Shown: positions 1 to 64,000 of the stretch, piece after piece | Layout of the letters: each line of letters opens with the position of its first letter | Position numbering within the stretch: the first letter of the stretch is position 1 | Origin: Burkholderia sp. GAS332 | GTDB taxonomy: Bacteria; Pseudomonadota; Gammaproteobacteria; Burkholderiales; Burkholderiaceae | Assembly: GCA_900142905.1 (NCBI GenBank) | Contig: FSRV01000001.1 | Coordinates: 1,984,001-2,048,000, forward strand | Reading direction: 5' to 3' | DNA length: 64,000 bases | Notes under the pieces: generated by a model | What the model saw: only the letters and a program-made list of their open reading frames with translations | Told to the model about the DNA's origin: nothing | Database searches by the model: none | Program-made: the position numbers and the translations under genes

Positions 1-1
1 A

Positions 2-286
2 CGATGGGCCTTTGCCAATGGCATGGTGCTGCGCCCGGACGTCGCGGCGGGCGCGGTTTTCCACGACCGGAACCATTGGGCAACAGACGCGCAGTTCGTC
101 GGCAGTGCGCCGGGCGTCGCGCCTTTCACCGCTGTCTCATCGGCTCCGTCGGCGCTGGCGAAGGTGAAGCTGGACATGAACCTCAGCGTTTCGAAAAACA
201 CCGAGATCAAGCTGGAGTACGGCGGGCAGTTTGGAAGCGGGTATCGCGCGAACGAAGGGATTTTGCGCGTCAATCATCTGTTCTGA
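2..286 (+). CDS. Autotransporter / outer-membrane beta-barrel protein, C-terminal fragment
   Basis: The reading frame is open from the window edge to a TGA at 284-286, so only the last 94 or so residues are visible. The translation has alternating hydrophobic and polar beta-strand character and ends in IKLEYGGQFGSGYRANEGIL...VNHLF. A terminal aromatic residue and a GYRANEGIL-type last strand are typical of autotransporter beta-domains inserted into the outer membrane by the BAM complex. The passenger and most of the barrel lie outside the window, so the function of the whole protein cannot be judged. The assignment to the autotransporter class is inferred from the C-terminus alone. Confidence 0.6.
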   Translation, partial: RWAFANGMVLRPDVAAGAVFHDRNHWATDAQFVGSAPGVAPFTAVSSAPSALAKVKLDMNLSVSKNTEIKLEYGGQFGSGYRANEGILRVNHLF

Positions 287-376
287 GGGCTAGGTGATTG
301 AGGCGGGCGCGGATATCGCGCGCTCGCCAACAAGACGCGGCGCGAGGTCCGCGTTCATGAGCTGAGATAGATCAGC

Positions 377-414
377 TCATTCCTGCTGCGGGTTCGCTAA
401 TTCTCCGCTCATTT
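377..414 (+). promoter_or_regulatory. 11-bp-period direct repeat (regulator box A)
   Basis: Half-sites TCATTCC (377), TAATTC (398) and TCATTT (409) share one orientation. The last two are 11 bp apart and the first is 21 bp upstream. The arrangement matches the boxes found before several small genes in this window. It precedes the truncated acyl ligase fragment, so it may be left over from a lost gene or may drive the fragment. Confidence 0.4.
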
Positions 415-508
415 TTCGAGCGCATGATGCGTCAGGTGGAATTCAAGTGTCGGGCAGCGTTGTTCGCGGATAGCCGACGCTCCTGCCCCTGCAGTTCTGA
501 ACCCTGGC

Positions 509-1534
509 GTGCCTAAAGGCAGCCATCGTTCATTTGCGGCCTATTCCGCTATGGTCGGTGAGGCGGATGCCAGGGGCAGGCGTCAACTCATCAATGGCCC
601 GCTCGCGTATCTTTCCCAAGTGCTGGTCGACAGGACCCTCATCGGCGGCGGCACGCTTGTGCTGGAGCGCTGCTACGACCCCGCGCAGACGCTCGCGACG
701 ATTGAAGCGGAACGTATCACCGATATGTTTCTGGTCGAGCCGCAGCTTTTCGAAATCATGGATCATCCGGATGTCCGCCGACGTGACCTGTCCTCACTTC
801 GGTCCCTCGCGCACATCGGCGGATCATCGCCCGCGATCCTGCGGCGACGCGCGATCGCGCGTCTGGGGCCTGTTCTCACCCATATGTATGGAGCGAGCGA
901 GGCGGGTCTCGTCAGCGCGCTGCCTGCGGCCAGCTATGGGACGGCCCCTGAACTGCTAGCCAGTGCTGGCCGCGTTCGGCCGGGCGCCGAGGTGCGCTTT
1001 CGTCTCGCCAATGGAACGCTCGCGCGGACCGGGCAGCATGGAAAAATCGAGGTAAGGTCCCGCGCTGTGGCGCAAGGGTATTACAACCAGGCAGTCGAAT
1101 CGGCTCAGAAGTTTCAGGACGGTTGGTGCCTGACGGGCGATATCGGCTTCCTCGACGAAGCCGGCAACCTGCATGTTCTCGGTCGCGCAACCGATGTCGC
1201 CGAGGTCGACGGGCGCGCGATCGGTCCCACTTCGATTGAAGAAGTTCTGTGCGAGCTTCCCGACGTTCGCTATGCAGCGGCTTTCGCGGCGAACGCTGAC
1301 GCCAATGAGCACGGATGGATCGCCGCAGTCGAGCCGTGGGACGGAAAACGGGTGGGCGTCGCGCAATGTGTGCGCGCGCTCGAAGCGGCGTTGGGCGTGT
1401 TCATCGGCAATGCCGTGCGTATCTGCGTTGTTGAGCGCCTGCCTCTTACTGAGCAAGGGAAAGTGGACCGCGCCGCGATTTCAAGTCTTGGACTGGCGCC
1501 GTGCGATATGCACTTCAGGGAACTGGCCGAATAA
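509..1534 (+). pseudogene. AMP-binding acyl ligase, 5'-truncated
   Basis: This is the C-terminal two thirds of an ANL-superfamily adenylating enzyme (acyl-CoA synthetase type). Visible motifs are an AMP-binding-loop remnant (VPKGSHRSF) at the very start, YGASEAG in the middle, TGDIGFLDEAGNLHVLGR (hinge and A8 region) and EQGKVDR near the end with the conserved adenylation Lys. About 340 residues are present, whereas such ligases usually have 480-550. The roughly 170 N-terminal residues that should precede the P-loop are absent. The frame stays open a short way upstream of the GTG at 509, but its translation there does not look like a ligase. I read it as a decayed or truncated gene. A short stand-alone protein from the GTG cannot be excluded but should be inactive. 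Confidence 0.6.
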
Positions 1535-1601
1535 CGGCAGACGCGGCAGATGAAGATGCACGAAGACAGGCAGGCTAACGCACCGGTGTCGCGCGCGCCG
1601 A

Positions 1602-2267
1602 TTACCGATTCTCCGACGTTATCGACCAGCCAAGACCCCGGACGTTCCGGATCAAGGATTGCCCGTATTTCTTTCGGATTGCATGGATCAATACATCGAC
1701 CGCGTTGCTTTCAATCTCTCTGCCCCAGCCGTACAGTCGCTCTTCCAGTTGGCTACGCGAGAGTACCGCGCCTCGACGTTCAAGCAAGGCATGCATCAAC
1801 GTGAATTCACGCGCCGACAGCGGCGACTCGATACCATTCAGGAGAAGGGTGCGCCTTTCAAGATCGAGACCAAGAAATTCGTCGCCGATTCTCGAGGTCG
1901 CATAGCCTGTCGTTCGCCGCAGCACTGCGCGAATGCGTGCAAGTAACTCACGAACAACGAATGGCTGGAGGATGCAATCGTCGGCGCCGGTATCGAGACC
2001 GCGTGCATGCGTTTCCGGATCATCGTGTGCGCTAAGGAGCACGACGGGGACCTTGTTGCCCGCCGCACGTGATGCCTTCAACAACGCTATGCCGCCAATG
2101 CGCGGAAGACTCAAATTAAGGAGCACGACCGCGTAATAGCTTGCTGCGATGGCAAGGCTGGCGGCACGGCCGTCCCGTACCCAGTCGACGGTGTATTCCG
2201 CATCTCTCAACGCGCAAAATAGACTTTGACCCGTATGCAGGTCACTTTCAGCCAGTAGGATTCTCAT
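1602..2267 (-). CDS. Atypical OmpR-family response regulator with degenerate receiver
   Basis: This 221-residue protein has an N-terminal receiver (1-115) and a C-terminal winged-helix DNA-binding domain (about 130-218). It aligns without gaps to the regulator at 32360-33034 with about 149 of 220 identities by hand count. The receiver has lost the phosphorylation chemistry: the phospho-acceptor position 51 is Asn (AAT codon), the invariant Lys101 is Gln, Asp8 of the acidic pair is Ser, Thr79 is Ser and Tyr98 is Cys. The DNA-binding domain is intact, and the recognition-helix region (ESNAVDVLIH..RKK.GQ) is almost identical to the paralogue. The ATG at 2267 is preferred because GAGAG lies just upstream; a TTG 8 codons earlier is less likely. 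It lies 88 bp downstream of the AspT-type transporter on the same strand, so co-transcription is plausible. No partner kinase is adjacent. Confidence 0.9.
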   Translation of the reverse strand: MRILLAESDLHTGQSLFCALRDAEYTVDWVRDGRAASLAIAASYYAVVLLNLSLPRIGGIALLKASRAAGNKVPVVLLSAHDDPETHARGLDTGADDCILQPFVVRELLARIRAVLRRTTGYATSRIGDEFLGLDLERRTLLLNGIESPLSAREFTLMHALLERRGAVLSRSQLEERLYGWGREIESNAVDVLIHAIRKKYGQSLIRNVRGLGWSITSENR

Positions 2268-2355
2268 TTTTCTCTCGATGTTGTGCCCCAAGCGTTCCCT
2301 TTATCGGGTTCTGAACGCCATGGGGATGAATAGCCCCGTTCCTTTTGTAAGACCG

Positions 2356-4038
2356 TCAAACGAGCTCAATGAGCAAAGGGCCCAGCAGCGCCAACAGCAC
2401 ACTGGCGATTGCATACGTGACAGCAAAGGGCACGGTAGGCACCGCGCTTTCTGACTTTTCCAGCACCTGACCGAATGCCGGATTTGCGCCACGTGAGCCG
2501 GCCAATGCACCTGCGAGCAAAGCTGAGTTGTCGTAGCGCAATACGTAGCGGCCGAATAGCATGGTTAGGAGCAGCGGGAAGAGCGCGACAAATATACCGA
2601 GCAATAAAAGGGTCATCCCGCTTTGCCGGATCGTTAAGAGTGCTTGCATCCCCGAATTGAGACCGACCGCAGCGACGAATGCAGACAAGCCGAAATCCTT
2701 TAACAGTTGCGAGGCCGCCGAAGGCATTGCCCCATACTTCGGATATTTGCCGCGTATCCAGCCAAATATCAGCCCCATCAGAAGGCAGCCCCCACCCGCA
2801 CCGAGCGTCAACGCGAAACCGCCGGCGTAGACCACGATAAGCCCTAGCAGCAGACCCAAGACCAGACCGAGTCCCATATAAACAAAGTCGGTTTTGTCCG
2901 AACTGGGCAAGTCATAGCCCGCTGTCTCGACCGCGCGCTTGGTGCTTTCAGGCGTTCCGTAGAACGTAATGACGTCACCATGCTGCAACTCTGTTTCCCA
3001 AAGGAGGGGCAGTGGCCGCTCAGCCCGCGTTATGCCGAGGATAAACACACCACGGCGAAGATCCCGGTCGAGTGCGTTGCGGGCCTCCGAGATCGTCACA
3101 CGGTTCATGTCTTTTCTGGTAAAGACCGCTTGCCGGCTCTCCATCTCGACACTGATGCCTTCTGCCTCTGCGACTTCTTCTCCGAGCAGGTCCGCGGCAA
3201 CCACCACCCACTTGCGCATGCCGACAAGCAGAACAATGTCATCCTTCTCCAGTACCACGCCCGCTGCCGGCTCGATCAGTCTGTCCTCCCGGCGAATGCG
3301 CTCGACTGTGATCAAATCCCTCTGGCTGACTTCTAGATCCGCGATCGTTTGGCCCGCAGCCGGCCCTGCTCGGTATGCACGACCGACGAGTAGCGGCATT
3401 GATGCGCTCCGGCCAGGCCGTAGCCGCATGCCGCCGTCAGCCGCGTTCTCGGCTTTGATCGCCGCGTCATGCAGACCTTCACGCATAAATCGCGGCGCGA
3501 TATTCACACAGACAAGTATCGCGCTGAGCAAGCCAGGAACGTAGGTCACAGCGAAGGCGATTGCCACTTCCGATTGCAGAAATTTGACTTCTGTCGGAGG
3601 GAGTCCAAGCCTCGAGATCGCGTCTCCGGCCGTGCCGACAATAGCCGACTGCGTCAACGCACCCGCCGCCAGACCCGCTGCGAGGCCTTTATTAAGCTGG
3701 AATAGCTTTGCGCAGGCAACCACGGTAAAGAGTGCCGACAATGCAAGGAACGCGGCGAGCGCGAACTCGCGGAGCGTCTTGCGATTGAACGACGCAAAAA
3801 ACTGCGGGCCGGATGAATACCCAACCGCGTAGATGAACACGCTCAGCATGAGCGCCTTGACCCCGCTGTCGATGGTGACACCGGCTTGACTGATGAGCAC
3901 GGCCGCGAGCAGCGTTCCTCCCACGCCGCCCAATTGGAAGGAGCCGAAATTGATGCGACCGACGTAATATCCGATCGCGAGCGAGAGGAAAAGCGCAACC
4001 TCCGGCGACCTCTGAAATAGGGTGTGTAACGCGTGCAT
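2356..4038 (-). CDS. AspT/YidE-type putative aspartate:alanine exchanger-family transporter
   Basis: This 560-residue inner-membrane protein has two blocks of about five to six transmembrane segments (residues 10-185 and 390-560) flanking a soluble region with two RCK_C/TrkA_C-like modules (about 205-375). That is the architecture of the aspartate:alanine exchanger family (AspT, YbjL, YidE). Conserved features include the GALTQSAIVGTAGDAI and GSRGANPAFGQVLEK segments, which are repeated helical hairpins of the family. The substrate cannot be told from sequence; known members exchange amino acids or are orphans. The degenerate response regulator follows on the same strand. The ATG at 4038 is weakly supported, as no strong Shine-Dalgarno is visible. 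Confidence 0.85.
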   Translation of the reverse strand: MHALHTLFQRSPEVALFLSLAIGYYVGRINFGSFQLGGVGGTLLAAVLISQAGVTIDSGVKALMLSVFIYAVGYSSGPQFFASFNRKTLREFALAAFLALSALFTVVACAKLFQLNKGLAAGLAAGALTQSAIVGTAGDAISRLGLPPTEVKFLQSEVAIAFAVTYVPGLLSAILVCVNIAPRFMREGLHDAAIKAENAADGGMRLRPGRSASMPLLVGRAYRAGPAAGQTIADLEVSQRDLITVERIRREDRLIEPAAGVVLEKDDIVLLVGMRKWVVVAADLLGEEVAEAEGISVEMESRQAVFTRKDMNRVTISEARNALDRDLRRGVFILGITRAERPLPLLWETELQHGDVITFYGTPESTKRAVETAGYDLPSSDKTDFVYMGLGLVLGLLLGLIVVYAGGFALTLGAGGGCLLMGLIFGWIRGKYPKYGAMPSAASQLLKDFGLSAFVAAVGLNSGMQALLTIRQSGMTLLLLGIFVALFPLLLTMLFGRYVLRYDNSALLAGALAGSRGANPAFGQVLEKSESAVPTVPFAVTYAIASVLLALLGPLLIELV

Positions 4039-4470
4039 TTGACCAACTTTTTAAGGGTCGCTGGCAATGTCTTGATGCCAGTTGAGGAGCAGGAAGACGG
4101 AAGCTGCGCGGGTAATGAAATCTCCACATGCGAGCAGAGCAAGGCAATCCGGCAACGCTTCTTTCGCGGCGGCATTCGATTCGCCCTGGCCGGACAGGCT
4201 GCTGTATTCAAGGCGTATGGGCCCGCTCTTCAGGATCGCCTTGTTCCATCGGATAAAAGAGCCGCGACCTGGCATCACTGTTTAAGGGCCAAATGGGCCG
4301 GCAGCGTTGAGGTGAGCGGAAATCTTTCCAGTGGAAATATTAAGTGCGATTCGTCAGCGCGTCAACATCTTTCCAATGGTAAAATTTATTCGTCGGACGA
4401 TTTCGCGGTATGGCTACACCGTGCACGTCGATGTTCAATCGGCGCTTTTCGAGGCTTCAATTGCGGCGCC
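4039..4470. other. Intergenic region with a repeated TTTCCA-N-TGG element
   Basis: No convincing gene lies in this stretch between the transporter start and the hydrolase end. Two similar elements sit 45 bp apart: TTTCCAGTGGAAA at 4325-4337 (perfect dyad) and TTTCCAATGGTAAA at 4370-4383 (imperfect). They look like tandem binding sites for an unknown regulator. They lie about 290-345 bp upstream of the AspT-type gene, which is far for a promoter element. An overlapping open frame has no recognisable protein character. Confidence 0.35.
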
Positions 4471-5427
4471 TCAGTGACGCGCAAATGAATCGATCGCATG
4501 CGCCAGCGCGACCGGGTATTGATACATCATCGCGTGTCCTGCGTGCTTAACCAGCAGCAGATGGGCATGGGGCAATAAGCGCGTGAGCGCTGCGGCGTTC
4601 TCTTTGGCGACGACGGCATCGTCGGTGCCCGACAGCACCAGCGTATCGATACGCACCGAGCGCAGCGCGCCGGGGGCTTTATCGTCCGATTCCCACGCTT
4701 TCAGCGCGGCGGTTTGACCATCCGTGACCACGCTGGAAATGGCGGGCGACGGGTAGCCGGAAGGCTTGAACATATCCTTGGCGAAACACCGTTCGGCGTC
4801 TTTCACGCTCGATGCCGGGAACAGAACGGCCATGACGTCCTTGAACGTGACGCCAGGGCCGCCCGCCAGTTTCGCCATGACGTCCGCAGGCACCGGGATG
4901 CCGGTTCGGCCTGGCGCCAAAGCGCTCATCAATACCATCTTGCCGATTGCCTGAGGCTTGTCGATCGCGAGTTGCTGCACGATCGAGCCGCCCATCGACC
5001 ATCCGACCACCGTCGCGTGCTTCAACGCCAGCATGTCGATCAATGCGGCGGTATCGCTTGCCATGTCGTCGATCGTGAAGCTCGACGCATTGGGTATCGA
5101 ACGCCCGATGCCGCGGTTGTCGAAGACGATGACATCATGATGTTTCGCGAGTTCGGCGAGGAACGTTGCGTCCCATTCGGACATTGTCGCGCGATAGCCG
5201 GTGACGAGCAGAAGCGGGCTGCCATGACCGAATCGGTAATAGGCGAGGGGGCCACGTGGCGTGTCCGCGGTCTGTTCGCGATGACCTGCATAGATGAAGG
5301 ACGTCGCGGGCGGCGCCACGCACGCCGCTTCATGCGGGTAGCTCGCGGTTCGGGCGTGAGCGGTGGTCGATAGGGCGGCACACGCCAAGGTAATCGCGAG
5401 TGCTGCGGATCTTAGCGGCGTATTCAT
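4471..5427 (-). CDS. Exported alpha/beta hydrolase
   Basis: The 318-residue protein has a signal peptide of about 25 residues (hydrophobic core followed by TTAHA), so it is probably periplasmic or secreted. The alpha/beta-hydrolase fold is shown by DNRGIGRS, the nucleophile elbow GWSMGG (Ser144), an acid candidate in LSGTDDAVV and the catalytic His in KHAGHAMM near residue 299. The substrate is unknown; relatives include esterases and haloperoxidase-like enzymes. A direct-repeat box on the minus strand (5484-5500) lies 57 bp before the ATG, which suggests control by the OmpR-type regulator family of this window. Confidence 0.85.
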   Translation of the reverse strand: MNTPLRSAALAITLACAALSTTAHARTASYPHEAACVAPPATSFIYAGHREQTADTPRGPLAYYRFGHGSPLLLVTGYRATMSEWDATFLAELAKHHDVIVFDNRGIGRSIPNASSFTIDDMASDTAALIDMLALKHATVVGWSMGGSIVQQLAIDKPQAIGKMVLMSALAPGRTGIPVPADVMAKLAGGPGVTFKDVMAVLFPASSVKDAERCFAKDMFKPSGYPSPAISSVVTDGQTAALKAWESDDKAPGALRSVRIDTLVLSGTDDAVVAKENAAALTRLLPHAHLLLVKHAGHAMMYQYPVALAHAIDSFARH

Positions 5428-5483
5428 GGGGATGCCCCTTGACTCGATGATCGTCGACGTAACACGTCAAGTGTATTGATCAA

Positions 5484-5500
5484 CTATGAGCGTCGAATGA
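5484..5500 (-). promoter_or_regulatory. 11-bp-period direct repeat (box J) before the hydrolase
   Basis: On the minus strand TCATTCGACGC is followed directly by TCATAG, two half-sites 11 bp apart in the orientation of the hydrolase gene and 57 bp before its start codon. It matches the shared box pattern of this window, with a slightly divergent second half. Confidence 0.5.
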
Positions 5501-5538
5501 GGAAGAAGGCCGTCGGCCTGGGTTCCGGGAAAGCCAAG

Positions 5539-5799
5539 TTAGTGACCGACGTAAATCGACTTCAACCCCACGTCAGCGGCGGGATTGAATTCAGCGTCTG
5601 AAAGTGTGCCCGCGCGCGTGCCCGCATGGTCGTTCGCCGGGTTGGTGTGGACCTGCGCCGGCGCGGAACCCGGACCGACAATCTCATACGCGATCGTCTC
5701 AACCTGGGTTTCGTCGACCTGCACGATCGATTGCGCGAACGCCGCAGTGGGCAAGACGAACATAGCGGCAAGTAGTGTGGAGCGAAACAGGGCGTTCAT
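5539..5799 (-). CDS. Small exported protein of unknown function
   Basis: This 86-residue protein has a clear signal peptide (MNALFRSTLLAAMFVLPTAAFA, cleavage before QSIV). The mature part of about 64 residues is polar with no cysteine and ends in GLKSIYVGH. The general form resembles the many short DUF4148-like exported proteins of Burkholderiales, but I do not see the DUF4148 core and do not assign it. AGGAGAATCACC precedes the ATG. A direct-repeat regulator box lies about 80 bp upstream (5879-5895). Confidence 0.7.
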   Translation of the reverse strand: MNALFRSTLLAAMFVLPTAAFAQSIVQVDETQVETIAYEIVGPGSAPAQVHTNPANDHAGTRAGTLSDAEFNPAADVGLKSIYVGH

Positions 5800-5878
5800 G
5801 GTGATTCTCCTGCGAGACGTTAGGCTTCGGTCAGGGTCGGGGGACTTCGTGACCCATGAAAGCTATGGTAAGCGCGAA

Positions 5879-5895
5879 GAATTAGGTCAAAGTGA
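5879..5895 (-). promoter_or_regulatory. 11-bp-period direct repeat (box K) before the small exported protein
   Basis: The minus strand reads TCACTTTGACC then TAATTC, with half-sites 11 bp apart and 80 bp before the 86-residue exported protein. The second half-site matches the consensus well and the first differs by one base (TCACT). Confidence 0.5.
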
Positions 5896-6010
5896 GCATG
5901 CACGCTCATGCCACCAACACATCTACGACACCCAGCACTTCCTCCATCCCGCGAATGGAGACGCGAAATGGCCGACCTGATTCTCATCGTCATCTATTGA
6001 GTGCACCTTC

Positions 6011-6027
6011 TAATTCTCAGCTAATAG
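6011..6027 (+). promoter_or_regulatory. 11-bp-period direct repeat (box B) before the FAD monooxygenase
   Basis: TAATTCTCAGC followed by TAATAG gives two half-sites 11 bp apart, on the plus strand about 120 bp upstream of the FAD-dependent monooxygenase start. It matches the box pattern shared across this window. Confidence 0.55.
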
Positions 6028-6144
6028 ACGCGACAGACACTCTATTGCGGAAGCTCGCTTTTAATTGCCAGGACCATTGAACGCGAGTTTCACAACACGA
6101 GCTCAGCGTATAGTATTCCTGCCTTAAAGATAACGACGGTGCTT

Positions 6145-7278
6145 ATGATGAATGGAAACGTATTGATTTCCGGTGCGGGCGTCACGGGACTGGCACTGGC
6201 ATACTGGCTGGATCGCGCGGGGTTTGCTACGACGCTGATCGAGCTGGCCCCGGCATTTCGCCGGGGCGGCCAAGCCGTCGACATTCGGGGCGTCGCGCTC
6301 GATGTTGTCGAAGAGATGGGATTGCTCGAGGACGCCCGTGCGTTGCGAACGCGTCTGAAGGGCATGTCGATGCTCGACGCCGACGGCAACGAGACACAAC
6401 GCACCGAAGAACGCACCTTCAGTGCTGGCCGGCTCGACAGCGACGACATCGAAATTTTCCGCGATGACCTGTGCGAGCTTCTGATGGGCGCGATGCGCGA
6501 CCGCGTGGAATTCGTCTACGGCGACAGCATCCGCGCAATCGACGATCAGGGTGACGGCGTGGCGGCGACGTTCGCGAGCGGTGCGAACCGGAGATTCGAT
6601 CTCCTGATCGGCGCCGACGGCATCTACTCGAATGTCCGCAAGCAGTGTTTCGACGATGAATCCACGTGTGTTCACCCATTGGGCGTAGTTCTCGCCCTTT
6701 TCTCGACGCCGAACCTGATCAATCTGATCGATTGGCAACTGGGCCACCGGGAGGAGGGCGTCGGCTACGTGATCTATCCCAGCCACGACAAGAGCGAACT
6801 CCGGATTGGCGTTGGCTTCGCGGCTCCGGGATCTGCAATGTCCCGCAGCGATACGGAAGCGCAAAAGCAGCTTGTGGCCGGGCAGTGCGCTCATCTGAAG
6901 GGCGAATTTCCCCGCTTCATCAACGCAATGAAGACGACCGATCAGTTCTATTACAACGAGCTCGCGCAGATCCGCATGCCGTCATGGTCTAAAGGCCGTG
7001 TCGTGCTTGCCGGTGACGCCGCACACTGCGCATCCCCTTTCTCGGGTCAAGGCACGAGCCTCGGGCTCGTCGGTGCTTTCGTGCTGGCTTGCGAACTGGT
7101 TCGGCACTGGGATGATCCGGCGCAGGCGTTTGCTGCATACGAACACCGTATGCGACCGTATGTGGATCTGAATCAGGCTCTCGTCGATCTCACTCGTAAG
7201 GGCCCGACGCCGGATCACTTAATGACTGAAGCCAAGAACGGTATCGACCTCAGCGACTTGCTGAATAAGGCGGTATAG
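6145..7278 (+). CDS. FAD-dependent aromatic-ring-type monooxygenase
   Basis: The product is about 377 residues. It shows the three flavoprotein hydroxylase signatures: an N-terminal dinucleotide fold VLISGAGVTGLALA, the middle DG motif (LIGADGIYSNVRK) and the C-terminal GD motif (VVLAGDAAHCASPFSGQGTSLGL) that binds the FAD ribityl chain. This places it in the class A (PHBH/TetX-like) single-component monooxygenases that use NAD(P)H and O2. The substrate is unknown. ATG codons at 6145 and 6148 are both possible; a GTG at 6139 is less likely. It is a single-gene unit with a regulator box upstream and a hairpin with a T-rich tail just after the stop. Confidence 0.88.
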   Translation: MMNGNVLISGAGVTGLALAYWLDRAGFATTLIELAPAFRRGGQAVDIRGVALDVVEEMGLLEDARALRTRLKGMSMLDADGNETQRTEERTFSAGRLDSDDIEIFRDDLCELLMGAMRDRVEFVYGDSIRAIDDQGDGVAATFASGANRRFDLLIGADGIYSNVRKQCFDDESTCVHPLGVVLALFSTPNLINLIDWQLGHREEGVGYVIYPSHDKSELRIGVGFAAPGSAMSRSDTEAQKQLVAGQCAHLKGEFPRFINAMKTTDQFYYNELAQIRMPSWSKGRVVLAGDAAHCASPFSGQGTSLGLVGAFVLACELVRHWDDPAQAFAAYEHRMRPYVDLNQALVDLTRKGPTPDHLMTEAKNGIDLSDLLNKAV

Positions 7279-7287
7279 CCTTTGGAG

Positions 7288-7319
7288 GCCGGATGCTTCT
7301 GAGCATCTGGCTTTCCTCT
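7288..7319 (+). terminator. Rho-independent terminator after the monooxygenase
   Basis: The arms GCCGGATGCT and AGCATCTGGC (one G-T wobble) enclose a TCTG loop and are followed by TTTCCTCT. The hairpin lies 10 bp beyond the monooxygenase stop and also faces the end of the convergent lactonase gene. Confidence 0.65.
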
Positions 7320-7429
7320 ACCCACACGACCTAGCGATACCGCCGACGAGAGTTCGGTCCCCGTCGTAGCAGCCGATGAAGATCTGCCGAAGCGGACGAT
7401 TTCGATTGATTCGTAAGGTGTATGGACAA

Positions 7430-8317
7430 TCAGGCCGAGCGCAGGGTGCAACGCGGTTCGATCATTCCGGGTACGGCCGCTTTCATTGCAAACACGCCGC
7501 CGGACAGCGGTAGCGCAGCAAGCTCGGCAGCCGATCGCCCGTGTCGCGCCGTCGTAACGTACAACGTACGTAGGTCCGGTCCACCGAACGCGCACATGGT
7601 CGGGCACTGCGCGGCAAGCTCGTACTCGGCGACGATTTTACCGGCAGGCGAAATCCGCACGACACAGCCAGCATCGTATAGCGCGGACCAATAGTAGCCT
7701 TCAGCGTCGACTGCGGCGCCATCTGGACGGCGCTGATCCTTCTCGGACGGACCGAATCTGACCCAGGGCTCCCGCTCGCCAGCAATCCCGGTAGCCGCAT
7801 CGTACGATCGGCGATAGACGGAAAAACGGGGTGTATCGGCATGATAGAGCCATCGTCCGTCTGGACTAAACGCCAGGCCGTTGGAATTCAGCAAGCCGCC
7901 GTCTACCCGGGTCAACTGCTCGCCGTCCAGCCGATACAGTGCGGCGGCGTTGTTGGCTCGAGTTTCGTCGATCGTGCCAACCCAGAATCGACCGCGGGCA
8001 TCGCAACGGCCATCGTTGAAACGGGTCGTCTTCACATCGCCAGGATTGGGACACAATTGCCGCAGGGGCCGGCCGGCGCAATCGAGTAGCCAGATGCCGC
8101 TTCGCATCGCGGCTACGAAGCCGCCATCTTCGGTCAGTGCAAAGCTGCCGATGTGTTCCGGCATCTTGATCGACATGTCTTCGCCGCTTTCGGGATCGTA
8201 ACAATGCAGCGCCGGCGCGAGGATATCCACCCACCAAAGTCGCTGCAGCCTTTCGTCCCAGCGGGGACATTCACCGACCACTGCCTGCCTTTCCAAAACG
8301 CATTCGAAACGTTTCAT
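7430..8317 (-). CDS. SMP-30/gluconolactonase-family sugar lactonase
   Basis: This 295-residue six-bladed propeller enzyme of the SMP-30/regucalcin family hydrolyses sugar-acid lactones. Family landmarks are the metal-binding Glu in VVGECPRWDE near the N-terminus, the RFNDGRCDARGRFWVGTI segment, the LNSNGLAFSPDG segment with its Asn ligand, and RRPDGAAVDAEGYYWSALY with the catalytic Asp. The ATG at 8317 is chosen because it begins directly with the family N-terminus and follows AGAAGAAAG; upstream codons in frame have no family character. It is divergent from the lacI gene, with an operator-like palindrome (8479-8490) between them. In context it should open the lactone made by the SDR dehydrogenase at 16044-16817. 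Confidence 0.88.
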   Translation of the reverse strand: MKRFECVLERQAVVGECPRWDERLQRLWWVDILAPALHCYDPESGEDMSIKMPEHIGSFALTEDGGFVAAMRSGIWLLDCAGRPLRQLCPNPGDVKTTRFNDGRCDARGRFWVGTIDETRANNAAALYRLDGEQLTRVDGGLLNSNGLAFSPDGRWLYHADTPRFSVYRRSYDAATGIAGEREPWVRFGPSEKDQRRPDGAAVDAEGYYWSALYDAGCVVRISPAGKIVAEYELAAQCPTMCAFGGPDLRTLYVTTARHGRSAAELAALPLSGGVFAMKAAVPGMIEPRCTLRSA

Positions 8318-8478
8318 GCTTTCTTCTAAAGCCTCTGAATCATGGGTCACAGCACGGCCTCGGCCGCCGCGTTTATCGCGCGTCTGCGGTTCGGTCAGGT
8401 ATAAACGTGGGCTCCTGGCGCTGAGCGCATTCCCTGCCGTGCATGATGTTTCGCCGAGGGAATCCGCAGCCATTTTCT

Positions 8479-8490
8479 GGTAGCGCTATC
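8479..8490. promoter_or_regulatory. LacI-type operator (GGTAGCGCTATC) between lactonase and lacI
   Basis: GGTAGCGCTATC is a near match to the perfect GTTAGCGCTAAC sites before the ilvD operon and the porin; the central eight bases TAGCGCTA are identical. It lies between the divergent lactonase and lacI starts, where it could give both regulation and autoregulation. Confidence 0.6.
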
Positions 8491-8552
8491 ATACGCTAGT
8501 ATCTCGAGCCATTGATATCGGCCAACCGGCATTCTCTGAGGAACAATCCTGT

Positions 8553-9596
8553 ATGTCACAGCCACTCCGCAAACGACGCGGCGCAGGTCGGGTCAGGTTG
8601 CACGACGTTGCCGCACTCGCAGGCGTGTCTCACATGACAGTCTCCCGTTATTTCAATAGCCGGGATATGGTGGGGCCGGACCTGCAAGAGCGCATTGCGG
8701 CAGCCATTGAGAAAACCGGCTACGTGCGTAACGTCTTTGCTGGCTCGCTTGCTTCGGCGCGCGGTAAATCGATCGGAATGGTCATCCCTCATATCGCGGG
8801 CGGTGTCTATGCGGAAACCGTTCAAGGCGTGACGGATACCTTGCGCTCCAACGGCTACCAACTGCTCCTTGCCACTAGCGACTATTCCGCGGAAGAGGAA
8901 GAAGCGGCCGTGCGCGCATTTCTTGGCTGGTCGCCCGCGGCGATCATCCTGACCAGTCAGCGGCATACGCGCAAGACGGGTGAACTGCTTGCCTCCGCGG
9001 GTGTGCCTATCGTGCATGCGTGGAGCAACAAGCCCAAAGCCAATCAGATTGCGGTCGGCTTTTCCAACGTCAACGTTGGTCGCGACTGCGTACAGTACCT
9101 CCATGGGCGAGGGTATCGCCGAATCGTCTTTGTCCATCCGACGCACCAGCATGATGTCGGGGCCGATCGTCGTGCTCAGGGCTACACGGCAATGATGGAA
9201 GAGTTGGGGCTCACGCCGCTCGAATACCGTCCGACCGTCAAGAGCCCGCTCGATGCCGGGACGATTGCCTTCGAATCGTTGACCCGTGGCCGTCATCCCG
9301 CTGACGCCATCATCTTCGCCAACGACAATCTGGCGGCTGGCGCATTGCTGCACGCCATTCATCAGCGCATACCCATTCCCGAGACATGCGCAATCATGGG
9401 CTTTGGCGACCTGTCTATTTCGGACAAACTGGTGCCTTCGCTGACGACGGTCCGCCCACCGCGTTACGAGATCGGCCGCATCGCCGCGCTACGCATCCTC
9501 CAGGCGCTGGGGGAGGCGGGCAGTGGCACGCCGGCTGATGAACTCGAGCAGCTCAACGACTTGCCCTACGAGATCGTCGAACGGGAAAGCACGTGA
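8553..9596 (+). CDS. LacI/GntR-gluconate-type transcriptional regulator of the sugar pathway
   Basis: The 347-residue protein has an N-terminal LacI helix-turn-helix (VRLHDVAALAGVSHMTVSRYFN, about 15-36) and hinge, followed by a periplasmic-binding-protein-like effector domain (about 70-340, with IGMVIPHIAGGVYAE and IIFANDNLAAGALL). It resembles GntR/GalR-type members that respond to sugars or sugar acids. Palindromes typical of LacI proteins (GTTAGCGCTAAC) occur before the ilvD operon and the porin, and a variant occurs before this gene. It is therefore the obvious candidate regulator of the pathway, probably a repressor relieved by a pathway intermediate. Effector identity is not visible. 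Confidence 0.9.
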   Translation: MSQPLRKRRGAGRVRLHDVAALAGVSHMTVSRYFNSRDMVGPDLQERIAAAIEKTGYVRNVFAGSLASARGKSIGMVIPHIAGGVYAETVQGVTDTLRSNGYQLLLATSDYSAEEEEAAVRAFLGWSPAAIILTSQRHTRKTGELLASAGVPIVHAWSNKPKANQIAVGFSNVNVGRDCVQYLHGRGYRRIVFVHPTHQHDVGADRRAQGYTAMMEELGLTPLEYRPTVKSPLDAGTIAFESLTRGRHPADAIIFANDNLAAGALLHAIHQRIPIPETCAIMGFGDLSISDKLVPSLTTVRPPRYEIGRIAALRILQALGEAGSGTPADELEQLNDLPYEIVEREST

Positions 9597-9643
9597 GTGA
9601 GTGACATCGGGAACCGGATGCCTTCCCTGACGATGCGTGTGGG

Positions 9644-9664
9644 GCGCCGCAAAAAGAGCGGCGC
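9644..9664. terminator. Hairpin between convergent lacI and aldehyde dehydrogenase
   Basis: GCGCCGC and GCGGCGC form a perfect seven-base-pair stem around AAAAAGA in the gap between two convergent genes. The tail is not T-rich, so this is a possible bidirectional terminator rather than a clear one. Confidence 0.4.
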
Positions 9665-9704
9665 TCAGTGTTCACGGGGCAGTGTCATCCCTGCGTTGGT
9701 TCGA

Positions 9705-11147
9705 TTAGCGATGCTCGGACACGAACTTTGTGTTCAGATACGCCTCGAGTGCCTCGGTCCCTCCTTCCGAACCGTAGCCTGAATCCTTGATCCCGCCGAA
9801 GGGCGCTTCGGGCAGTCCCAGCCCGTGATGGTTGATCGACACCATACCGCTTTCGATCAACTCTCCCACTGCAGCAAGCTTCGCGCTCGAACGCGTGTAG
9901 GCGTATGCGGCTAGCCCGAACGGCAAGCGGTTTGCCTCGGCCACGGCCTCGTCGAAGGTTCTGAACGTCGAGATTGGCGCAATGGGGCCGAACGGCTCTT
10001 CGTGCATGATGCGAGAGGAGGGGGCTACATTCGCGAGCACGGTGGGCGCGAAGAAGTAGCCTTCGCTGCCAATCCGCGTACCGCCCGTCAAGACTTTGGC
10101 GCCGTGGCCGACGGCGTCGGCCACGAGTTCTTGCATCGCCTGAAGGCGCCGCTCGTTGGCGAGCGGACCCATCCGCACACCCTCATTCAGCCCATTGCCG
10201 ACCTTGATGTCGCGCGTTTCGCTGACAAAGTGCTCGACGAATTCGTCGAATGCCGCTTCCTCCACGTGAAAGCGCGTGGGCGAAACGCAGACTTGCCCCG
10301 CGTTGCGGAACTTGGCGGCGGCGAGTAAGCGTGCCGCCCGAGGCACGTCGGCATCCGCGAAAACAAGGGCGGGGGCATGGCCGCCGAGCTCCATCGTCAT
10401 GCGCTTCATATGTTTGCCGGCTTGCGCGGCGAGCAGCTTGCCGACCGCCGTCGAACCGGTAAAGGAAATCTTGCGAATGACGGGATGGGCAATCAAAAAA
10501 GCGGACACGTCGGCGGGCACGCCGAAAACGAGGTTCAACACGCCCGCCGGCAGGCCGGCGTCGGCAAAGGCGCGCACGAGGGCCGCGCAACTGGCGGGCG
10601 TCTCTTCGGGACCCTTCAGGACAACCGAGCATCCGGCCGCGAGAGCGGCGGAAATCTTGCGTACCGCCTGATTGATCGGAAAATTCCATGGTGTGAAAGC
10701 AGCGACAGGCCCCACCGGTTCGCGCGTGACGATTTGCCGGACGCCGTCGACACGCGCGGGAATGACGCGGCCATAGGTGCGCCGCGCTTCTTCGGCAAAC
10801 CATTCGACGACTTCGGCCGAGGCTAGCGTTTCGATTCGCGACTCAGCGAGCGGTTTACCTTGCTCCATCGTCATGATGCGGGCGATGTCTTCGGCGCGTT
10901 CTCGAATCAGTTGCGCGGCATGGCGCATCAGTTTGCTGCGCTCGAAGGCGGGTACTTTGCGCCAGATTTCGAAGCCGCTCTGGGCCGCCTCGACGGCTTC
11001 GGCGAGATCGGTTTCGGCGGCGAGCGATACCAGGCCGATCTGGACCTCGCTGGCCGGATCGATGACCGGCTGCGTGTGTGCGGTGGCGCGCCAGGTCTGG
11101 TTGATATACAGGTGCGTATCGGGATAGGAGGGCAGGGTAGCGTTCAT
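9705..11147 (-). CDS. NAD(P)-dependent aldehyde dehydrogenase, succinate/2-ketoglutarate semialdehyde type
   Basis: This 480-residue ALDH-superfamily enzyme has all catalytic parts: the oxyanion Asn in FTPWNFP (Asn155), general base Glu253 in MELGGHAP and nucleophile Cys287 in GQVCVSPTRF. The C-terminus carries the PFGGIKDSGYG signature. The overall type (GabD/KGSA dehydrogenase-like) fits oxidation of succinate semialdehyde, 2-ketoglutarate semialdehyde or a hydroxyaldehyde. It lies 55 bp downstream of the enolase-superfamily dehydratase on the same strand and is probably co-transcribed under the GntR regulator. A role as last step of a sugar-acid pathway is inferred from neighbours; the precise substrate is open. 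Confidence 0.88.
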   Translation of the reverse strand: MNATLPSYPDTHLYINQTWRATAHTQPVIDPASEVQIGLVSLAAETDLAEAVEAAQSGFEIWRKVPAFERSKLMRHAAQLIRERAEDIARIMTMEQGKPLAESRIETLASAEVVEWFAEEARRTYGRVIPARVDGVRQIVTREPVGPVAAFTPWNFPINQAVRKISAALAAGCSVVLKGPEETPASCAALVRAFADAGLPAGVLNLVFGVPADVSAFLIAHPVIRKISFTGSTAVGKLLAAQAGKHMKRMTMELGGHAPALVFADADVPRAARLLAAAKFRNAGQVCVSPTRFHVEEAAFDEFVEHFVSETRDIKVGNGLNEGVRMGPLANERRLQAMQELVADAVGHGAKVLTGGTRIGSEGYFFAPTVLANVAPSSRIMHEEPFGPIAPISTFRTFDEAVAEANRLPFGLAAYAYTRSSAKLAAVGELIESGMVSINHHGLGLPEAPFGGIKDSGYGSEGGTEALEAYLNTKFVSEHR

Positions 11148-11202
11148 CGATTGAAAATAGAGGTGAGGAGAAAGTGGAGCAGCGTGGCCAGTGCCCGCAT
11201 GC

Positions 11203-12372
11203 TCATGGCCGCGCGGCTACCTGACGAGCCAGGGCTTCAATGTCAGGGGTGACACCGATACCCGGTGCATGACCCAGATGAACCCGGCCGTTCACAGGCG
11301 TTTCGATCGGCCCGCAAAGGAGCGAGCGCAGAGGGTTCGGGTTGGCATCCACTTCGAGCATGCCGCGGCCGTTGCTATTTCCCGCCGCGGCGAGCAGGTG
11401 CGCCGATGCGAGCAGACCGACGCCGGCTCCCAGGTAGTGCGGACAGTAGGTGAGCCCCGCTTGCTGGACGGCCTGTGCAATCGCCAACGTGCCCGAAATA
11501 CCGCCCCACTTGGCAGCATCGGGCTGGATCACGCCAAAGGCGCCGCTGACTATCGCCTCGGCGAACGCGGCCTGGTTCGCCATGTTCTCGCCGGCGGCAA
11601 GCGGCACCGAACTGCGCGCGCTCAACGTCTGCCATTCAGCAATGGGGCGATCGCAGCGCAACGGCTCTTCGAGCCAGTCGGGATCATGCCGTTCCAGCAC
11701 GTCAGTCATGGCGAGCGCGGTGTCGATATCCCACGCCTGGTTGGCGTCGACCATCAGGCGGCGCTGTGGCCCGATGATTTCGCGCAGCGCCGCCAGATTT
11801 GCCGCGTCGCGTTCGCGCCCGAAGCCGACTTTCAGCTTGAAGGTCTCGAAACCTTGTCCGAGCCGATCGGCGACGAGCGTTGCCACGCCAGTCGGATTGA
11901 GGCCGCTTGCATAGACGGCGATCTCATCGCCGGTGCCGCCGAGCAACTGCCAAAGAGGAAGGTTGGCGCGCCGTGCCTGCAGATCCCAAAGGGCAAGGTC
12001 GATACCGGCGATTGCCTGGGCAATGGGGCCCGGCTCGCCCGATTGCAGCGCGAGGACAGCAGTGTCCTTCGTCAACTGGTCGAAGACCGCACCCGGATGA
12101 GTGACATGCTGGCCTTGCAGCAGCGGCGCGAACAAGGTTTCGATGAGGGCCGCACGATGCTCGGCGCCGCATGAAGGGAAGTTGCACCACACCTCGCCCC
12201 ACCCCGATGCGCCGTCACGGTCGACGACTTTAACGAACAGCGCGGGCCGCTCGTGCATGACGCCAAACGAGGTTCTCACTGGGGTATCGATCGGGCAGCG
12301 CAGAACATAGGTCTCGATACGCGCGATGGTGGTGCGGGTCAGAGGGGGATGGTCGGGTTCAAGATCGGTCAT
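11203..12372 (-). CDS. Mandelate racemase/muconate lactonizing-family (enolase superfamily) sugar-acid dehydratase
   Basis: The product has 389 residues, with the N-terminal capping domain (about 10-130) and a beta-barrel domain. Catalytic elements are visible: KLK with Lys179 and Lys181, metal ligands Asp209, Glu235 or Glu236 and Glu262, and an Asp285-His312 dyad (QPDAAKWGG and CPHYLGAG). That combination marks the mandelate racemase subgroup, many members of which dehydrate acid sugars. The start at 12372 begins directly before the family N-terminus; weak GAGAC is upstream. It is divergent from the GntR regulator and followed by the aldehyde dehydrogenase. It could dehydrate a second sugar acid alongside the IlvD-type enzyme, or be a cycloisomerase; the substrate is not resolved. 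Confidence 0.87.
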   Translation of the reverse strand: MTDLEPDHPPLTRTTIARIETYVLRCPIDTPVRTSFGVMHERPALFVKVVDRDGASGWGEVWCNFPSCGAEHRAALIETLFAPLLQGQHVTHPGAVFDQLTKDTAVLALQSGEPGPIAQAIAGIDLALWDLQARRANLPLWQLLGGTGDEIAVYASGLNPTGVATLVADRLGQGFETFKLKVGFGRERDAANLAALREIIGPQRRLMVDANQAWDIDTALAMTDVLERHDPDWLEEPLRCDRPIAEWQTLSARSSVPLAAGENMANQAAFAEAIVSGAFGVIQPDAAKWGGISGTLAIAQAVQQAGLTYCPHYLGAGVGLLASAHLLAAAGNSNGRGMLEVDANPNPLRSLLCGPIETPVNGRVHLGHAPGIGVTPDIEALARQVAARP

Positions 12373-12444
12373 GGCGTGTGTCTCATAGTCCGTCGGCGGG
12401 TGCGCGGACCCCCATGCAGGGCGGTAAGGTAATAAAGTATGGTT

Positions 12445-12456
12445 TATAGTACTATA
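12445..12456. promoter_or_regulatory. Candidate GntR operator (TATAGTACTATA)
   Basis: This perfect 12-bp palindrome lies in an AT-rich patch between the divergent dehydratase and gntR genes. The position suits autoregulation and control of the dehydratase-ALDH pair. It does not closely match the usual GT-N-TA-N-AC pattern of HutC-type regulators, so the link to this GntR is positional. Confidence 0.45.
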
Positions 12457-12536
12457 TGGGTATTCCGAACTCAACAGCATGCGTGCGTGATGGTGCGAAT
12501 CGCCCATCGCGTGCAACGCTTCTGTCCACAAGTCTC

Positions 12537-13268
12537 ATGCGAACCATGCGTGCCTCGTCGTCCAGTCCCATTCCGCTTTACGTGCAGATCGCCGGGGATC
12601 TGCGGGATCGAATCACGCGCGGTGTCTGGCGCAATGGCGAAGTCGTGCCGACACTGGAGCAGATCGCCGACGAATTCGGGGTGGCGCGTGTGACCGCGCG
12701 CCAGGCGGTGCAGATGCTGACGACCGAGGGGCTGCTGATCCCAATGCGCGGCCGCGGTACCTTCGTGAACGCGCCGGCGGCAGTGCACAAACCGGTCCAT
12801 GTCGTCACCAGCCTCGACGAACTCGCAGACACGTATCGCGCGACTACACCTGAGCTATTGACCATCGAAGAAAACACTCGGGTGCCGCCCATTACGGCCG
12901 CAGACGGCAAACTCGCCGCCGCCTACACGTACATGAAGCGCGTGCATTCGACCGGCAACGCGCCCTATTGCGTGATCGCGCTCTACCTCGACGAGCGGCT
13001 ATTCGCGCGGGCCCCCGAGCGCTTTCGCAACGAGACGGTGATTCCGATCCTGATGGAGTTCGATCCCCGGCCCATGGCGCGTGCGCGACAGACGCTGAAG
13101 ATCGCGACCGCCGACGCCGCGACCGCCCATCTGCTGCGTATCCCTGTCGATGCGCCGGTCGCCCGCATCCAGCGGATCATCAACGACGCGCAAGGCGTCG
13201 TTATCTATTACGCGGAAGTGCTATATCGCGGCGACCTGGTGCAGATAGAGATGGACATGGACGTGTGA
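12537..13268 (+). CDS. GntR/HutC-family transcriptional regulator
   Basis: The protein is about 243 residues. It has an N-terminal winged helix (IPLYVQIAGDLRDRITRGVW...LEQIADEFGVARVTARQAVQML, about 10-70) with the GRGTFV turn, followed by a UTRA effector domain (about 95-240), which defines the HutC subfamily that usually senses small carboxylates or sugar phosphates. Starts at 12537 and 12546 (both ATG) are possible; longer frames run through the promoter palindrome and are rejected. It is divergent from the enolase-superfamily dehydratase and probably controls that gene and the aldehyde dehydrogenase. Confidence 0.87.
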   Translation: MRTMRASSSSPIPLYVQIAGDLRDRITRGVWRNGEVVPTLEQIADEFGVARVTARQAVQMLTTEGLLIPMRGRGTFVNAPAAVHKPVHVVTSLDELADTYRATTPELLTIEENTRVPPITAADGKLAAAYTYMKRVHSTGNAPYCVIALYLDERLFARAPERFRNETVIPILMEFDPRPMARARQTLKIATADAATAHLLRIPVDAPVARIQRIINDAQGVVIYYAEVLYRGDLVQIEMDMDV

Positions 13269-13396
13269 GCGTGTTGCCGCAGTTCCGACCGGGTTCATGC
13301 GCTTTCGCGCTGAATGTTTCCGTCACGGCCTGAACTGTTTGCGCAGATACGCCATCCGACTAGGGCAAATCCTTAATGATCTTCGTTTGACTTGAT

Positions 13397-13408
13397 GGGA
13401 GCGCTAAC
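13397..13408. promoter_or_regulatory. LacI-type operator, upstream copy before ilvD operon
   Basis: GGGAGCGCTAAC is an imperfect copy of GTTAGCGCTAAC. Its centre is 26 bp upstream of the perfect site, so two repressor dimers could sit on nearly the same helix face. Confidence 0.6.
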
Positions 13409-13422
13409 AGATACTGGCAAAA

Positions 13423-13434
13423 GTTAGCGCTAAC
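13423..13434. promoter_or_regulatory. LacI-type operator (GTTAGCGCTAAC) before ilvD operon
   Basis: The perfect palindrome GTTAGCGCTAAC (14 bp perfect with flanking A and T) lies about 63 bp upstream of the dehydratase GTG. The identical 12-mer recurs at 18409-18420 before the porin. Confidence 0.75.
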
Positions 13435-13496
13435 TAGGTCAGTTTTAAATTCCGCCAGGTTAGCTGCATCCCTCCTCAATCGAAGCCAGGTCAAAA

Positions 13497-15218
13497 GTGA
13501 AGAAGCGTCTCGAAGATCTCCGCAGCCAGCGTTGGTTGGCACCCGATAACACGCGCTCGTTTGCGCACCGGCAGCGGTTGCAGCAAATGGGCTTGCGGCG
13601 CGAGGAATTCATGTCGCGCCCGGTCATTGCGATCGTCAACACATGGAGCGATCTCTCGCCATGCCACGCGCATTTGCGTGAGCGTGCGGAAGCAGTGAAG
13701 CGCGGCATCCTGCAGGCGGGCGGCATGCCGTTCGAGTTGCCGGCTATGTCGCTTGGCGAGGTGCTCGTCAAACCGACTACGATGCTCTACCGGAATTTCC
13801 TCGCGATGGAAGTGGAGGAACTGCTGCGTTCGCTGCCCATCGACGGTGCCGTGCTGCTGGGTGGCTGCGACAAGACGGTACCGGGCCTGCTGATGGGCGC
13901 GTTCAGCGCCAACCTGCCTTGCATCTTTGTGCCAGCAGGGCCGATGCTCAACGACCGCTACCGGGGGGAGAAGGTCGGCGCGGGAACCCATACGCGCAAG
14001 TTCTGGGATGAAAGGCAGGCAGGGCATCTGAGCGGCAAGGAGTGGATTGCGCTCGAATCGCACATGTCGCGAACGCCCGGAACCTGCAACACGATGGGTA
14101 CAGCGAGCACGATGACTCTGATTGCCGAGGCAATGGGCCTCACGCTGCCCAATGCCGCCAGCATTCCTGCGATGGACTCGGCGCATACACGGATGGCGTC
14201 CGAAAGTGGTGCCCGCATCGTCGAGATGGTGTGGGAAGACCTGAAGCCATCTTCATTCTTCAACGAAAAGTCGGTGCTCAACGGCGTTACCGCCTATATG
14301 GCGATGGGCGGTTCGACGAACGCGGCGATCCATCTGATCGCCATCGCAGGCCGGGGCAATGTATCGCTCACGCTCGACGATATCCAGCGGCTGGGTAAGG
14401 ATGTGCCGGTGTTGGCCAATGTGCTGCCGTCCGGTTCGAACCTGATGGAAGACTTTTACTATGCCGGTGGCCTTCCCGCACTGCTGCGACGCATCCCCGA
14501 CCGTCTGTCGCTCAATAGCATGACGGTGAACGGTCGCACGCTCGGTGACAACCTCGAAGGCGCACACTGCGAGGACGACGAAGTCGTGCGGCCGCTTGCG
14601 CGGCCCGTCAGCGAAGCCGGTGCGCTTGCCGTGTTGCGCGGCAATCTCGCGCCTGCGGGCGCCGTGATCAAGCCGAGCGGTGCGAGCGGGAAGTTCAACA
14701 AGCACAGCGGCCGCGCGCTGGTATTCGATTCGATGGTCGACCTGAACGCGCGTATCAACGATCCCGACCTCGATGTCGATGAGAACACGGTACTCGTTTT
14801 GCGCAATGGCGGCCCGCTCGGCGGCCCGGGTATGCCCGAGTGGGGCAATCTGCCGATTCCGAAAAAACTGCTGGAGAAGGGCGTGCGCGACATGGTGCGC
14901 GTCTCGGATGCGCGTATGAGCGGCACGCATTACGGCACGTGCGTGCTGCACGTGGCGCCGGAGGCAGCCGCGGGTGGTCCGCTGGCCTTGATCCGCACGG
15001 GCGATGTCATTGAGCTGGACGTGGCGGCGGGGCGTCTTGACGTGCAGCTGTCAGACGAGGAGCTTGAGCAGCGCCGCGCGCAATGGAAACCGGATGTGAA
15101 AAAGCCGCCACGCGGTTACACGAAGCTCTTTCTCGAGCACGTCACCCAGGCGAACGAAGGATGCGATTTCGACTTTCTGGCGGGCTGGCACGAGCCAGTA
15201 GAGCCGACAATCTACTGA
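13497..15218 (+). CDS. IlvD/Edd-family sugar-acid dehydratase (L-arabonate dehydratase type)
   Basis: This 573-residue dehydratase is homologous to dihydroxy-acid and phosphogluconate dehydratases. The iron-sulfur ligands are Cys56 (LSPCHAH), Cys124 (LGGCDKT, followed by Asp125 and Lys126 for Mg2+ binding) and Cys197 (GTCNTMGTAST). The opening LRSQRWLAPDNTRSF resembles pentonate (L-arabonate) dehydratases more than IlvD itself. It should convert an aldonate to its 2-keto-3-deoxy acid. The GTG at 13497 fits the family N-terminus; AGCCAGG lies upstream. It heads an operon with an aldolase and a sugar dehydrogenase, preceded by two LacI-type operators. Confidence 0.9.
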   Translation: MKKRLEDLRSQRWLAPDNTRSFAHRQRLQQMGLRREEFMSRPVIAIVNTWSDLSPCHAHLRERAEAVKRGILQAGGMPFELPAMSLGEVLVKPTTMLYRNFLAMEVEELLRSLPIDGAVLLGGCDKTVPGLLMGAFSANLPCIFVPAGPMLNDRYRGEKVGAGTHTRKFWDERQAGHLSGKEWIALESHMSRTPGTCNTMGTASTMTLIAEAMGLTLPNAASIPAMDSAHTRMASESGARIVEMVWEDLKPSSFFNEKSVLNGVTAYMAMGGSTNAAIHLIAIAGRGNVSLTLDDIQRLGKDVPVLANVLPSGSNLMEDFYYAGGLPALLRRIPDRLSLNSMTVNGRTLGDNLEGAHCEDDEVVRPLARPVSEAGALAVLRGNLAPAGAVIKPSGASGKFNKHSGRALVFDSMVDLNARINDPDLDVDENTVLVLRNGGPLGGPGMPEWGNLPIPKKLLEKGVRDMVRVSDARMSGTHYGTCVLHVAPEAAAGGPLALIRTGDVIELDVAAGRLDVQLSDEELEQRRAQWKPDVKKPPRGYTKLFLEHVTQANEGCDFDFLAGWHEPVEPTIY

Positions 15219-15234
15219 TAGCAGAGGTTTCCTG

Positions 15235-16044
15235 ATGAGCAAGCACCAACCTGACACAAACGCGTTTCGCGCGTTGCTCGACCAGCCCATTGCGCCGCTT
15301 GGCACGTGGCTGATGGCCGGTACCCCGAGCAACGCGGAAGCGCTTGGGCACGCCGGATTCGACTGGCTGCTGATCGATATGGAGCACGGGCCTATCGACT
15401 TTCGCGACACCTGGCAGATGCTGCAGGCCGTTGATTGCACACCCGCCATGCCAATCGTGCGTGTATCGACCAGCGACGATCCTGCCCTCGTGAAGCGGGC
15501 GCTCGATCTCGGCGCGCGCACACTGATGTTTCCGTATGTGCAAAGCGCCGAACAGGCGCGTCGGATCGTGGCATCGGCAAAATATCCTCCGCTCGGGCAG
15601 CGCGGTTTCGCCGGCGTTCATCGCGCGAGCCGGTACGGTACATTCAGTGATTACGGCAAGCTCGCGAACGATCTGACTACGTGCATTGTGCAGCTGGAAA
15701 CACCGGAGGCCATCGAGCGTCTCGAAGAGATCGCTGCAGTCGAAGGCGTCGATGCGCTCTTCATCGGCCCGGGCGATCTGTCGGCGGCGCTAGGTTGTAT
15801 GGGCAACCTGCAGGATGAGCGCGTACAGGCGCTGATGCGCTCGGCAGCGCAACGCGCCCGCGCGGTTGGCATGCCGATTGGCACGCTCGGTCCTTCGCCC
15901 GAGATGGTCAAGAGTTTCGTCGAGATGGGTTATGACTACGTCGCCGTCGGCTCCGATCTCGTTTTCATGATGCAGCAGGCGAAAGCGGTACTCGCCCGCA
16001 TGAAGGGCAGTGCCGACCACGCACCGCTAAAGGTGGCCTACTGA
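15235..16044 (+). CDS. HpcH/HpaI-family 2-keto-3-deoxy-sugar-acid aldolase
   Basis: This 269-residue class II aldolase has the family signatures FDWLLIDMEHGP (catalytic His and Glu region), PPLGQRGFAG (conserved Arg loop), QLETPEA with a metal-ligand Glu and GPGDLSAALG with the second ligand Asp. Relatives such as GarL, YfaU and HpaI split 2-keto-3-deoxy acids into pyruvate and an aldehyde. The start follows AGAGGTTTCCTG, and the gene lies 16 bp after the dehydratase. Its TGA overlaps the ATG of the SDR gene, which indicates translational coupling. It should cleave the product of the IlvD/Edd dehydratase. Confidence 0.9.
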   Translation: MSKHQPDTNAFRALLDQPIAPLGTWLMAGTPSNAEALGHAGFDWLLIDMEHGPIDFRDTWQMLQAVDCTPAMPIVRVSTSDDPALVKRALDLGARTLMFPYVQSAEQARRIVASAKYPPLGQRGFAGVHRASRYGTFSDYGKLANDLTTCIVQLETPEAIERLEEIAAVEGVDALFIGPGDLSAALGCMGNLQDERVQALMRSAAQRARAVGMPIGTLGPSPEMVKSFVEMGYDYVAVGSDLVFMMQQAKAVLARMKGSADHAPLKVAY

Positions 16045-16817
16045 TGAGCGCAATCTATTCTTCGCTGGAGAACACCGTCGTGTTCGTGTCGGGCGGTGCA
16101 TCGGGAATCGGCGCGACGCTGGTCGAGGCGTTCGTCGCACAACGCGCACACGTTGCGTTTTGCGATCTTAACGAAGCCGACGGCCATGCGTTATGCGAGC
16201 GTTACCCGGCCGAATCGCGTCCGTGGTTCGCACGGTGTGACATTCGCGACGTGGCCGCATACCAGGCGACCCTCGATGCGGCCGCAGCAGCGCTTGGACC
16301 GATTCGCGTGCTCGTCAACAACGCGGGGCGGGACGATCGATGCCCACTCCAGGAGCTGACGCCCGAACGTTGGGAAGACATGATCCGCACGAATCTCACT
16401 CATCACGTGTTCGCGGCGCAGCGCGTCGCACCGGGGATGGCGCGCGAAGGCGGCGGCGCGATCATCAACATGGGCTCGATTTCGTGGCTGCGTGGCCGTC
16501 CCAACCTCATCGCCTATACCGCCGCGAAGGCGGCGATCAGCGGCATCTCCCGCACCTTGGCGCGTGAGCTGGGTGGCGACAATATTCGCGTGAATGCCGT
16601 ATTGCCGGGCCCCATCCTGACGGAACGGCAAAAGGCGCTGTGGTTCGATTCCGGCGCTGCGCAACAATTCATCGAATTGCAGTGTCTGAAATTTCCGGTG
16701 GAGGCGAAGCACATCGCCGACATGGTGCTATTCCTTGCGTCGGACCAGGCTGCGGCCGTCACCGGCCAGAATATGATTGTCGACGCAGGGCTTGCGCAAG
16801 TGTCGGTGGTCGGATAA
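16044..16817 (+). CDS. SDR-family sugar 1-dehydrogenase (XylB/D-xylose dehydrogenase-like)
   Basis: This 257-residue short-chain dehydrogenase has a cofactor loop GGASGIG, the NNAGRDDR motif, catalytic Ser in NMGSISW, and YTAAK with Tyr and Lys. The N-terminus (SAIYSSLE), the NNAG.DDR motif, VAPGM....GGGAIIN and the RQKALWF segment recall the Caulobacter XylB D-xylose dehydrogenase type, which makes a lactone from an aldopentose or related sugar. The start codon overlaps the aldolase stop (ATGA). Together with the lactonase, the dehydratase and the aldolase it completes an oxidative, non-phosphorylative route. Whether the sugar is xylose, arabinose, fucose or another cannot be decided here. 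Confidence 0.85.
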   Translation: MSAIYSSLENTVVFVSGGASGIGATLVEAFVAQRAHVAFCDLNEADGHALCERYPAESRPWFARCDIRDVAAYQATLDAAAAALGPIRVLVNNAGRDDRCPLQELTPERWEDMIRTNLTHHVFAAQRVAPGMAREGGGAIINMGSISWLRGRPNLIAYTAAKAAISGISRTLARELGGDNIRVNAVLPGPILTERQKALWFDSGAAQQFIELQCLKFPVEAKHIADMVLFLASDQAAAVTGQNMIVDAGLAQVSVVG

Positions 16818-16971
16818 AGGGCCGCAGGCGGAACGTGACCCGTCGCGCGGGTTGTTTGCCTGTTTTTGTAGGAGGAAATCGCGGAGCTTAGGATTGGACA
16901 CGACCTGCATTGCAAACTGAAGCGGGCGCCCGGCGCATGATCCGGGCCGCGCAAATGAAATAAAAACATGG

Positions 16972-18345
16972 ATGAGACAACAGATGGGAACTGACACACT
17001 GACGTATTTTCCAACCCGGTCGCGCAGTCGCGCGCGCATCGCCTACCTTTTTGGCGCGCTGGGTGGCATTCTTTTCGGCTATGACAGTGGTGTCATTGCG
17101 GGGGCGCTGCTCTTTATCCGCAAGGACATGGTACTGAGTGCCCAGTTGCAAGGCATGGTGGTGGGTGGGCTGTTGCTTGGAGCGATGGTAGGGGCCTTCG
17201 GCACGGGGCGTTTCGCAGAACGCTTCGGACCACGCAAGATGCTGATCGCTGCGGGCAGTATGTTTATCGTGACGTCGGTACTGTCCGCGCTTGCGCCGAA
17301 TCCGCTGAGCCTGATCGCGGCTCGCGTGCTGATCGGCATCACGATCGGTGTGTCTACGGTGCAGGTCCCGCTTTACCTGTCTGAGATTTCGCCGAAGCAT
17401 ATTCGGGGCGGCCTGTCATCCCTGAACCAATTGGCGATTGCAACCGGCATTCTGATTTCGTATGTCGTGTGCTACCTGTTGTCGGCACACGGACAATGGC
17501 GCTGGATGCTCGGCCTCGCGGCGGTACCTTCAATCTTTCTGACCATCGGCATGATCTTCCAGCCGGATTCGCCGCGCTGGCTTGTGCGTCAGGGGCGCGT
17601 GCAGGAAGCGCGCCGTGTGCTCGAGATCACCAATACGCCTGAGGATGCAGCCGAGGCGCTGCGGGAAATCGAGGGGACCAACAAGCTAGGCTCGAAAGTG
17701 CGTCTCATCGATGTGCTGAAATCCAAGGCCTTACGTCCTACCGTGATCGCTGTATTTGGTCTCGCGGTACTGCAGCAGGCGTTGGGCATCAACACGATCG
17801 TGTACTACGCACCGACCATTCTGCGCGCGGCGGGATTCGGCGAATCGACCGCATTGCTGAATAGCGTTGGCCTCGGTGTGCTGTCGATCATCATGACGAT
17901 CTTCGCGGCACGCGTGGTCGACCGCCTCGGACGGCGTCCGCTTCTGGTGGGCGGTTCCATCGTGATGGGTTTGAGTATGGCGACGCTTGGCTGCGTGTTC
18001 CACTTCGGCGGACCGGCTACTGCGATGGGCAGCATGGTGGCGGTAGGTGCGCTGGCGGTATTCAAGGCCGCGTTTTCTTTCAGCTGGGGGCCACTGGTCT
18101 GGGTGATGATGCCGGAATTGCTTCCGATGCGTATTCGTGCTCGCACGATGTCGGCGGCGGCTTTTTCGATGTTCGTGATGAACTTCATTGTCGCGTCGAC
18201 GTTCCCGGTTCTACTCGAGATGGGCGTTGAGTCCGCGTTTGGGACGTTTTCGGTCTGCTGCTTTGGCGCGACGCTGTTTGCGATCTATTGTCTGCGGGAA
18301 ACGGCCGGTTTGAGCCTGGAAGAGATCGAGAAGGGCACGTGCTAA
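16972..18345 (+). CDS. Sugar porter-family MFS transporter
   Basis: The 457-residue protein has twelve predicted transmembrane segments. It carries sugar porter signatures: GGILFGYDSGVIAGAL in helix 1, GRFAERFGPRKML after helix 2, PLYLSEISPKHIRGGLSSLNQL (PESPR-like region after helix 4), QPDSPRWLVRQGR before the central loop, QQALGINTIVYYAP in helix 7 and RLGRRPLLVGG after helix 8. This GalP/XylE/AraE type imports sugars by proton symport. It lies about 150 bp behind the dehydrogenase and before the porin, so it is probably the uptake system of the pathway. ATG codons at 16972 and 16984 are both possible. Confidence 0.92.
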   Translation: MRQQMGTDTLTYFPTRSRSRARIAYLFGALGGILFGYDSGVIAGALLFIRKDMVLSAQLQGMVVGGLLLGAMVGAFGTGRFAERFGPRKMLIAAGSMFIVTSVLSALAPNPLSLIAARVLIGITIGVSTVQVPLYLSEISPKHIRGGLSSLNQLAIATGILISYVVCYLLSAHGQWRWMLGLAAVPSIFLTIGMIFQPDSPRWLVRQGRVQEARRVLEITNTPEDAAEALREIEGTNKLGSKVRLIDVLKSKALRPTVIAVFGLAVLQQALGINTIVYYAPTILRAAGFGESTALLNSVGLGVLSIIMTIFAARVVDRLGRRPLLVGGSIVMGLSMATLGCVFHFGGPATAMGSMVAVGALAVFKAAFSFSWGPLVWVMMPELLPMRIRARTMSAAAFSMFVMNFIVASTFPVLLEMGVESAFGTFSVCCFGATLFAIYCLRETAGLSLEEIEKGTC

Positions 18346-18408
18346 TGAGTAGCCAAATGACCTTGCAGCAGAACGGCGTCGATTAAGCCAACAACTTTAA
18401 CTTGATTT

Positions 18409-18420
18409 GTTAGCGCTAAC
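18409..18420. promoter_or_regulatory. LacI-type operator (GTTAGCGCTAAC) before porin
   Basis: This perfect palindrome is identical to the site before the ilvD operon. It lies 87 bp upstream of the porin GTG and ties the outer-membrane porin to the same regulator. Confidence 0.75.
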
Positions 18421-18506
18421 TTAAAAGATGGCGATGGCAGATCGAATTTATGGAAGCCGGCTCGGTCGTCGACCCGACTGAGTCAACAGGTACTGAGGAG
18501 ATCGTT

Positions 18507-19721
18507 GTGAAAATAAAGAACAGGCTGTTCGCTGGCTTGTCGGCAGTTTGCGTTACTGCAGTGCCGTGCATCGCTCATGCACAAAGCAGTGTGACGCTTT
18601 ATGGTGTGATCGATAACGGCGTTGCCTACTCAAACAGCCAGACGGCATTGGGTTCCACGAGCAACGGCGCGCACAACATACAGCTCTTGCCTGGCATCTG
18701 GGAAGGCAGCAAGTTCGGTATGAAAGGGAGTGAGGATCTCGGCGGGGGGCTGTCCGCCATTTTTAACCTGATGTCGCGTTTCAGTTCTACAACGGGCAGC
18801 GCGCAGTTTCCGGGTGCGATGTTCGCCCAGCAGGCATGGGTTGGCTTGCAGGACCAGACATACGGTAGCTTGACGCTCGGTCGCCAATATATGTCGTACT
18901 ACTGGATGACTTCGCCGTATTCGCCAACGACCTGGCTGACCGGGTTCTCCGGTGCTCACCCGGGTGACCTCGATAATTTCGATACCGATTACAAGACGAA
19001 CAACACGGCTTCGTATACGACACCAACGATCCATGGATTGACGGCCAGTGCTTCCTATGCACTTGGCGGTACGCCGGGAAGTCTGAGTACGGGTTCAAGC
19101 TGGAGCGCCGGCGCGAAGTATCAGATGGGTCCGTTCGGAGTTGGGGCAGGCTTCGAGCGCTTCAACAATGCTACCCCGGGAGGGGGCGCATGGAACGCAA
19201 ATTCCACTGCCACAAATAATGGCCAACAGGGTATCTCGTCTGTCACAAACGGGTACCAGACTGCCGCCGCACAAAACCGGTTTGCGGTGACGGCGGGATA
19301 CGCTTTTACTTCTGACCTTGATCTTTCCGCATCCTATTCAAACGTCCAATATAGCCCCGGCACCGGTTCTTCCTTCAAGTCGACTGCCGTATGGAATACG
19401 TTTGGCGCGGTGGTTCACGTCAGAGTGGCAGCGGTATGGAACTTCGCCGCCGGATACAGCTATACGCGTGCAAGCAAGGCCAATGGCATTACGGACGGTG
19501 CGCAGTATCAGCAAGCATCACTGTCGGAGTTCTATAGCCTCTCCAAGCGGACGGGGCTGTATATGGTACAGGCCTATCAACGAGCTGGGGGACAGACGCT
19601 GGGGTCGAATGGGGCTTCCATCATTTCAGCAACGCCCTCCATCGGCGACGGATTTAACTCGACACCATCGTCCTCACGCAGCATGGTCGCGGTTGCTGCA
19701 GGCGTGATTCACCGCTTCTGA
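18507..19721 (+). CDS. Gram-negative (OmpC-type) porin
   Basis: The GTG at 18507 is preceded by GAGGAG at good distance and starts directly at a signal peptide (VKIKNRLFAGLSAVCVTAVPCIAHA), giving 404 residues. The mature protein begins QSSVTLYGVIDNGVAYSNS, the standard start of Burkholderiales general porins, and ends with a beta-strand and terminal Phe (VAVAAGVIHRF). It should form a 16-stranded trimeric barrel in the outer membrane. Placement behind the MFS gene and under a LacI-type operator suggests induction for sugar entry. Confidence 0.92.
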   Translation: MKIKNRLFAGLSAVCVTAVPCIAHAQSSVTLYGVIDNGVAYSNSQTALGSTSNGAHNIQLLPGIWEGSKFGMKGSEDLGGGLSAIFNLMSRFSSTTGSAQFPGAMFAQQAWVGLQDQTYGSLTLGRQYMSYYWMTSPYSPTTWLTGFSGAHPGDLDNFDTDYKTNNTASYTTPTIHGLTASASYALGGTPGSLSTGSSWSAGAKYQMGPFGVGAGFERFNNATPGGGAWNANSTATNNGQQGISSVTNGYQTAAAQNRFAVTAGYAFTSDLDLSASYSNVQYSPGTGSSFKSTAVWNTFGAVVHVRVAAVWNFAAGYSYTRASKANGITDGAQYQQASLSEFYSLSKRTGLYMVQAYQRAGGQTLGSNGASIISATPSIGDGFNSTPSSSRSMVAVAAGVIHRF

Positions 19722-19828
19722 CGATTTGCCTCGCTACTGCTGAATTCGCGACGCGTTGAAAAATGTCTCGCGAAGAGGCGCGGGCGCGGTGAGATCTGGC
19801 TCCGCTTGCAGATCGCCGCGCCCTGATC

Positions 19829-20014
19829 TCAGATGGCTGTCACCATCGCAAGCATCAAGTAGGGAAACATTTCTTCATAAGTTGCCGGCTGGTCAGCGGC
19901 CTTCTTTTCATCGCCAGCGTCGAGTGTTGCCGATTGCGTCGCCACTTCACTGAGGGAAACCTGGCCGGCGCCGATGGCGGATGAACGTGCGGGTTGGTTG
20001 AAGAGCGAGAACAT
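19829..20014 (-). CDS. Small protein of unknown function (61 aa)
   Basis: The ATG at 20014 has AAAGGA nine bases upstream. The 61-residue product (MFSLFNQPARSSAIGAGQVS...) has a polar, acidic-basic middle (DAGDEKKAADQPATYEEMFP) and a hydrophobic end (YLMLAMVTAI). No family is recognised. An in-frame start 16 codons earlier would run through the hairpin at 20036-20062 and is less likely. The gene has its own regulator box (20079-20095) 65 bp upstream and a perfect hairpin between box and start. Such dedicated signals favour a real gene. Confidence 0.6.
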   Translation of the reverse strand: MFSLFNQPARSSAIGAGQVSLSEVATQSATLDAGDEKKAADQPATYEEMFPYLMLAMVTAI

Positions 20015-20035
20015 GATGGAATTCCTTTCGGTAAA

Positions 20036-20062
20036 GTGATGCGAATCGTCGATTCGCATCAC
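20036..20062. promoter_or_regulatory. Perfect 27-bp inverted repeat upstream of the 61-aa gene
   Basis: The arms GTGATGCGAATC and GATTCGCATCAC are perfectly complementary around a GTC centre. On the minus strand the element lies between the 11-bp-period box and the start codon of the small gene, 22 bp from the ATG. It could be an operator or a leader hairpin. Confidence 0.55.
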
Positions 20063-20078
20063 CTATGTTCGCCGAAGG

Positions 20079-20095
20079 AAATGAGGGGAAAATTA
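20079..20095 (-). promoter_or_regulatory. 11-bp-period direct repeat (box I) before the 61-aa gene
   Basis: The minus strand reads TAATTTTCCCC followed by TCATTT, half-sites 11 bp apart, 65 bp before the ATG at 20014 and in the same orientation as the gene. Confidence 0.6.
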
Positions 20096-20268
20096 GCGCA
20101 GGCCGACGCGCGATCCCGCCTGATTCTGCCGTGTGTGCCTACTTGGAGCAGGCAAGTGGGTGCCGCTATGCGCGACGCTTTGCAAGGCGGCGCGTTGCCA
20201 GGCAGCGGCGGATTGAACACGGGCCAGATTTGTGCCGCCGCCTAAAAACTCAAAATAGCAGCGGTCTT

Positions 20269-21051
20269 TCAGAGCGAATCGCTCGTCTCTGCCTTGGGTT
20301 TCTGTCGTTTGCTGGCGGCTTGCCCGGCCTTAAGCTTGAGACCGGCGTCATGAATGAGCTGCATGTGCTCAATCGCGGCATCCACGAGTTCTTCGGTAGT
20401 GCGTATACCTTCGGTGGACGCGGCCAACGCTTTGAGTCGACCGTCGATGAGCAGCGATGCAAGGCCGTGGACATATGCCCAGCCCGCAGTCATCGCAACA
20501 GCCTGCGCGGCATCCAACCGGCCGAACGTCACGGATTTGCCCGGTGCGGGTGTGAGCTGCTCGTCGAAGGCACCCATTAACGCGCGTGCGGATAGCTGTC
20601 TTGCGTCGACGAGCGACGCCCGCGTGTTGTCGAGCATCTCGCTGCGAAACATCAGCCGAAGCAGGTCGGGGTTATCTACCGCGAAGCTGACGTAGCCGCG
20701 TGCAATGGCCTTTCGACTGGCCGGCCCGGATGGGATGCCCTCCGCTTTGGCTGCCATGGTCGCGGCCAGCCGCCGGTGGCCGCTGGCGGCAAGTTCGCTG
20801 AGCACGCCTGCCGTGTCGCCGAAATGGTGCTGGGGCGCCGTATGCGAGACACCCGCCTCTCGGGCAATGGCGCGCAACGTCAAGCTGCCGATACCGTCGC
20901 GTCGTAAGACGGTTTCGGCCGCCTCCAGCAGCGCGTGCGGAAGCGACCCATGATGATAGGGTTTGTCTTGCTCGGGCTGGGCGATACGTTTTCGGGTTTT
21001 TGTCTTTGTCGGCACAGGAGTCTTGTGGTCTGTAGACGGTCCGTTTTTCAT
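20269..21051 (-). CDS. TetR-family transcriptional regulator
   Basis: The product has 260 residues. The N-terminal HTH is typical: YHHGSLPHALLEAAETVLRR, then SLTLRAIAREAGVSHTAPQHHF at about 55-77. The C-terminal domain (about 100-235) with GWAYVHGLASLLIDGRL matches the WHG-type effector domain. A lysine-rich N-terminal extension of about 30 residues precedes the HTH. It is alone on the minus strand; its target is not evident. The next gene downstream is the 61-residue small protein, which has its own regulatory signals, so co-transcription is unlikely. Confidence 0.88.
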   Translation of the reverse strand: MKNGPSTDHKTPVPTKTKTRKRIAQPEQDKPYHHGSLPHALLEAAETVLRRDGIGSLTLRAIAREAGVSHTAPQHHFGDTAGVLSELAASGHRRLAATMAAKAEGIPSGPASRKAIARGYVSFAVDNPDLLRLMFRSEMLDNTRASLVDARQLSARALMGAFDEQLTPAPGKSVTFGRLDAAQAVAMTAGWAYVHGLASLLIDGRLKALAASTEGIRTTEELVDAAIEHMQLIHDAGLKLKAGQAASKRQKPKAETSDSL

Positions 21052-21239
21052 GGCAGGATGGTGTAGGGGTGCCGGTCAAGTTAGCGAGTCTTATGTTTCC
21101 ATGGGAAAGATTTTGGGTAAAAATCCCGTATTGGTCAAGTGAAGAATGGTCGAAGCGAGCCGCGACCATCGGTCTGCTCGCTGTTTGTCGGCCGTGAGGA
21201 GACGCTCAGCGGCCGGCCATTGCGAAGACGCAGGGATGT

Positions 21240-21743
21240 TCAGATGCGGACGGTAGACGCATCATCCCAACGTGCGCCGGCACGATGCGCCGACCGCGGG
21301 TTGATCCGCTCGGCCGCGACCTGGATTGGCGTGCCGGAACAGCGCACGACCTCCGATGCCACGTCTTCACTTAACCAGCGCCACGGGGACGAACTCCGTT
21401 CGCCGAGAAGAATCAGGTCAGCCCCCGTCTCGTCGGCAACAATAGCGATCGCGCGACCGATCGTCATCCCGGACGCCGGCAGCGTAACCATGCGGACTTC
21501 AGCTGTACACGCCTGATTGTCCAGCACATTCCTGACATGCGTGGCCACTTTGCGACCATGTTCCGTCATTGCCTCGACGATCAGGCCATAGTTACAGTCG
21601 GCGGCGCCCAGATAACAGGGCGTTGGGTCGACTACATGGAGCGCGACAATGTGTGCGTCGTACTTTCGCGCGGCTTCAATGGCAGACGTCAGGACGGTGT
21701 CGGTGGAACTGGCACTGACTGCAACGAGAATCTTCGTGAACAT
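21240..21743 (-). CDS. Universal stress protein (UspA family), non-canonical nucleotide site
   Basis: This 167-residue protein with a UspA fold starts MFTKILVAVSASSTDTVLTSAIEAA and has the typical ALHVVDP strand and LILLGERSS...SEVVRCSGTPIQVA C-terminal half. The usual ATP-binding pattern G-x2-G-x9-G-S/T is broken: it reads GERSSSPWRWLSED, lacking the second Gly and the Gly-Ser pair. It may therefore not bind ATP, like the UspA subclass without nucleotide. It is a single-gene unit; function would be in stress adaptation by family knowledge only. Confidence 0.85.
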   Translation of the reverse strand: MFTKILVAVSASSTDTVLTSAIEAARKYDAHIVALHVVDPTPCYLGAADCNYGLIVEAMTEHGRKVATHVRNVLDNQACTAEVRMVTLPASGMTIGRAIAIVADETGADLILLGERSSSPWRWLSEDVASEVVRCSGTPIQVAAERINPRSAHRAGARWDDASTVRI

Positions 21744-21877
21744 TCTGAGTACCTCATAGACGGGTAACTAAGTCACGACAGCGGGTTTTCGCTGTTCGTG
21801 ATCCCTGGCCGCATCATCACGCGGCAGAGCAAGAAGAAAATGAACTGGGAAAATCGATAAGTCCCGTAGCCGACGCG

Positions 21878-22393
21878 TCACGGGTAGCCGTAAACGATGG
21901 CGCTCGGTGCGTACGCGACCGGAACCGTCGTATAGACGGCCGGTTGAGAAATACTGTTGCCCTTTGAGGCCATGCATTGCGCGTAGGCTGCGTTGTACTG
22001 CGCCTGCAGACCGGCCGAGGTGGCTTGCGCGCCGTTTGCACCGGCGGCACCGCCAAACAGCAGCCCCACGCCCGCACCGATCGCTGCGCCGACGCCCGCG
22101 TCGCCCGCCGCGGCGCCGAGCAGCGCGCCAGCCGCCGCTCCGCCCACGGTTCCGATCGCAGTGCTGCCGACGCCGTTCGGTATTTCGCTGTGAGCCGGTG
22201 CGGCGCGATCGTCCGAGCGGAAGGCGTAGTCCCTGCATGCGTAGTCTTCCTGCTGGAACACGCCGATCGGTTTGCCGCTTGGCGGCAATGCGACGATGGA
22301 TGGGCCAGTCGGCGGAATGACCGCGCAGCCGGTGAGCGCAATGGCGATTAAGCCCAGGGGTAAGGCGATGCGTGTGATTCTTAAGAGCTTCAT
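21878..22393 (-). CDS. Glycine-zipper outer-membrane lipoprotein
   Basis: The ATG at 22393 has GGAGGA ten bases upstream and begins a lipoprotein signal (MKLLRITRIALPLGLIAIALTGC) with a lipobox LTGC. The mature protein of about 150 residues has a run of Gly/Ala (GTVGGAAAGALLGAAAGD..., about 75-115), the glycine-zipper pattern seen in SlyB/YMGG-type envelope proteins, and a QCMASKG segment near the end. It probably sits in the outer membrane and contributes to envelope integrity. A regulator box lies 45 bp upstream on the same strand. Confidence 0.82.
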   Translation of the reverse strand: MKLLRITRIALPLGLIAIALTGCAVIPPTGPSIVALPPSGKPIGVFQQEDYACRDYAFRSDDRAAPAHSEIPNGVGSTAIGTVGGAAAGALLGAAAGDAGVGAAIGAGVGLLFGGAAGANGAQATSAGLQAQYNAAYAQCMASKGNSISQPAVYTTVPVAYAPSAIVYGYP

Positions 22394-22437
22394 GATGTTT
22401 GTGTCCTCCGATTCGATGAGGCCATCATGAACACGCA

Positions 22438-22454
22438 CAGTTAGCGTTGAATTA
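22438..22454 (-). promoter_or_regulatory. 11-bp-period direct repeat (box C) before the lipoprotein
   Basis: The minus strand reads TAATTCAACGC then TAACTG, half-sites 11 bp apart and 45 bp before the lipoprotein ATG. This places it where an activator could contact RNA polymerase. Confidence 0.6.
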
Positions 22455-22537
22455 GCTTGACGCTGGGCAAGCAGGCCTGCGGCGATGCTTTTGGCGTCGT
22501 GATAGGCTAGCCGGCCGCCGTTTTCCCGGCGTACCTC

Positions 22538-22554
22538 TAACTTTCTGCTCATTC
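22538..22554 (+). promoter_or_regulatory. 11-bp-period direct repeat (box D), orphan
   Basis: TAACTTTCTGC followed by TCATTC gives two half-sites 11 bp apart on the plus strand. No convincing gene lies downstream before the abiE operon, which reads the other way. Confidence 0.45.
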
Positions 22555-22818
22555 TCTGATCAAATCGGAGATGATCAATCAGGCCAATATCGCGTACAGG
22601 TCCGCATACGACCTTGACGTGCGCCTGCTTCGCGTGTTGTGCTTTTTGATGGTCGGGGAGGCAGGCACGGTGGGATACCGCAGCGGCACGATCCTCTCGG
22701 CAGGCGACAGCCTCAAAGTCAAACTGTTCGGCAGGGGATCGAACGGGTCGCAACCGCAGACGTCAATTGACCCGGTGATCATGGCTGTCCGTTGTCGGTC
22801 TGAAGCACGCCTGAACGT

Positions 22819-23757
22819 CTAGCCGTTATCGAGCGCCGCGAAGCCTTCCTCCAGTAACGCACCTTGATTCGCAAAGCGGGTCCCGTCGCGTGTCCTAAGC
22901 TTGCCAAGATTCTCGATCTTCCAGCGAATGGCCGGCAGGTCGCGTAGATGGTCGTACGGCATCAGTGACCAGTCTGGCTTGAGTCTCACGAGCGAGCCGA
23001 GAAATTCGCGGTGCTCCGCCGTAAGCGCCTTGGGAAGGTCGTGGTGGAGTCTGGCCTGAACGGCCTGAAGTGCAGCCAGATCGACCTGGTCAACGGTCAT
23101 CCCGACGAAGCCTGCCTCGTATTCGTCCTCAAGCGAGCGCGGCTTCGCAAAGAGTACCTCGTGGACGGGGCGGTTATGACCAGCCAGATAGCCGACAAAG
23201 GCGGTCACGACGTCCTCGCGCAGACCATAAGTGTCATACATGTGCTGCACATCAAAAACATCGCGCGGATGCTGCCGGTCCAATGCCGCAACGAGTTTGC
23301 TGCCGTAAAGCTCGGCATCGGCAAGCGTCGGCACTTCGAAGTCGACGCGGAACATCGCCTGTGCGCGCGGCACGACACTCCGTGTCACCGTCGGCGTTAA
23401 TGTGCCGCGAAAAACGTAGTTCACCTCGACCTTGACCTGAGCTTCAGCGGACGAGACAGTCAGTTTCACGTCGTCGCCCTTGTTCCTGCCACTGGCGGCG
23501 GCCACGGTAACCATGTGCCCCTGTCGCTCTATGGCCTGCCGGGCGCGAGCGAGTTCGTCATGGATGATGGCGAGAGCCTCGTCGCGGGCCGGCTCATGTG
23601 AACACATGACCACGTCGATATCGACGGACAGGCGGGGCAGATCCTGAACAAACATGTTGATGGCGGTGCCGCCTTTCATCGCGAAGTGGGGCGTGTCAAA
23701 AACATCTGGCGCAATCGCCAGCATGAGGCGAACCGTATTGAGGTATTGATCGTTCAT
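22819..23757 (-). CDS. abiEii: AbiEii/AbiGii-family nucleotidyltransferase toxin
   Basis: The 312-residue protein has the DNA-polymerase-beta-like nucleotidyltransferase core of type IV AbiE toxins. Lys28-Gly-Gly-Thr (MKGGTAINMF) is followed by SVDIDVV with Asp46 and Asp48, and the later YGSKLVAALDRQHPRDVFDV carries the family Lys and Asp. It lies 34 bp after the AbiEi antitoxin gene on the same strand, the standard AbiE order. Known AbiEii toxins use GTP or related nucleotides to block growth during phage infection. The C-terminal half (about 200-312) is alpha-helical and less conserved. Confidence 0.85.
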   Translation of the reverse strand: MNDQYLNTVRLMLAIAPDVFDTPHFAMKGGTAINMFVQDLPRLSVDIDVVMCSHEPARDEALAIIHDELARARQAIERQGHMVTVAAASGRNKGDDVKLTVSSAEAQVKVEVNYVFRGTLTPTVTRSVVPRAQAMFRVDFEVPTLADAELYGSKLVAALDRQHPRDVFDVQHMYDTYGLREDVVTAFVGYLAGHNRPVHEVLFAKPRSLEDEYEAGFVGMTVDQVDLAALQAVQARLHHDLPKALTAEHREFLGSLVRLKPDWSLMPYDHLRDLPAIRWKIENLGKLRTRDGTRFANQGALLEEGFAALDNG

Positions 23758-23791
23758 TGAGAGGAGGGTGAGCCTTAAGGGGACGTGCGGA

Positions 23792-24535
23792 TCAGGCCTT
23801 CAGTGTGAGGCGGGGGCCCCCCTTGCGGCTACTCGTCCAACGCCGGCCGGCCCCGAGCCGGTCGACGTGTCGCTGCAGGTCCTGGCCCCAGGGAAATCCG
23901 CTCGCATCACCAAGATCGCGCACAAGCTTGACGACCTTGACGCGCGTACAGTGCGAGAGGAGGGTGTCCAGGACCGTCGGCCGGAGATTGCGAAGCGAGG
24001 ACGCGAGGCTCATAGCCTCCTCGAGCGACTGCCCCTTCGCACGTCGTTTGCCTATGTCGCTGGTGAGTTCGAGCAGCGCGCGCTCGGGCTCCGAAACGAG
24101 CAGCGAGGGATCGCGGTTCGGCAGCGGTGACAGCGCGGTGTTTTCCGGCATGCTCTGGTCGAACAGGCGTGTGGTCTGCAGCGTATAGGGCATATGTTCG
24201 CCGACCCAGCCCGGCATGACATAGGGGCGTTCGACCCACAACACAACGCGCTCGCGAAAACTCAGGTTGTGACGTACCCCCTGCCAGTCCAGGGCCGTTC
24301 TGCCGCCGACGTGAAGGCCTGGTATCCGCCGGGCCAGATAGGCCAGTATTCCATCCCGGGTGGGCGTGTCGCCAGCTAGCAGATAGGCGCCTTTGGAGAG
24401 GCGTTGCAGCCATCCGGCGTTGACCAGATAGGTGGTCTGCTGGGCGCTCACGCCGCAGTCGCGAAGCATTTGCGGGTCGAGCGGTTGTCCGCGCGGCGCG
24501 CTTGCCATGAGCCGTTGAAGTGTCTTGCTGGCCAT
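23792..24535 (-). CDS. abiEi: AbiEi-family antitoxin/transcriptional regulator
   Basis: The product has 247 residues from the ATG at 24535. The N-terminal winged-helix region (LRDCGVSAQQTTYLVNAGWLQRLSKGAYLL) matches AbiEi antitoxin DNA-binding domains. The C-terminal antitoxin domain includes ALDWQGV...LSFRERVVLWV and SEPERALLELTSDI. The start is chosen because a promoter-like -35/-10 pair lies just upstream; an ATG 13 codons earlier would fall inside that promoter. The gene precedes the toxin, as in known AbiE operons where the antitoxin represses its own promoter. Confidence 0.85.
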   Translation of the reverse strand: MASKTLQRLMASAPRGQPLDPQMLRDCGVSAQQTTYLVNAGWLQRLSKGAYLLAGDTPTRDGILAYLARRIPGLHVGGRTALDWQGVRHNLSFRERVVLWVERPYVMPGWVGEHMPYTLQTTRLFDQSMPENTALSPLPNRDPSLLVSEPERALLELTSDIGKRRAKGQSLEEAMSLASSLRNLRPTVLDTLLSHCTRVKVVKLVRDLGDASGFPWGQDLQRHVDRLGAGRRWTSSRKGGPRLTLKA

Positions 24536-24556
24536 TCCGTCGTTAACGCATGATTT

Positions 24557-24584
24557 TTTATAGCATACACCCATTTAATTTGAA
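24557..24584 (-). promoter_or_regulatory. Promoter of the abiE operon
   Basis: On the minus strand TTCAAA (24579-24584) and TATAAA (24557-24562) are separated by 16 bp in an AT-rich island. Transcription would begin near 24550, just ahead of the abiEi ATG at 24535. Confidence 0.55.
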
Positions 24585-25739
24585 GTTAAAAAGAATAAAT
24601 CATGCAACATCCGCGCGTAGGCGACAGGCGACGGCGAGCAGCGCGCTTCGCAGCACGGGGACTTTCAGGCTCATGTGGCATAACTTTCTCCCCGGAAATA
24701 TCGATTTCCTTGTATTTGGAAAGAATAATGTATGTATTCACTGTGCTGCCGCCCGCGGATCTACGTTTGACCTTCGAGTCTCGTTGGCTTGCATAATTTT
24801 GTTCCTGCGTGGGGTTCGCCAACCCATTGATCCCCCGTGACGCTGGGAATGCTGGCATTCGGCAAACCGTTCCCGGTCATGGCGCTAGACAGAAGCGACG
24901 CAACCTACCAGCCGATCGATATCGTTAGCTTCGGCAGATCTTCGTCCGCGGGCAGGATGGCAACCGAGCTTTGATCCGCGGTATCGTCGAACCCAAATCC
25001 ATATGCGAGATGATCGATGCATGACGTCATGCCAGAATCGAGCCCATTCGTTGGCTGGCGCATGCTGATAGAAACTCGAGGCGTTTAGCCAATCTGGGGG
25101 CTCAGTGGCAACATGCCGATTGATCGCACCGGCCAGAATTGCGCCAAAAGCGTTCGCGTCAGTCCCTCTGGGTTGGAGCACGCCATTGTTGGTCAACACA
25201 TCGCATGTTCCCGGCTTGGCCATGTTGAATACCGGACCGCCATTGATCGAACCCGAAGGAGCTGCCGAACGAATAGGACGACCAATCCGATCGGCCGCAT
25301 CGATCAAACAGGTTAGCAATTCTATGTAATCGCCGGCTCAGGTGTCATGGTCGCGGCGGGCAATAGTTTGCTGGCGTTCGACTACGTTCCCTGGAGCGCG
25401 AGCGCACGCGGCGCGGGCATCGATCGTGTTGTAGCGTTCGCGAGATGACCCTTCCTACGAGCCGGGCAGAACCGTATTCACTGTGCACGTTCGTGTTCTG
25501 GGGCATATTGCACCCCACGACGCGTACCCATCGCATTCTTGCAGATCAGGTGGTCACCTTCGTGCGCCCATTTTCCTGTGACAGGTCCACTCAAATCTTG
25601 AGTGATGCCGGGCACGCGGGACGTGCGCGCTTTCGTGAATGATTTGAGAAAGAATGAACTCGAGCCGAAGCTAATTGAAATCTAATTCAAGGACAGTACA
25701 TTGAACTCTCGAACCATTCATAACCGTTGCGGAGAGTCC
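24575..25739. other. Long region without a recognisable gene
   Basis: About 1.1 kb holds no frame I can assign. Its left part (24550-24730) is more AT-rich than the surroundings. A minus-strand frame at 24885-25319 (about 144 codons, with the fragment NNGVLQPRGTDANAFGAILAG) has some protein-like composition but no start signal and no family I recognise; it may be a decayed gene. The right end carries box E for the next small gene. Confidence 0.35.
25672..25688 (+). promoter_or_regulatory. 11-bp-period direct repeat (box E) before the 68-aa gene
   Basis: TAATTGAAATC followed by TAATTC contains two matching half-sites 11 bp apart, 52 bp before the ATG at 25740. This is among the best matches in the window. 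Confidence 0.65.
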
Positions 25740-25946
25740 ATGATGCTAGACCTGTTTCAGCGAGCCAACTTGATCGATGCGACGAGCCGCGGAATTAGCG
25801 AGATCAATCGAACCATACAAAGGTTGAAGAGAGAGTGTCCGCAGGCCTTTCATACGAAAGAAACGTTGGCCTCACGGATGTTCTATCACAGACCGCCAGA
25901 GCACACGCCGTGCGGTGGCTTTGTCGATGGGCGGATGAACGATTGA
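25740..25946 (+). CDS. Small protein of unknown function (68 aa)
   Basis: GGAGAG lies five bases before ATG-ATG at 25740. The product (MMLDLFQRANLIDATSRGISEINRTIQRLKREC...) is helical at the start, has a basic middle and ends in PCGGFVDGRMND. No signal peptide, membrane segment or known family is seen. The strong ribosome-binding site and well-placed regulator box support a real gene of the same regulon as the other small proteins here. Confidence 0.6.
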   Translation: MMLDLFQRANLIDATSRGISEINRTIQRLKRECPQAFHTKETLASRMFYHRPPEHTPCGGFVDGRMND

Positions 25947-25988
25947 GTACTGCTTTAGGGTTTCCCATCCAGCAGGTGGGTGTCCATC

Positions 25989-26710
25989 CTATGAAGAGGT
26001 ACGCAGCTTACCGGTCGCGAGCATCACCGCCGCCAACACAAAGATCCCGGCGAGAATGCCGGATAGCCGCATCAGCGCGGGTAGCGGATCGGCCGACCAA
26101 TGATGATCCTGAACAAACACCATGATGAACGCAATGGTGAATTGCCGGCCCACGTAGCTTGCGCCTTCCCGTCCCGTTTGGACGTGACACCCTGTCCACA
26201 CCCCGATGGCCAACGCGAGCATGCACAGCATGGCTTGCCCCTGTATCAGCGGGAGTAGCGCAACACCGAGCACACCGGCGAGCAAGCAGCCCGCCACACG
26301 CTGCACCATCTTTTCCATGACCGGCTGCCGGGTGCTGTCTGCGGCGAGCCCCGGCGGCACAATCAGCACCGCGATCGCCGTGACCATCGCTTGCGCGAAA
26401 CCCAGCAGATGCATCACGTAAGTCAGGGATCCAAGGATGGTGATCGACAGTGCGGCCTGCAAGCCCAGCAGCATGCGCGTCGGGCGCACTGATTCCAGTG
26501 GCGGTGTCAAAACCGCCGCGGAAGGCGCGCTGGATTCGGCCACGTATCTGACAGCCCCAACGCGTTTGCAAGCGCGACCGAGAGCATCGCTTCGGTCCCG
26601 AATGTCGCGCGCGCTCTGGAAGGCTTCCACGCCGCCAGTTCGCGCCCGAGTGCGAATAGGGCGGTCCGGCAGGTCAGAGCGAGGGTGCCGACGGGCGTCA
26701 TCGATGCCAC
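25989..26710 (-). pseudogene. FUSC-family (fusaric acid/aromatic acid exporter) protein, broken
   Basis: Two frames together make a FUSC-type membrane protein. The N-terminal part (from about 26701: RTALFALGRELAAWKPSRARATFGTEAMLSVALANALGLSDTW) ends at about 26540. Reading then shifts to another frame that continues as a C-terminal block with several hydrophobic segments (LSITILGSLTYVMHLLGFAQ, VTAIAVLIVPPGLA). Between SDTW and this block the first membrane domain (normally starting WWAAISGF) is missing. An internal deletion combined with a frameshift best explains this. The product would be non-functional. It lies next to a DUF4239 membrane gene on the same strand. Confidence 0.7.
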
Positions 26711-26761
26711 CGCCGTTTCGTCACGGAAGCGCGAGGGACATGGGGGGAGAGGTGCCTCAAG

Positions 26762-27523
26762 TCATCGCCCCATGAACTTGAGCGCATCCATCATGGGCGT
26801 ATTCGACGCATTCACCATGCCCTGAAATGGCGTGTCGAGATCGAGGACAACGTACACAGCTGTCGTGGCCGATACTGCGCAAAGAAGAAACACGACGCAC
26901 ATGCTCCAGTTTCTTGGCGCACTGAAGCCGAATATGCCGAATATGACGGTCAGCCAGCCAACCAGCACGGCAATGAGGGGAGCGGGAATCGAGCCTCTTC
27001 TGTGTTCGAGTGCGAGCCATCGACCCGCGAATATGTCGTCCCAAAGTTGCATCGCATGGTCACGAAGTTTGTCCTGCGCGGGGCCGACGGTCTGCAAGGC
27101 GAAAATGCGTCCCTGGATGTCATAGGTACCACTGAGGATTTCTCGCGACTCTGCCTCTGCAGTCGTTCCCGTTTTGTTGGAGAACAGGAAGGAGATCCAT
27201 CGGGCATAGTCGTTCTTGATGTCGGCGCGTAGGCCATCGGCCGATGGGCCAAACTGGGACAACGTTCGGTCCAATTGGATCATGGCGACACTATTGTGTT
27301 GGAGCGCGCTGTTGACCAGGTCAAGCGAAGATTTTCCGGAAGAAATCAGCAGGCTCAGCACTAAGGCCGAAAGCGTTGCCACCAGACCAACGGCAATTCG
27401 CATCGCGGCAAGCGAGTCTTCCGAGAAATGGTGATCGGCGAGGCGTGCGCGCACATGCGATCCAAGCGCTGCACTCGCCAGAATGAGCACAAGCACAACG
27501 GCGGAAAAGACATAGTGACCCAT
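26762..27523 (-). CDS. DUF4239-family membrane protein
   Basis: The product has 253 residues. It has an N-terminal transmembrane segment (YVFSAVVLVLILASAALG), a second at about 45-65 (AVGLVATLSALVLSLLISS), a soluble central part (about 70-180) and two C-terminal segments (LIAVLVGWLTVIFGIFGFSA and VVFLLCAVSATTAVYVVLDL). The pattern, including LVLSLLISSGKSSLD near residue 60 and LDTPFQGM near the end, matches DUF4239, a bestrophin-like family of unknown function. It probably began an operon with the now broken FUSC gene. Confidence 0.8.
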   Translation of the reverse strand: MGHYVFSAVVLVLILASAALGSHVRARLADHHFSEDSLAAMRIAVGLVATLSALVLSLLISSGKSSLDLVNSALQHNSVAMIQLDRTLSQFGPSADGLRADIKNDYARWISFLFSNKTGTTAEAESREILSGTYDIQGRIFALQTVGPAQDKLRDHAMQLWDDIFAGRWLALEHRRGSIPAPLIAVLVGWLTVIFGIFGFSAPRNWSMCVVFLLCAVSATTAVYVVLDLDTPFQGMVNASNTPMMDALKFMGR

Positions 27524-27616
27524 GTTGAGCCGGCCTCGTTCGATTGCGCGGGTGATGACGCTGACGTCGACCCATCCTGGCAGCTATGGCGCAGATTATA
27601 GGGCTGGAGGCCCAAG

Positions 27617-27644
27617 AGGCCACGCGTTTTCGAGCGCGTGGCCT
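27617..27644. repeat. Perfect 10-bp-stem hairpin in an intergenic gap
   Basis: AGGCCACGCG and CGCGTGGCCT pair perfectly around TTTTCGAG. It lies about 125 bp beyond the end of the TerB-like gene and upstream of DUF4239 on the minus strand. No T-tract follows, so a terminator role is only possible. Confidence 0.35.
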
Positions 27645-27767
27645 GGTGGATTCGAATGGGTGGCTAAGCCGGGGTGGCGGGCGGCCGCCTCCGGCCGGAG
27701 CGCGTTTTCGTCATCCCGCCCGGGGTAAAGAAGATGCGCCTCTCAAGCGACACGGCCGGCCCTTCAG

Positions 27768-28217
27768 TCATTGCACTCGATGCCCGCGCGCGAGCCTGAT
27801 CAGATCGCGTGGACGCGCCCGATCGGCTTGCTCCGGCACTTTCCACGCAGCGCGCAACAGGTAAAGAAATCTGGCTTCTCCTTCGGAGATATGCCTGTCC
27901 GCATGAATGGCTTCCTTGCACAGCCAGATGACGTCGCGCCGGGTTTGCCAGTCCTGCACGTCGGCCGCGAGTTGCTCGACGATGACGGGATCGAGGCTGC
28001 ACGCGTCGCCCCAATTCAGATAGGCGGCGGCAGTCAGATCTTCGCACAGCGTCTGCACGACGGCCAGAAACTGACGCGGGCGCAACGACAATCGCTGTTC
28101 GATGCCGTGGCGATCGAGCGCTTCGATCTCGTCCGCTCCTACGTGTCCGTCCGACAGCAAGCAGGCCGCGACGATACGTGCGGCGGCTTCAGGACTGTCG
28201 CATTGATAGTGACGCAT
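27768..28217 (-). CDS. TerB-like (tellurite resistance-type) domain protein
   Basis: The ATG at 28217 follows AAGGAGAACCAAC. The 149-residue product (MRHYQCDSPEAAARIVAACLLSDGHVGADEIEALDRHGIEQRLS...) is all helical, with two acidic motifs, LLSDGHVGADEIEAL (about 20-34) and IHADRHISEGEARFLYLL (about 113-130). These are the paired metal-binding-like helices of the TerB fold. Function is unknown; many members sit in stress or envelope contexts. It lies 26 bp after the DUF3563 gene and is probably co-transcribed with it. Confidence 0.75.
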   Translation of the reverse strand: MRHYQCDSPEAAARIVAACLLSDGHVGADEIEALDRHGIEQRLSLRPRQFLAVVQTLCEDLTAAAYLNWGDACSLDPVIVEQLAADVQDWQTRRDVIWLCKEAIHADRHISEGEARFLYLLRAAWKVPEQADRARPRDLIRLARGHRVQ

Positions 28218-28243
28218 GTTGGTTCTCCTTATCCGTTGATCGT

Positions 28244-28477
28244 TCACAGTTCGTTGTCGCGCGGCATCACGCTCGAATGCAGACTGAACGGATAGAAGCC
28301 CCGATCGAGATGGCGCATGCGGCGTTCGAGATCCACGAGATCGGACGATGACGCCAGATACGCTTCGCGTTGTTCGAAGTGAGAAGGCGGGAACAACGAC
28401 GCCAGATACCCATTGCGTTCGTCGTGGCGAGAAGACGAGAACAACGCTCCCAGTTTTTCGAAAAGTGCGGCAAACAT
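28244..28477 (-). CDS. DUF3563 family small protein
   Basis: This 77-residue protein follows AAGGAGCACATC. Its pattern MFAALFEKLGALF...REAYLASSSDLVDLERRMRHLDR matches DUF3563, a short family common in Burkholderia of unknown function. There is an internal near-repeat of E/N-x-YLASLF and EAYLASSS, suggesting a duplicated helix. It is the first gene of a pair with the TerB-like protein. Box H (28623-28639) lies 146 bp upstream on the same strand. Confidence 0.8.
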   Translation of the reverse strand: MFAALFEKLGALFSSSRHDERNGYLASLFPPSHFEQREAYLASSSDLVDLERRMRHLDRGFYPFSLHSSVMPRDNEL

Positions 28478-28622
28478 GATGTGCTCCTTGGGTGGCGCGA
28501 CGCATGTCGGGCCGGCGGTCCGTATCGTCGCTTCAGTCCGATGCGTGCCGAACGCGCTTTTCGCGTCTGACTGGTGGTTCGAATCTGAACCTGTGCATCG
28601 ACGAACGGATCGTAGGCGCCGT

Positions 28623-28639
28623 GAATTAGGCGGAAATGA
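28623..28639 (-). promoter_or_regulatory. 11-bp-period direct repeat (box H) before DUF3563-terB
   Basis: The minus strand reads TCATTTCCGCC then TAATTC, half-sites 11 bp apart, oriented toward the DUF3563 gene 146 bp away. It lies 71 bp from box F, which faces the opposite way. Confidence 0.6.
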
Positions 28640-28709
28640 GGAGCGTGCGCGGCACGCCGAAAATGATTCACGCCGAGATCAAGCGCCTGTTTCATACAGG
28701 CAGGGCCGC

Positions 28710-28723
28710 TCATTCTTTCCTAA
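28710..28723 (+). promoter_or_regulatory. 11-bp-period direct repeat (box F), split by the IS element
   Basis: TCATTCTTTCC is followed by TAA and then the IS. After the IS the duplicated CTAA continues as CTAACTCTC, so the uninterrupted box would have read TCATT-N6-TAACT with 11-bp spacing. It would have lain about 80 bp before the Pro/Tyr-rich exported protein. Confidence 0.55.
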
Positions 28724-30204
28724 TCTTACTGTGTCACGTATTTTTCGTGCCACCGTTGCGATGAATGGTGCAGACGTTGCGTTAGTCGCAGTCCGAGCAG
28801 GATACGCAACGTCGTGATGGAGTCAGGAACGTGGCGTTGTGCGCGCTGGACTGCCGCGTGCGATGTAATCCGCGGGAAGCGCAGGCAGCGTGCGTTCGAT
28901 GAAGTTTTTTTTATCGCCGCTGCCTGATCCCATCCTGAGTCTCTGGGCCATCAGAAACCCATATGCGGCAATACTCAGCGTGGCGTGGTGGTGAAAGCCA
29001 CGCCAGCCGCGACCTTCGTAGTGACCCAGTCCGAATTCCTGCTTCAGATCCTGATAGTCGCGCTCGATGCGCCAGCGCATCTTGGTTACCGATACAAGCT
29101 GTTCAAGTGTCGCCTCCCCCGGAGCGGTACTGAGAAAGTACTTGAGCGGCTCTTTATCTCCCTCGGGCCATTCGATGAGTAGCCACTCTTCCTCGCGCTG
29201 GGTAGTGCGCCAATAGTCCTGATGAGCGGGACGAACCCGCACGGCGGCAAAGCGCGAGGAGAGTGCCGCGTTGCTGCCTTCCCGCCAGGTGACGGTCTGC
29301 CAGGTGTTCGCAGGTAATTGCATGGCCAGCGCCTTGACCGCCTGCGGTTCGTGGCCGGGTGCGCGACGCAGCAGTGTCGGTGCGTTGCCACGCCCATTCC
29401 AGGGCTTGGGCGCGAGCGGCGCCGTACCCGGTGCCCATACTGAGGTGCCCGGACGGATCCCCACGGCGTATAACAAACCCAGTTCGCTTATCCCTTCCCG
29501 AAAGGCCGTTTCATCACCATATCCTGCATCGGCCAGCACGATACCCGGCACAATCCCGGATGCAATCGCTTCGCGCAGTTGGGTCAGCGCAATCTGTGGC
29601 TTCGTTGCGAAGGCCTGATCGTCAGGAATGCCGGCGCGACGGGCACGTTCCCGATCGTCAATCCACTCCCTGGGAACATACAGTTGCCAGGCGATAGGCA
29701 GGCTGCCGCGTTGCGTTGCGATCGATAAACTCACTGCGACCTGACAGTTGTCCTGTTTGCCGAGTTGGCCACAGTACTGACGTGCAACGCCCACCGAATG
29801 GCGACCCTTCTTTGGAAAGCCTGTGTCGTCAATAATCCAGTAGTAGCCGGCCTCTTCAGCGGCATGCGCGCCTAGCACCGGCATCACCCATTCGCGCACC
29901 CGTCGCATGATCGCCTTGTCGGACCATTCGGCCTTGGCAACAAAATGGTGGAGCGACTGATGCTTCGCACTGGCATGAAGCGGATCAATATGCGCAGCCA
30001 TCGGCTCGACGCTCTTCCTTGACAGTGGCATCACCAGACCGGAACAGTAGCCTTTAAGGCCGGCGTGGCGATTAGCGTGCCCTAACTCCTGTGCCAGATG
30101 GTCGAGATACGCGTCAAATTCATCGAGATCGTTTGCCATTCCGATACCCCGTAGTCGCTATTACTTCATACTACCAGGTATCGCTTTTAGCTGACACAGT
30201 AAGA
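28724..30204. mobile_element. IS701-family insertion sequence, complete, with 4-bp target duplication
   Basis: The element is 1481 bp. The ends share a 13-bp terminal inverted repeat TCTTACTGTGTCA. It is flanked by direct repeats CTAA at 28720-28723 and 30205-30208, in keeping with the YTAR-type targets known for IS701. One transposase gene fills most of it and is intact, so the copy looks recent. It separates the DUF3563/terB pair from the Pro/Tyr-rich exported protein gene. Confidence 0.9.
28823..30139 (-). CDS. IS701-family DDE transposase
   Basis: The 438-residue transposase carries the DDE triad: WIIDDTGFPKKG (Asp at about 104-105), IVLADAGYGD (second Asp) and WRIERDYQDLKQEFGLGHYEGRGW (Glu near residue 350). 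The N-terminal region (about 1-95) is the helical DNA-binding part and the C-terminus ends with a short basic tail. There are no frameshifts or internal stops. It is the only gene of the element at 28724-30204. Confidence 0.93.
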   Translation of the reverse strand: MANDLDEFDAYLDHLAQELGHANRHAGLKGYCSGLVMPLSRKSVEPMAAHIDPLHASAKHQSLHHFVAKAEWSDKAIMRRVREWVMPVLGAHAAEEAGYYWIIDDTGFPKKGRHSVGVARQYCGQLGKQDNCQVAVSLSIATQRGSLPIAWQLYVPREWIDDRERARRAGIPDDQAFATKPQIALTQLREAIASGIVPGIVLADAGYGDETAFREGISELGLLYAVGIRPGTSVWAPGTAPLAPKPWNGRGNAPTLLRRAPGHEPQAVKALAMQLPANTWQTVTWREGSNAALSSRFAAVRVRPAHQDYWRTTQREEEWLLIEWPEGDKEPLKYFLSTAPGEATLEQLVSVTKMRWRIERDYQDLKQEFGLGHYEGRGWRGFHHHATLSIAAYGFLMAQRLRMGSGSGDKKNFIERTLPALPADYIARGSPARTTPRS

Positions 30205-30278
30205 CTAACTCTCAACGACCAGAATGCACGTCATCCGATGCAGCCAATTCGCTGCGCCGAAGGTCAAGGAGAAAAAAC

Positions 30279-30569
30279 ATGAAAGGGATTCGCCAGGTGG
30301 TAGTCGCCGCCGCATTAAGCGTCGGCCTCGTGAGTGTTGCCGAGGCGCATGTGTTCGTCGGTGTCGGCATCGGGCTGCCGGTGATGCCGGTGGCGCCAAT
30401 CGTGGCAGCGGTGCCTGTTGCGCCCGTACCGATCTATGCACCGCCGCCTGCGCCCGTGTATTACGCGCCGCCACCTCCCGTGTATGTGCCGCCCGTGGTC
30501 GTGGGTTATTACGGACACCCGTACTGGGGGTACCGGCACTACGGATATGGATATGCCTACTGGCGCTAG
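30279..30569 (+). CDS. Small Pro/Tyr/Val-rich exported protein
   Basis: Strong AAGGAG lies before the ATG. The 96-residue product has a signal peptide (MKGIRQVVVAAALSVGLVSVAEA). The mature part is low-complexity: a Val/Pro-rich part (PVMPVAPIVAAVPVAPVPIY), then repeats of the type YAPPPAPVYYAPPPPVYVPP, and a Tyr/Gly/His/Trp tail (GYYGHPYWGYRHYGYG). Such proteins are widespread in Burkholderiales and probably associate with the envelope, but no function is known. The native upstream control box has been split by the IS, so expression may now be altered. Confidence 0.75.
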   Translation: MKGIRQVVVAAALSVGLVSVAEAHVFVGVGIGLPVMPVAPIVAAVPVAPVPIYAPPPAPVYYAPPPPVYVPPVVVGYYGHPYWGYRHYGYGYAYWR

Positions 30570-30613
30570 TGCAGGACCCTGCGCCAACGGCTGAATCACG
30601 TCCAGACGGCACC

Positions 30614-30630
30614 TCATTCTTTGCTAATTC
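30614..30630 (+). promoter_or_regulatory. 11-bp-period direct repeat (box G) before the sensor kinase
   Basis: TCATTCTTTGC followed by TAATTC is a near-perfect box with 11-bp spacing on the plus strand, 168 bp before the kinase ATG. It suggests that the two-component system regulates itself. Confidence 0.65.
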
Positions 30631-30797
30631 TTCTTCTTTACAGTGAAGTCCATGGCGTCGTTTCGACGCCAGAAAGCGCCTGGTCGGGGGTGTAGAATCG
30701 CTCCACAAAAAACCTGTCTCAGCCGTCTCTTGCGTTGCCCTGGGTGTTCCGGCGTCCCCGAATCGCTCGTTGGACGAAACACTTTTTCCGCGTCGCT

Positions 30798-32111
30798 ATG
30801 ATCAAGTCTCTACGAAACCAGCTTGTCTTCGCGCTTTGCGTGCTGGTCAGCATCGTCGGCGTGGTGCAGGGCGTCAGTTCGTTTCAGTTGTCGAAAGCGG
30901 GCATGAGCGCGTTGCTCGACCTTCGGCTCGAACAGGTCGCCGGCCGTATGCGCGGCGGTTTCGCGGATTCGCTGCCCACCATTCCCGCGCGCGGCTCGCA
31001 ACCGGAACGCGACATTGTCATTACGATCTGGAAGGACGATCAGGCCACGCCGTACCGGTCGACCGAACCTTCTTTGGCGCTGCCACGCGAGGCGCCGGCG
31101 GGTTTCACGACGACCGCCGTCAGCGGCGAGGAATGGCGCATCTACACGCTGCGTGAGCCGTCTATGGTGATCCAGGTCGCACAACGCTCGGCGGTGCGGC
31201 ACGAGCTTGCGGAGGAAAGTGCAGTCAATACGCTTTGGCCGATGATCGTACTCGTGCCGCTGGTGTGGATTGCCGTGCTGCTTGTCGTGCGCCGCTCGTT
31301 GCGCAAGTTGAATCGTCTGGGGGCGCAAGTGCAGGGCATCGACGTCAGTCATTTTCAGCAATTGTCGACGGCGGGTGTACCGATCGAAATACGTCCTTTC
31401 ATCGACTCGATCAATCTGATGATCGATCGGCTCGCACAATCGATCGAGTCGGAACGCAAGTTTATTTCCGACGCGGCGCACGAACTGCGCACGCCGCTCA
31501 CCGCGCTTCAATTACAGGCGGACAATCTGCAGCCGCTTATCGTGGCCGGCAACCAGCAGCGCTTTCTCGAGTTGCGCAGCGGCATCACACGCAGTGGCGG
31601 TCTGATCACGCAATTGCTCAGGCTCGCGCGTGCCGATGCGGCGCTGCAAGCCGAGACGCTGACGCGCGTCGATGTGCCCGCCGTGGTCGTCGATGCCGTG
31701 GCCGAAGTATTGCCGATCGCGATGAAGCGCGGCATCGATATCGGCGCCGACGAAATGGCGGGCGCGTTTGTGCACGCGGTCGAAGCCGATGTCGGCATTG
31801 CCGTGCGCAATCTGGTCGGCAACGCGATCCGCTACACGCCGGACGGCGGCAAAGTCGATCTGAGCGTCCGGGTGCGCGACGACATGGTATGGATCGAGGT
31901 GATCGACACCGGGCCCGGCATTGCGGAAGAACTGCTGCCACGGGTGTTCGACCGCTTCTTTCGCGCCAATACGCAAATCGAGGGCAGCGGCCTCGGACTG
32001 TCGATCGTCAGGGCGATCGCGAGTAAATATGGCGGCGCGGCGAGTCTTCGCAATCGTCAAGACGGCCCGTCGGGGATCGTCGCGTCGATTGGATTTCCGT
32101 CAGCCTCTTAG
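30798..32111 (+). CDS. Sensor histidine kinase (QseC/PmrB/TctE-like)
   Basis: The product has 437 residues. The layout is TM1 (about 8-28), a periplasmic sensor of about 115 residues, TM2 (about 146-165, LWPMIVLVPLVWIAVLLVV), HAMP, a HisKA domain with phospho-accepting His228 (DAAHELRTPLTALQLQADN) and an ATPase domain with N box (NLVGNAIRYTPDGG), G1 (DTGPGI), F (FDRFFRA) and G2 (GSGLGLSIV). It autophosphorylates and passes phosphate to a response regulator, most likely the intact one at 32360-33034. The signal is not known; relatives sense metals, peptides or carboxylates. The ATG at 30798 starts at the natural N-terminus (MIKSLRNQLVF). Confidence 0.92.
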   Translation: MIKSLRNQLVFALCVLVSIVGVVQGVSSFQLSKAGMSALLDLRLEQVAGRMRGGFADSLPTIPARGSQPERDIVITIWKDDQATPYRSTEPSLALPREAPAGFTTTAVSGEEWRIYTLREPSMVIQVAQRSAVRHELAEESAVNTLWPMIVLVPLVWIAVLLVVRRSLRKLNRLGAQVQGIDVSHFQQLSTAGVPIEIRPFIDSINLMIDRLAQSIESERKFISDAAHELRTPLTALQLQADNLQPLIVAGNQQRFLELRSGITRSGGLITQLLRLARADAALQAETLTRVDVPAVVVDAVAEVLPIAMKRGIDIGADEMAGAFVHAVEADVGIAVRNLVGNAIRYTPDGGKVDLSVRVRDDMVWIEVIDTGPGIAEELLPRVFDRFFRANTQIEGSGLGLSIVRAIASKYGGAASLRNRQDGPSGIVASIGFPSAS

Positions 32112-32359
32112 CTCAGATTAACTAACCCATTCGTTGCCAGTTCGTCGCGTTCAAGCTGAATTCGTGGAAGCGCCGGCCCCTTCTGATTCCGACAAGGCGA
32201 TGTGCGCGGTGGCCGCCACAGGCACGTGTCAGCTATGATGCGATTTGGCCCGTGCCCGCATAGCGGCTGCACCGGCGGGCTCCGGCTGGGAATCGTTCCC
32301 CGTATTCCGTTTCTCGCGTCTCGGCCAACGACACTCTTCGTTGCTGTGGAAACGACATC

Positions 32360-33034
32360 ATGCGCGTTCTACTGGTTGAAGACGACCTGCAGATTGGACA
32401 AAGCCTGCTGCGTGCCTTGCAGGACGCGGACTATAGCGTCGATTGGGTGCGCGACGGCAACGCCGGCAGCGCGGCGATCGCGGCCACGGAGTATACGGTC
32501 GTACTGCTCGATCTCGGCTTGCCGGGCATGGGCGGGATCGACTTGCTGAAAGCCTCGCGAGCGGCCGGCAACAAGGTGCCGGTGCTGATCCTGACTGCGC
32601 GCGACGACCTGGAGGCGCGAGTGCAGGGCCTCGACGTCGGCGCCGACGACTACGTCCTGAAACCCTTCGATGTTCCCGAACTGCTTGCCCGCATTCGCGC
32701 GGTATTGCGCCGCAAGGCCGGCTATGCGGTGTCGCGCCTCGGCGACGATTCCCTGAATCTCGATCTCGACAAGCGCACGCTGTGCTGCAATGGCGTGACC
32801 TCGGTGCTATCGGCGCGCGAATTCGCGTTGATGCTGGCGTTTCTCGAACGTCCTGGCACGATCCTGTCGCGCGATCAGCTGGAAGACCGCTTATATGGTT
32901 GGGGTAAGGAAGTGGAGAGCAACGCGGTCGACGTGTTGATTCATTCGGTGCGCAAGAAGTTCGGGCAGGCGGTTATCCGTAATGTGCGCGGCCTCGGCTG
33001 GACCGTCATGCTGGGCGATTCCGCCAAGGCTTGA
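32360..33034 (+). CDS. OmpR-family response regulator (QseB/PmrA/TctD-like)
   Basis: The 224-residue regulator has a complete receiver: Glu7, Asp8 and Asp9, phospho-acceptor Asp51 (VVLLDLGLP), Thr79, Tyr98 and Lys101 (DDYVLKPF). The winged-helix DNA-binding domain spans about 130-215. Its binding region ESNAVDVLIHSVRKKFGQ is nearly the same as in the degenerate paralogue at 1602-2267. It lies 248 bp behind the kinase, a larger gap than usual, so it may have its own promoter. PmrA/QseB-type regulators bind two hexamers at 11-bp period, the geometry of the boxes listed here. Confidence 0.93.
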   Translation: MRVLLVEDDLQIGQSLLRALQDADYSVDWVRDGNAGSAAIAATEYTVVLLDLGLPGMGGIDLLKASRAAGNKVPVLILTARDDLEARVQGLDVGADDYVLKPFDVPELLARIRAVLRRKAGYAVSRLGDDSLNLDLDKRTLCCNGVTSVLSAREFALMLAFLERPGTILSRDQLEDRLYGWGKEVESNAVDVLIHSVRKKFGQAVIRNVRGLGWTVMLGDSAKA

Positions 33035-33094
33035 GGGCTTTCTTCATACGTTTTGTTGGCAAGCGTCGATGTTCACCTGACGCGTTCCGGGTGA

Positions 33095-33109
33095 GCGCTC
33101 AATGAGCGC
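33095..33109. promoter_or_regulatory. Palindrome in the lysR upstream region
   Basis: GCGCTCA and TGAGCGC pair around one A. A second dyad, ATCAAAA-TTT-TTTTGAT, lies at 33172-33188. Both are in the 277-bp gap before the lysR-led operon and may be regulator sites; the second has an AT-rich centre as LysR sites often do. Confidence 0.35.
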
Positions 33110-33311
33110 CATCGGACTTCCGAATGCGGCCAATTTGCGGCCGTGCTGCGTCAACTTCCCTAAATCCCACCATCAAAATTTTTTTGATAGCGCCCGCTTT
33201 CCAACTGCGGGACTATCCATAGTATTTTTTATGATTTGCAATTCGCATGCTTGATGCGTAAGAATGCGTTTTCCGAATTCATCAATGTGATCGAAACAGG
33301 CGCGCGTATCC

Positions 33312-34301
33312 ATGGAAATTCGTCAGCTGGAAGCGTTTGCTGCTGTGATGTCCGCGGGCAGTGTCACGGCCGCCGGGCGCCTGCTCGGGCGGTCGCAACC
33401 GTCGGTCACGCGCTCCATTCAGGAACTGGAAGCCGAAATCGGCTATCCGCTGTTCCAGCGCTTCGGACCACGGGTCGCCCCCACGCGCGAGGCTTCGCAG
33501 CTCTATCAGGACGTCGAACGCACCTTGGCCAGCCTGCGCCAAATCAAGGCGCGCGCCGAACAGATCGCTCGACAGGCGCCGCCGCCCGTGACCCTCGCCG
33601 CAACGTCCGCGCTCGCCGCCGGACTGGTGCCTCGCGCGCTGGCCTTGCTCGATCGGTCCCATCCGCTCGAATCCGTGCATTTGCGCAGCGCAGCGCCCGA
33701 ACAGGTCGTCGACGCCGTGCTGAACGGCACGGTCGATCTTGGCGTATCGAGCCTGCCGCTCGAGCATCGCGGCGTGCTCGTCCATTGGATCGGCGAAACC
33801 GCGTGCGTTGCCGCGGTAAGCGCCGACGACCCGCTCGCACAAAAGCCGCGCATCGCGTTGAGCGACTTCGCAAAGCGGCGTCTCGTGACGATGCAAAACC
33901 CTTACCGGCTGCGGCCGCGGCTCGATTCGGCGTTCGCGCAAGCGGGCGTGCGCACGGCTGGCGTGATTGAAACCAACTCGTCGCTGAATGCACTCGGCGC
34001 GGTACGCGCGGGTCTCGGACTCGCCGTGCTGGAACCGGTGACGGCGCTTGGATTACCCGTCGAAGGCGTGGTGATCCGTCCGCTCGATATCCGCATCCCG
34101 TTCCTGTTCGGCGTCATCACGCCGGAATTTCGTCCGCCCGGCGCGGTGACCCTTGCTGCGGCGCAGGCGCTTGCGCAGGCCGCCGCCGACATGCTGCCCG
34201 ACTTCGTTTTGCACGATGCAAGCCAGCACGGCGCGATCCTTCAGGCGCTCTACGGCGCGCCCGAGGACATTCTCAACCCGACTGAAGAGCACACCCCGTG
34301 A
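33312..34301 (+). CDS. LysR-family regulator leading the FMO/ABC/hydrolase operon
   Basis: The 329-residue protein has an N-terminal HTH (MEIRQLEAFAAVMSAGSVTAAGRLLGRSQPSVTRSIQELEAEIG) and a C-terminal co-inducer domain (about 90-300). The stop overlaps the GTG of the next gene (GTGA), so it is co-transcribed with the operon it presumably controls, unlike the usual divergent LysR layout. Two dyads upstream (33095-33109 and 33172-33188) are candidate binding sites. The inducer is unknown. Confidence 0.9.
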   Translation: MEIRQLEAFAAVMSAGSVTAAGRLLGRSQPSVTRSIQELEAEIGYPLFQRFGPRVAPTREASQLYQDVERTLASLRQIKARAEQIARQAPPPVTLAATSALAAGLVPRALALLDRSHPLESVHLRSAAPEQVVDAVLNGTVDLGVSSLPLEHRGVLVHWIGETACVAAVSADDPLAQKPRIALSDFAKRRLVTMQNPYRLRPRLDSAFAQAGVRTAGVIETNSSLNALGAVRAGLGLAVLEPVTALGLPVEGVVIRPLDIRIPFLFGVITPEFRPPGAVTLAAAQALAQAAADMLPDFVLHDASQHGAILQALYGAPEDILNPTEEHTP

Positions 34302-35776
34302 GCCTCGACCATCCTCCTTCATCGAATCCACCCGGCGGCCTAGCGGCGCTCGAAGCACGGCTCGCCGAAGACCTGTCCCTGCTCGAATTGCCGGCACGGG
34401 AATGGGTGCTCGGCAAACAGCACGACGGCGGGGAAGTGCTGGACGTCGCGGTGATCGGCGGCGGCATGGCCGGGTTGGCGGCGGCCGCCGCGCTCAAGCT
34501 GCTGGGGGTGCGGGCGCGCATTTTCGACCGCTCGCCACAAGGGCTGGAAGGCCCCTGGGCGACCACCGCCCGCATGGAAACGCTGCGCTCGCCCAAGCAG
34601 CTGACCGGCCCGGCGCTGGGATTGCCTGCGCTGACGTTTCGCGCGTGGTTCGAAGCTCAGTTCGGCGTGCCGGCATGGCAGGCGCTCGACAAGATCGACC
34701 GCCTGCAATGGATGCAGTATCTGATCTGGTATCGCCGGGTGCTCGCGCTCGAGGTCTGCAACGACCACACCATCGAAGCGCTGACACCGCGCGCCGACGG
34801 TCTCGTCGCGCTGAGCGTGCGAACGCCCGAGCGGCGCTTCGACGTCTACGCGCGACGCGTCGTGCTGGCGACCGGTCGTGACGGATTGGGCGGCCCCGCG
34901 CTGCCCGGTTTCGTCGACGGGTTGCCGCGCAACCGTTGGGCGCATTCGTCCGATACGTTCGATTACGGCACGCTTGCCGGCAAGCGCGTGGCCGTGGTGG
35001 GCGGCGGCGCGTCGGCCATGGACAGCGCGGCGACGGCACTCGAAGCCGGGGCCGCGAGCGTCGATTTGCTGGTCAGGCGCGCGGACTTTCCGCGGGTGAA
35101 CAAGGGCAAGGGCGCCGGCAACCCCGGCCTGACGCACGGCCATCAGGCACTCCCCGATGAGTGGAAATGGAAGATCCGCCATTACATCAACACGGTGCAG
35201 GTGCCACCGCCGCGCGGCAGCACGCTGCGCGTGTCGCGTCATGCGAACGCGCGCTTCAACCTCGGATGCCCGGTGTCGTCGGTCGAGAGCACGGCAAACG
35301 GCCTCGCCATCCACACGCCCAAAGGCACCTTCGCGGCCGACTTCCTGGTGGTCTCGACGGGCTTCAAAATCGACTGGTCCGCGCGCCCTGAGTTCGCGGC
35401 GATCGCACCGCATATCCGTACCTGGGCCAGCCGCTACACGCCGGCAGGCGCGGACGATGAGGATGCCGAATTGTCCGACTCGCCCGATCTCGGACCCGCT
35501 TTCGAATTCCTCGAACAGGTGCCCGGCGCTTGCCCGGGCCTGTCGAACATCCATTGCTTCTGCTATCCGGCCACGCTCTCGCACGGTGCCGTCTCCGGCG
35601 ACATTCCGGCCGTCAGCGTCGGCGCGCAACGGCTCGCTCAGGGCATCGCCACGCTGCTGTACCGGGAAGACGTGGAGCAGCACTACGCGGTGCTGGAAGC
35701 CTATGCGGAGCCCGAACTCTACGGCGACGAATGGCAGCCTGCCGAAGCGCCGGCCCAGTATGCGGAGGACCAATGA
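34298..35776 (+). CDS. Flavin-containing (FMO/BVMO-like) monooxygenase
   Basis: This 492-residue two-dinucleotide-fold flavoprotein has an FAD site VAVIGGGMAGLAAAAALK (about 49-66), an NADPH site VAVVGGGASAMDSAATALEAGA (about 230-251) and a motif FVDGLPRNRWAHSSDTFDY close to the FMO fingerprint (F-x-G-x-x-x-H). Such enzymes hydroxylate or oxygenate N, S or ketone substrates. The GTG start overlaps the lysR stop and the TGA overlaps the permease ATG, so it is tightly coupled in the operon. The substrate is probably what the ABC system imports. Identity is not resolvable. Confidence 0.85.
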   Translation: MSLDHPPSSNPPGGLAALEARLAEDLSLLELPAREWVLGKQHDGGEVLDVAVIGGGMAGLAAAAALKLLGVRARIFDRSPQGLEGPWATTARMETLRSPKQLTGPALGLPALTFRAWFEAQFGVPAWQALDKIDRLQWMQYLIWYRRVLALEVCNDHTIEALTPRADGLVALSVRTPERRFDVYARRVVLATGRDGLGGPALPGFVDGLPRNRWAHSSDTFDYGTLAGKRVAVVGGGASAMDSAATALEAGAASVDLLVRRADFPRVNKGKGAGNPGLTHGHQALPDEWKWKIRHYINTVQVPPPRGSTLRVSRHANARFNLGCPVSSVESTANGLAIHTPKGTFAADFLVVSTGFKIDWSARPEFAAIAPHIRTWASRYTPAGADDEDAELSDSPDLGPAFEFLEQVPGACPGLSNIHCFCYPATLSHGAVSGDIPAVSVGAQRLAQGIATLLYREDVEQHYAVLEAYAEPELYGDEWQPAEAPAQYAEDQ

Positions 35777-36747
35777 GCGGCTGGCTCATTCGCCGCATCG
35801 CGCAAGCGGCGTTCGTGGTCCTGTTGATGACGCTGATTGTCTTCATCGGCCTGCACGCGATCGGCAATCCCATCGATATCCTGATCGGACAGGACGTCGA
35901 TCAGGTCGACCGGGCACGCATCATCGCGCAACTGGGTCTCGACCAGCCGCTCTGGAAACAGTACCTCGCGTTCCTCTACGGCGCGGCGCACGGCGATCTC
36001 GGCAACAGCTTCGTCTATAACGAGCCCGCCATTCGCCTGATCCTGCAGCGCCTGCCCGCGACCTTCGAACTCGCGGTCACGGCGTTGCTGCTCGCGCTCG
36101 TGACCGGCATCCCGCTCGGGCTGTTCGCCGGCCTGCGGCCGAACAACCCGCTGTCGAAAATACTGATGACAGGAAGCATTGTCGGCTTCTCGCTGCCGAC
36201 TTTCTGGGTCGGCCTGATGCTCATCATGCTGTTCAGCGTGAAGCTCGGCTGGCTGCCCGCCAGCGGCCGCGGCGCAACCGCGAGCCTGTTCGGCGTCCAG
36301 TGGTCATGGCTCACGCTGGACGGCCTGCGTCACCTGATCCTGCCTGCGCTGAATCTGGCGCTCTTCAAGGTATCGCTCGTGCTGCGCCTGACGAGCGCGG
36401 GCGTGCGCGAGGTTCTGCCGATGGAACACGTGCGTTTCGCGCGCGCTAAGGGTTTGTCATCCACGCGTGTCGTGCTCGTCCACATCCTGCGCAATACGCT
36501 GATTCCGCTCATCACGGTGATCGGTCTGGAGTTCGGCTCGACCATCGCGTTCGCGGTCGTGACCGAAACCGTATTCGCGTGGCCGGGCGCAGGCAAGCTG
36601 ATCCTCGACAGCATCAACGCGCTCGACCGTCCGGTGATCCTGTCGTATCTGATCGTGGTCGTGTGCATGTTCGTCTCGCTGAATCTGTTCGTCGATATCC
36701 TCTACAAATTCCTCGATCCGCGCGTGCGGCTGGAGGGCACGCGATGA
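35773..36747 (+). CDS. DppB/OppB-type ABC transporter permease
   Basis: This 324-residue inner-membrane permease has six predicted helices. It has the N-terminal MSGWLIRRIAQAAFVVLLMTLIVF helix, the GDLGNSFVYNEPA segment and the cytoplasmic EAA-type loop VLPMEHVRFARAKGLSSTRVVLVHILRNTL typical of peptide/nickel (PepT/DppB) transporters. CGGAGG precedes its ATG, which overlaps the monooxygenase stop. It pairs with the second permease. Confidence 0.93.
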   Translation: MSGWLIRRIAQAAFVVLLMTLIVFIGLHAIGNPIDILIGQDVDQVDRARIIAQLGLDQPLWKQYLAFLYGAAHGDLGNSFVYNEPAIRLILQRLPATFELAVTALLLALVTGIPLGLFAGLRPNNPLSKILMTGSIVGFSLPTFWVGLMLIMLFSVKLGWLPASGRGATASLFGVQWSWLTLDGLRHLILPALNLALFKVSLVLRLTSAGVREVLPMEHVRFARAKGLSSTRVVLVHILRNTLIPLITVIGLEFGSTIAFAVVTETVFAWPGAGKLILDSINALDRPVILSYLIVVVCMFVSLNLFVDILYKFLDPRVRLEGTR

Positions 36748-37673
36748 ATACGACCCCGCTGATGCCGCAAACGCCGGCGCGCACGGCGACGCCGCGCCGG
36801 CAGTCGCCGTGGCGCCGGCTCGTCGCGGATTTTGGCCGTTCGCCGGTGGCGCTGGCCGCGTTGAGCGTCGCGATACTGCTCGTGCTCGCGGCCATTTTTG
36901 CGCCGCTCATCACGCCGCAGAACCCCTATGACCTGCTGCAACTCGATGTACTCGACGCCCGCCTGCCACCCGGTTCGATGAACGGCGCCGGCACCCATGC
37001 CTACTGGCTGGGCACCGACGGGCAGGGCCGTGATCTCTATTCCGCGATGCTCTATGGCCTGCGCCTGAGCCTTTCAGTCGGCCTCGGCTCGGCGCTGATC
37101 GCGGGTGTGGTCGGCACCGTGTTCGGCCTGATCGCGGCGTACGCAGGCGGCAAGACCGATAGCCTCATCATGCGGCTGGTGGACTTGCTGCTTGCCTTTC
37201 CCTCCATCCTCGTCGCGATGATGCTGCTCGCCTTCCTCGGCAAGAGCGTGACCAACGTCGTGCTGACGCTGGTGCTGATCGAATGGGCGTATTACGCCCG
37301 GACCGCCCGCGCGCAGGCTCTGGTCGAAGCGCGGCGCGAATACGTCGAAGCCGCGCGGAGTCTCGCGATCCCGAACTGGCGCATCGTGCTCGTGCACATC
37401 CTGCCGAACTGCCTGCCTCCGCTGATCGTGGTGGCCACGCTGCAGGTCGCGCGGGCGATCACGCTCGAAGCGACGCTGTCCTTTCTCGGACTCGGCGTGC
37501 CGATCACCGAACCCTCGCTGGGACTGCTGATCGCCAATGGCTATCAGACCATGCTCTCGGGCGAATACTGGATCAGCGTCTATCCGGGCCTCGCGCTGCT
37601 GGCGTTGTTGGTATCGATCAACATGGTCGGCGACCGGCTGCGCACCTTGCTCAATCCGAGGTTCGTGAAATGA
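36744..37673 (+). CDS. DppC/OppC-type ABC transporter permease
   Basis: The 309-residue partner permease has an OppC-type N-terminal helix after a Pro/Arg-rich leader, LGTDGQGRDLYSAMLYGLRLSLSVG (the LGTDxxGRD motif of DppC proteins) and the EAA loop RREYVEAARSLAIPNWRIVLVHILPN. Its ATG overlaps the stop of the previous gene. The two permeases form the membrane channel of the importer. Confidence 0.93.
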   Translation: MNTTPLMPQTPARTATPRRQSPWRRLVADFGRSPVALAALSVAILLVLAAIFAPLITPQNPYDLLQLDVLDARLPPGSMNGAGTHAYWLGTDGQGRDLYSAMLYGLRLSLSVGLGSALIAGVVGTVFGLIAAYAGGKTDSLIMRLVDLLLAFPSILVAMMLLAFLGKSVTNVVLTLVLIEWAYYARTARAQALVEARREYVEAARSLAIPNWRIVLVHILPNCLPPLIVVATLQVARAITLEATLSFLGLGVPITEPSLGLLIANGYQTMLSGEYWISVYPGLALLALLVSINMVGDRLRTLLNPRFVK

Positions 37674-38707
37674 GCGGCGCGACCTTCTCCAGCGTCGACA
37701 ACACGCTTGAAATCCGGCACCTGCAAACGCGCTTTTTCACGCGCGAAGGCGCGCTGCCCGCTGTCGAAGACGTCTCGCTCGCCGTCGCGCGAGGCCGCGT
37801 GCTGGGTCTCGTCGGCGAATCGGGTTCGGGTAAATCGGTCACCGGCTTTTCGATCATGGGACTCGTCGATGCGCCCGGCCGCATCATCGGCGGCGAAATC
37901 CTGTTCAAGGGGAAGAACCTGGTCGGCCTGCCGGAAGCGGAGATGCGGCGTCTGCGCGGCAGCCGCATTGCGATGGTATTCCAGGATCCCATGTCCACGC
38001 TTAACCCCGTGCAGCGCGTCGACGCGCAAATGATCGAAGCTGTGCGCGCGCATCGTCACGTTAGCCGGCGCACCGCACGCGACCAGGCGAGGGAAGCGCT
38101 GGCGGCAATGGGCATCGCCAGTCCCGAGGAACGGCTGCGGGCGTATCCGCATCAGTTGTCGGGCGGCATGCGTCAACGTATTGCGATCGCGATTGCGATG
38201 CTGCACAAACCCGATCTGATCATCGCCGATGAACCGACCACCGCCCTCGATGTCACCATCCAGGCGCAGATCCTGTCGGAAGTGCAGACGCTCGTGCGCA
38301 CGCAAGGCACCTCGCTGATCTGGATCACGCACGATCTGTCCGTGGTAGCGGGTCTCGCCGACGACATCGCCGTCATGTATGCGGGAAGAGTCGTCGAACA
38401 GGGTAGCGTGGACGCCGTGCTGGACCATCCTCAGCACCCCTATACCGCCGGGCTGATCGACAGTCTGCCGAGCCTCAACACGCGCGGCAAACGGCTCACG
38501 CAGATTGCCGGCATGACGCCTGATCTGCGCTCGCTGCCGCCGGGTTGCGCCTTCGCTGCGCGCTGCACGCGGGCCACGGCGGCCTGCTTGACGCCACCGT
38601 CGCTCGAGCCATCGCCGGCCGCGCAGACCAGCGAACGCGGCACGCATCTGGTGCGCTGTTTCCATCCTGGCCGGCAGGCCGGTGTGCGCAAGGAGGCAAC
38701 GGCATGA
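37670..38707 (+). CDS. DppD/OppD-type ABC transporter ATPase
   Basis: The 345-residue ATPase has Walker A GLVGESGSGKS, a Q-loop (MVFQDPM), the signature LSGGMRQRIAIAIAM, Walker B LIIADEPT and the H-loop in IWITHD. The C-terminal oligopeptide-transporter extension has a Cys-rich segment (PGCAFAARCTRATAACLTPP), which binds an iron-sulfur cluster in some relatives. The ATG overlaps the permease stop. Confidence 0.93.
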   Translation: MSGATFSSVDNTLEIRHLQTRFFTREGALPAVEDVSLAVARGRVLGLVGESGSGKSVTGFSIMGLVDAPGRIIGGEILFKGKNLVGLPEAEMRRLRGSRIAMVFQDPMSTLNPVQRVDAQMIEAVRAHRHVSRRTARDQAREALAAMGIASPEERLRAYPHQLSGGMRQRIAIAIAMLHKPDLIIADEPTTALDVTIQAQILSEVQTLVRTQGTSLIWITHDLSVVAGLADDIAVMYAGRVVEQGSVDAVLDHPQHPYTAGLIDSLPSLNTRGKRLTQIAGMTPDLRSLPPGCAFAARCTRATAACLTPPSLEPSPAAQTSERGTHLVRCFHPGRQAGVRKEATA

Positions 38708-39759
38708 ATCATAGGGAAGCCCCGGTCGATACCGCTGCCCTTGTCGAGCTCCGCGGCGTGAGCCAGCGCTTCGGCGAGCGCCGCGAGAACGCCGCGGCAC
38801 GCTGGCTGCGCGAACGCCATCTGCTGGCGGCGCAAGCGGTCACGCATGCCGTCGAGGGTGTCGATCTCAAGATCATGCCGGGTGAGGTGGTCGGACTGGT
38901 GGGCGAATCGGGCTGCGGAAAATCCACGCTCGGCCGCATCATCGCCGGCCTCATCGCGCCGACCGAAGGCGACGTGCTGGTGGGGGGGCGGCCCCGCGCG
39001 GCCATGCCGGCCGACGAATCGCGCGCCGCCCGGCTGGCAATCCAGATGATCTTTCAGGATCCGCATTCGAGCCTGAATCCGAGACGGCGTATCCGCGACA
39101 TCGTCGGCGAAGCGCCGCTCGTGCATCGCATGGTCGAGCGCGCCGATCTCGACGGCTATGTCGCCGCGCAGCTGCAGCGCGCCGGCCTCGATCCGGCGCT
39201 GGCCGATCGTTATCCGCATGAGTTCAGCGGCGGCCAGCGGCAGCGCATCGGCATTGCGAGAGCCCTGGCGGTCAATCCGTCGATGCTCGTCTGTGACGAA
39301 GCCGTGGCGGCGCTCGACGTCTCGATCCAGGCGCAGATTCTGAATCTGTTCATGGACCTGCGCGAGCAGCTCAACCTCACCTACCTGTTCATCAGTCACG
39401 ACCTCGGCGTGGTCGAGCAGGTGTCGGACCGCGTGGTGATCATGTATCTCGGACGCGTCGTGGAGAGCGCGCCGGTCGAAGAAATATTCCGGCACCCTAA
39501 TCATCCTTATACGCAGACCCTGCTGGCCGAAATCCCTCGCCTCGACTCGCGCAAGAAGCACTTCGCCGCGATTCGCGGCGAGATGCCGAGCCCGCTCGCG
39601 CCCCCGTCGGGCTGTCATTTTCATCCTCGCTGTCCACACGCCATGCCGCGCTGCAAGACCGAAGCGCCCACCTTGCGCGGCATTGCCATCGAGCACGTCA
39701 GCGCGTGCCACCTGAACGACGTCAACCCGGCATCGATCCGCAAAACTTTCAATCAATAG
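38704..39759 (+). CDS. DppF/OppF-type ABC transporter ATPase
   Basis: The 351-residue second ATPase has Walker A GLVGESGCGKSTLGR, signature FSGGQRQRIGIARAL, a Walker B region MLVCDEAVAALDVS and the H-loop in FISHDLG. Its C-terminus has the Cys-containing GCHFHPRCPHAMPRC motif. Walker B reads CDEA where DEPT or DEPV is usual; the catalytic Glu is kept. With the upstream ATPase it powers peptide- or nickel-type uptake. Confidence 0.93.
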   Translation: MNHREAPVDTAALVELRGVSQRFGERRENAAARWLRERHLLAAQAVTHAVEGVDLKIMPGEVVGLVGESGCGKSTLGRIIAGLIAPTEGDVLVGGRPRAAMPADESRAARLAIQMIFQDPHSSLNPRRRIRDIVGEAPLVHRMVERADLDGYVAAQLQRAGLDPALADRYPHEFSGGQRQRIGIARALAVNPSMLVCDEAVAALDVSIQAQILNLFMDLREQLNLTYLFISHDLGVVEQVSDRVVIMYLGRVVESAPVEEIFRHPNHPYTQTLLAEIPRLDSRKKHFAAIRGEMPSPLAPPSGCHFHPRCPHAMPRCKTEAPTLRGIAIEHVSACHLNDVNPASIRKTFNQ

Positions 39760-39769
39760 GAATTGCATC

Positions 39770-41350
39770 GTGAAACGCCCGTTCCTCTCCATGCTGACCG
39801 TCGCGCTCGCCGGCGCGGCGCTGTTCAGTTCCGGCACTGCGTCGGCCCAGACGCTCAATATCGCGTTCGCCGATCCGCTGTCGTCGCTCGATCCGCAACT
39901 GAACAACTACGCGGGGGACCGCTCCGTCGATCTGCACTTCTGGGATCTGCTGGTCGAGAATCACAACAACACGCTCGCGCCGGGTCTCGCGACCAGCTGG
40001 AAGGCGATCGGCAACGATACGTGGGAGTTCAAGCTGCGCCGCGACGTCAAGTGGCAGGACGGCACGCCGTTCACCGCGAGCGACGTGATCTATTCGTATC
40101 AGCGCGCGCGCAACGTGCCGGGGACCATTGCCACCTTCGCCGGCTATTTGCGCACCATCGCTTCCGTGAGCGCGCCCGATCCGTACACGCTGATCATCAA
40201 GACGAACACCCCGACGCCGGATCTGCCGCTCAACCTGACCTCCGTGCACATCGTGAGCAAACATGTGGGCGAGAAGTCCTCGTCGGAGGATTACAACAGC
40301 GGCCGCGCGATGGTCGGCTCGGGACCCTATAAGTTCGTTTCATACACACCGGGCGATCGCGTGGTGATGACGCGCAACGACGCCTACTGGGGTGCCAAGC
40401 CGGCCTGGGAGAAAGTGAACTATCGCTACGTGAGCAACGCGGCGTCGCGCACGGCGGATTTGCTGTCGGGCGACGTCGACGTGATCGACAAGGTCTCCGT
40501 GTCCGACCTGCCGCGTCTGAAGCAGTCACCGAACGTGTCGGTGTTCGCCTATCCCGGCTTGCGTGTGCTGCTGCTTCAGCCCAGTTTCCGCAAGGGCCCG
40601 AACCCGTATATCACCGACAACGCCGGCAAGCCCTTGCCGAACAATCCGCTTCTCGATGTGCGCGTGCGCCGCGCCTTGTCGCTGGCGATCAACCGTCCCG
40701 CCATCACCGACCGCATCCTGCAAGGCGCGGCGACCGTCGCCAATCAGTGGATGCCGGTGAAGACCTTCGGCTATAACCCGGACGTCAAGGACATTCCGAA
40801 CGATCCGGCCGCGGCGAAGAAGCTGCTGGCCGAAGCCGGCTTTCCGGACGGCTTCCAACTGACGCTCAGCGTGCCGAACGACCGTTATCCGCAAGCGCCT
40901 GAAACCGCCCAGGCCGTCGCGCAATTCTGGACGCGCATCGGCGTGAAGACGAAAGTCGAGGTGATGCCTTGGGCGACCTATGCGAGCCGCGCGAACAAGA
41001 ACGAGTTTGCGGTCAGCATGATCGCGTGGGGTAACGGCACCGGCGAGGCGAGCTATGCGCTCGTCAATGTGCTGTGCACCGTCGATGCGAAAAAGGGCAT
41101 CGGCTCGTCGAACTGGGGGCGTTACAGTAACCCGGCCGTCGATCACGCGCTCGACGAGGCGACTGCGGAGTTCGATCCCGCGAAGCGCGAGGCGATCCTG
41201 CGGCAGTCGGTGAAGGTGGTGAGCGACGACGTGGGCGTGATTCCGCTCTATCACTACGAGAACGTCTGGGCCGCGAAGAAAGGCTTGAAGGTGGTGCCGG
41301 CGGTCAGCGACCGGACCACGGCCATGATGGTCACGCGCAACGGCAGCTGA
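39770..41350 (+). CDS. SBP family 5 (peptide/nickel-type) ABC substrate-binding protein
   Basis: The GTG at 39770 gives 526 residues with a signal peptide (VKRPFLSMLTVALAGAALFSSGTASA, cleaved before QTLNIAF). The mature part has the family 5 marks LDPQLNNYAGDRSVDLHFWDLLVEN, DTWEFKLRRDVKWQDGTPFTASDV and GSGPYKF. It is a periplasmic receptor for the two permeases and two ATPases upstream. The ligand need not be a peptide; the family also binds opines, glutathione, metal chelates and other small amides. It lies 10 bp after the ATPase gene. Confidence 0.92.
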   Translation: MKRPFLSMLTVALAGAALFSSGTASAQTLNIAFADPLSSLDPQLNNYAGDRSVDLHFWDLLVENHNNTLAPGLATSWKAIGNDTWEFKLRRDVKWQDGTPFTASDVIYSYQRARNVPGTIATFAGYLRTIASVSAPDPYTLIIKTNTPTPDLPLNLTSVHIVSKHVGEKSSSEDYNSGRAMVGSGPYKFVSYTPGDRVVMTRNDAYWGAKPAWEKVNYRYVSNAASRTADLLSGDVDVIDKVSVSDLPRLKQSPNVSVFAYPGLRVLLLQPSFRKGPNPYITDNAGKPLPNNPLLDVRVRRALSLAINRPAITDRILQGAATVANQWMPVKTFGYNPDVKDIPNDPAAAKKLLAEAGFPDGFQLTLSVPNDRYPQAPETAQAVAQFWTRIGVKTKVEVMPWATYASRANKNEFAVSMIAWGNGTGEASYALVNVLCTVDAKKGIGSSNWGRYSNPAVDHALDEATAEFDPAKREAILRQSVKVVSDDVGVIPLYHYENVWAAKKGLKVVPAVSDRTTAMMVTRNGS

Positions 41351-41357
41351 GGCACGC

Positions 41358-42692
41358 ATGATCGACATCACGGCGATACCCGGCGACGCGCTGATCGACG
41401 TTGCGCGCCGCATCACGGTAACCGGTGCGCAGGCGGACGCGTTGCTGACCCTTCGAACCCGGACCGTGCGCGGCGCGGGCACGGTCTGGACCAGTCTCGC
41501 GGTATTTCGCGCCGATGGGCACGGCACAGTCGACCTTGAGCGCGACGCACCGCTTGCAGGCGACTACGAGGGCCTCGCACCGATGGGACTCATCTGGTCG
41601 CAGGTGCCGACGGAGGCAGGAAAACGCGAAGTGTTTCCCGCCGATGTCTCAAACGCGCTGACGACCCGCATCGAGGTGATCGACTCCGCCGGACAGGTGC
41701 TGGCCGCGACCGACCTAATCCAGCGCCTGATGGCGCCCGGTGTGCAGCGGCGCGACATGCGCGTGGACGGTTGCGTCGGCACGCTGTTCCTGCCTGCCAC
41801 GCCGGGACCGCATCCCGTCGTGCTCGTGCTCAACGGATCGGGCGGTGGCATCAACGAACCGCGCGGGGCGCTTTATGCATCGCGCGGATATGCCGCCCTT
41901 GCGCTCGGCTATTTCAAGACGCCGGGGCTGTCCGACTACATCTCCCATACACCGCTCGAATATTTCCGCCGCGCGCTTGACTGGATCGCACGCGAGTTGC
42001 AGCCTGCGCACGGTTTCATTGCGGTGAGCGGGCAATCGCGCGGCGGCGAACTGGCGCTGCTGCTCGGTGCGACCTATCCGGACCGGATCAAGGCCGTGAT
42101 CGGCTATGTGCCCGGCGCGGTCGTTCACAGCGCCCAGAATGCCGCCGATCCCGCGACGGGCCGCGAAGGCCCGGCCTGGCTGCTCGATGGACAGCCGCTG
42201 CCGCATCTTTGGGAGAACAACCGTACGGCGAGCTGGCGGCCCTTTGACGAGGGGCCGGCGCCGCATCGCCACGAACGCGCGATTCGAACCGCGTTGCTCG
42301 ATAAGGAGGCGGTAGAGCGGGCGAGGATCCGGGTCGAAAAAATAGCGGGTCCGGTGCTGCTGCTCTCCGCCACCGATGACGGTTCGTGGCCCTCGTCCGA
42401 GTATTCGCGCATGGTGGTCGAACGGCTCGAACAGCTGAAGCATGCTTACCCGGTACACCATCTTGACTTCGAGCGCGCCGGCCACGCGATCGTTTTTCCC
42501 TACGTGCCGACCACCCAGCTCGTGTATGCCCATCCCGTTTCGGGGCGCATCAGCACGGGCGGCGGCGAGCCCGCGGCGAACGCACGCGCGGACGAGGCAT
42601 CGTGGCGCGAAGTGCTGGCCTTTCTCGACGCCGCATACCACGCCCGCGCATCGGAACACCCGAACGACTCTTTCCGGCAGGAGCAACCATGA
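41358..42692 (+). CDS. BAAT/acyl-CoA thioester hydrolase-type alpha/beta hydrolase
   Basis: This 444-residue protein has an N-terminal beta-sandwich thioesterase/BAAT-N-like domain (about 1-130) and a C-terminal alpha/beta-hydrolase domain. The nucleophile elbow is SGQSRGGE with Ser227, the acid candidate lies in LSATDDGSWPS and the His in GHAIVFPY. The family holds bile-acid-CoA:amino-acid N-acyltransferases and acyl-CoA thioesterases, so an amide or thioester is the likely target. It starts 7 bp after the binding protein and its TGA overlaps the next ATG. Its place in the operon suggests that it hydrolyses or forms the acyl/amide bond of the imported compound. Confidence 0.82.
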   Translation: MIDITAIPGDALIDVARRITVTGAQADALLTLRTRTVRGAGTVWTSLAVFRADGHGTVDLERDAPLAGDYEGLAPMGLIWSQVPTEAGKREVFPADVSNALTTRIEVIDSAGQVLAATDLIQRLMAPGVQRRDMRVDGCVGTLFLPATPGPHPVVLVLNGSGGGINEPRGALYASRGYAALALGYFKTPGLSDYISHTPLEYFRRALDWIARELQPAHGFIAVSGQSRGGELALLLGATYPDRIKAVIGYVPGAVVHSAQNAADPATGREGPAWLLDGQPLPHLWENNRTASWRPFDEGPAPHRHERAIRTALLDKEAVERARIRVEKIAGPVLLLSATDDGSWPSSEYSRMVVERLEQLKHAYPVHHLDFERAGHAIVFPYVPTTQLVYAHPVSGRISTGGGEPAANARADEASWREVLAFLDAAYHARASEHPNDSFRQEQP

Positions 42693-43222
42693 CAGAACCC
42701 TACGATCCCAGCACCGATGTCATCGACCGGATTGCGGGTCTCGCACCCGGCTCGGCGACGTACGCCACCCGACATAAGCGCGCCAAGGTCGCCGCCGCGA
42801 CGCAGCACAGCTATGACGTCCTGTTCGATCCCGCGCTGCCGGACTTATCGTTGACCGACCGTCTGTGCGTCGCGCTGTACGCTTGCACGCTGTCCAAGGC
42901 GTCCGCGCTGGCTAAGCACTATGCGCAGCAGCTCGCTTCGATTGGCGGCGACCGGACGGTGATCGACCCGATCGCGCAAGGTTCGCTCGACAAGATCGAT
43001 CCTCAGTCGCCGCGCCTGCGTGCCATGCTGGACTTCACGCGCACGCTGATCGAAGCACCGATCGAGGGTGATAAAGCCGCGCTCGAACGTCTTGGCCATG
43101 CCGGCATCGCGACACCGGCCGTGGTCGCGCTCGCACAATTGATCGCGTTTCTTTCCTACCAGATTCGCCTGACGGCCGGTTTGCACGCGCTGCAGGCGCT
43201 GAATGAAACGGAGGCCGCATGA
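42689..43222 (+). CDS. CMD-domain (carboxymuconolactone decarboxylase-like) protein
   Basis: This 177-residue helical protein is related to the AhpD/CMD fold. The core LTDRLCVALYACTLSKASALAKHYAQQL is like the CMD helix pair but lacks the CxxC active site of AhpD, so it is probably not a redox enzyme by itself. I recall that a protein family named after Avi_7170 describes such proteins; this is unverified. The ATG and TGA overlap the neighbouring genes. It is probably a partner of the AhpD-like protein that follows. Confidence 0.78.
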   Translation: MTEPYDPSTDVIDRIAGLAPGSATYATRHKRAKVAAATQHSYDVLFDPALPDLSLTDRLCVALYACTLSKASALAKHYAQQLASIGGDRTVIDPIAQGSLDKIDPQSPRLRAMLDFTRTLIEAPIEGDKAALERLGHAGIATPAVVALAQLIAFLSYQIRLTAGLHALQALNETEAA

Positions 43223-43797
43223 GCCGCCTGATCGAAGCCCAGGGTTTCACGAATCGCGTGCTGGAATGGGACGCATGGCTGGATATCGTGTCTCTCGACG
43301 ATGCCTCCGCCGAGCAGATTGCGGTGCTTGAAGAGAGTCATCCGAAAGCCAAGGAATCGGATTACTACCTGTTCCTCGTGCATCAGCCGGAGATTTTGCG
43401 GCAGCGCTCGGCGGCGTTCAACGCGATCATGTACGCGCCGGGCGGCTTGCCGCGCGCGGAACGGGAGCTGGCATCGACGGTCGTTTCGCGCGTCAACGGC
43501 TGCGTGTATTGCGCGTCCGTGCACGCTCAGCGCTTCGAGCAACTCGCGAAACGCGACGACGTGATAGAGCAAGTTTTTAACGATCCCGCTACGGCCGGAA
43601 CGTCGCCACGCGAAAAAGCGATCGTGCTGGCGTCGATCGATCTGACGCTGACGCCCGGCCGGGTCGACCCGGCGCAACTCCGAGCGCTGCGCGAAGTTGG
43701 ACTGAGCGACGATGAGATCCTCGACCTGATCCATTCCATCGCTATCTTCGCCTGGGCCAATCGCCTGATGCTCAATCTCGGCGAACCCGTTGGATGA
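43219..43797 (+). CDS. Alkylhydroperoxidase AhpD-like peroxidase-related enzyme
   Basis: This 192-residue AhpD-fold protein has an active-site CVYCASVHAQRF with Cys95, Cys98 and His102, the CxxC...H pattern of alkylhydroperoxidases. It could handle peroxides formed by the flavin monooxygenase or carry out a decarboxylation-like step. I recall an uncharacterised family named after Avi_7169 with the same neighbours; this is unverified. It is the last gene of the ten-gene unit and starts within the stop of the CMD protein, behind CGGAGG. Confidence 0.85.
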   Translation: MSRLIEAQGFTNRVLEWDAWLDIVSLDDASAEQIAVLEESHPKAKESDYYLFLVHQPEILRQRSAAFNAIMYAPGGLPRAERELASTVVSRVNGCVYCASVHAQRFEQLAKRDDVIEQVFNDPATAGTSPREKAIVLASIDLTLTPGRVDPAQLRALREVGLSDDEILDLIHSIAIFAWANRLMLNLGEPVG

Positions 43798-43820
43798 GAA
43801 AGGCGATGGGGATGCGCGCT

Positions 43821-44005
43821 CATGAATTTGACCAGCAGCGGAGCAATGATTCACCGGGCAAACGTCAGGGACATACCCACGCGGCAGTCTTGCATTCAAC
43901 CTGCCCTCAGTGGAATTGATATGCTTCGTATTGGTTGGCTGGGCTAGCTGAAGTTCTCGTGCAGCTTTGGAGAAGCGCCCCATTTCCACCATTGTTCTAA
44001 AAAGG
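43821..44005 (-). pseudogene. LysR-family regulator, N-terminal remnant
   Basis: On the minus strand from about 44005 the translation FRTMVEMGRFSKAARELQLA, then QPTNTKHINSTEGRLNARL, is recognisably the LysR HTH (consensus F.tvve.gSFs.AA..L...Qp.vt..I..LE..lg..L). It loses the pattern after about 45 codons, and the rest of a LysR protein (effector domain) is absent. The long frame it sits in runs through the neighbouring genes and is not a real gene. It looks like the end of a decayed divergent regulator of the permease gene at 44110. Confidence 0.6.
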
Positions 44006-44109
44006 CCGCACACAGCACAGGTCAGCGGAGAGTCGCCTCGCAAGACGTTAAGCGCGCATCGCTGTACGTCAACTTCCCGGTAGTCTGCTTCATTCGGATA
44101 GGAGGGGCC

Positions 44110-45489
44110 ATGGGCCAATCGACACATCCCGTTGACGAGGTGCTGCCGTTCGGGCAGATGCTGGCAGTCGGCATCCAGCACGTACTTGTCATGTACGCTG
44201 GCGCAATCGCGGTGCCGCTGATCATCAGCGCGGCGCTCAAGCTTCCCAAAGATCAGGTTGCGTTTCTGATCAGCTCCGATCTCTTCGCCTGCGGCATCGT
44301 CACACTCATCCAGTGCATTGGGATCTGGAAGTTCGGGATTCGTCTTCCTGTCATCATGGGCGTGAGCTTTGCACCGGTCGGCCCGATGGTGGCCATGGCT
44401 AATTCGGGGCTGGGATTGCCCGGCATTTTTGGCGCGACCATGGCGGCGGGCGTCTTTGCGATCATCATCGCCCCTTTCTTTGGCAGACTGATGCGATTTT
44501 TCCCGGCGGTGGTCACGGGCACCATCATTCTGACAATCGGCATGACCCTGTTTCCGGTCGCCATTAACTGGGCGGGAGGGGGGCACGACTCACCCAATTT
44601 CGGCGATCCCAGGAACCTGCTGATCGCTACCGTGGTACTTCTCGTGATCTTGCTGATCAACAAATATCTGAAAGGATTTCTCGCCAACATTTCGGTGCTA
44701 CTGGGTATGACCGTTGGCTTCCTCATCGCGCTTCCGTTCGGCTTTGTGAACTTCTCCGGCATTGGGCAGGCCGCCTGGTTTGCGCCGGTCTATCCGTTCG
44801 CCTTCGGTTTTCCGACCTTCGATATTGGCGCGATTGCTTCACTCTGCCTCGTGATGGTCGTCGTCATGGTCGAATCCCTCGGCATGTTTCTCGCGTTGGG
44901 CGATCTGACCAAGCGGCCAGTCACGCATGACGACGCCTCGAGGGGGCTGCGCACCGACGGTCTCGGCACGCTTATCGGCGGCATTTTCAACACGTTTCCC
45001 CACTCGTCGTTCTCGCAGAACATCGGTCTCGTCGGCATTACCGGCGTGCGCAGCCGCTGGGTGGTGGCGGTTTCCGGGGTGCTGTTGTCGTCGTTGGGCC
45101 TGCTGCCCAAGCTGTCGAACATCATCGCGTCCATTCCCGTTGTGGTGCTGGGCGGCGCAGGTATTGCGATGTTTGGGATGGTCGCCGCAACGGGCATCAA
45201 GATCCTCAGCAAAGTGCGCTATGAAAGCAAGAACAACCTGCTCATTGTCGCGATCAGCCTGGGCGTGGGTGTGATCCCGTTGGCGGCGCCGACATTCTTC
45301 CATCAATTGCCCCAGTGGACCGGCGCGCTGACCCACAGTGGCATTACACTTTCCGCCATCACGGCAATCCTGCTTAACGCGTTCTTCAATCGTGCGGAGT
45401 CGGTTGAGGAGGTCGAACGGGAATTGGCTGCAGACATACCAATGAGTCTTAAAACGGATCAGGATGATAGGCCAGCTCCCCATGCATGA
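44110..45489 (+). CDS. NCS2-family nucleobase:cation symporter (uracil/xanthine permease)
   Basis: The 459-residue membrane protein has about 12-14 helices. The NCS2 signature is visible in FSQNIGLVGITGVRSRWV (consensus QN.G....T.V.SR) together with the N-terminal LAVGIQHVLVMYAGAIAVPL and VMVVVMVESLGMFLALGDL (conserved Glu). Family members import uracil, xanthine or urate by proton symport; the substrate here is open. AGGAGGGGCC before the ATG is a strong ribosome-binding site. The LysR remnant lies just upstream. Confidence 0.93.
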   Translation: MGQSTHPVDEVLPFGQMLAVGIQHVLVMYAGAIAVPLIISAALKLPKDQVAFLISSDLFACGIVTLIQCIGIWKFGIRLPVIMGVSFAPVGPMVAMANSGLGLPGIFGATMAAGVFAIIIAPFFGRLMRFFPAVVTGTIILTIGMTLFPVAINWAGGGHDSPNFGDPRNLLIATVVLLVILLINKYLKGFLANISVLLGMTVGFLIALPFGFVNFSGIGQAAWFAPVYPFAFGFPTFDIGAIASLCLVMVVVMVESLGMFLALGDLTKRPVTHDDASRGLRTDGLGTLIGGIFNTFPHSSFSQNIGLVGITGVRSRWVVAVSGVLLSSLGLLPKLSNIIASIPVVVLGGAGIAMFGMVAATGIKILSKVRYESKNNLLIVAISLGVGVIPLAAPTFFHQLPQWTGALTHSGITLSAITAILLNAFFNRAESVEEVERELAADIPMSLKTDQDDRPAPHA

Positions 45490-45602
45490 GCGAACGACAT
45501 CAGAACGCCACTAACGTCTGCATGACTCTCGACCTCGGTCCGGGTTCGCTTATATAGTGACGGACTGTCGGCAGCGATCTGTTACCTTCACTGCCTTTTT
45601 CA

Positions 45603-46625
45603 GTGTGCCCCTATCCGACCTCGGCCATGCATCCACCTGGCGCTACCGTACCGATCTCCCTCGTTCAAGGTTTTCTCGACGGCGTGGGCGCCCAGCCAGA
45701 CGTCGTCGATCGATACCTCGAAGGCGCGAGCATCTCGCGCGCGCTGTTGACCGAATCGGGCGCGCGCGTGACCGAGGCGCAGTTCGCGGCGCTGTACCGC
45801 GCACTGGCGATCGAGTTCGACGACGAAATGCCGGGCATCTTCACGCGGCCATTACGCAACGGCACCCTGAAATTCCTGTGCCTGAGTCTCCTTGACGCGC
45901 CGAACCTGGAAACCGCGATGCATCGGTTCGGTCAGTTCATGCATATCGTGCTCGACGACTTCCGGTTCGAGACACGGCGCAGCCCTCTGGTGGCGGACGT
46001 CGCGCTCGGACAGGGCGCCGCGGCCGTCAGCGTCCTGGGTCAGGAATTGATGCTGAAACTCGCGCACGGCGTGGGGTCCTGGCTCGTTGGCCAGAAGATT
46101 CCGCTGCTGCAAGTCCGCTTTGCGTTTCCGCGTCCACCGCATGCGCATGAATATCTTTACCTCTTTCCTGGACCTGTCCAGTTCGACTGTGAACAGACGC
46201 TGATGCAGTTCAGCACGTCGTTCTTCGACATGCCGATTCGTCAGCGCAAGGCGAACCTGCGAAAGTTTCTCGCGCGGGCGCCCGAAGACTGGATCTTTGT
46301 GGCGTTCGACGAACAGCTCACGAGCCACCGCGTCAGGGAATACCTGGCCTCCCGCTTGCCCGACATGCCGTCGATCGAGGAAGCCGCGCGAGGCCTGCAC
46401 TGCTCGGTGCGGACCTTGTGCCGCCATCTTGCCGCCGAGGGCGCGGCGTTTCAGACGCTGAAGAACGAATTGCGGCGGGATATCGCGATTCAACGTCTCA
46501 CGGGAACCGAGGACGCGATCGCGGCGATTGCCGGCGACATCGGCTTCGATGATCCGACCGCCTTCCATCGTGCCTTTCGGCACTGGACGGGCAGCACACC
46601 CGGCGCCTACCGCCGCGGCACCTGA
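45603..46625 (+). CDS. AraC-family regulator (OruR/ArgR-type, arabinose_bd domain)
   Basis: The product is about 340 residues. An N-terminal Arabinose_bd-like domain (about 20-210) is followed by a C-terminal AraC HTH pair, with PSIEEAARGLHCSVRTLCRHLAAEG as the first helix-turn-helix and IAAIAGDIGFDDPTAFHRAFRHWTGSTPGAYR as the second. Start codons GTG 45603 or ATG 45627 are possible. It lies on the same strand before the acyl-CoA dehydrogenase operon, separated by 249 bp with a hairpin, so it may regulate that operon as a neighbour rather than as part of it. Confidence 0.88.
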   Translation: MCPYPTSAMHPPGATVPISLVQGFLDGVGAQPDVVDRYLEGASISRALLTESGARVTEAQFAALYRALAIEFDDEMPGIFTRPLRNGTLKFLCLSLLDAPNLETAMHRFGQFMHIVLDDFRFETRRSPLVADVALGQGAAAVSVLGQELMLKLAHGVGSWLVGQKIPLLQVRFAFPRPPHAHEYLYLFPGPVQFDCEQTLMQFSTSFFDMPIRQRKANLRKFLARAPEDWIFVAFDEQLTSHRVREYLASRLPDMPSIEEAARGLHCSVRTLCRHLAAEGAAFQTLKNELRRDIAIQRLTGTEDAIAAIAGDIGFDDPTAFHRAFRHWTGSTPGAYRRGT

Positions 46626-46639
46626 TTCCATCGCCAATG

Positions 46640-46662
46640 CCGGGCCTGCGCGAGAGGCCCGG
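46640..46662 (+). terminator. Hairpin after the AraC regulator
   Basis: CCGGGCCT and AGGCCCGG form a perfect eight-base-pair GC stem around GCGCGAG, 15 bp after the stop and followed by TGTTGT. It is a plausible terminator separating the regulator from the acyl-CoA dehydrogenase operon. Confidence 0.5.
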
Positions 46663-46874
46663 TGTTGTCGCGCGCCCCCGTCCTGAGGGCGGCGCGCCAA
46701 GGCGAGTCGGCCGGATTGCTCGTATTCCCTGGCCGACTTTGTCAATAGATGGTCCGGTTTGGTCAGCCGGATTCGCCATGTTCGAGGCTACGATGCCGTC
46801 AATCGTTGCCGTGCAGGACCTGGTGTCCCAGTGTCATGGCACCCCTTTAAATTCCACCATTGGGAAGACCCAGG

Positions 46875-48677
46875 ATGAGCTATTCCGCGCCCGTCAAGGA
46901 CATGCTGTTCGCCATTAATGAACTTGCAGGTCTCGATCAAGTATCGACGCTGCCCGGCTTCGAGGACGCGACGGTTGAAACTGCGCAGGCCGTGCTCGAA
47001 GAAGCCGCCCGCTTTAACGAGGATGTGCTGGCGCCACTGAATTTTGAAGGCGACCGGAACCCGAGCAGCTGGAAGGACGGCGTGGTCACCGCCACGCCGG
47101 GTTTCAAGGAAGCATTTCAGCAGTTCGCCGAGGGCGGCTGGCAGGGTGTCGTTCACCCCACCGAATATGGCGGCCAGGGCTTGCCGAAGCTGCTTGCCAC
47201 GCCTTGCATCGAAATGCTGAATGCCGCGAACCTGTCTCTCGCGCTGTGTCCGTTGTTGACCGACGGCGCGATCGAGGCGCTGTTGACCGCGGGCAGCGAG
47301 GAGCAGAAGCAACGCTACGTGCCGAAGCTGATCTCGGGCGAGTGGACCGGTACGATGAATCTCACGGAACCGCAGGCCGGTTCCGATCTCGCGCTCGTGC
47401 GCACACGCGCCGAACCCCAAGGCGACGGCACGTACCGCGTTTTCGGCACGAAGATCTTCATCACCTGGGGCGAGCACGATATGGCGGAGAACATCGTGCA
47501 CCTTGTGCTCGCGCGCCTGCCGGACGCGCCGGAAGGCGTGCGGGGCATCTCGCTCTTTATCGTGCCGAAGTTCATGATCAACGACGACGGCACGCTTGGC
47601 GCGCGCAACGACGTGCATTGCGTGTCGATCGAACACAAGCTGGGCATCAAGGCGAGCCCCACCGCGGTGCTGCAATTTGGCGATCACGGCGGCGCAATCG
47701 GTTACCTGATCGGCGAGGCCAACCGCGGCCTCGAGTACATGTTCATCATGATGAACGCGGCGCGCTTTGGTGTCGGCGTGCAGGGCATTGCTGTCGCCGA
47801 TCGCGCTTACCAGAAAGCCGTTGCCTATGCGAAGGATCGCGTGCAGAGCCGGCCGGTCGACGGTTCGGCTAAACAGTCCGTGGCGATTATTCAGCATCCG
47901 GACGTGCGCCGCATGCTCGCGACGATGCGCGCGTTGACTGAAGGCGCCCGTGCGCTCGCCTACGTCGCGGCTGCCCACAGCGACATCGCGCATCGTCACG
48001 CCGACGAGGCCGTGCGAGCCGACCATCAGGCGATCTACGAGTATCTGGTGCCCATCGTGAAGGGTTGGAGTACGGAGCTGTCGATCGACGTCGCGAGCCT
48101 GGGTGTACAGGTGCATGGCGGGATGGGTTTCATCGAAGAGACTGGCGCCGCTCAGTATTACCGCGACGCGCGCATTCTGACGATCTACGAAGGCACGACG
48201 GCGATCCAGGCGAACGACTTGGTCGGACGCAAGACGCTCCGCGACGGCGGCGCGGTCGCCAAGGTGTTGCTTGAGCAGATTGACGAGACCCTTGCAGCGT
48301 TGTGGGAGCATACGTCGTATGAGTCCAGCCCGGCGTTCCAGGTGCTTTACCGTAATCTCAGGGCCGCTCGCGTGGCGCTGGCGAACGTTGTCGAGTTTGT
48401 GCTCGCCCGAGCCAAGCAGGAACCGAACGTGGTGTTTGCCGGCAGTGTGTCGTATCTGAAGCTGGCCGGCATCGTGCTCGCTGGCTGGCAGTTTGCCCGG
48501 GCGCTACTGGTGGCCACTGCGAAGCGTAGCGACGATCCGTCCTTCTACGACGCGAAGATCGCGACGGCACACTGTTTCGCGACGCAGGTCCTGCCGCAGG
48601 CACTCGCGTTCGAAGCGGCCATCGTCGGCGCGCAGGATGACGTGGGCGTGCTGGCGCTGACGGAAGACCAGTTCTGA
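46875..48677 (+). CDS. Acyl-CoA dehydrogenase (large, ~600 aa type)
   Basis: The product is 600 residues from the ATG at 46875. It holds the acyl-CoA dehydrogenase N, middle and C domains: the substrate/FAD region in GTMNLTEPQAGSDLALVRTRA, FAD contact in VFGTKIFITWGEHDM, VQVHGGMGFIEETGAAQYYRDARILTIYEGTTAIQANDL near the C-terminus, and a longer C-terminal tail than FadE of mitochondria, as in the DmdC/AcdB class. It removes two hydrogens from an acyl-CoA and passes electrons to ETF, and then to the ETF-quinone oxidoreductase encoded next. It is the first gene of the operon. Confidence 0.93.
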   Translation: MSYSAPVKDMLFAINELAGLDQVSTLPGFEDATVETAQAVLEEAARFNEDVLAPLNFEGDRNPSSWKDGVVTATPGFKEAFQQFAEGGWQGVVHPTEYGGQGLPKLLATPCIEMLNAANLSLALCPLLTDGAIEALLTAGSEEQKQRYVPKLISGEWTGTMNLTEPQAGSDLALVRTRAEPQGDGTYRVFGTKIFITWGEHDMAENIVHLVLARLPDAPEGVRGISLFIVPKFMINDDGTLGARNDVHCVSIEHKLGIKASPTAVLQFGDHGGAIGYLIGEANRGLEYMFIMMNAARFGVGVQGIAVADRAYQKAVAYAKDRVQSRPVDGSAKQSVAIIQHPDVRRMLATMRALTEGARALAYVAAAHSDIAHRHADEAVRADHQAIYEYLVPIVKGWSTELSIDVASLGVQVHGGMGFIEETGAAQYYRDARILTIYEGTTAIQANDLVGRKTLRDGGAVAKVLLEQIDETLAALWEHTSYESSPAFQVLYRNLRAARVALANVVEFVLARAKQEPNVVFAGSVSYLKLAGIVLAGWQFARALLVATAKRSDDPSFYDAKIATAHCFATQVLPQALAFEAAIVGAQDDVGVLALTEDQF

Positions 48678-48691
48678 TGCAAGGGGGGATC

Positions 48692-50365
48692 ATGACTGAA
48701 GCTCACCTCATCGAACAATACGGTCCACGCGAGTCGATGGAATACGACGTCGTGATCGTCGGCGGCGGCCCGGCTGGCCTGTCCGCGGCGATCCGCCTGA
48801 AGCAGCTGGCGGCTGAGGAAGGCGTCGAGATTGGCGTGTGCGTACTGGAAAAAGGCTCGGAGATCGGGGCGCATATCCTGTCGGGCGCGGTGATGGATCC
48901 GCGCGCAATCACCGAACTGATCCCGGACTGGAAGGAAAAAGGCGCACCGCTGACGGTGGACGTGACCGAAGACAAGTTCCTGTTCCTGACCGAAACCGGT
49001 TCGAAGAGCGTGCCGACCTGGGCGCTGCCGGACAACTTCAAGAACCACGGCAACTATGTGATCAGCCTCGCGAACGTCACGCGCTGGCTGGGTCAGCAGG
49101 CTGAGGCGCTGGGCGTGGAGATTTTCCCGGGCTTTCCTGCTGCTGAGATTCTGTATAACGACGACGGCTCGGTCAAAGGCGTCGCGACCGGCAACCTTGG
49201 CATCGGCAAGGATGGTGAGCCGACCGAGAACTTCCAGCTCGGCATGGAACTGCACGCCAAGTACACGCTCTTCTGCGAAGGCGCGCGTGGGCATCTGGGG
49301 CGCCAGCTGAACGACAAGTTCAAGCTGCGCGAAGGGGTCGATCCGCAGGTCCACGGGATCGGCATCAAGGAACTGTGGGAAATCGACCCGGCGAAGCACA
49401 AGCCGGGTCTGGTGATGCACACGGCCGGCTGGCCGCTGGAGAACGACACGTACGGCGGCTCGTTCCTCTATCACATGGATAACAACCAGGTGGTGGTGGG
49501 CTTCGTAGTCGGCCTGGGCTACACGAACCCGTACCTGTCGCCGTTTGAGGAGTTCCAGCGTTACAAGACGCATCCGGCGATCCGCGCGATTCTGGAAGGC
49601 GGCAAGCGGGTGTCGTACGGCGCGCGGGCGATCACCGCGGGCGGCCTGTTGTCGCTGCCGAAGCTGGTGTTCCCGGGTGGCGCGCTGGTCGGCGACGATG
49701 CGGGCTTCCTGAACGCCTCGCGGATCAAGGGCTCCCATGCTGCGATCAAGACCGGCATGCTGGCTGCTGACGCTGCTTTTGAAGCCGTGCAGGCAGGACG
49801 TACCAGCGATGAACTCACCGCGTATCCGGAGTCGTTCAAGACTTCGTGGCTGCACACGGAATTGCATCGTGCGCGCAATTTCAAGCAGTGGATGAGCAAG
49901 GGCCTGTACCTCGGCACCCTGATGGTCGGCATCGAGCAGAAGCTGTTAGGCGGCAACGTGCCGTGGACGCTGCATCACCAGCATTCCGATCACGAGATGC
50001 TCAAGCCTGCGTCGCAGTGCAAGCCGATTGTCTATCCGAAGCCGGACGGCAAGCTGACGTTTGACCGGTTGTCTTCAGTGTTCATCTCGAACACCAATCA
50101 TGAAGAGAACCAGCCGGCTCACCTGACGCTGAAAGATCCTTCGGTGCCGGTGAATGTGAACTGGCAGACCTATGCCGGTCCGGAGTCACGCTACTGCCCG
50201 GCTGCGGTGTATGAGTTCGTGAAGAACGACGACGGCAGCGAGCGTCTCGTGATCAACGCGCAGAACTGCGTGCACTGCAAGACCTGCGACATCAAGGACC
50301 CGACGCAGAACATCGTGTGGGTGACGCCTGAAGGTGGTGGCGGTCCTAACTATCCAAACATGTAA
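48692..50365 (+). CDS. Electron-transfer flavoprotein-ubiquinone oxidoreductase
   Basis: This 557-residue membrane-attached flavoprotein has FAD site DVVIVGGGPAGLSAAIRLKQL (about 20-40), a ubiquinone-binding region and a C-terminal [4Fe-4S] module with NAQNCVHCKTCDIKDPTQNIVWVTPEGGGGPNYPNM; the fourth Cys is probably in SRYCPAAVYEF. It passes electrons from ETF to ubiquinone. The ATG at 48692 follows AAGGGGGG and is preferred over one five codons earlier. Having it inside a beta-oxidation operon, 14 bp after the dehydrogenase, gives the pathway its own electron outlet; the ETF subunits are not in the window. Confidence 0.95.
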   Translation: MTEAHLIEQYGPRESMEYDVVIVGGGPAGLSAAIRLKQLAAEEGVEIGVCVLEKGSEIGAHILSGAVMDPRAITELIPDWKEKGAPLTVDVTEDKFLFLTETGSKSVPTWALPDNFKNHGNYVISLANVTRWLGQQAEALGVEIFPGFPAAEILYNDDGSVKGVATGNLGIGKDGEPTENFQLGMELHAKYTLFCEGARGHLGRQLNDKFKLREGVDPQVHGIGIKELWEIDPAKHKPGLVMHTAGWPLENDTYGGSFLYHMDNNQVVVGFVVGLGYTNPYLSPFEEFQRYKTHPAIRAILEGGKRVSYGARAITAGGLLSLPKLVFPGGALVGDDAGFLNASRIKGSHAAIKTGMLAADAAFEAVQAGRTSDELTAYPESFKTSWLHTELHRARNFKQWMSKGLYLGTLMVGIEQKLLGGNVPWTLHHQHSDHEMLKPASQCKPIVYPKPDGKLTFDRLSSVFISNTNHEENQPAHLTLKDPSVPVNVNWQTYAGPESRYCPAAVYEFVKNDDGSERLVINAQNCVHCKTCDIKDPTQNIVWVTPEGGGGPNYPNM

Positions 50366-50408
50366 TCCACGACCTGGCGCGTGTGCGCTAATGAACAGGA
50401 GCGAGACG

Positions 50409-51605
50409 ATGAGTAATGCAATGAAAGAGGTAGTGGTGGTAAGCGGTGTGCGTACGGCAATCGGCGGTTTTGGCGGCAGTCTGAAGGATTTCCCACCGAC
50501 AGACCTCGCCGCACGCGTCGTGCGTGAAGCGCTGGCGCGCGCGGACGTGTCGGGTGACGATGTCGGGCATGTGGTGTTCGGCAGCGTTGTGCATACCGAA
50601 CCGAAAGACATGTATATGGCCCGCGTGGCGGCGATCCACGGCGGCGTCGCGCAACATGCGCCCGCGTTAACGGTCAACCGCTTGTGCGGCTCGGGCTTGC
50701 AGGCTATCGTTACGGCCGCGCAAAGCGTGCTGCTCGGCGACGCCGATATCGCAGTCGCCGGTGGCGCGGAAAACATGAGCCGCGCGCCGTATTCCATGCC
50801 GGCTGCGCGCTTTGGTCAGCGCATGGGCGATGCGCGCCTCGTCGACATGATGGTCGGCGCGCTGAACGACCCGTTCCAGTCGATCCATATGGGCGTCACC
50901 GCCGAGAACGTCGCGCGCAAGTACGAGATCTCGCGCGAAACGCAGGACGCGCTCGCGCTCGAATCGCATCGCCGCGCGGCCAACGCGATTTCCGCCGGCT
51001 ACTTCAAGGACCAGATCCTGCCGATCACGATTCCGTCGAAGAAGGGTGACGTCGTGTTCGATACGGATGAGCACACGCGGATGAACGCAACGGCCGAAGA
51101 CTTCTCCAAGCTGAAGCCGGTGTTCGCGAAGGAGAACGGCACGGTGACAGCGGGCAACGCGTCGGGCATCAACGACGCCGCTGCGGCGGTGGTGCTGATG
51201 GAGCGCAGCGTCGCTGAAAAGCGCGGCATCAAGCCGCTGGCACGGCTGGTTTCGTACGCGCATGCGGGTGTCGATCCGGCCTACATGGGCATTGGCCCGG
51301 TGCCGGCGACGCGCAAGGCGCTCGAACGTGCCGGCCTGACGGTCGCCGATCTCGATGTTATCGAAGCGAACGAAGCGTTTGCCGCTCAGGCGTGCGCGGT
51401 CAGCAAGGAACTCGGCTTCGATCCGGCCAAGGTCAATCCCAACGGCTCGGGCATTTCGCTTGGCCACCCGATCGGCGCGACTGGCGCGCTGATTACCGTC
51501 AAGGCGCTGTATGAATTGCAGCGGATCGGCGGCCGCTATGCGCTGGTGACGATGTGTATCGGCGGTGGCCAGGGCATCGCGGCCATCTTCGAAAACCTTC
51601 AGTAA
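50409..51605 (+). CDS. Acetyl-CoA acetyltransferase (thiolase)
   Basis: This 398-residue thiolase has nucleophile Cys93 (NRLCGSGLQA), His in GHPIGATGA and the second Cys in CIGGGQG, with NEAFAAQ. It either joins two acetyl-CoA to acetoacetyl-CoA or cleaves 3-ketoacyl-CoA; as part of this operon degradation is likelier. The start follows AGGAGCGAGACG. It lies 43 bp after the ETF-QO gene. Confidence 0.93.
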   Translation: MSNAMKEVVVVSGVRTAIGGFGGSLKDFPPTDLAARVVREALARADVSGDDVGHVVFGSVVHTEPKDMYMARVAAIHGGVAQHAPALTVNRLCGSGLQAIVTAAQSVLLGDADIAVAGGAENMSRAPYSMPAARFGQRMGDARLVDMMVGALNDPFQSIHMGVTAENVARKYEISRETQDALALESHRRAANAISAGYFKDQILPITIPSKKGDVVFDTDEHTRMNATAEDFSKLKPVFAKENGTVTAGNASGINDAAAAVVLMERSVAEKRGIKPLARLVSYAHAGVDPAYMGIGPVPATRKALERAGLTVADLDVIEANEAFAAQACAVSKELGFDPAKVNPNGSGISLGHPIGATGALITVKALYELQRIGGRYALVTMCIGGGQGIAAIFENLQ

Positions 51606-51642
51606 AGCAGGCGTGCCGCGTCGCGGTACGCAGGAGACAAGC

Positions 51643-52494
51643 ATGACAATTGAAACGGTAGGGGTCGTCGGCGCAGGCACGATGGGCAACGGTATTGCTC
51701 AAGCCGCCGCGGTTGCCGGACTCAGAACCATTCTGATCGACGTTAGCGATGCCGCATTGGGCAAAGGCGTCGCCGCCCTGACAGCCATCCTTGACCGGCT
51801 CGTCGCCAAAGAGAAGCTGGACGTGGCGACACGCGATGCGGCGCTCGCCCGCATCGAAACGTCGACCGACTATGGGCGACTTGCGGCGGCGGATCTCGTG
51901 GTCGAAGCTGCCACCGAAAACCTTGATTTGAAGCTTCGCATACTGAAGCAGATTGAATCTGTGGTGCGGCCTGATGCGATCATCGCTTCGAACACCTCTT
52001 CGATCTCGATCACCTCGCTAGGCGCGGCGCTCGCCGATCCGTCGCGCTTTATCGGCTTGCATTTCTTCAATCCGGTCCCAATGATGCCGCTCGTCGAAAT
52101 TATTCGCGGCTTGCAGACCAGCGCGGCGACTGCCGAAGCGGTTCGCGAATTGACGGTAAGACTCGACAAGTCGCCCATTGGTGTCAAGAACTCGCCCGGG
52201 TTCGTGGTCAACCGGATTCTGGTGCCGATGATTAACGAAGCCTTTTTTCTGCTTGCAGAGGGCGTTGCCACGGCTGAGGAGATCGACGCCGGTATGCGTC
52301 TTGGCGCAAGCCACCCCATTGGCCCGCTGGCGCTCGCAGACCTGGTGGGACTCGACGTCTGCCTGTCCGTCTTGGACGTATTCGTCAAGGACTTTGGTGA
52401 CTCGAAATATCGCGCGTGCCCGTTGCTGCGCGAGCTCGTGGCTGCCGGCCGCTTGGGTCGCAAGGCTGGGCAAGGCGTCTATCGCTACGACTGA
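51643..52494 (+). CDS. 3-hydroxybutyryl-CoA (3-hydroxyacyl-CoA) dehydrogenase
   Basis: The 283-residue NAD-dependent dehydrogenase has Rossmann motif VGVVGAGTMGNGIAQAAA, catalytic His140 in FIGLHFFNPVPMM with Glu/Asn partners (VVEAATEN, ASNTSS), and the C-terminal SPGFVVNRIL dimer domain. The ATG at 51643 follows CAGGAGACAAGC. It completes the acyl-CoA dehydrogenase, thiolase and hydroxyacyl-CoA dehydrogenase set; an enoyl-CoA hydratase is missing from the operon. Confidence 0.93.
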   Translation: MTIETVGVVGAGTMGNGIAQAAAVAGLRTILIDVSDAALGKGVAALTAILDRLVAKEKLDVATRDAALARIETSTDYGRLAAADLVVEAATENLDLKLRILKQIESVVRPDAIIASNTSSISITSLGAALADPSRFIGLHFFNPVPMMPLVEIIRGLQTSAATAEAVRELTVRLDKSPIGVKNSPGFVVNRILVPMINEAFFLLAEGVATAEEIDAGMRLGASHPIGPLALADLVGLDVCLSVLDVFVKDFGDSKYRACPLLRELVAAGRLGRKAGQGVYRYD

Positions 52495-52530
52495 GCCGCG
52501 CGCCAGTGAGCAAATTGCGCGGGACCCCTG

Positions 52531-52568
52531 ACCGGTAGAAGTCGCACGCGAGTGCGAGTTCTACCGGT
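52531..52568. terminator. Long hairpin after the beta-oxidation operon
   Basis: ACCGGTAGAA (52531-52540) pairs perfectly with TTCTACCGGT (52559-52568). Inside, TCGCAC and GTGCGA pair around GCGA with one mismatched G-G between the stems. It is a strong structure 37 bp after the stop, without a T-tract, so it may be a terminator or a repeated intergenic element. Confidence 0.5.
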
Positions 52569-52739
52569 AGAGCGTCGCCGCGCACGAGAAAACTGGTCGA
52601 ACACGGTTCCGATGAAACTGACCGCCGGCCGTGTTTCCTTTTCCGTGAGGGGGAGGTTCGCTGCCGGTGCCTCTAGGCGATGACCTTATGTCATTCCGGT
52701 CTCGCACTTGTTGAGCTTACCTAACTTTCCGGATACATC

Positions 52740-53882
52740 ATGCACATCGGAGTGCCAGCCGAGGCGCGCGCGCACGAAACCCGCGTCGCCGCGACGCCCG
52801 AAACGGTCAAGAAGTACGTGACCCAGGGCCACCGGGTCACGATCCAGAGCAGCGCCGGCACCGGCGCCAGTTTTCCTGACGAAGCCTTTACAGCCGCCGG
52901 CGCGGAAATCGTCGACGCGGCCACTGCTTTTGGGGCTGATCTCGTCCTCAAGGTCCAGTCCCCGACTGATGCCGAGTTGCCGCTTCTGAAGCGCGGCGCG
53001 ACGCTGGTCGGCATGCTCGATCCGTTTAATACCGAAAACTCATCAAAGCTGGCGGCTGCGGGCGTCACCGCGTTCGCTTTGGAAGCCGCGCCGCGGACTA
53101 CCCGCGCGCAGAGCCTCGACGTGCTGTCATCGCAGGCGAACATTGCCGGGTACAAGGCGGTGCTGCTGGCGGCCACGCTTTATCCGCGCTTCATGCCGAT
53201 GCTGATGACCGCTGCGGGCACCGTGAAAGCGGCCCGCGTGCTGATTCTTGGCGCGGGCGTGGCCGGTCTGCAGGCGATTGCGACCGCCAAGCGCCTGGGC
53301 GCGGTGATCGAAGCCTCCGACGTGCGTCCGGCGGTCAAGGAGCAGATCGAATCGCTCGGCGCCAAATTCCTCGATGTGCCTTACGAAACCGATGAAGAGC
53401 GCGAAGCCGCGCAGGGCGTGGGCGGTTATGCGCGGCCGATGCCGCCTTCGTGGCTGGCGCGCCAGTCGGTGCTGGTCCACGAGCGGGCCAAACAGGCCGA
53501 CGTGGTGATTTCCACCGCGCTGATTCCAGGCCGGGCCGCACCGACGCTGATCTCGGTGGAAACCGTGCAGGCGATGAAACCCGGCTCCGTGCTGGTGGAC
53601 CTGGCGGCAGGACGCGGCGCCGAGTACGAAGGCCGGCGCGGCGGCAACTGCCCGTTGACCGAAGCCGATCAGGTCGTCCTGAAGCATGGCGTGACGATCG
53701 TCGGCTATACGAACCTGGCCTCGATGGTGCCCGCCGACGCGTCGTCCTTATACGCGCGCAACCTGCTCGACTTCCTCAAGCTGATCATCACCAAGGAAGG
53801 CGCCCTGAACATCGATCTCGCAGACGACATCGTCGCGGCCACGCTGCTGGCCCGCGACGGCGAAGTCACGCGCAAGACCTGA
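52740..53882 (+). CDS. pntAA: NAD(P) transhydrogenase subunit alpha part 1
   Basis: The 380-residue NAD(H)-binding domain I of the proton-translocating transhydrogenase starts MHIGVPAEARAHETRVAATPETV (alanine-dehydrogenase-like N-domain) and has the Rossmann motif ARVLILGAGVAGLQAIATAKRLGA, the mobile loop GGYARPMPPSWLA and VLVDLAAGRGAEYEGRRGGNCPLT. The gene is split into three, as in many alpha- and beta-proteobacteria. It is followed 27 bp later by the membrane part. Confidence 0.95.
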   Translation: MHIGVPAEARAHETRVAATPETVKKYVTQGHRVTIQSSAGTGASFPDEAFTAAGAEIVDAATAFGADLVLKVQSPTDAELPLLKRGATLVGMLDPFNTENSSKLAAAGVTAFALEAAPRTTRAQSLDVLSSQANIAGYKAVLLAATLYPRFMPMLMTAAGTVKAARVLILGAGVAGLQAIATAKRLGAVIEASDVRPAVKEQIESLGAKFLDVPYETDEEREAAQGVGGYARPMPPSWLARQSVLVHERAKQADVVISTALIPGRAAPTLISVETVQAMKPGSVLVDLAAGRGAEYEGRRGGNCPLTEADQVVLKHGVTIVGYTNLASMVPADASSLYARNLLDFLKLIITKEGALNIDLADDIVAATLLARDGEVTRKT

Positions 53883-53909
53883 AGCGAATTACTACCTAGG
53901 AGAGCGGCG

Positions 53910-54254
53910 ATGGAAGTCATCAACCACACCGTCATCAACCTGATCATCTTCGTGCTGGCGATCTACGTCGGTTACCACGTCGTCTGGAACGTCACGCCCG
54001 CACTGCACACGCCGCTGATGGCCGTGACCAACGCGATCTCGGCGATCGTGATCGTCGGCGCAATGCTGGCCGCGGGCCTCACGCTCGGCACGCCCGGCAA
54101 GTTCTTCGGCACGCTGGCCGTCGCGCTCGCGGCGGTGAACGTGTTCGGCGGCTTTCTCGTCACGAGGCGAATGCTGGAGATGTTCCGCAAGAAAGAGCCG
54201 AAGAAGCTCACTATCGACAAAACTGCGGACAAGACGGCCAAGGAGAACGCGTAA
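53910..54254 (+). CDS. pntAB: NAD(P) transhydrogenase subunit alpha part 2
   Basis: This 114-residue membrane part of the alpha subunit has an N-terminal hydrophobic segment ([19 protein letters not shown]), a [22 protein letters not shown] helix, a [23 protein letters not shown] helix and a lysine-rich end. It is the second of the three split-transhydrogenase genes, and its TAA shares its last base with the ATG of pntB. Confidence 0.95.
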
Positions 54255-55708
54255 TGAGTCTGAACGTCGTCACGCTGCTTTATCTGGTCGCCTCGGTCTG
54301 CTTCATCCAGGCGCTCAAGGGGCTGTCGAATCCGAAGACGGCGCGCACCGGCAATACCTTCGGCATGGTCGGGATGGCGATTGCCATTCTTACGACCATT
54401 GCGCTGATCGTTAAGCAGGCCGCCGGGCTGGGCTCGAATCTGGCACTCGGACTCGGCCTGCTGTTTGCCGCGCTGATTGTCGGCGGCGCGATCGGCGCGT
54501 TCGTCGCGGCGCGCGTCGAGATGACCAAGATGCCGGAACTGGTCGCGGCGATGCACTCGCTGATCGGTCTTGCCGCTGTCTGTATCGCGTATGCGGTGGT
54601 GTCGGAACCGTCGGCCTTCAGTCTCGTCGATCCGGACAATCCGATTCCGGGCTTCCTGCCATACGGCAATCGCGTCGAGCTGTTTATCGGCACGTTCGTC
54701 GGGGCGATTACGTTCTCCGGGTCGGTGATCGCGTTCGGCAAGCTGTCGGGCAAGTACAAGTTCCGCCTGTTCCAGGGCGCACCGGTCGTTTATGCAGGGC
54801 AGCACCTGATCAACCTGCTGCTCGCGCTCGCGATGCTCGGCTTCGGCGTGATCTTCTTCCTCACGCAGTCGTGGTTGCCGTTCATCATCATGACGCTGAT
54901 CGCGTTCGTGCTGGGTGTGCTGATCATCATCCCGATCGGCGGTGCGGATATGCCGGTGGTGGTGTCGATGCTCAACTCGTACTCGGGCTGGGCGGCGGCG
55001 GGCATCGGTTTCTCGCTGAACAATCCGATGCTGATCATCGCGGGCTCGCTGGTGGGGTCGTCGGGTGCGATCCTGTCGTACATCATGTGCCGCGCGATGA
55101 ACCGCTCGTTCTTCAACGTGATTCTCGGCGGTTTCGGGAATGAAGCGGGCGCAGCGGTGGCGGGTGGGTCGGCGGAGCAGCGTCCGGTGAAATCCGGTTC
55201 GGCCGATGATGCGTCGTTCATGCTCGGCAATGCTGAAACCGTGGTGATCGTGCCGGGTTACGGGTTGGCAGTGGCTCGTGCACAGCATGCGTTGAAGGAG
55301 CTGACCGACAAGCTGGTCGAGAAGGGCATCGAGGTGAAGTACGCGATTCATCCGGTGGCCGGTCGGATGCCGGGACACATGAACGTGCTGCTTGCCGAAG
55401 CCGAAGTGCCGTACGACATGGTCTACGAAATGGACGACATCAATGGCGAGTTCGGTCAGGTCGACGTGGTGCTGGTGCTCGGCGCGAACGACGTGGTGAA
55501 TCCGGCGGCGAAGACCGATCCGAAGTCGCCGATCGCGGGCATGCCGATTATCGAGGCTTACAAGGCGCGCACGGTCATCGTGAACAAGCGGTCGATGGCG
55601 GCGGGTTATGCCGGTCTCGACAACGACCTGTTCTACATGGACAAGACGATGATGGTGTTCGGCGACGCGAAGAAGGTGATCGAAGATATGGTGAAGGCGG
55701 TGGAGTAA
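54254..55708 (+). CDS. pntB: NAD(P) transhydrogenase subunit beta
   Basis: The 484-residue beta subunit has about nine transmembrane segments (1-280), among them [16 protein letters not shown] (conserved His) and [24 protein letters not shown], followed by the NADP(H)-binding domain III (about 310-484) with [32 protein letters not shown] and [17 protein letters not shown]. It couples proton entry to hydride transfer from NADH to NADP+. This supplies NADPH, which in this window could serve monooxygenases and PHA precursor synthesis. Confidence 0.95.
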
Positions 55709-55715
55709 CGCGCCT

Positions 55716-55757
55716 CGGCGGTTCGCGGCTTGCCTTGGGGCGGGCGGCGAACCGTCG
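55716..55757. terminator. Hairpin between convergent pntB and ohr
   Basis: CGGCGGTTCGC (55716-55726) pairs with GCGAACCGTCG (55747-55757) with one G-T wobble, 7 bp after the pntB stop. It lies between convergent genes and may end both; no clear T-tract is present. Confidence 0.5.
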
Positions 55758-55802
55758 GTCATGCAGCCTGGACGCGTCTGCGTCCTTACCGCGGCTTCGC
55801 AA

Positions 55803-56228
55803 TCAGACCAGCGTTAGCTTGACGTCGATGTTGTTGCGCGTCGCGTTCGAATACGGACAGACGACGTGCGCTTTGTCGATCAGCGCTTGCGCCTGTTCGC
55901 GGTCCATGCCGGGCAGCGAGATGATGAGTTCGACTTCGATGCCGAAGCCATTGGGGATCTGTCCGATTCCGACCTTGCCGTCGATGGCGACGTCCTTCGG
56001 CAAGGCGATCTTCTCGCGTGCGCTCACGGCCCTCAGCGCACCGATGAAGCATGCGCTATAGCCCGCCGCGAAGAGTTGCTCAGGGTTCGTTCCGTCGCCG
56101 CCTGCGCCGCCGAGCTCCTTCGGCGTCGTCAGCTTGAGATCGAGGTTGCTTTCGGGAACCGTCGCGCGTCCGTCGCGCCCGCCGGTAACGTGCGCATGAG
56201 CACGGTACAAGACTTTTTCAACTTTCAT
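55803..56228 (-). CDS. ohr: Organic hydroperoxide resistance protein (Ohr/OsmC family)
   Basis: The 141-residue protein has the two catalytic Cys of Ohr: Cys60 ([10 protein letters not shown]) and Cys124 ([12 protein letters not shown]), plus Arg21. It reduces organic hydroperoxides with lipoyl or thiol reductants. AAAGGAGTCTCGC lies before the ATG. No adjacent OhrR gene is present; regulation is not visible. Confidence 0.93.
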
Positions 56229-56560
56229 GCGAGACTCCTTTGCGTGTCAGGGTAGTCGACAATTTCCCGGTGTTGCAGCAGGCGAAAGACCGCACCATTA
56301 GACAATAAGCTTAGGACGCCAGCAAGCGTGGTGACATGACATATTCATGTAGGTACAACACGGCTGCCCGCGCTTCCGGACGACGATCCGGATCGGCCCG
56401 GCGAACGTTGACACGTTCCGTCCGCCCCGAGGTCGGCGGTCCTCATCGCGCGCATTTGCACTAGACTTGGAACACGTGGTGTGCGGGCATTGCGCCGGGC
56501 ACGCGGTCATGATCGCTCGCCATATAGGCGGGACGGAACCCTTGAACGGGAGTGTTAGCC
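56229..56560. other. Divergent intergenic region ohr/BKACE
   Basis: This 332-bp region lies between two divergent genes. No open frame with protein character and no strong repeat is seen. It should carry the promoters of both genes; I do not recognise their elements. Confidence 0.4.
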
Positions 56561-57391
56561 ATGAGTGAACCGTGCATTATCTCCGTTGCCATCACGGGCT
56601 CAGTTCCGCGCAAGAAGGACAACCCGGCTGTGCCGGTCACGATCTCCGAGCAGATTGAAAGCACGCACGAAGCGTACGAAGCCGGCGCATCGCTGGTTCA
56701 TCTGCACGTGCGTGACGAACAGGAGAACTCCAGTTCCGACCGGTCCAGTTTCGCCGCGCTCCAGGAGGGCATCCGCAAGCACTGCCCCGACATCATCATT
56801 CAGTTTTCGACAGGTGGTCGTGGCCGTTCGTTCGAGCAACGCGGCGCGATGCTCGATCTGCGTCCGGACATGGCATCGCTCGCAACGGGTTCTGTCAATT
56901 TTCCGACTACGGTCTATGAAAATCCGCCGGACTTTGTGCGTGCGCTTGCACAAATGATGCTCGACTACGATGTCAAACCGGAAATCGAGATCTTTGATCT
57001 GGCGATGTTGTACAGCACCGTGGACCTCGTGCAACAAGGGCTGCTGAAATCGCCTGTACACGTTCAGTTCGTGATGGGTGTAAAAAACGCGCTGCCCGCG
57101 CGTCGCGAGATTCTTGAGTTCGAGGTACAGCAACTCAAGGCACTCCTGCCGCATGCAACGTGGACCGCCGCGGGTATCGGACGGCATCAGTTGGAAGTCA
57201 ATTACTGGACGCTTGAAATGGGCGGGCACTGCCGCACGGGTTTGGAAGACAATGTGCGCTGGGACAAGGACACGCTGGCGAAGAGCAATGCGCAACTGGT
57301 CGCGCGGGTGGCCTCATTGTGCGGCGAATATGGCCGGCCGGTGGCGAGCGCTGCCAAAGCGCGCGACATGCTGGGTCTTCCGGCCAGATAG
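56561..57391 (+). CDS. Beta-keto acid cleavage enzyme (BKACE, DUF849 family)
   Basis: The product has 276 residues from the ATG at 56561 after GGGAG. The fold and metal site are those of Kce-like enzymes: VHLHVRD with His47 and His49, the FSTGGRG and GSVNFPTTVYENPPD substrate-loop segments, VQFVMGVK and GGHCRTGLEDN with the conserved Glu. BKACEs take a beta-keto acid and acetyl-CoA and give acetoacetate and a new acyl-CoA. The precise keto acid depends on active-site residues that I cannot class by eye. It precedes phaC on the same strand. Confidence 0.87.
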   Translation: MSEPCIISVAITGSVPRKKDNPAVPVTISEQIESTHEAYEAGASLVHLHVRDEQENSSSDRSSFAALQEGIRKHCPDIIIQFSTGGRGRSFEQRGAMLDLRPDMASLATGSVNFPTTVYENPPDFVRALAQMMLDYDVKPEIEIFDLAMLYSTVDLVQQGLLKSPVHVQFVMGVKNALPARREILEFEVQQLKALLPHATWTAAGIGRHQLEVNYWTLEMGGHCRTGLEDNVRWDKDTLAKSNAQLVARVASLCGEYGRPVASAAKARDMLGLPAR

Positions 57392-57573
57392 GCGGGCGGG
57401 AAGCGCCACCGTCTCGCCCGGCGTCCGGTCGCCCTGAAGGGCGCGTTCAATGCTCGAACAGTTGAAGGTGCCGGGCGTGGTAATGTCGCGTGTGGCCCCA
57501 CTCGCATGAAACGCGCGATCGCGTCACGATGCGAGGCGCGTCAGATTGTGTGATCAGACCTTCAGGAGACAAC

Positions 57574-59304
57574 ATGGCCGCGCCGTTCAACATGCCAGAT
57601 GAGTTCGTCCAGGGATTCTTCAAATCGGGGCAGACGCTGCTGCGGGCCTACACCGGCGTAGTGGGACACGCAGGCGACGCGCCGTCCGTCCCCGCAAATC
57701 AGCCGGCGCTCGCGCTCGCGCAGGCCCAAGCGCATTACTGGCAACAGCAGATGGCGCTTTATATGGGCATGATGGCGAGAGCCTCGGGCGTGACCACGGA
57801 GCCCACCGTTGCGCCCGAGCGCGGCGACCGGCGCTTCAGTTCGGACGCCTGGCGCGACAACCCCTGGTACAGCCTGCTCAAGCAGACGTATTTATTGAAT
57901 TCGCGACTGCTGAACGACATGGTCGAAGCGGCGGGTGTCGGTGAACAGGAGAAGCACAAGCTGCGCTTTTACGCGCGCCAGTTCATCGACTCGATGAGTC
58001 CCGCCAACTTCGCCGTCACCAATCCTGACGCTATTGAGGCGGCCGTCGAGACGCAGGGCGAAAGCCTGCGCGCGGGCTTCGCCAACCTGCTCGAAGATCT
58101 GAAGCACGGACGCATCTCGATCACCGATGAAAGCGCCTTCGAAGTGGGCCGCAATGTGGCGGTGTCGAAGGGGTCGGTGGTCTTCGAGAACGAGCTTTTC
58201 CAGTTGATCCAGTACGCGCCGCTCACGGACAAGGTTGCCGAGCGGCCGCTCGTGATCGTGCCGCCTTGCATCAACAAGTTCTATATCCTCGATCTGCAGC
58301 CGGAGAACTCGTTCGTGCGCTTCGCATGCGAGCAAGGGCAGACGGTGTTCCTCGTGTCGTGGCGCAACCCGGATGCGGAACTTGGCCACACCACGTGGGA
58401 CGATTACGTCGAGAGCGGCGCGATCAAGGCGATCGAAGTGGGCCGCGCGATCAGTGGCGCCGACAAGGTCAACGCGGTCGGCTGGTGTGTCGGCGGGACG
58501 ATATTGTCGTCGGCGCTCGCGCTGCTGCGTGCGCGCGGCGATGAATCGGTGGCGAGTCTCACGCTCCTCACAACGATGCTCGACTTCAGCGATCCAGGCG
58601 ACCTCGGCGTCTTTATCGATGAGCAGGGCGTGTCGCAGCGCGAGCAGACGATTGGGCAGGGCGGTATCTATTCCGGCGGCGAACTCGGTTTCGTGTTCCA
58701 GACGCTCCGCGCCAACGATCTGATCTGGCCGTATGTTGTGAACAATTACCTGAAGGGCGGCGCGCCGCAGGCGTTCGACCTGCTCTACTGGAACGCCGAC
58801 AGCACCAATCTGCCTGGCCCGATGTATGCTTGGTATCTGCGCAACATGTATCTGGAGAACAACCTGTGCAAGCCGGGCAAGCTCTCAATGTGCGGCACGC
58901 CGGTAGATTTGGGCCGTATCGACATGCCGAGCTATGTCTTCGGAACGCAGGACGATCATATCGTGCCGTGGAAGGGCGCGTATCGTTCGACGCAACTCGT
59001 CGGCGGTGACACGCAGTTCGTGCTGGGCGCCAGCGGACATATCGCGGGGGTGATCAACCCGGCATCGAAGAACAAGCGCAGCTACTGGACCGACGGCGAA
59101 CTCGGCGCCGATCCGGATGCGTGGCTCGAATCGGCGAAATCGCAGCCGGGCAGTTGGTGGACGCACTGGAGCAACTGGTTGAAACCGTATGCGGGCAAGG
59201 AAGTCGCGGCGCCAAAAAAACTGGGCAATGCGAAGTACAAGCCGATCGAACCGGCGCCAGGCCGTTACGTGGCCAAGCATCCGCCGGAAGTGACGGGCGC
59301 TTGA
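57574..59304 (+). CDS. phaC: Class I polyhydroxyalkanoate synthase
   Basis: The 576-residue synthase starts after AGGAGACAAC at 57574. It has the N-terminal PhaC domain (about 85-255) and a C-terminal alpha/beta-hydrolase domain with the lipase-like box GWCVGGT (Cys305), an acid in GTQDDHIVPW and His in GASGHIAGVINP. It polymerises 3-hydroxyacyl-CoA monomers, mostly 3-hydroxybutyryl-CoA, into granules. It lacks an adjacent phaA-phaB, so it may be a secondary phaC fed by other pathways such as the thiolase and dehydrogenase of the 46.9-52.5 kb operon; that is inference. Confidence 0.95.
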   Translation: MAAPFNMPDEFVQGFFKSGQTLLRAYTGVVGHAGDAPSVPANQPALALAQAQAHYWQQQMALYMGMMARASGVTTEPTVAPERGDRRFSSDAWRDNPWYSLLKQTYLLNSRLLNDMVEAAGVGEQEKHKLRFYARQFIDSMSPANFAVTNPDAIEAAVETQGESLRAGFANLLEDLKHGRISITDESAFEVGRNVAVSKGSVVFENELFQLIQYAPLTDKVAERPLVIVPPCINKFYILDLQPENSFVRFACEQGQTVFLVSWRNPDAELGHTTWDDYVESGAIKAIEVGRAISGADKVNAVGWCVGGTILSSALALLRARGDESVASLTLLTTMLDFSDPGDLGVFIDEQGVSQREQTIGQGGIYSGGELGFVFQTLRANDLIWPYVVNNYLKGGAPQAFDLLYWNADSTNLPGPMYAWYLRNMYLENNLCKPGKLSMCGTPVDLGRIDMPSYVFGTQDDHIVPWKGAYRSTQLVGGDTQFVLGASGHIAGVINPASKNKRSYWTDGELGADPDAWLESAKSQPGSWWTHWSNWLKPYAGKEVAAPKKLGNAKYKPIEPAPGRYVAKHPPEVTGA

Positions 59305-59305
59305 A

Positions 59306-59323
59306 CGACGCGTTTGCGCGTCG
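59306..59323. terminator. Hairpin between convergent phaC and ferritin-like gene
   Basis: CGACGCG and CGCGTCG form a perfect seven-base-pair stem with TTTG loop directly after the phaC stop. A second stem (GCGGCC with GGCCGC) lies a few bases on. These could end both convergent transcripts. Confidence 0.45.
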
Positions 59324-59361
59324 CGGCGGCCACGTCCGGGAGGCCGCTGTAGTCAGTTTGA

Positions 59362-59835
59362 TCAGGGTTGGCCCGCCTGCCGTTCGGTCGACGTCGTCAT
59401 TTCGCCCGGGCGGCGCAGCATCTTGTCGACTTCGCCCGCATGCATCTCTTCGATATGGATCATCTGACGGGCGAACTCCTCGAGTGCCACGGAGCGGTCC
59501 TCGACCAGCGCGAGCAGTTCGCGATAAAGCGCCAGCGCGAGGTTCTCGGCTTGCAGCGACTCGCGCAGGATCGACGCGATATCGAATGTGTGCGAGTCGA
59601 GGAGGGGGCCGATCGCAAGCGACGGATAGGCGCCCAGCGTGGTGATCCATTCTCCGACCTGCTGTGCGTGCAACAGCGATTCGTCGGCCTGCTCGCGCAG
59701 CCAGGAGATGATCGGAATGCGTCCGAATCCGAAAACAAGAAACGAATAGTGCGTATATCGAACGACGCCGGCTAACTCGGATTCGAGAATCCGGTTCAGC
59801 ACCGCAACGACGCCTTCCTTGTCTATCTCTGCCAT
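59362..59835 (-). CDS. Ferritin-like/bacterioferritin-type protein
   Basis: The ATG at 59835 follows AAAGGAGATGCCAA. The 157-residue helical bundle has the ligands expected of a ferritin-like diiron site: LESELAGVVRYTHYSF (Glu and Tyr/His), ADESLLHAQQVGEWI, SLQAENLALALYRELL and QMIHIEEMHAGEVDKM. The IEEMHA motif is typical of bacterioferritin-related (often DUF2202-like or Dps-side) proteins. It likely binds or oxidises iron; the subclass is not certain. It is a single gene. Confidence 0.8.
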   Translation of the reverse strand: MAEIDKEGVVAVLNRILESELAGVVRYTHYSFLVFGFGRIPIISWLREQADESLLHAQQVGEWITTLGAYPSLAIGPLLDSHTFDIASILRESLQAENLALALYRELLALVEDRSVALEEFARQMIHIEEMHAGEVDKMLRRPGEMTTSTERQAGQP

Positions 59836-59967
59836 TTGGCATCTCCTTTTGTGGCACCGCAACAGACGCATTCCGCCATTCGTCCCTCGTATCACGCCAT
59901 AGAGGTTTGACGGATATGGATTAAATGTAGTCCCGCAAGGCGATTGCGCAAGGAGTTAGTTCATGGC

Positions 59968-60744
59968 TCAGCCAGTGTCACCACCGGCAACCGGCAACAC
60001 CGTGCCCGTGATATAGCTTGCCTCGTCCGAAGCGAGGAACAGAATCGGCGCGACCTGTTCGTCGATGCTTCCGTAACGCCTGAAGAAGGTCGATTCAGTA
60101 ACCTGCTTCACCGCGTCACGCATCCAGGCCTTTTCCTGCTCGCTGTCGCCGGCGGTATTGCGAGGGACGCGTCGCGGCGGTGCGTCGGTCCCACCCGGCG
60201 CGGTGGCGACCACACGGATGTTGTGCTCCGCGTACTCCATGGCCAGTGACAGCGTGATCGCGTTGACACCGCCCTTGGCCGCCGAATACGGTACGCGGCG
60301 GATACCGCGCGTGGCATTCGAGGAGACGTTGACGATGGTGCCACCGCCACGTTTGAGCAGGTGCGGCAACACAGCATGGCAGGCATACAGCGTGGGCATG
60401 AGTGAACGGCGGATTTCCGCGTCGATCTGCTCAGGTTCGAACTCAGCGAATGGACGCATGCGAATCGCGCCACCGACGCCATTGATGAGAATGTCGATGC
60501 CGCCAAACGTGCGCACGGCAAACGCCATCGCCGATGCCGCGCCTTCGTACGTCTCGAGGTCGGCGACGAAGCCCGCCGTCTCCGCGCCACTTGCTTCGGC
60601 AGCAACTTCGCAGACGAACTCGGCGCGGTCGACGAACAGCACCTTGCCGCCTTCGGTGGCCGCACGAAGCGCTACGGCGCGACCAATGCCCTGTGCAGCG
60701 CCGGTGACGACCATGACCTTGCCGGCAAATCGTTGCGTGCTCAT
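59968..60744 (-). CDS. benD: 1,6-dihydroxycyclohexa-2,4-diene-1-carboxylate (benzoate cis-diol) dehydrogenase
   Basis: The 258-residue SDR has the TGAAQGIGRAVALRAA cofactor loop, the GVGGAIRMRPF segment, catalytic Ser in VSSNATRGI and YSAAK. It oxidises the benzoate cis-diol to catechol with loss of CO2, giving NADH. The start codon overlaps the end of benC by four bases (ATGA). It is the last gene of the benABCD set on this strand. Confidence 0.93.
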   Translation of the reverse strand: MSTQRFAGKVMVVTGAAQGIGRAVALRAATEGGKVLFVDRAEFVCEVAAEASGAETAGFVADLETYEGAASAMAFAVRTFGGIDILINGVGGAIRMRPFAEFEPEQIDAEIRRSLMPTLYACHAVLPHLLKRGGGTIVNVSSNATRGIRRVPYSAAKGGVNAITLSLAMEYAEHNIRVVATAPGGTDAPPRRVPRNTAGDSEQEKAWMRDAVKQVTESTFFRRYGSIDEQVAPILFLASDEASYITGTVLPVAGGDTG

Positions 60745-61763
60745 GCGGTCCTCGGCGTTGCGTTAGGAGTGAACTTCTCGTAGTGGAAGCTGTTGGGTTT
60801 CACGCCGTTATCGTCGAAATACTTGCGCACTGCATCGACCATCGGTGGCGGCCCGCACAGGTAAACGTCGACATCACCCTCATTCAAGATCTCGGCGGGC
60901 ATATGCTGCGTGACCCAACCTTTGCGAGGATGGCTCGAATCCGTGTCGGCCACGACGGTGGTGTAGGTGAAATTCGGCAACTTCGCCAGGTACGCATCGA
61001 TCGCATCGACCTGCACCAGGTCGAGGTCCCGGGTCACGCCATAAATCAGGTGGACCTTCTGCTGCGAATCAGCACGCGCGAGCACTTCCAGCATCGACAG
61101 GAACGGTGCCAGGCCCGTGCCGCCAGCGAGGAACAGCAACGGCCGCTCCACGGCGCGCAGATAGAAACTACCGAGCGGCCCTATCAGGTCCAACGTGTTG
61201 CCTGGCTGTGCGGAATCGAGCCAGGTGCTCATCACGCCACCGGGAATCCGCTTAATCAGGAAACTGACTTTCGATTGCCCCGGTGCCGACGAGAAGGAAT
61301 ATGAACGATGCTGGCCGCTGCCGGGAACATCAATGTTGACATACTGACCCGGCAGGAAGACCGGTGCGCTCGCGTCCACGTTCAGCTCGAGCACGACGGC
61401 CGCATCGTTGTGCGGCTCCACCTTCGATACCGTCGCCGCGAACCTGCTCTGTTCAGTCTTGCACGCAGTGGAGGAGGCCGGCACTGCAATCACACAATCG
61501 CTTTGCGGCACCATCTGGCAGGTGAGTACAAGACCGCTGTCCTTCTCGTCTTCGCTCAGCGCGTCTTCGATGTAGTCGTCGCCAAGGTCATAGCTGCCGC
61601 TTTCGGCGCGGCACTTGCAGGTGCCGCACACGCCATCGGAGCAATCCATTGGCAGGTTGATTTTCGCGCGGAAGGCGGCATCAAGCACCTTCTCGCCCGG
61701 CTTGCATGCGACGAAGCGGGTCACGCCGTCTTCGAAGTTCAGTGCAATGTTGTAGCTGGACAT
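60741..61763 (-). CDS. benC: Benzoate 1,2-dioxygenase reductase component
   Basis: The 340-residue reductase has an N-terminal plant-type [2Fe-2S] ferredoxin domain with Cys ligands in DCSDGVCGTCKCR and the last in LTCQMV, then an FAD domain (GQYVNIDVPGSGQHRSYSFSS) and an NADH domain (LLFLAGGTGLAPFLSML, VYLCGPPPMV). It feeds electrons from NADH to the BenAB oxygenase. Its start follows the benB stop by 40 bp with GGAG at hand. Confidence 0.95.
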   Translation of the reverse strand: MSSYNIALNFEDGVTRFVACKPGEKVLDAAFRAKINLPMDCSDGVCGTCKCRAESGSYDLGDDYIEDALSEDEKDSGLVLTCQMVPQSDCVIAVPASSTACKTEQSRFAATVSKVEPHNDAAVVLELNVDASAPVFLPGQYVNIDVPGSGQHRSYSFSSAPGQSKVSFLIKRIPGGVMSTWLDSAQPGNTLDLIGPLGSFYLRAVERPLLFLAGGTGLAPFLSMLEVLARADSQQKVHLIYGVTRDLDLVQVDAIDAYLAKLPNFTYTTVVADTDSSHPRKGWVTQHMPAEILNEGDVDVYLCGPPPMVDAVRKYFDDNGVKPNSFHYEKFTPNATPRTA

Positions 61764-61803
61764 GTTGTCTCCTCTACTTCCAGTTTCCTCTCACCGCTCG
61801 ACA

Positions 61804-62292
61804 TCAAACGTGGTAAATGTCGAGCACCTGGCGGATGTAATCGTTCTTCAGCACAATTTTCTTGCTGGCAATCAACAAGGCATCGTCGACCTTTCGCAAC
61901 GTAACGAACATCGTGCCGAAAAAATGGTCGTTGATTCTGTAGCGGTGGCTGAGCGTGTCGAAGTTGTAGCGCACGTCCACTTCATTGCCGCGTTCGGCCA
62001 GCACTTCTACGTTGGTCACGTTGTGGCTGGTCCGCGGTTCAGGCATCGACGCACTACTGCGCTCGGTCTTGATGCGGAACACCCGGTCTTCCAGGCCGCC
62101 GCGGTCCGGGTAATACATCAGCGAGATTTGACTCTCGTGGTCATCGGTGAGCTGGTCGTCGTCATCCCACGCCGGCATCCAGTAGGTGACGTCCTCGGCA
62201 TAGCAGGCGAGCCAATCGTCCCACTGGCGGTCATCGAGCAGGCGCGCTTCGCGGTACAGCGTGGCGCAGATTGTCTGGTAGTCGAAGCTCAT
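61804..62292 (-). CDS. benB: Benzoate 1,2-dioxygenase small subunit
   Basis: The 162-residue beta subunit of a ring-hydroxylating dioxygenase (snoaL-like fold) reads [42 protein letters not shown]...[12 protein letters not shown]. It helps form the alpha3-beta3 oxygenase and has no catalytic iron. Its ATG overlaps the stop of benA (ATGA), so the two subunits are translationally coupled. Confidence 0.95.
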
Positions 62293-63647
62293 GCCAAGGC
62301 CTCCTCGTGTTCCTTTTTCAGTCCGTCGCGCATCACCTGAACCCAGTATTCGTGCTGGCACACAAACAGGCCTTCGTCTTCGCTGCGCTCGCCCGAGATA
62401 ACCGGCTTGAGACCCATCGTCTTCGCATTCTCGTCCGGACCATCGACCCACAACGGCGCGCCGCGCGAAAGGTCGTTCCACATCGCCGTGGTGCCGGCAT
62501 AGCCCGCCTGGCAAGCGCGGAACTCTTCAAGGTCATCCGCGGTGCCCATTCCCGTGACGTTGAAGAAATCCTCGTATTGGCGAATGCGGGTAGCGCGGTC
62601 GGCTGCGCTCTCACCCTTTGGGGCAAAGCAGAAGATGGTGACTTCGGTCTTGTCTACGCTGATCGGACGTACCACGCGAATCTGGGTGCTGAACTGGTCC
62701 ATCAGGAACACGTTCGGATACAGGCACAGGTTTCGAGTCTGGTTGACGATAAAATCCGCCTTGACTTCGCCGACGCGTGCCTTGATTTCTTCGCGGTACT
62801 GATAGACCGGTCGCACTTCCGGGTTCATCGTCTTGGTCCACAACAGAATGTGGCCGTGGTCGAACCCGTACACGCCGGCTACCGACTTGCTCCAGCTGTT
62901 CGCATCCACAGCCTTCGTGCCATCGACCTTGCGGCGGTCCATCGTTGCGGCATAGTTCCAGTGCACGGTGCTAACGTGGTAGCCGTCGCAGCCGTTCTCC
63001 ATCTGCATCTTCCAGTTGCCGTCGTAGATGTAAGAGGAGTTTCCCCGCAACACTTCCAGCCCGTTTGCGGCCTGGTCGACGATCTGGTCGATGATGACCT
63101 TGGTCTCGCCGAGGTAGTCCTCCAGCGGCACCGCGTCTGCGTTGAGGCTGCCGAACAGGAAGCCGCGATAGCTCTGGAAACGCGCAACTTTCTTCAGATC
63201 GTGCGAGCCATTGGTGTTGAATTGCACCGGGTATTCGGTGGTCTTCACGTCCTTCACTTTCAGCAGCTTGCCCGTGTTAGCGAAACTCCAGCCGTGGAAC
63301 GGACAGGTGAAGGTGCCTTTGTTACCGTGCTTTTTGCGGCAGAGCATGGCGCCTTTGTGCGCACAGGCATTAATGACCGCGTGCAGTTCGCCGCTTTTGT
63401 CGCGAGTGATCACGATGGGCTGGCGGCCAATCCAGGTGGTGTAGTAGTCGTTGTTATTGGGAATCTGGCTTTCGTGCGCCAGGTACACCCAATTGCTCTC
63501 GTAGATGTGTTTCATCTCGAGTTCAAACAAATCGGCGTTGGTGAAAATATCGCGACGGCAACGGAATACACCGTTTTGCTTGTCGTCCTGAACGGCGGTA
63601 TGCAGCAGTTCATCCAGTTGCGAGGCTTTGTCGATAATTGCAGACAT
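62289..63647 (-). CDS. benA: Benzoate 1,2-dioxygenase large (Rieske) subunit
   Basis: The 452-residue alpha subunit has the Rieske [2Fe-2S] ligands Cys95 and His97 (CAHKGAM), then Cys115 and His118 (CPFHGW). The mononuclear iron site is in [16 protein letters not shown] with His224 and His229, bridging Asp221. It adds O2 to benzoate to give the 1,2-cis-diol. GGGAGAGTA precedes the ATG. It is preceded on the same strand by catA, 113 bp away, so a catA-benABCD transcript is likely. Confidence 0.97.
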
Positions 63648-63760
63648 GAGTACTCTCCCTACGCGTGCGCCAGGATATGGAGCACGCGCATCGGTGTCGA
63701 AAGATTCTTGCGAAGAACTGAGCGGCAGCAGGGGTACGACGTAGCAGCCGCGTTCAGCGG

Positions 63761-64000
63761 TCAGGCGGTAGCAGACGCACGCAGGCGATGGACGACCTGG
63801 TTATCCTTGCCCTGAACCAGCGGCGTCAACTCGATGTTGAACTCGATTTCCTTGTACACGTCAGCCTTCATGCCCAACGCAGTGCCGCCGGTCTTTTCGA
63901 CCACAGGGGGAATCAAATCCTCGCGGGTGGCGTAGGCAAAGTCGTCCCAAATCAGCGGGTCGCCCTCGATATTGATTTGCGTCGTCAGCTTGCGGTACTT
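63761..64000 (-). CDS. catA: Catechol 1,2-dioxygenase, C-terminal fragment
   Basis: The frame is open from the window edge to the TGA at 63761-63763. The last 79 residues read [20 protein letters not shown], then [14 protein letters not shown], and end in [11 protein letters not shown], which is the C-terminal part of intradiol catechol dioxygenases. The iron-binding Tyr and His residues lie outside the window. It would cleave catechol, the product of BenD, to cis,cis-muconate. The rest of the gene continues beyond the right edge. Confidence 0.9.

What the first reader, a model, noticed from the sequence alone, without database searches (positions are those of the whole stretch)
377..30630. 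A regulon marked by 11-bp-period direct repeats before small exported and stress-type genes
Pairs of T(A/C)A(T/C)T half-sites in one orientation with 11-bp spacing occur at 398, 5484 (minus), 5879 (minus), 6011, 20079 (minus), 22438 (minus), 22538, 25672, 28623 (minus), 28710 and 30614. In most cases the box faces a gene 45-170 bp away: an exported hydrolase, an 86-aa exported protein, an FAD monooxygenase, a 61-aa protein, a glycine-zipper lipoprotein, a 68-aa protein, DUF3563-terB, a Pro/Tyr-rich exported protein and the sensor kinase itself. The geometry is that of PmrA/QseB-type boxes (two hexamers, 11-bp period). The nearby two-component system is the natural regulator, and envelope stress is a plausible signal.
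Basis: partly seen in the sequence, partly recalled or inferred. Interest (0 to 1): 0.85.

Follow-up and report, generated by a model that had tools for sequence, protein, structure and literature searches.

The report
Stress regulon with a rigid promoter box
A bacterium of the Burkholderia group appears to switch on a set of small envelope and stress genes through one rigid DNA switch that, in related genomes, is found mostly where the neighbouring sensor-regulator pair is present; near it lies a close relative of the regulator that has lost the site through which such proteins are normally controlled.

Summary
All 11 sites exist: 5 match CTMATTN5CTMATT exactly, 6 have one mismatch, all are intergenic. 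In the 10.4-Mb genome 5 of 6 exact and 11 of 32 one-mismatch matches lie in this 30-kb span; outside it the count is at control level. The box is half of a rigid promoter: a -10-like hexamer (xAxxxT) starts exactly 9 bp downstream at 9 of 11 window sites and at 38 of 38 exact boxes around orthologous kinases. One failing site is split by an insertion sequence; its empty site has the -10 in place. Among 144 genomes of the genus, 63 of 64 with the kinase carry the composite, against 7 of 80 without. Best reading: an uncharacterised PmrA/QseB-like two-component system activating -35-less promoters; binding and activation are inferred, and the signal is unknown. Also found: RR2 (1605-2267), 69% identical to the cognate regulator RR1, has lost its phosphoacceptor (D51N). 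In its family Asp was replaced by N, K, G, A, E or S, with at least three label changes forced by well-supported branches, while residues expected to read DNA stayed fixed. RR2 may read the same boxes without phosphorylation; that is inference.

The parts
397..428 (+). exact box 397-413, 9-bp gap, -10-like CATGAT 423-428, before an N-terminally truncated AMP-ligase ORF
   Evidence: relatives' ligases of 515-541 aa have their own boxes, of which L034 was run through Pfam (AMP-binding)
509..1534 (+). AMP-binding ligase fragment (341 aa, N-terminal part missing)
   Evidence: Pfam PF00501 positions 208-384 of 384 only; 63-69% identical to relatives' ligases
1605..2267 (-). RR2: orphan OmpR-type regulator, 69% identical to RR1, phosphoacceptor D51 replaced by N; recognition helix kept
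2356..4038 (-). AspT-type permease, upstream of RR2 on the same strand; the pair is also found in Caballeronia udeis (L007)
   Evidence: Pfam PF06826 and TrkA_C; synteny
5470..5501 (-). box (1 mismatch) 5485-5501 with -10-like TACACT
4471..5427 (-). exported alpha/beta hydrolase, target
   Evidence: Pfam PF00561; box upstream of relatives in L012 and L042
5865..5896 (-). box (1 mismatch) 5880-5896 with -10-like TACCAT
   Evidence: box before the orthologue in L065
5539..5799 (-). 86-aa exported protein, target; 31-37% identical relatives sit just before the kinase in other genomes
   Evidence: no Pfam or NCBIfam hit
6010..6041 (+). box (1 mismatch) 6010-6026 with -10-like GACACT
6139..7278 (+). 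FAD-binding monooxygenase, target
   Evidence: Pfam PF01494
20065..20096 (-). exact box 20080-20096 with -10-like GAACAT
   Evidence: identical 32-bp composite in G111
19829..20014 (-). 61-aa protein, target
   Evidence: relatives behind boxes in L012 and L067, 40-43% identical
22424..22455 (-). box (1 mismatch) 22439-22455 with -10-like CATGAT
21878..22393 (-). glycine-zipper lipoprotein-like protein, target
   Evidence: Pfam PF13436
22537..22553 (+). box (1 mismatch) without a -10-like hexamer at the standard distance; probably not functional
25671..25702 (+). exact box 25671-25687 with -10-like TACATT
   Evidence: composite differing at one base in G111
25740..25946 (+). 68-aa protein, target
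   Evidence: relative behind a box in L012, 48% identical
28609..28640 (-). exact box 28624-28640 with -10-like TACGAT
   Evidence: similar composites before DUF3563 in relatives
28244..28477 (-). DUF3563 protein, target
   Evidence: Pfam PF12086
27768..28217 (-). 149-aa 'terB-like' ORF (label not confirmed by Pfam or NCBIfam), same strand as and just downstream of DUF3563
   Evidence: found next to DUF3563 in relatives and near the second kinase clade
28709..28723 (+). left part of the box of the Pro/Tyr-rich gene, cut by an insertion sequence
28724..30204 (.). insertion sequence, 1481 bp, DDE_5 transposase 28823-30139 (-), target duplication CTAA
30205..30225 (+). right part of the split box, 9-bp gap, -10-like CAGAAT; in L007-L009, L011 and others, without the insertion, CAGAAT or CAGGAT stands here
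30279..30569 (+). Pro/Tyr-rich exported protein, 96 aa, former target
   Evidence: no Pfam or NCBIfam hit
30613..30644 (+). exact box 30613-30629 with -10-like TACAGT, before the kinase
   Evidence: similar composites in relatives
30801..32111 (+). sensor histidine kinase
   Evidence: Pfam HisKA and HATPase_c; orthologues
32360..33034 (+). RR1: cognate OmpR/PhoB-type regulator, PmrA/QseB-like, D51 intact

Best explanation
The sites are activator boxes of a two-component system that I found no description of. The kinase (30801-32111) phosphorylates RR1 (32360-33034). An RR1 dimer binds head-to-tail to CTMATT-N5-CTMATT. The box lies at a fixed 9 bp upstream of a TACGAT-like -10, so it covers about -38 to -22 and takes the place of a -35 element; RNA polymerase then depends on bound RR1. 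Targets are small exported or envelope proteins, DUF3563, a hydrolase, a monooxygenase and the kinase itself (autoregulation). In this genome the exact composites all lie within 30 kb, while in several relatives they are spread over replicons. RR2 (1605-2267), an Asp-less paralogue with the same DNA-reading residues, probably binds the same boxes independently of phosphorylation and sets basal output or competes with RR1. Shown by sequence: the composite promoter, its recurrence in relatives, its co-occurrence with the kinase, the RR2 substitution and the constraint on RR2. Inferred: phosphotransfer, binding, activation, signal, and RR2's targets and sign.
For: Enrichment: 5 of 6 exact genome-wide matches in the window, backward control 0. 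Fixed -10: 9 of 11 window sites at offset 9, at most 2 of 11 at any other offset from 0 to 29; in the 22 loci L007-L028, fetched by kinase and not by pattern, 38 of 38 exact and 32 of 35 one-mismatch boxes at offset 9, backward control 0 and 1. Co-occurrence: 63 of 64 kinase-bearing against 7 of 80 kinase-less genomes, Fisher 1.5e-31. More distant kinases (34-38% identical) are present in 19 of the 20 same-genus genomes that lack a close kinase, so such kinases do not explain the boxes. Autoregulation: boxes before the kinase operon and before RR1 in relatives. RR1's best solved relatives are BasR/PmrA; four of the six base-contacting residues named for Klebsiella PmrA (N188, V192, H195, R210; passages of PMC4660055) are the same in RR1. 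Insertion: the empty site reads box, 9 bp, CAGAAT, as in relatives without the insertion. RR2: dN/dS 0.135 against C. udeis; contact positions 187, 188, 192 and 195 as in RR1 in 64 of 64 Asp-less rows and 210 in 63 of 64; all 6 genomes of the 144 in which I saw an Asp-less copy (G000, G099, G103, G130, G131, G139) also have the kinase and composites.
Against: No binding or expression data. Co-occurrence counts are not corrected for shared ancestry. G007 has the kinase (68% identity) but no exact composite; 7 kinase-less genomes have one or two, among them G111 with one composite identical and one nearly identical to window sites. 3 of 22 kinase loci (L020, L024, L026) have no exact box, nor does L070 with its 53% kinase. 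In the own genome 4 composites with one mismatch lie outside the window, and with up to 2 mismatches there are 49 hits against 28 for the control, so weak dispersed targets cannot be told from noise. RR1 has no box (up to 2 mismatches) upstream of it in this window. PmrA's T187 and N196 are Ser in RR1. For RR2: nothing shows that it binds these boxes; 3 of the 6 loci with an Asp-less copy fetched (L081, L082, L085) show no box within their 9-10 kb; and the A-type copies evolve faster (dN/dS 0.197) than RR1 of the same two genomes (0.034).
Confidence: 0.85

Rival explanations
1. The boxes are read mainly by RR2-type paralogues or by another regulator, and the kinase/RR1 pair merely travels with them.
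For: RR2 has the same contact residues and lies at the cluster edge; RR2-type genes (with intact Asp) stand near box-bearing AMP-ligase genes in six fetched loci. G111 has two composites without the kinase.
Against: In the 59-genome set a second RR copy at 60% or more identity to RR2 was found only in G000 and G031, while 14 of 15 genomes with the kinase at 40% identity or more have two or more composites. Boxes stand directly before the kinase operon and, in several relatives, before RR1.
Confidence: 0.1
2. RR2 is a decaying duplicate without function.
For: Its phosphoacceptor, second acidic residue, T79 and (in this genome) K101 are all changed; the neighbouring AMP-ligase is truncated; A-type relatives evolve faster than RR1 of the same genomes.
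Against: dN/dS 0.135 over the gene and 0.113 in the receiver against C. udeis, where the gene is 94% identical and also N51; 0.09 between an N and a K member, with synonymous sites near saturation; contact residues unchanged in nearly all Asp-less rows.
Confidence: 0.12
3. The pattern is a chance or compositional feature of intergenic DNA.
For: One-mismatch matches outside the window are at chance level.
Against: Backward control 0, fixed -10 offset, recurrence before related genes in other species and kinase co-occurrence.
Confidence: 0.01

Closest known systems
PmrAB (BasRS) of enterobacteria and the PmrA box
   Same: OmpR/PhoB-type regulator, best match of RR1 among solved structures and best NCBIfam model for RR1; two head-to-tail hexamers, 5-bp spacer; contact residues N188, V192, H195, R210 (abstract and passages of PMC4660055 and PMC3973317)
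   Different: Half-sites are CTMATT, not CTTAAT/CCTAAG or CTTAAG; residues 187, 193 and 196 differ; RR1 and the kinase are below the PmrA and PmrB cut-offs; none of the targets run through Pfam is a recognised lipid A modification gene
QseBC
   Same: QseC is the best NCBIfam model for the kinase, QseB the second best for RR1
   Different: Both below the cut-offs. Kinases 34-38% identical to this one, which I take for QseC-like without having typed them, are present in 17 of 18 same-genus genomes without composites
BesRS of Burkholderia thailandensis
   Same: Envelope-stress two-component regulon in the same family of bacteria (abstract, passages and sections 5 and 7 of PMC9426598)
   Different: RstA-like regulator; box built on TGCG repeats, just upstream of a -35
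CmrR/CmrT of Clostridioides difficile
   Same: Phosphorylatable OmpR-type regulator together with a pseudo-receiver regulator (abstract of PMC12548384)
   Different: Encoded together as cmrRST; here RR2 is a 69% identical orphan paralogue encoded apart from RR1, in a family that holds both Asp and several Asp-less states
Aspartate-less receivers / pseudo-receivers (RitR, ChxR)
   Same: Loss of the phosphoacceptor with a DNA-binding domain kept (passages of PMC4395418 and PMC12632262)
   Different: Here the Asp-less member coexists with a close phosphorylatable relative whose contact residues it shares

Membership tests
PmrA (BasR) regulators | NCBIfam NF007928 cut-off 330 bits | tested here: not met
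   RR1 209.8 bits
PmrA (BasR) regulators | two head-to-tail hexamers with a 5-bp spacer | tested here: met
   box description in passages of PMC3973317
PmrA (BasR) regulators | half-sites CTTAAT/CTTAAG | tested here: not met
   consensus CTMATT at both halves
PmrA (BasR) regulators | lipid A modification targets | tested here: inconclusive
   none among the box-bearing genes run through Pfam; no complete target list
QseB/QseC | NCBIfam cut-offs 345 (QseB) and 475 (QseC) bits | tested here: not met
   201.6 and 207.9 bits
OmpR/PhoB response regulators (RR1) | receiver plus Trans_reg_C domain, with D51 and the acidic pair | tested here: met
Aspartate-less (pseudo-receiver) regulators (RR2) | receiver domain without the phosphoacceptor Asp | tested here: met
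   Pfam receiver hit; D51N, D8S, T79S, K101Q
Aspartate-less (pseudo-receiver) regulators (RR2) | phosphorylation-independent dimerisation and DNA binding | not testable with these tools
   needs biochemistry
BesRS | TGCG-type box just upstream of a -35 | tested here: not met
   box sequence differs and lies at the -35 place

The most novel reading that the evidence does not exclude
The regulon is read by two regulators of common descent: RR1, switched by phosphorylation, and an orphan paralogue RR2 from a family in which the phosphoacceptor was replaced in several lineages (Asp to N, K, G, A, E) while the DNA-reading residues stayed fixed. RR2 would be a phosphorylation-blind competitor or basal activator at the same rigid promoters, which makes the family a natural series for asking what a receiver does once phosphorylation is gone.
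Probability: 0.45. Interest if true: 0.75.

Novelty: new variant of a known kind. Interest (0 to 1): 0.6.

Why it matters
It points to a large activator regulon across Paraburkholderia and Caballeronia, undescribed in the searches named here, with a promoter code strict enough to predict targets from sequence: 38 of 38 exact boxes around orthologous kinases had the -10-like hexamer at one spacing. It attaches genes of unknown function (DUF3563, DUF6622, short exported proteins) to one signal pathway. The RR2 family offers close Asp-bearing and Asp-less relatives for a direct test of how pseudo-receivers work, whose activation a 2025 paper calls a mystery (abstract passage of PMC12632262).

Tried and rejected
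Considered and rejected: a QseC-like system as the source of the boxes (kinases 34-38% identical occur in 17 of 18 same-genus genomes without composites); BesR (different box); chance (controls). The hit at C2:557159 is the only exact box outside the window and has no -10-like hexamer, so I treat it as chance. A match on the + strand at 2263-2279 (2 mismatches) overlaps the RR2 start codon and points the other way; not counted. Weak dispersed boxes in the own genome could not be separated from background: with one mismatch to the composite 13 hits, 9 in the window and 4 outside; with two, 49 against 28 for the control. No structure prediction was run; it would not decide binding. Literature: no paper holds the word DUF3563 (and with Burkholderia); a word search for the half-sites gave 71 papers, of which I saw the 10 listed titles, none on this system.

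Limits and biases. The RR tree was built from the 120 listed of 968 homologues, minus truncated P0010, plus 15 locus proteins and one outgroup (135 rows); the query was Asp-less, so the 64 of 135 Asp-less share is not an estimate for the family, and a few locus rows repeat listed proteins. A change of the Asp label on that tree can be a loss or a regain. In one search the downstream gene of each box was chosen by a simple score and is uncertain for several rows. Sites with one mismatch and no -10 were left out of the listings (outside the window), but not of the counts. In one search I fetched surroundings for 18 chosen places of the 54 rows. The gene list behind the intergenic fraction was made by hand. 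The 8 composites of G020 include two pairs that look like one place counted twice at the ends of a contig, so the mean per genome is slightly high. The listing of places was cut; the per-genome counts were complete.
Full report
Check of the observation. The 11 sites were located and scored. Five are exact matches to CTMATTN5CTMATT and six have one mismatch. In the whole genome (three contigs, 10,416,547 bp, window at C1:1984001-2048000) the exact pattern occurs 6 times, 5 of them here; read backwards it occurs 0 times. With one mismatch allowed there are 32 matches, 11 of them here, against 24 for the backward control. Thus outside the window the pattern is background, and inside it is enriched with P about 1e-20. 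All 11 sites are intergenic although 17% of the span is, by a hand-made gene list.

A composite promoter. Aligning the 11 sites on the box shows a -10-like hexamer, xAxxxT, starting exactly 9 bp after the box in 9 of 11; at any other offset from 0 to 29 at most 2 of 11 fit. The test was repeated on loci chosen by kinase homology and not by the pattern (22 loci, L007-L028, 425,457 bp): 38 of 38 exact boxes and 32 of 35 one-mismatch boxes have the hexamer at offset 9, and at most 6 at any other offset from 0 to 23; the backward control found 0 exact and 1 one-mismatch match. Three of the 22 loci (L020, L024, L026) have no exact box. The consensus over the 70 composites reads roughly CTCATTYTYCGCTMATTCT-N7-TACGATG. 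If the hexamer is the -10 element, the box covers about -38 to -22 and takes the -35 place. That fits promoters that need a bound activator; activation itself is inferred.

The two exceptions. Site 28709 is cut by an insertion sequence of 1481 bp (28724-30204, DDE_5 transposase, 4-bp duplication CTAA). Joining the flanks gives box, 9 bp, CAGAAT, ahead of the Pro/Tyr-rich exported gene at 30279; relatives without the insertion, such as L007, L008, L009 and L011, have CAGAAT or CAGGAT at that place. Site 22537 has no such hexamer, and its 83-aa ORF matches only pieces of amidohydrolase-type models, far below cut-off.

Which regulator. The exact composite was searched in 59 genomes (20 positive, backward control 0) and in 144 genomes of the genus (70 positive; my sum of the per-genome counts is 263 matches against 4 for the backward control). 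The kinase was searched in the same sets. In the first set 14 of 15 genomes with a kinase at 40% identity or more have two or more composites, and 0 of 44 others have more than one. In the second set, of 64 genomes with a kinase at E of 1e-85 or better, 63 have the composite; of 80 without, 7 have it. The exception with kinase is G007. The exceptions without are G083, G024, G029, G017 and G152 (one match each) and G111 and G157 (two each). The two sets share genomes. Kinases fall in two groups: 34 genomes with close orthologues (65% identity or more) have a mean of 5.7 composites, and 30 with more distant ones (40-53%) have 2.0. In three loci of the second group (L069, L071, L072) two boxes lie within about 3 kb of the kinase; in L069, where Pfam was run, the downstream genes are TerC and a zinc-ribbon protein. 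Another locus of that group, L070, shows no box. None of these counts is corrected for common descent. Relatives have a box before the kinase operon, often followed by a short exported protein gene; I saw no such ORF between 30629 and 30801 here. Several relatives also have a box before RR1; this window has none up to two mismatches. Best curated models: PmrA then QseB for RR1, QseC then others including PmrB for the kinase, all below their cut-offs; the best solved relatives of RR1 are BasR/PmrA.

Targets. In the window: exported alpha/beta hydrolase, 86-aa exported protein, FAD monooxygenase, 61-aa and 68-aa proteins, glycine-zipper protein, DUF3563 with a 149-aa partner, the kinase, formerly the Pro/Tyr-rich protein, and a truncated AMP-ligase. 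Downstream of boxes in relatives, those run through Pfam were also a universal stress protein, another glycine-zipper protein, DUF6622, a LysR-type regulator, a 2OG oxygenase and a full-length AMP-ligase. Box-bearing relatives of window targets lie elsewhere in some genomes: the hydrolase of G001 about 2 Mb from the kinase on the same contig, the 86-aa gene of G031 on another contig. In this genome the exact composites are all in 30 kb; with one mismatch 9 of 13 are. What is sensed is not known; envelope or general stress is a guess from the gene list.

The Asp-less twin. RR2 (1605-2267, minus strand, with an AspT-type permease gene upstream on the same strand) is 69% identical to RR1. Its position 51 is Asn; D8, T79 and K101 are changed too. 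C. udeis has the same pair permease-RR2 beside its kinase, 94% identical and also N51. In a tree of 135 rows the RR2-type clade (111 rows, support 100/100) holds Asp (47), N (39), K (12), G (6), A (3), E (3) and S (1), while all 24 rows outside it keep Asp; starred branches force at least 3 changes of the Asp label, losses or regains. dN/dS is 0.135 for RR2 against C. udeis (0.113 receiver, 0.156 DNA-binding domain), 0.09 between an N and a K member (dS 1.4, near saturation) and 0.197 for the A members of two Burkholderia; RR1 pairs gave 0.034-0.129, and RR1 of those two Burkholderia 0.034. So RR2 is under purifying selection, in the A lineage a weaker one than RR1. Positions that contact bases in Klebsiella PmrA (passages of PMC4660055) are the same as in RR1 in 64 of 64 (187, 188, 192, 195) and 63 of 64 (210) Asp-less rows; position 196 varies. 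Among the 18 stretches fetched, six carry an Asp-less copy: three have one-mismatch boxes nearby (L080, L087, L089) and three have none (L081, L082, L085). Their five genomes (G099, G103, G130, G131, G139) and G000 all have the kinase and composites. I infer that RR2 is functional and probably reads the same or a very similar box. Whether it helps or hinders RR1 cannot be told from sequence.

Comparison. The box geometry is known from PmrA (abstract and passages of PMC3973317); the half-site sequence, the targets and the curated-model scores differ. A canonical regulator paired with a pseudo-receiver regulator is known from CmrR/CmrT (abstract of PMC12548384), and Asp-less receivers are a known class (passages of PMC4395418 and PMC12632262). 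I found no description of this regulon in the searches; these cover an open-licence library only, and of longer result lists I saw only the listed rows.

Noticed in passing
1605-2267 (-): Orphan regulator RR2, paralogue of RR1 with D51N; in its family the phosphoacceptor was replaced in several lineages while contact residues stayed fixed.
   Followed up: yes
28724-30204: Insertion sequence inside an activator box, separating it from its -10 and gene.
   Followed up: yes
L069 4914-6425, L071, L072: A second kinase clade has two boxes near the kinase; in L069 they precede a TerC protein and a zinc-ribbon protein, with a terB-like ORF (44% identical) nearby in all three.
   Followed up: partly
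G111:C87:51924-53693: Two composites, one identical to window 20065-20096 and one differing at one base from 25671-25702, in a genome without a detected kinase.
   Followed up: no
G018:C29, G013:C46, G074:C16, G103:C273: One identical composite (CTCATTAGAGTCTCATT..) recurs in four genomes; in G018 it lies about 1 kb from a more distant (36% identical) kinase.
   Followed up: no
L083, L086, L091, L092, L073, L095: RR2-type genes with intact Asp lie a few kb from box-bearing AMP-ligase genes; some of these loci also have boxes before a 67-aa ORF or before an exported protein of about 110 aa.
   Followed up: partly
509-1534 (+): AMP-ligase ORF lacks its N-terminal part although the promoter composite upstream is intact.
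   Followed up: partly
L007 12707-13369 (-): RR1 of C. udeis is more diverged from the window's RR1 (dS 0.88) than its kinase or RR2 are (dS about 0.24), so it may be a different copy.
   Followed up: no
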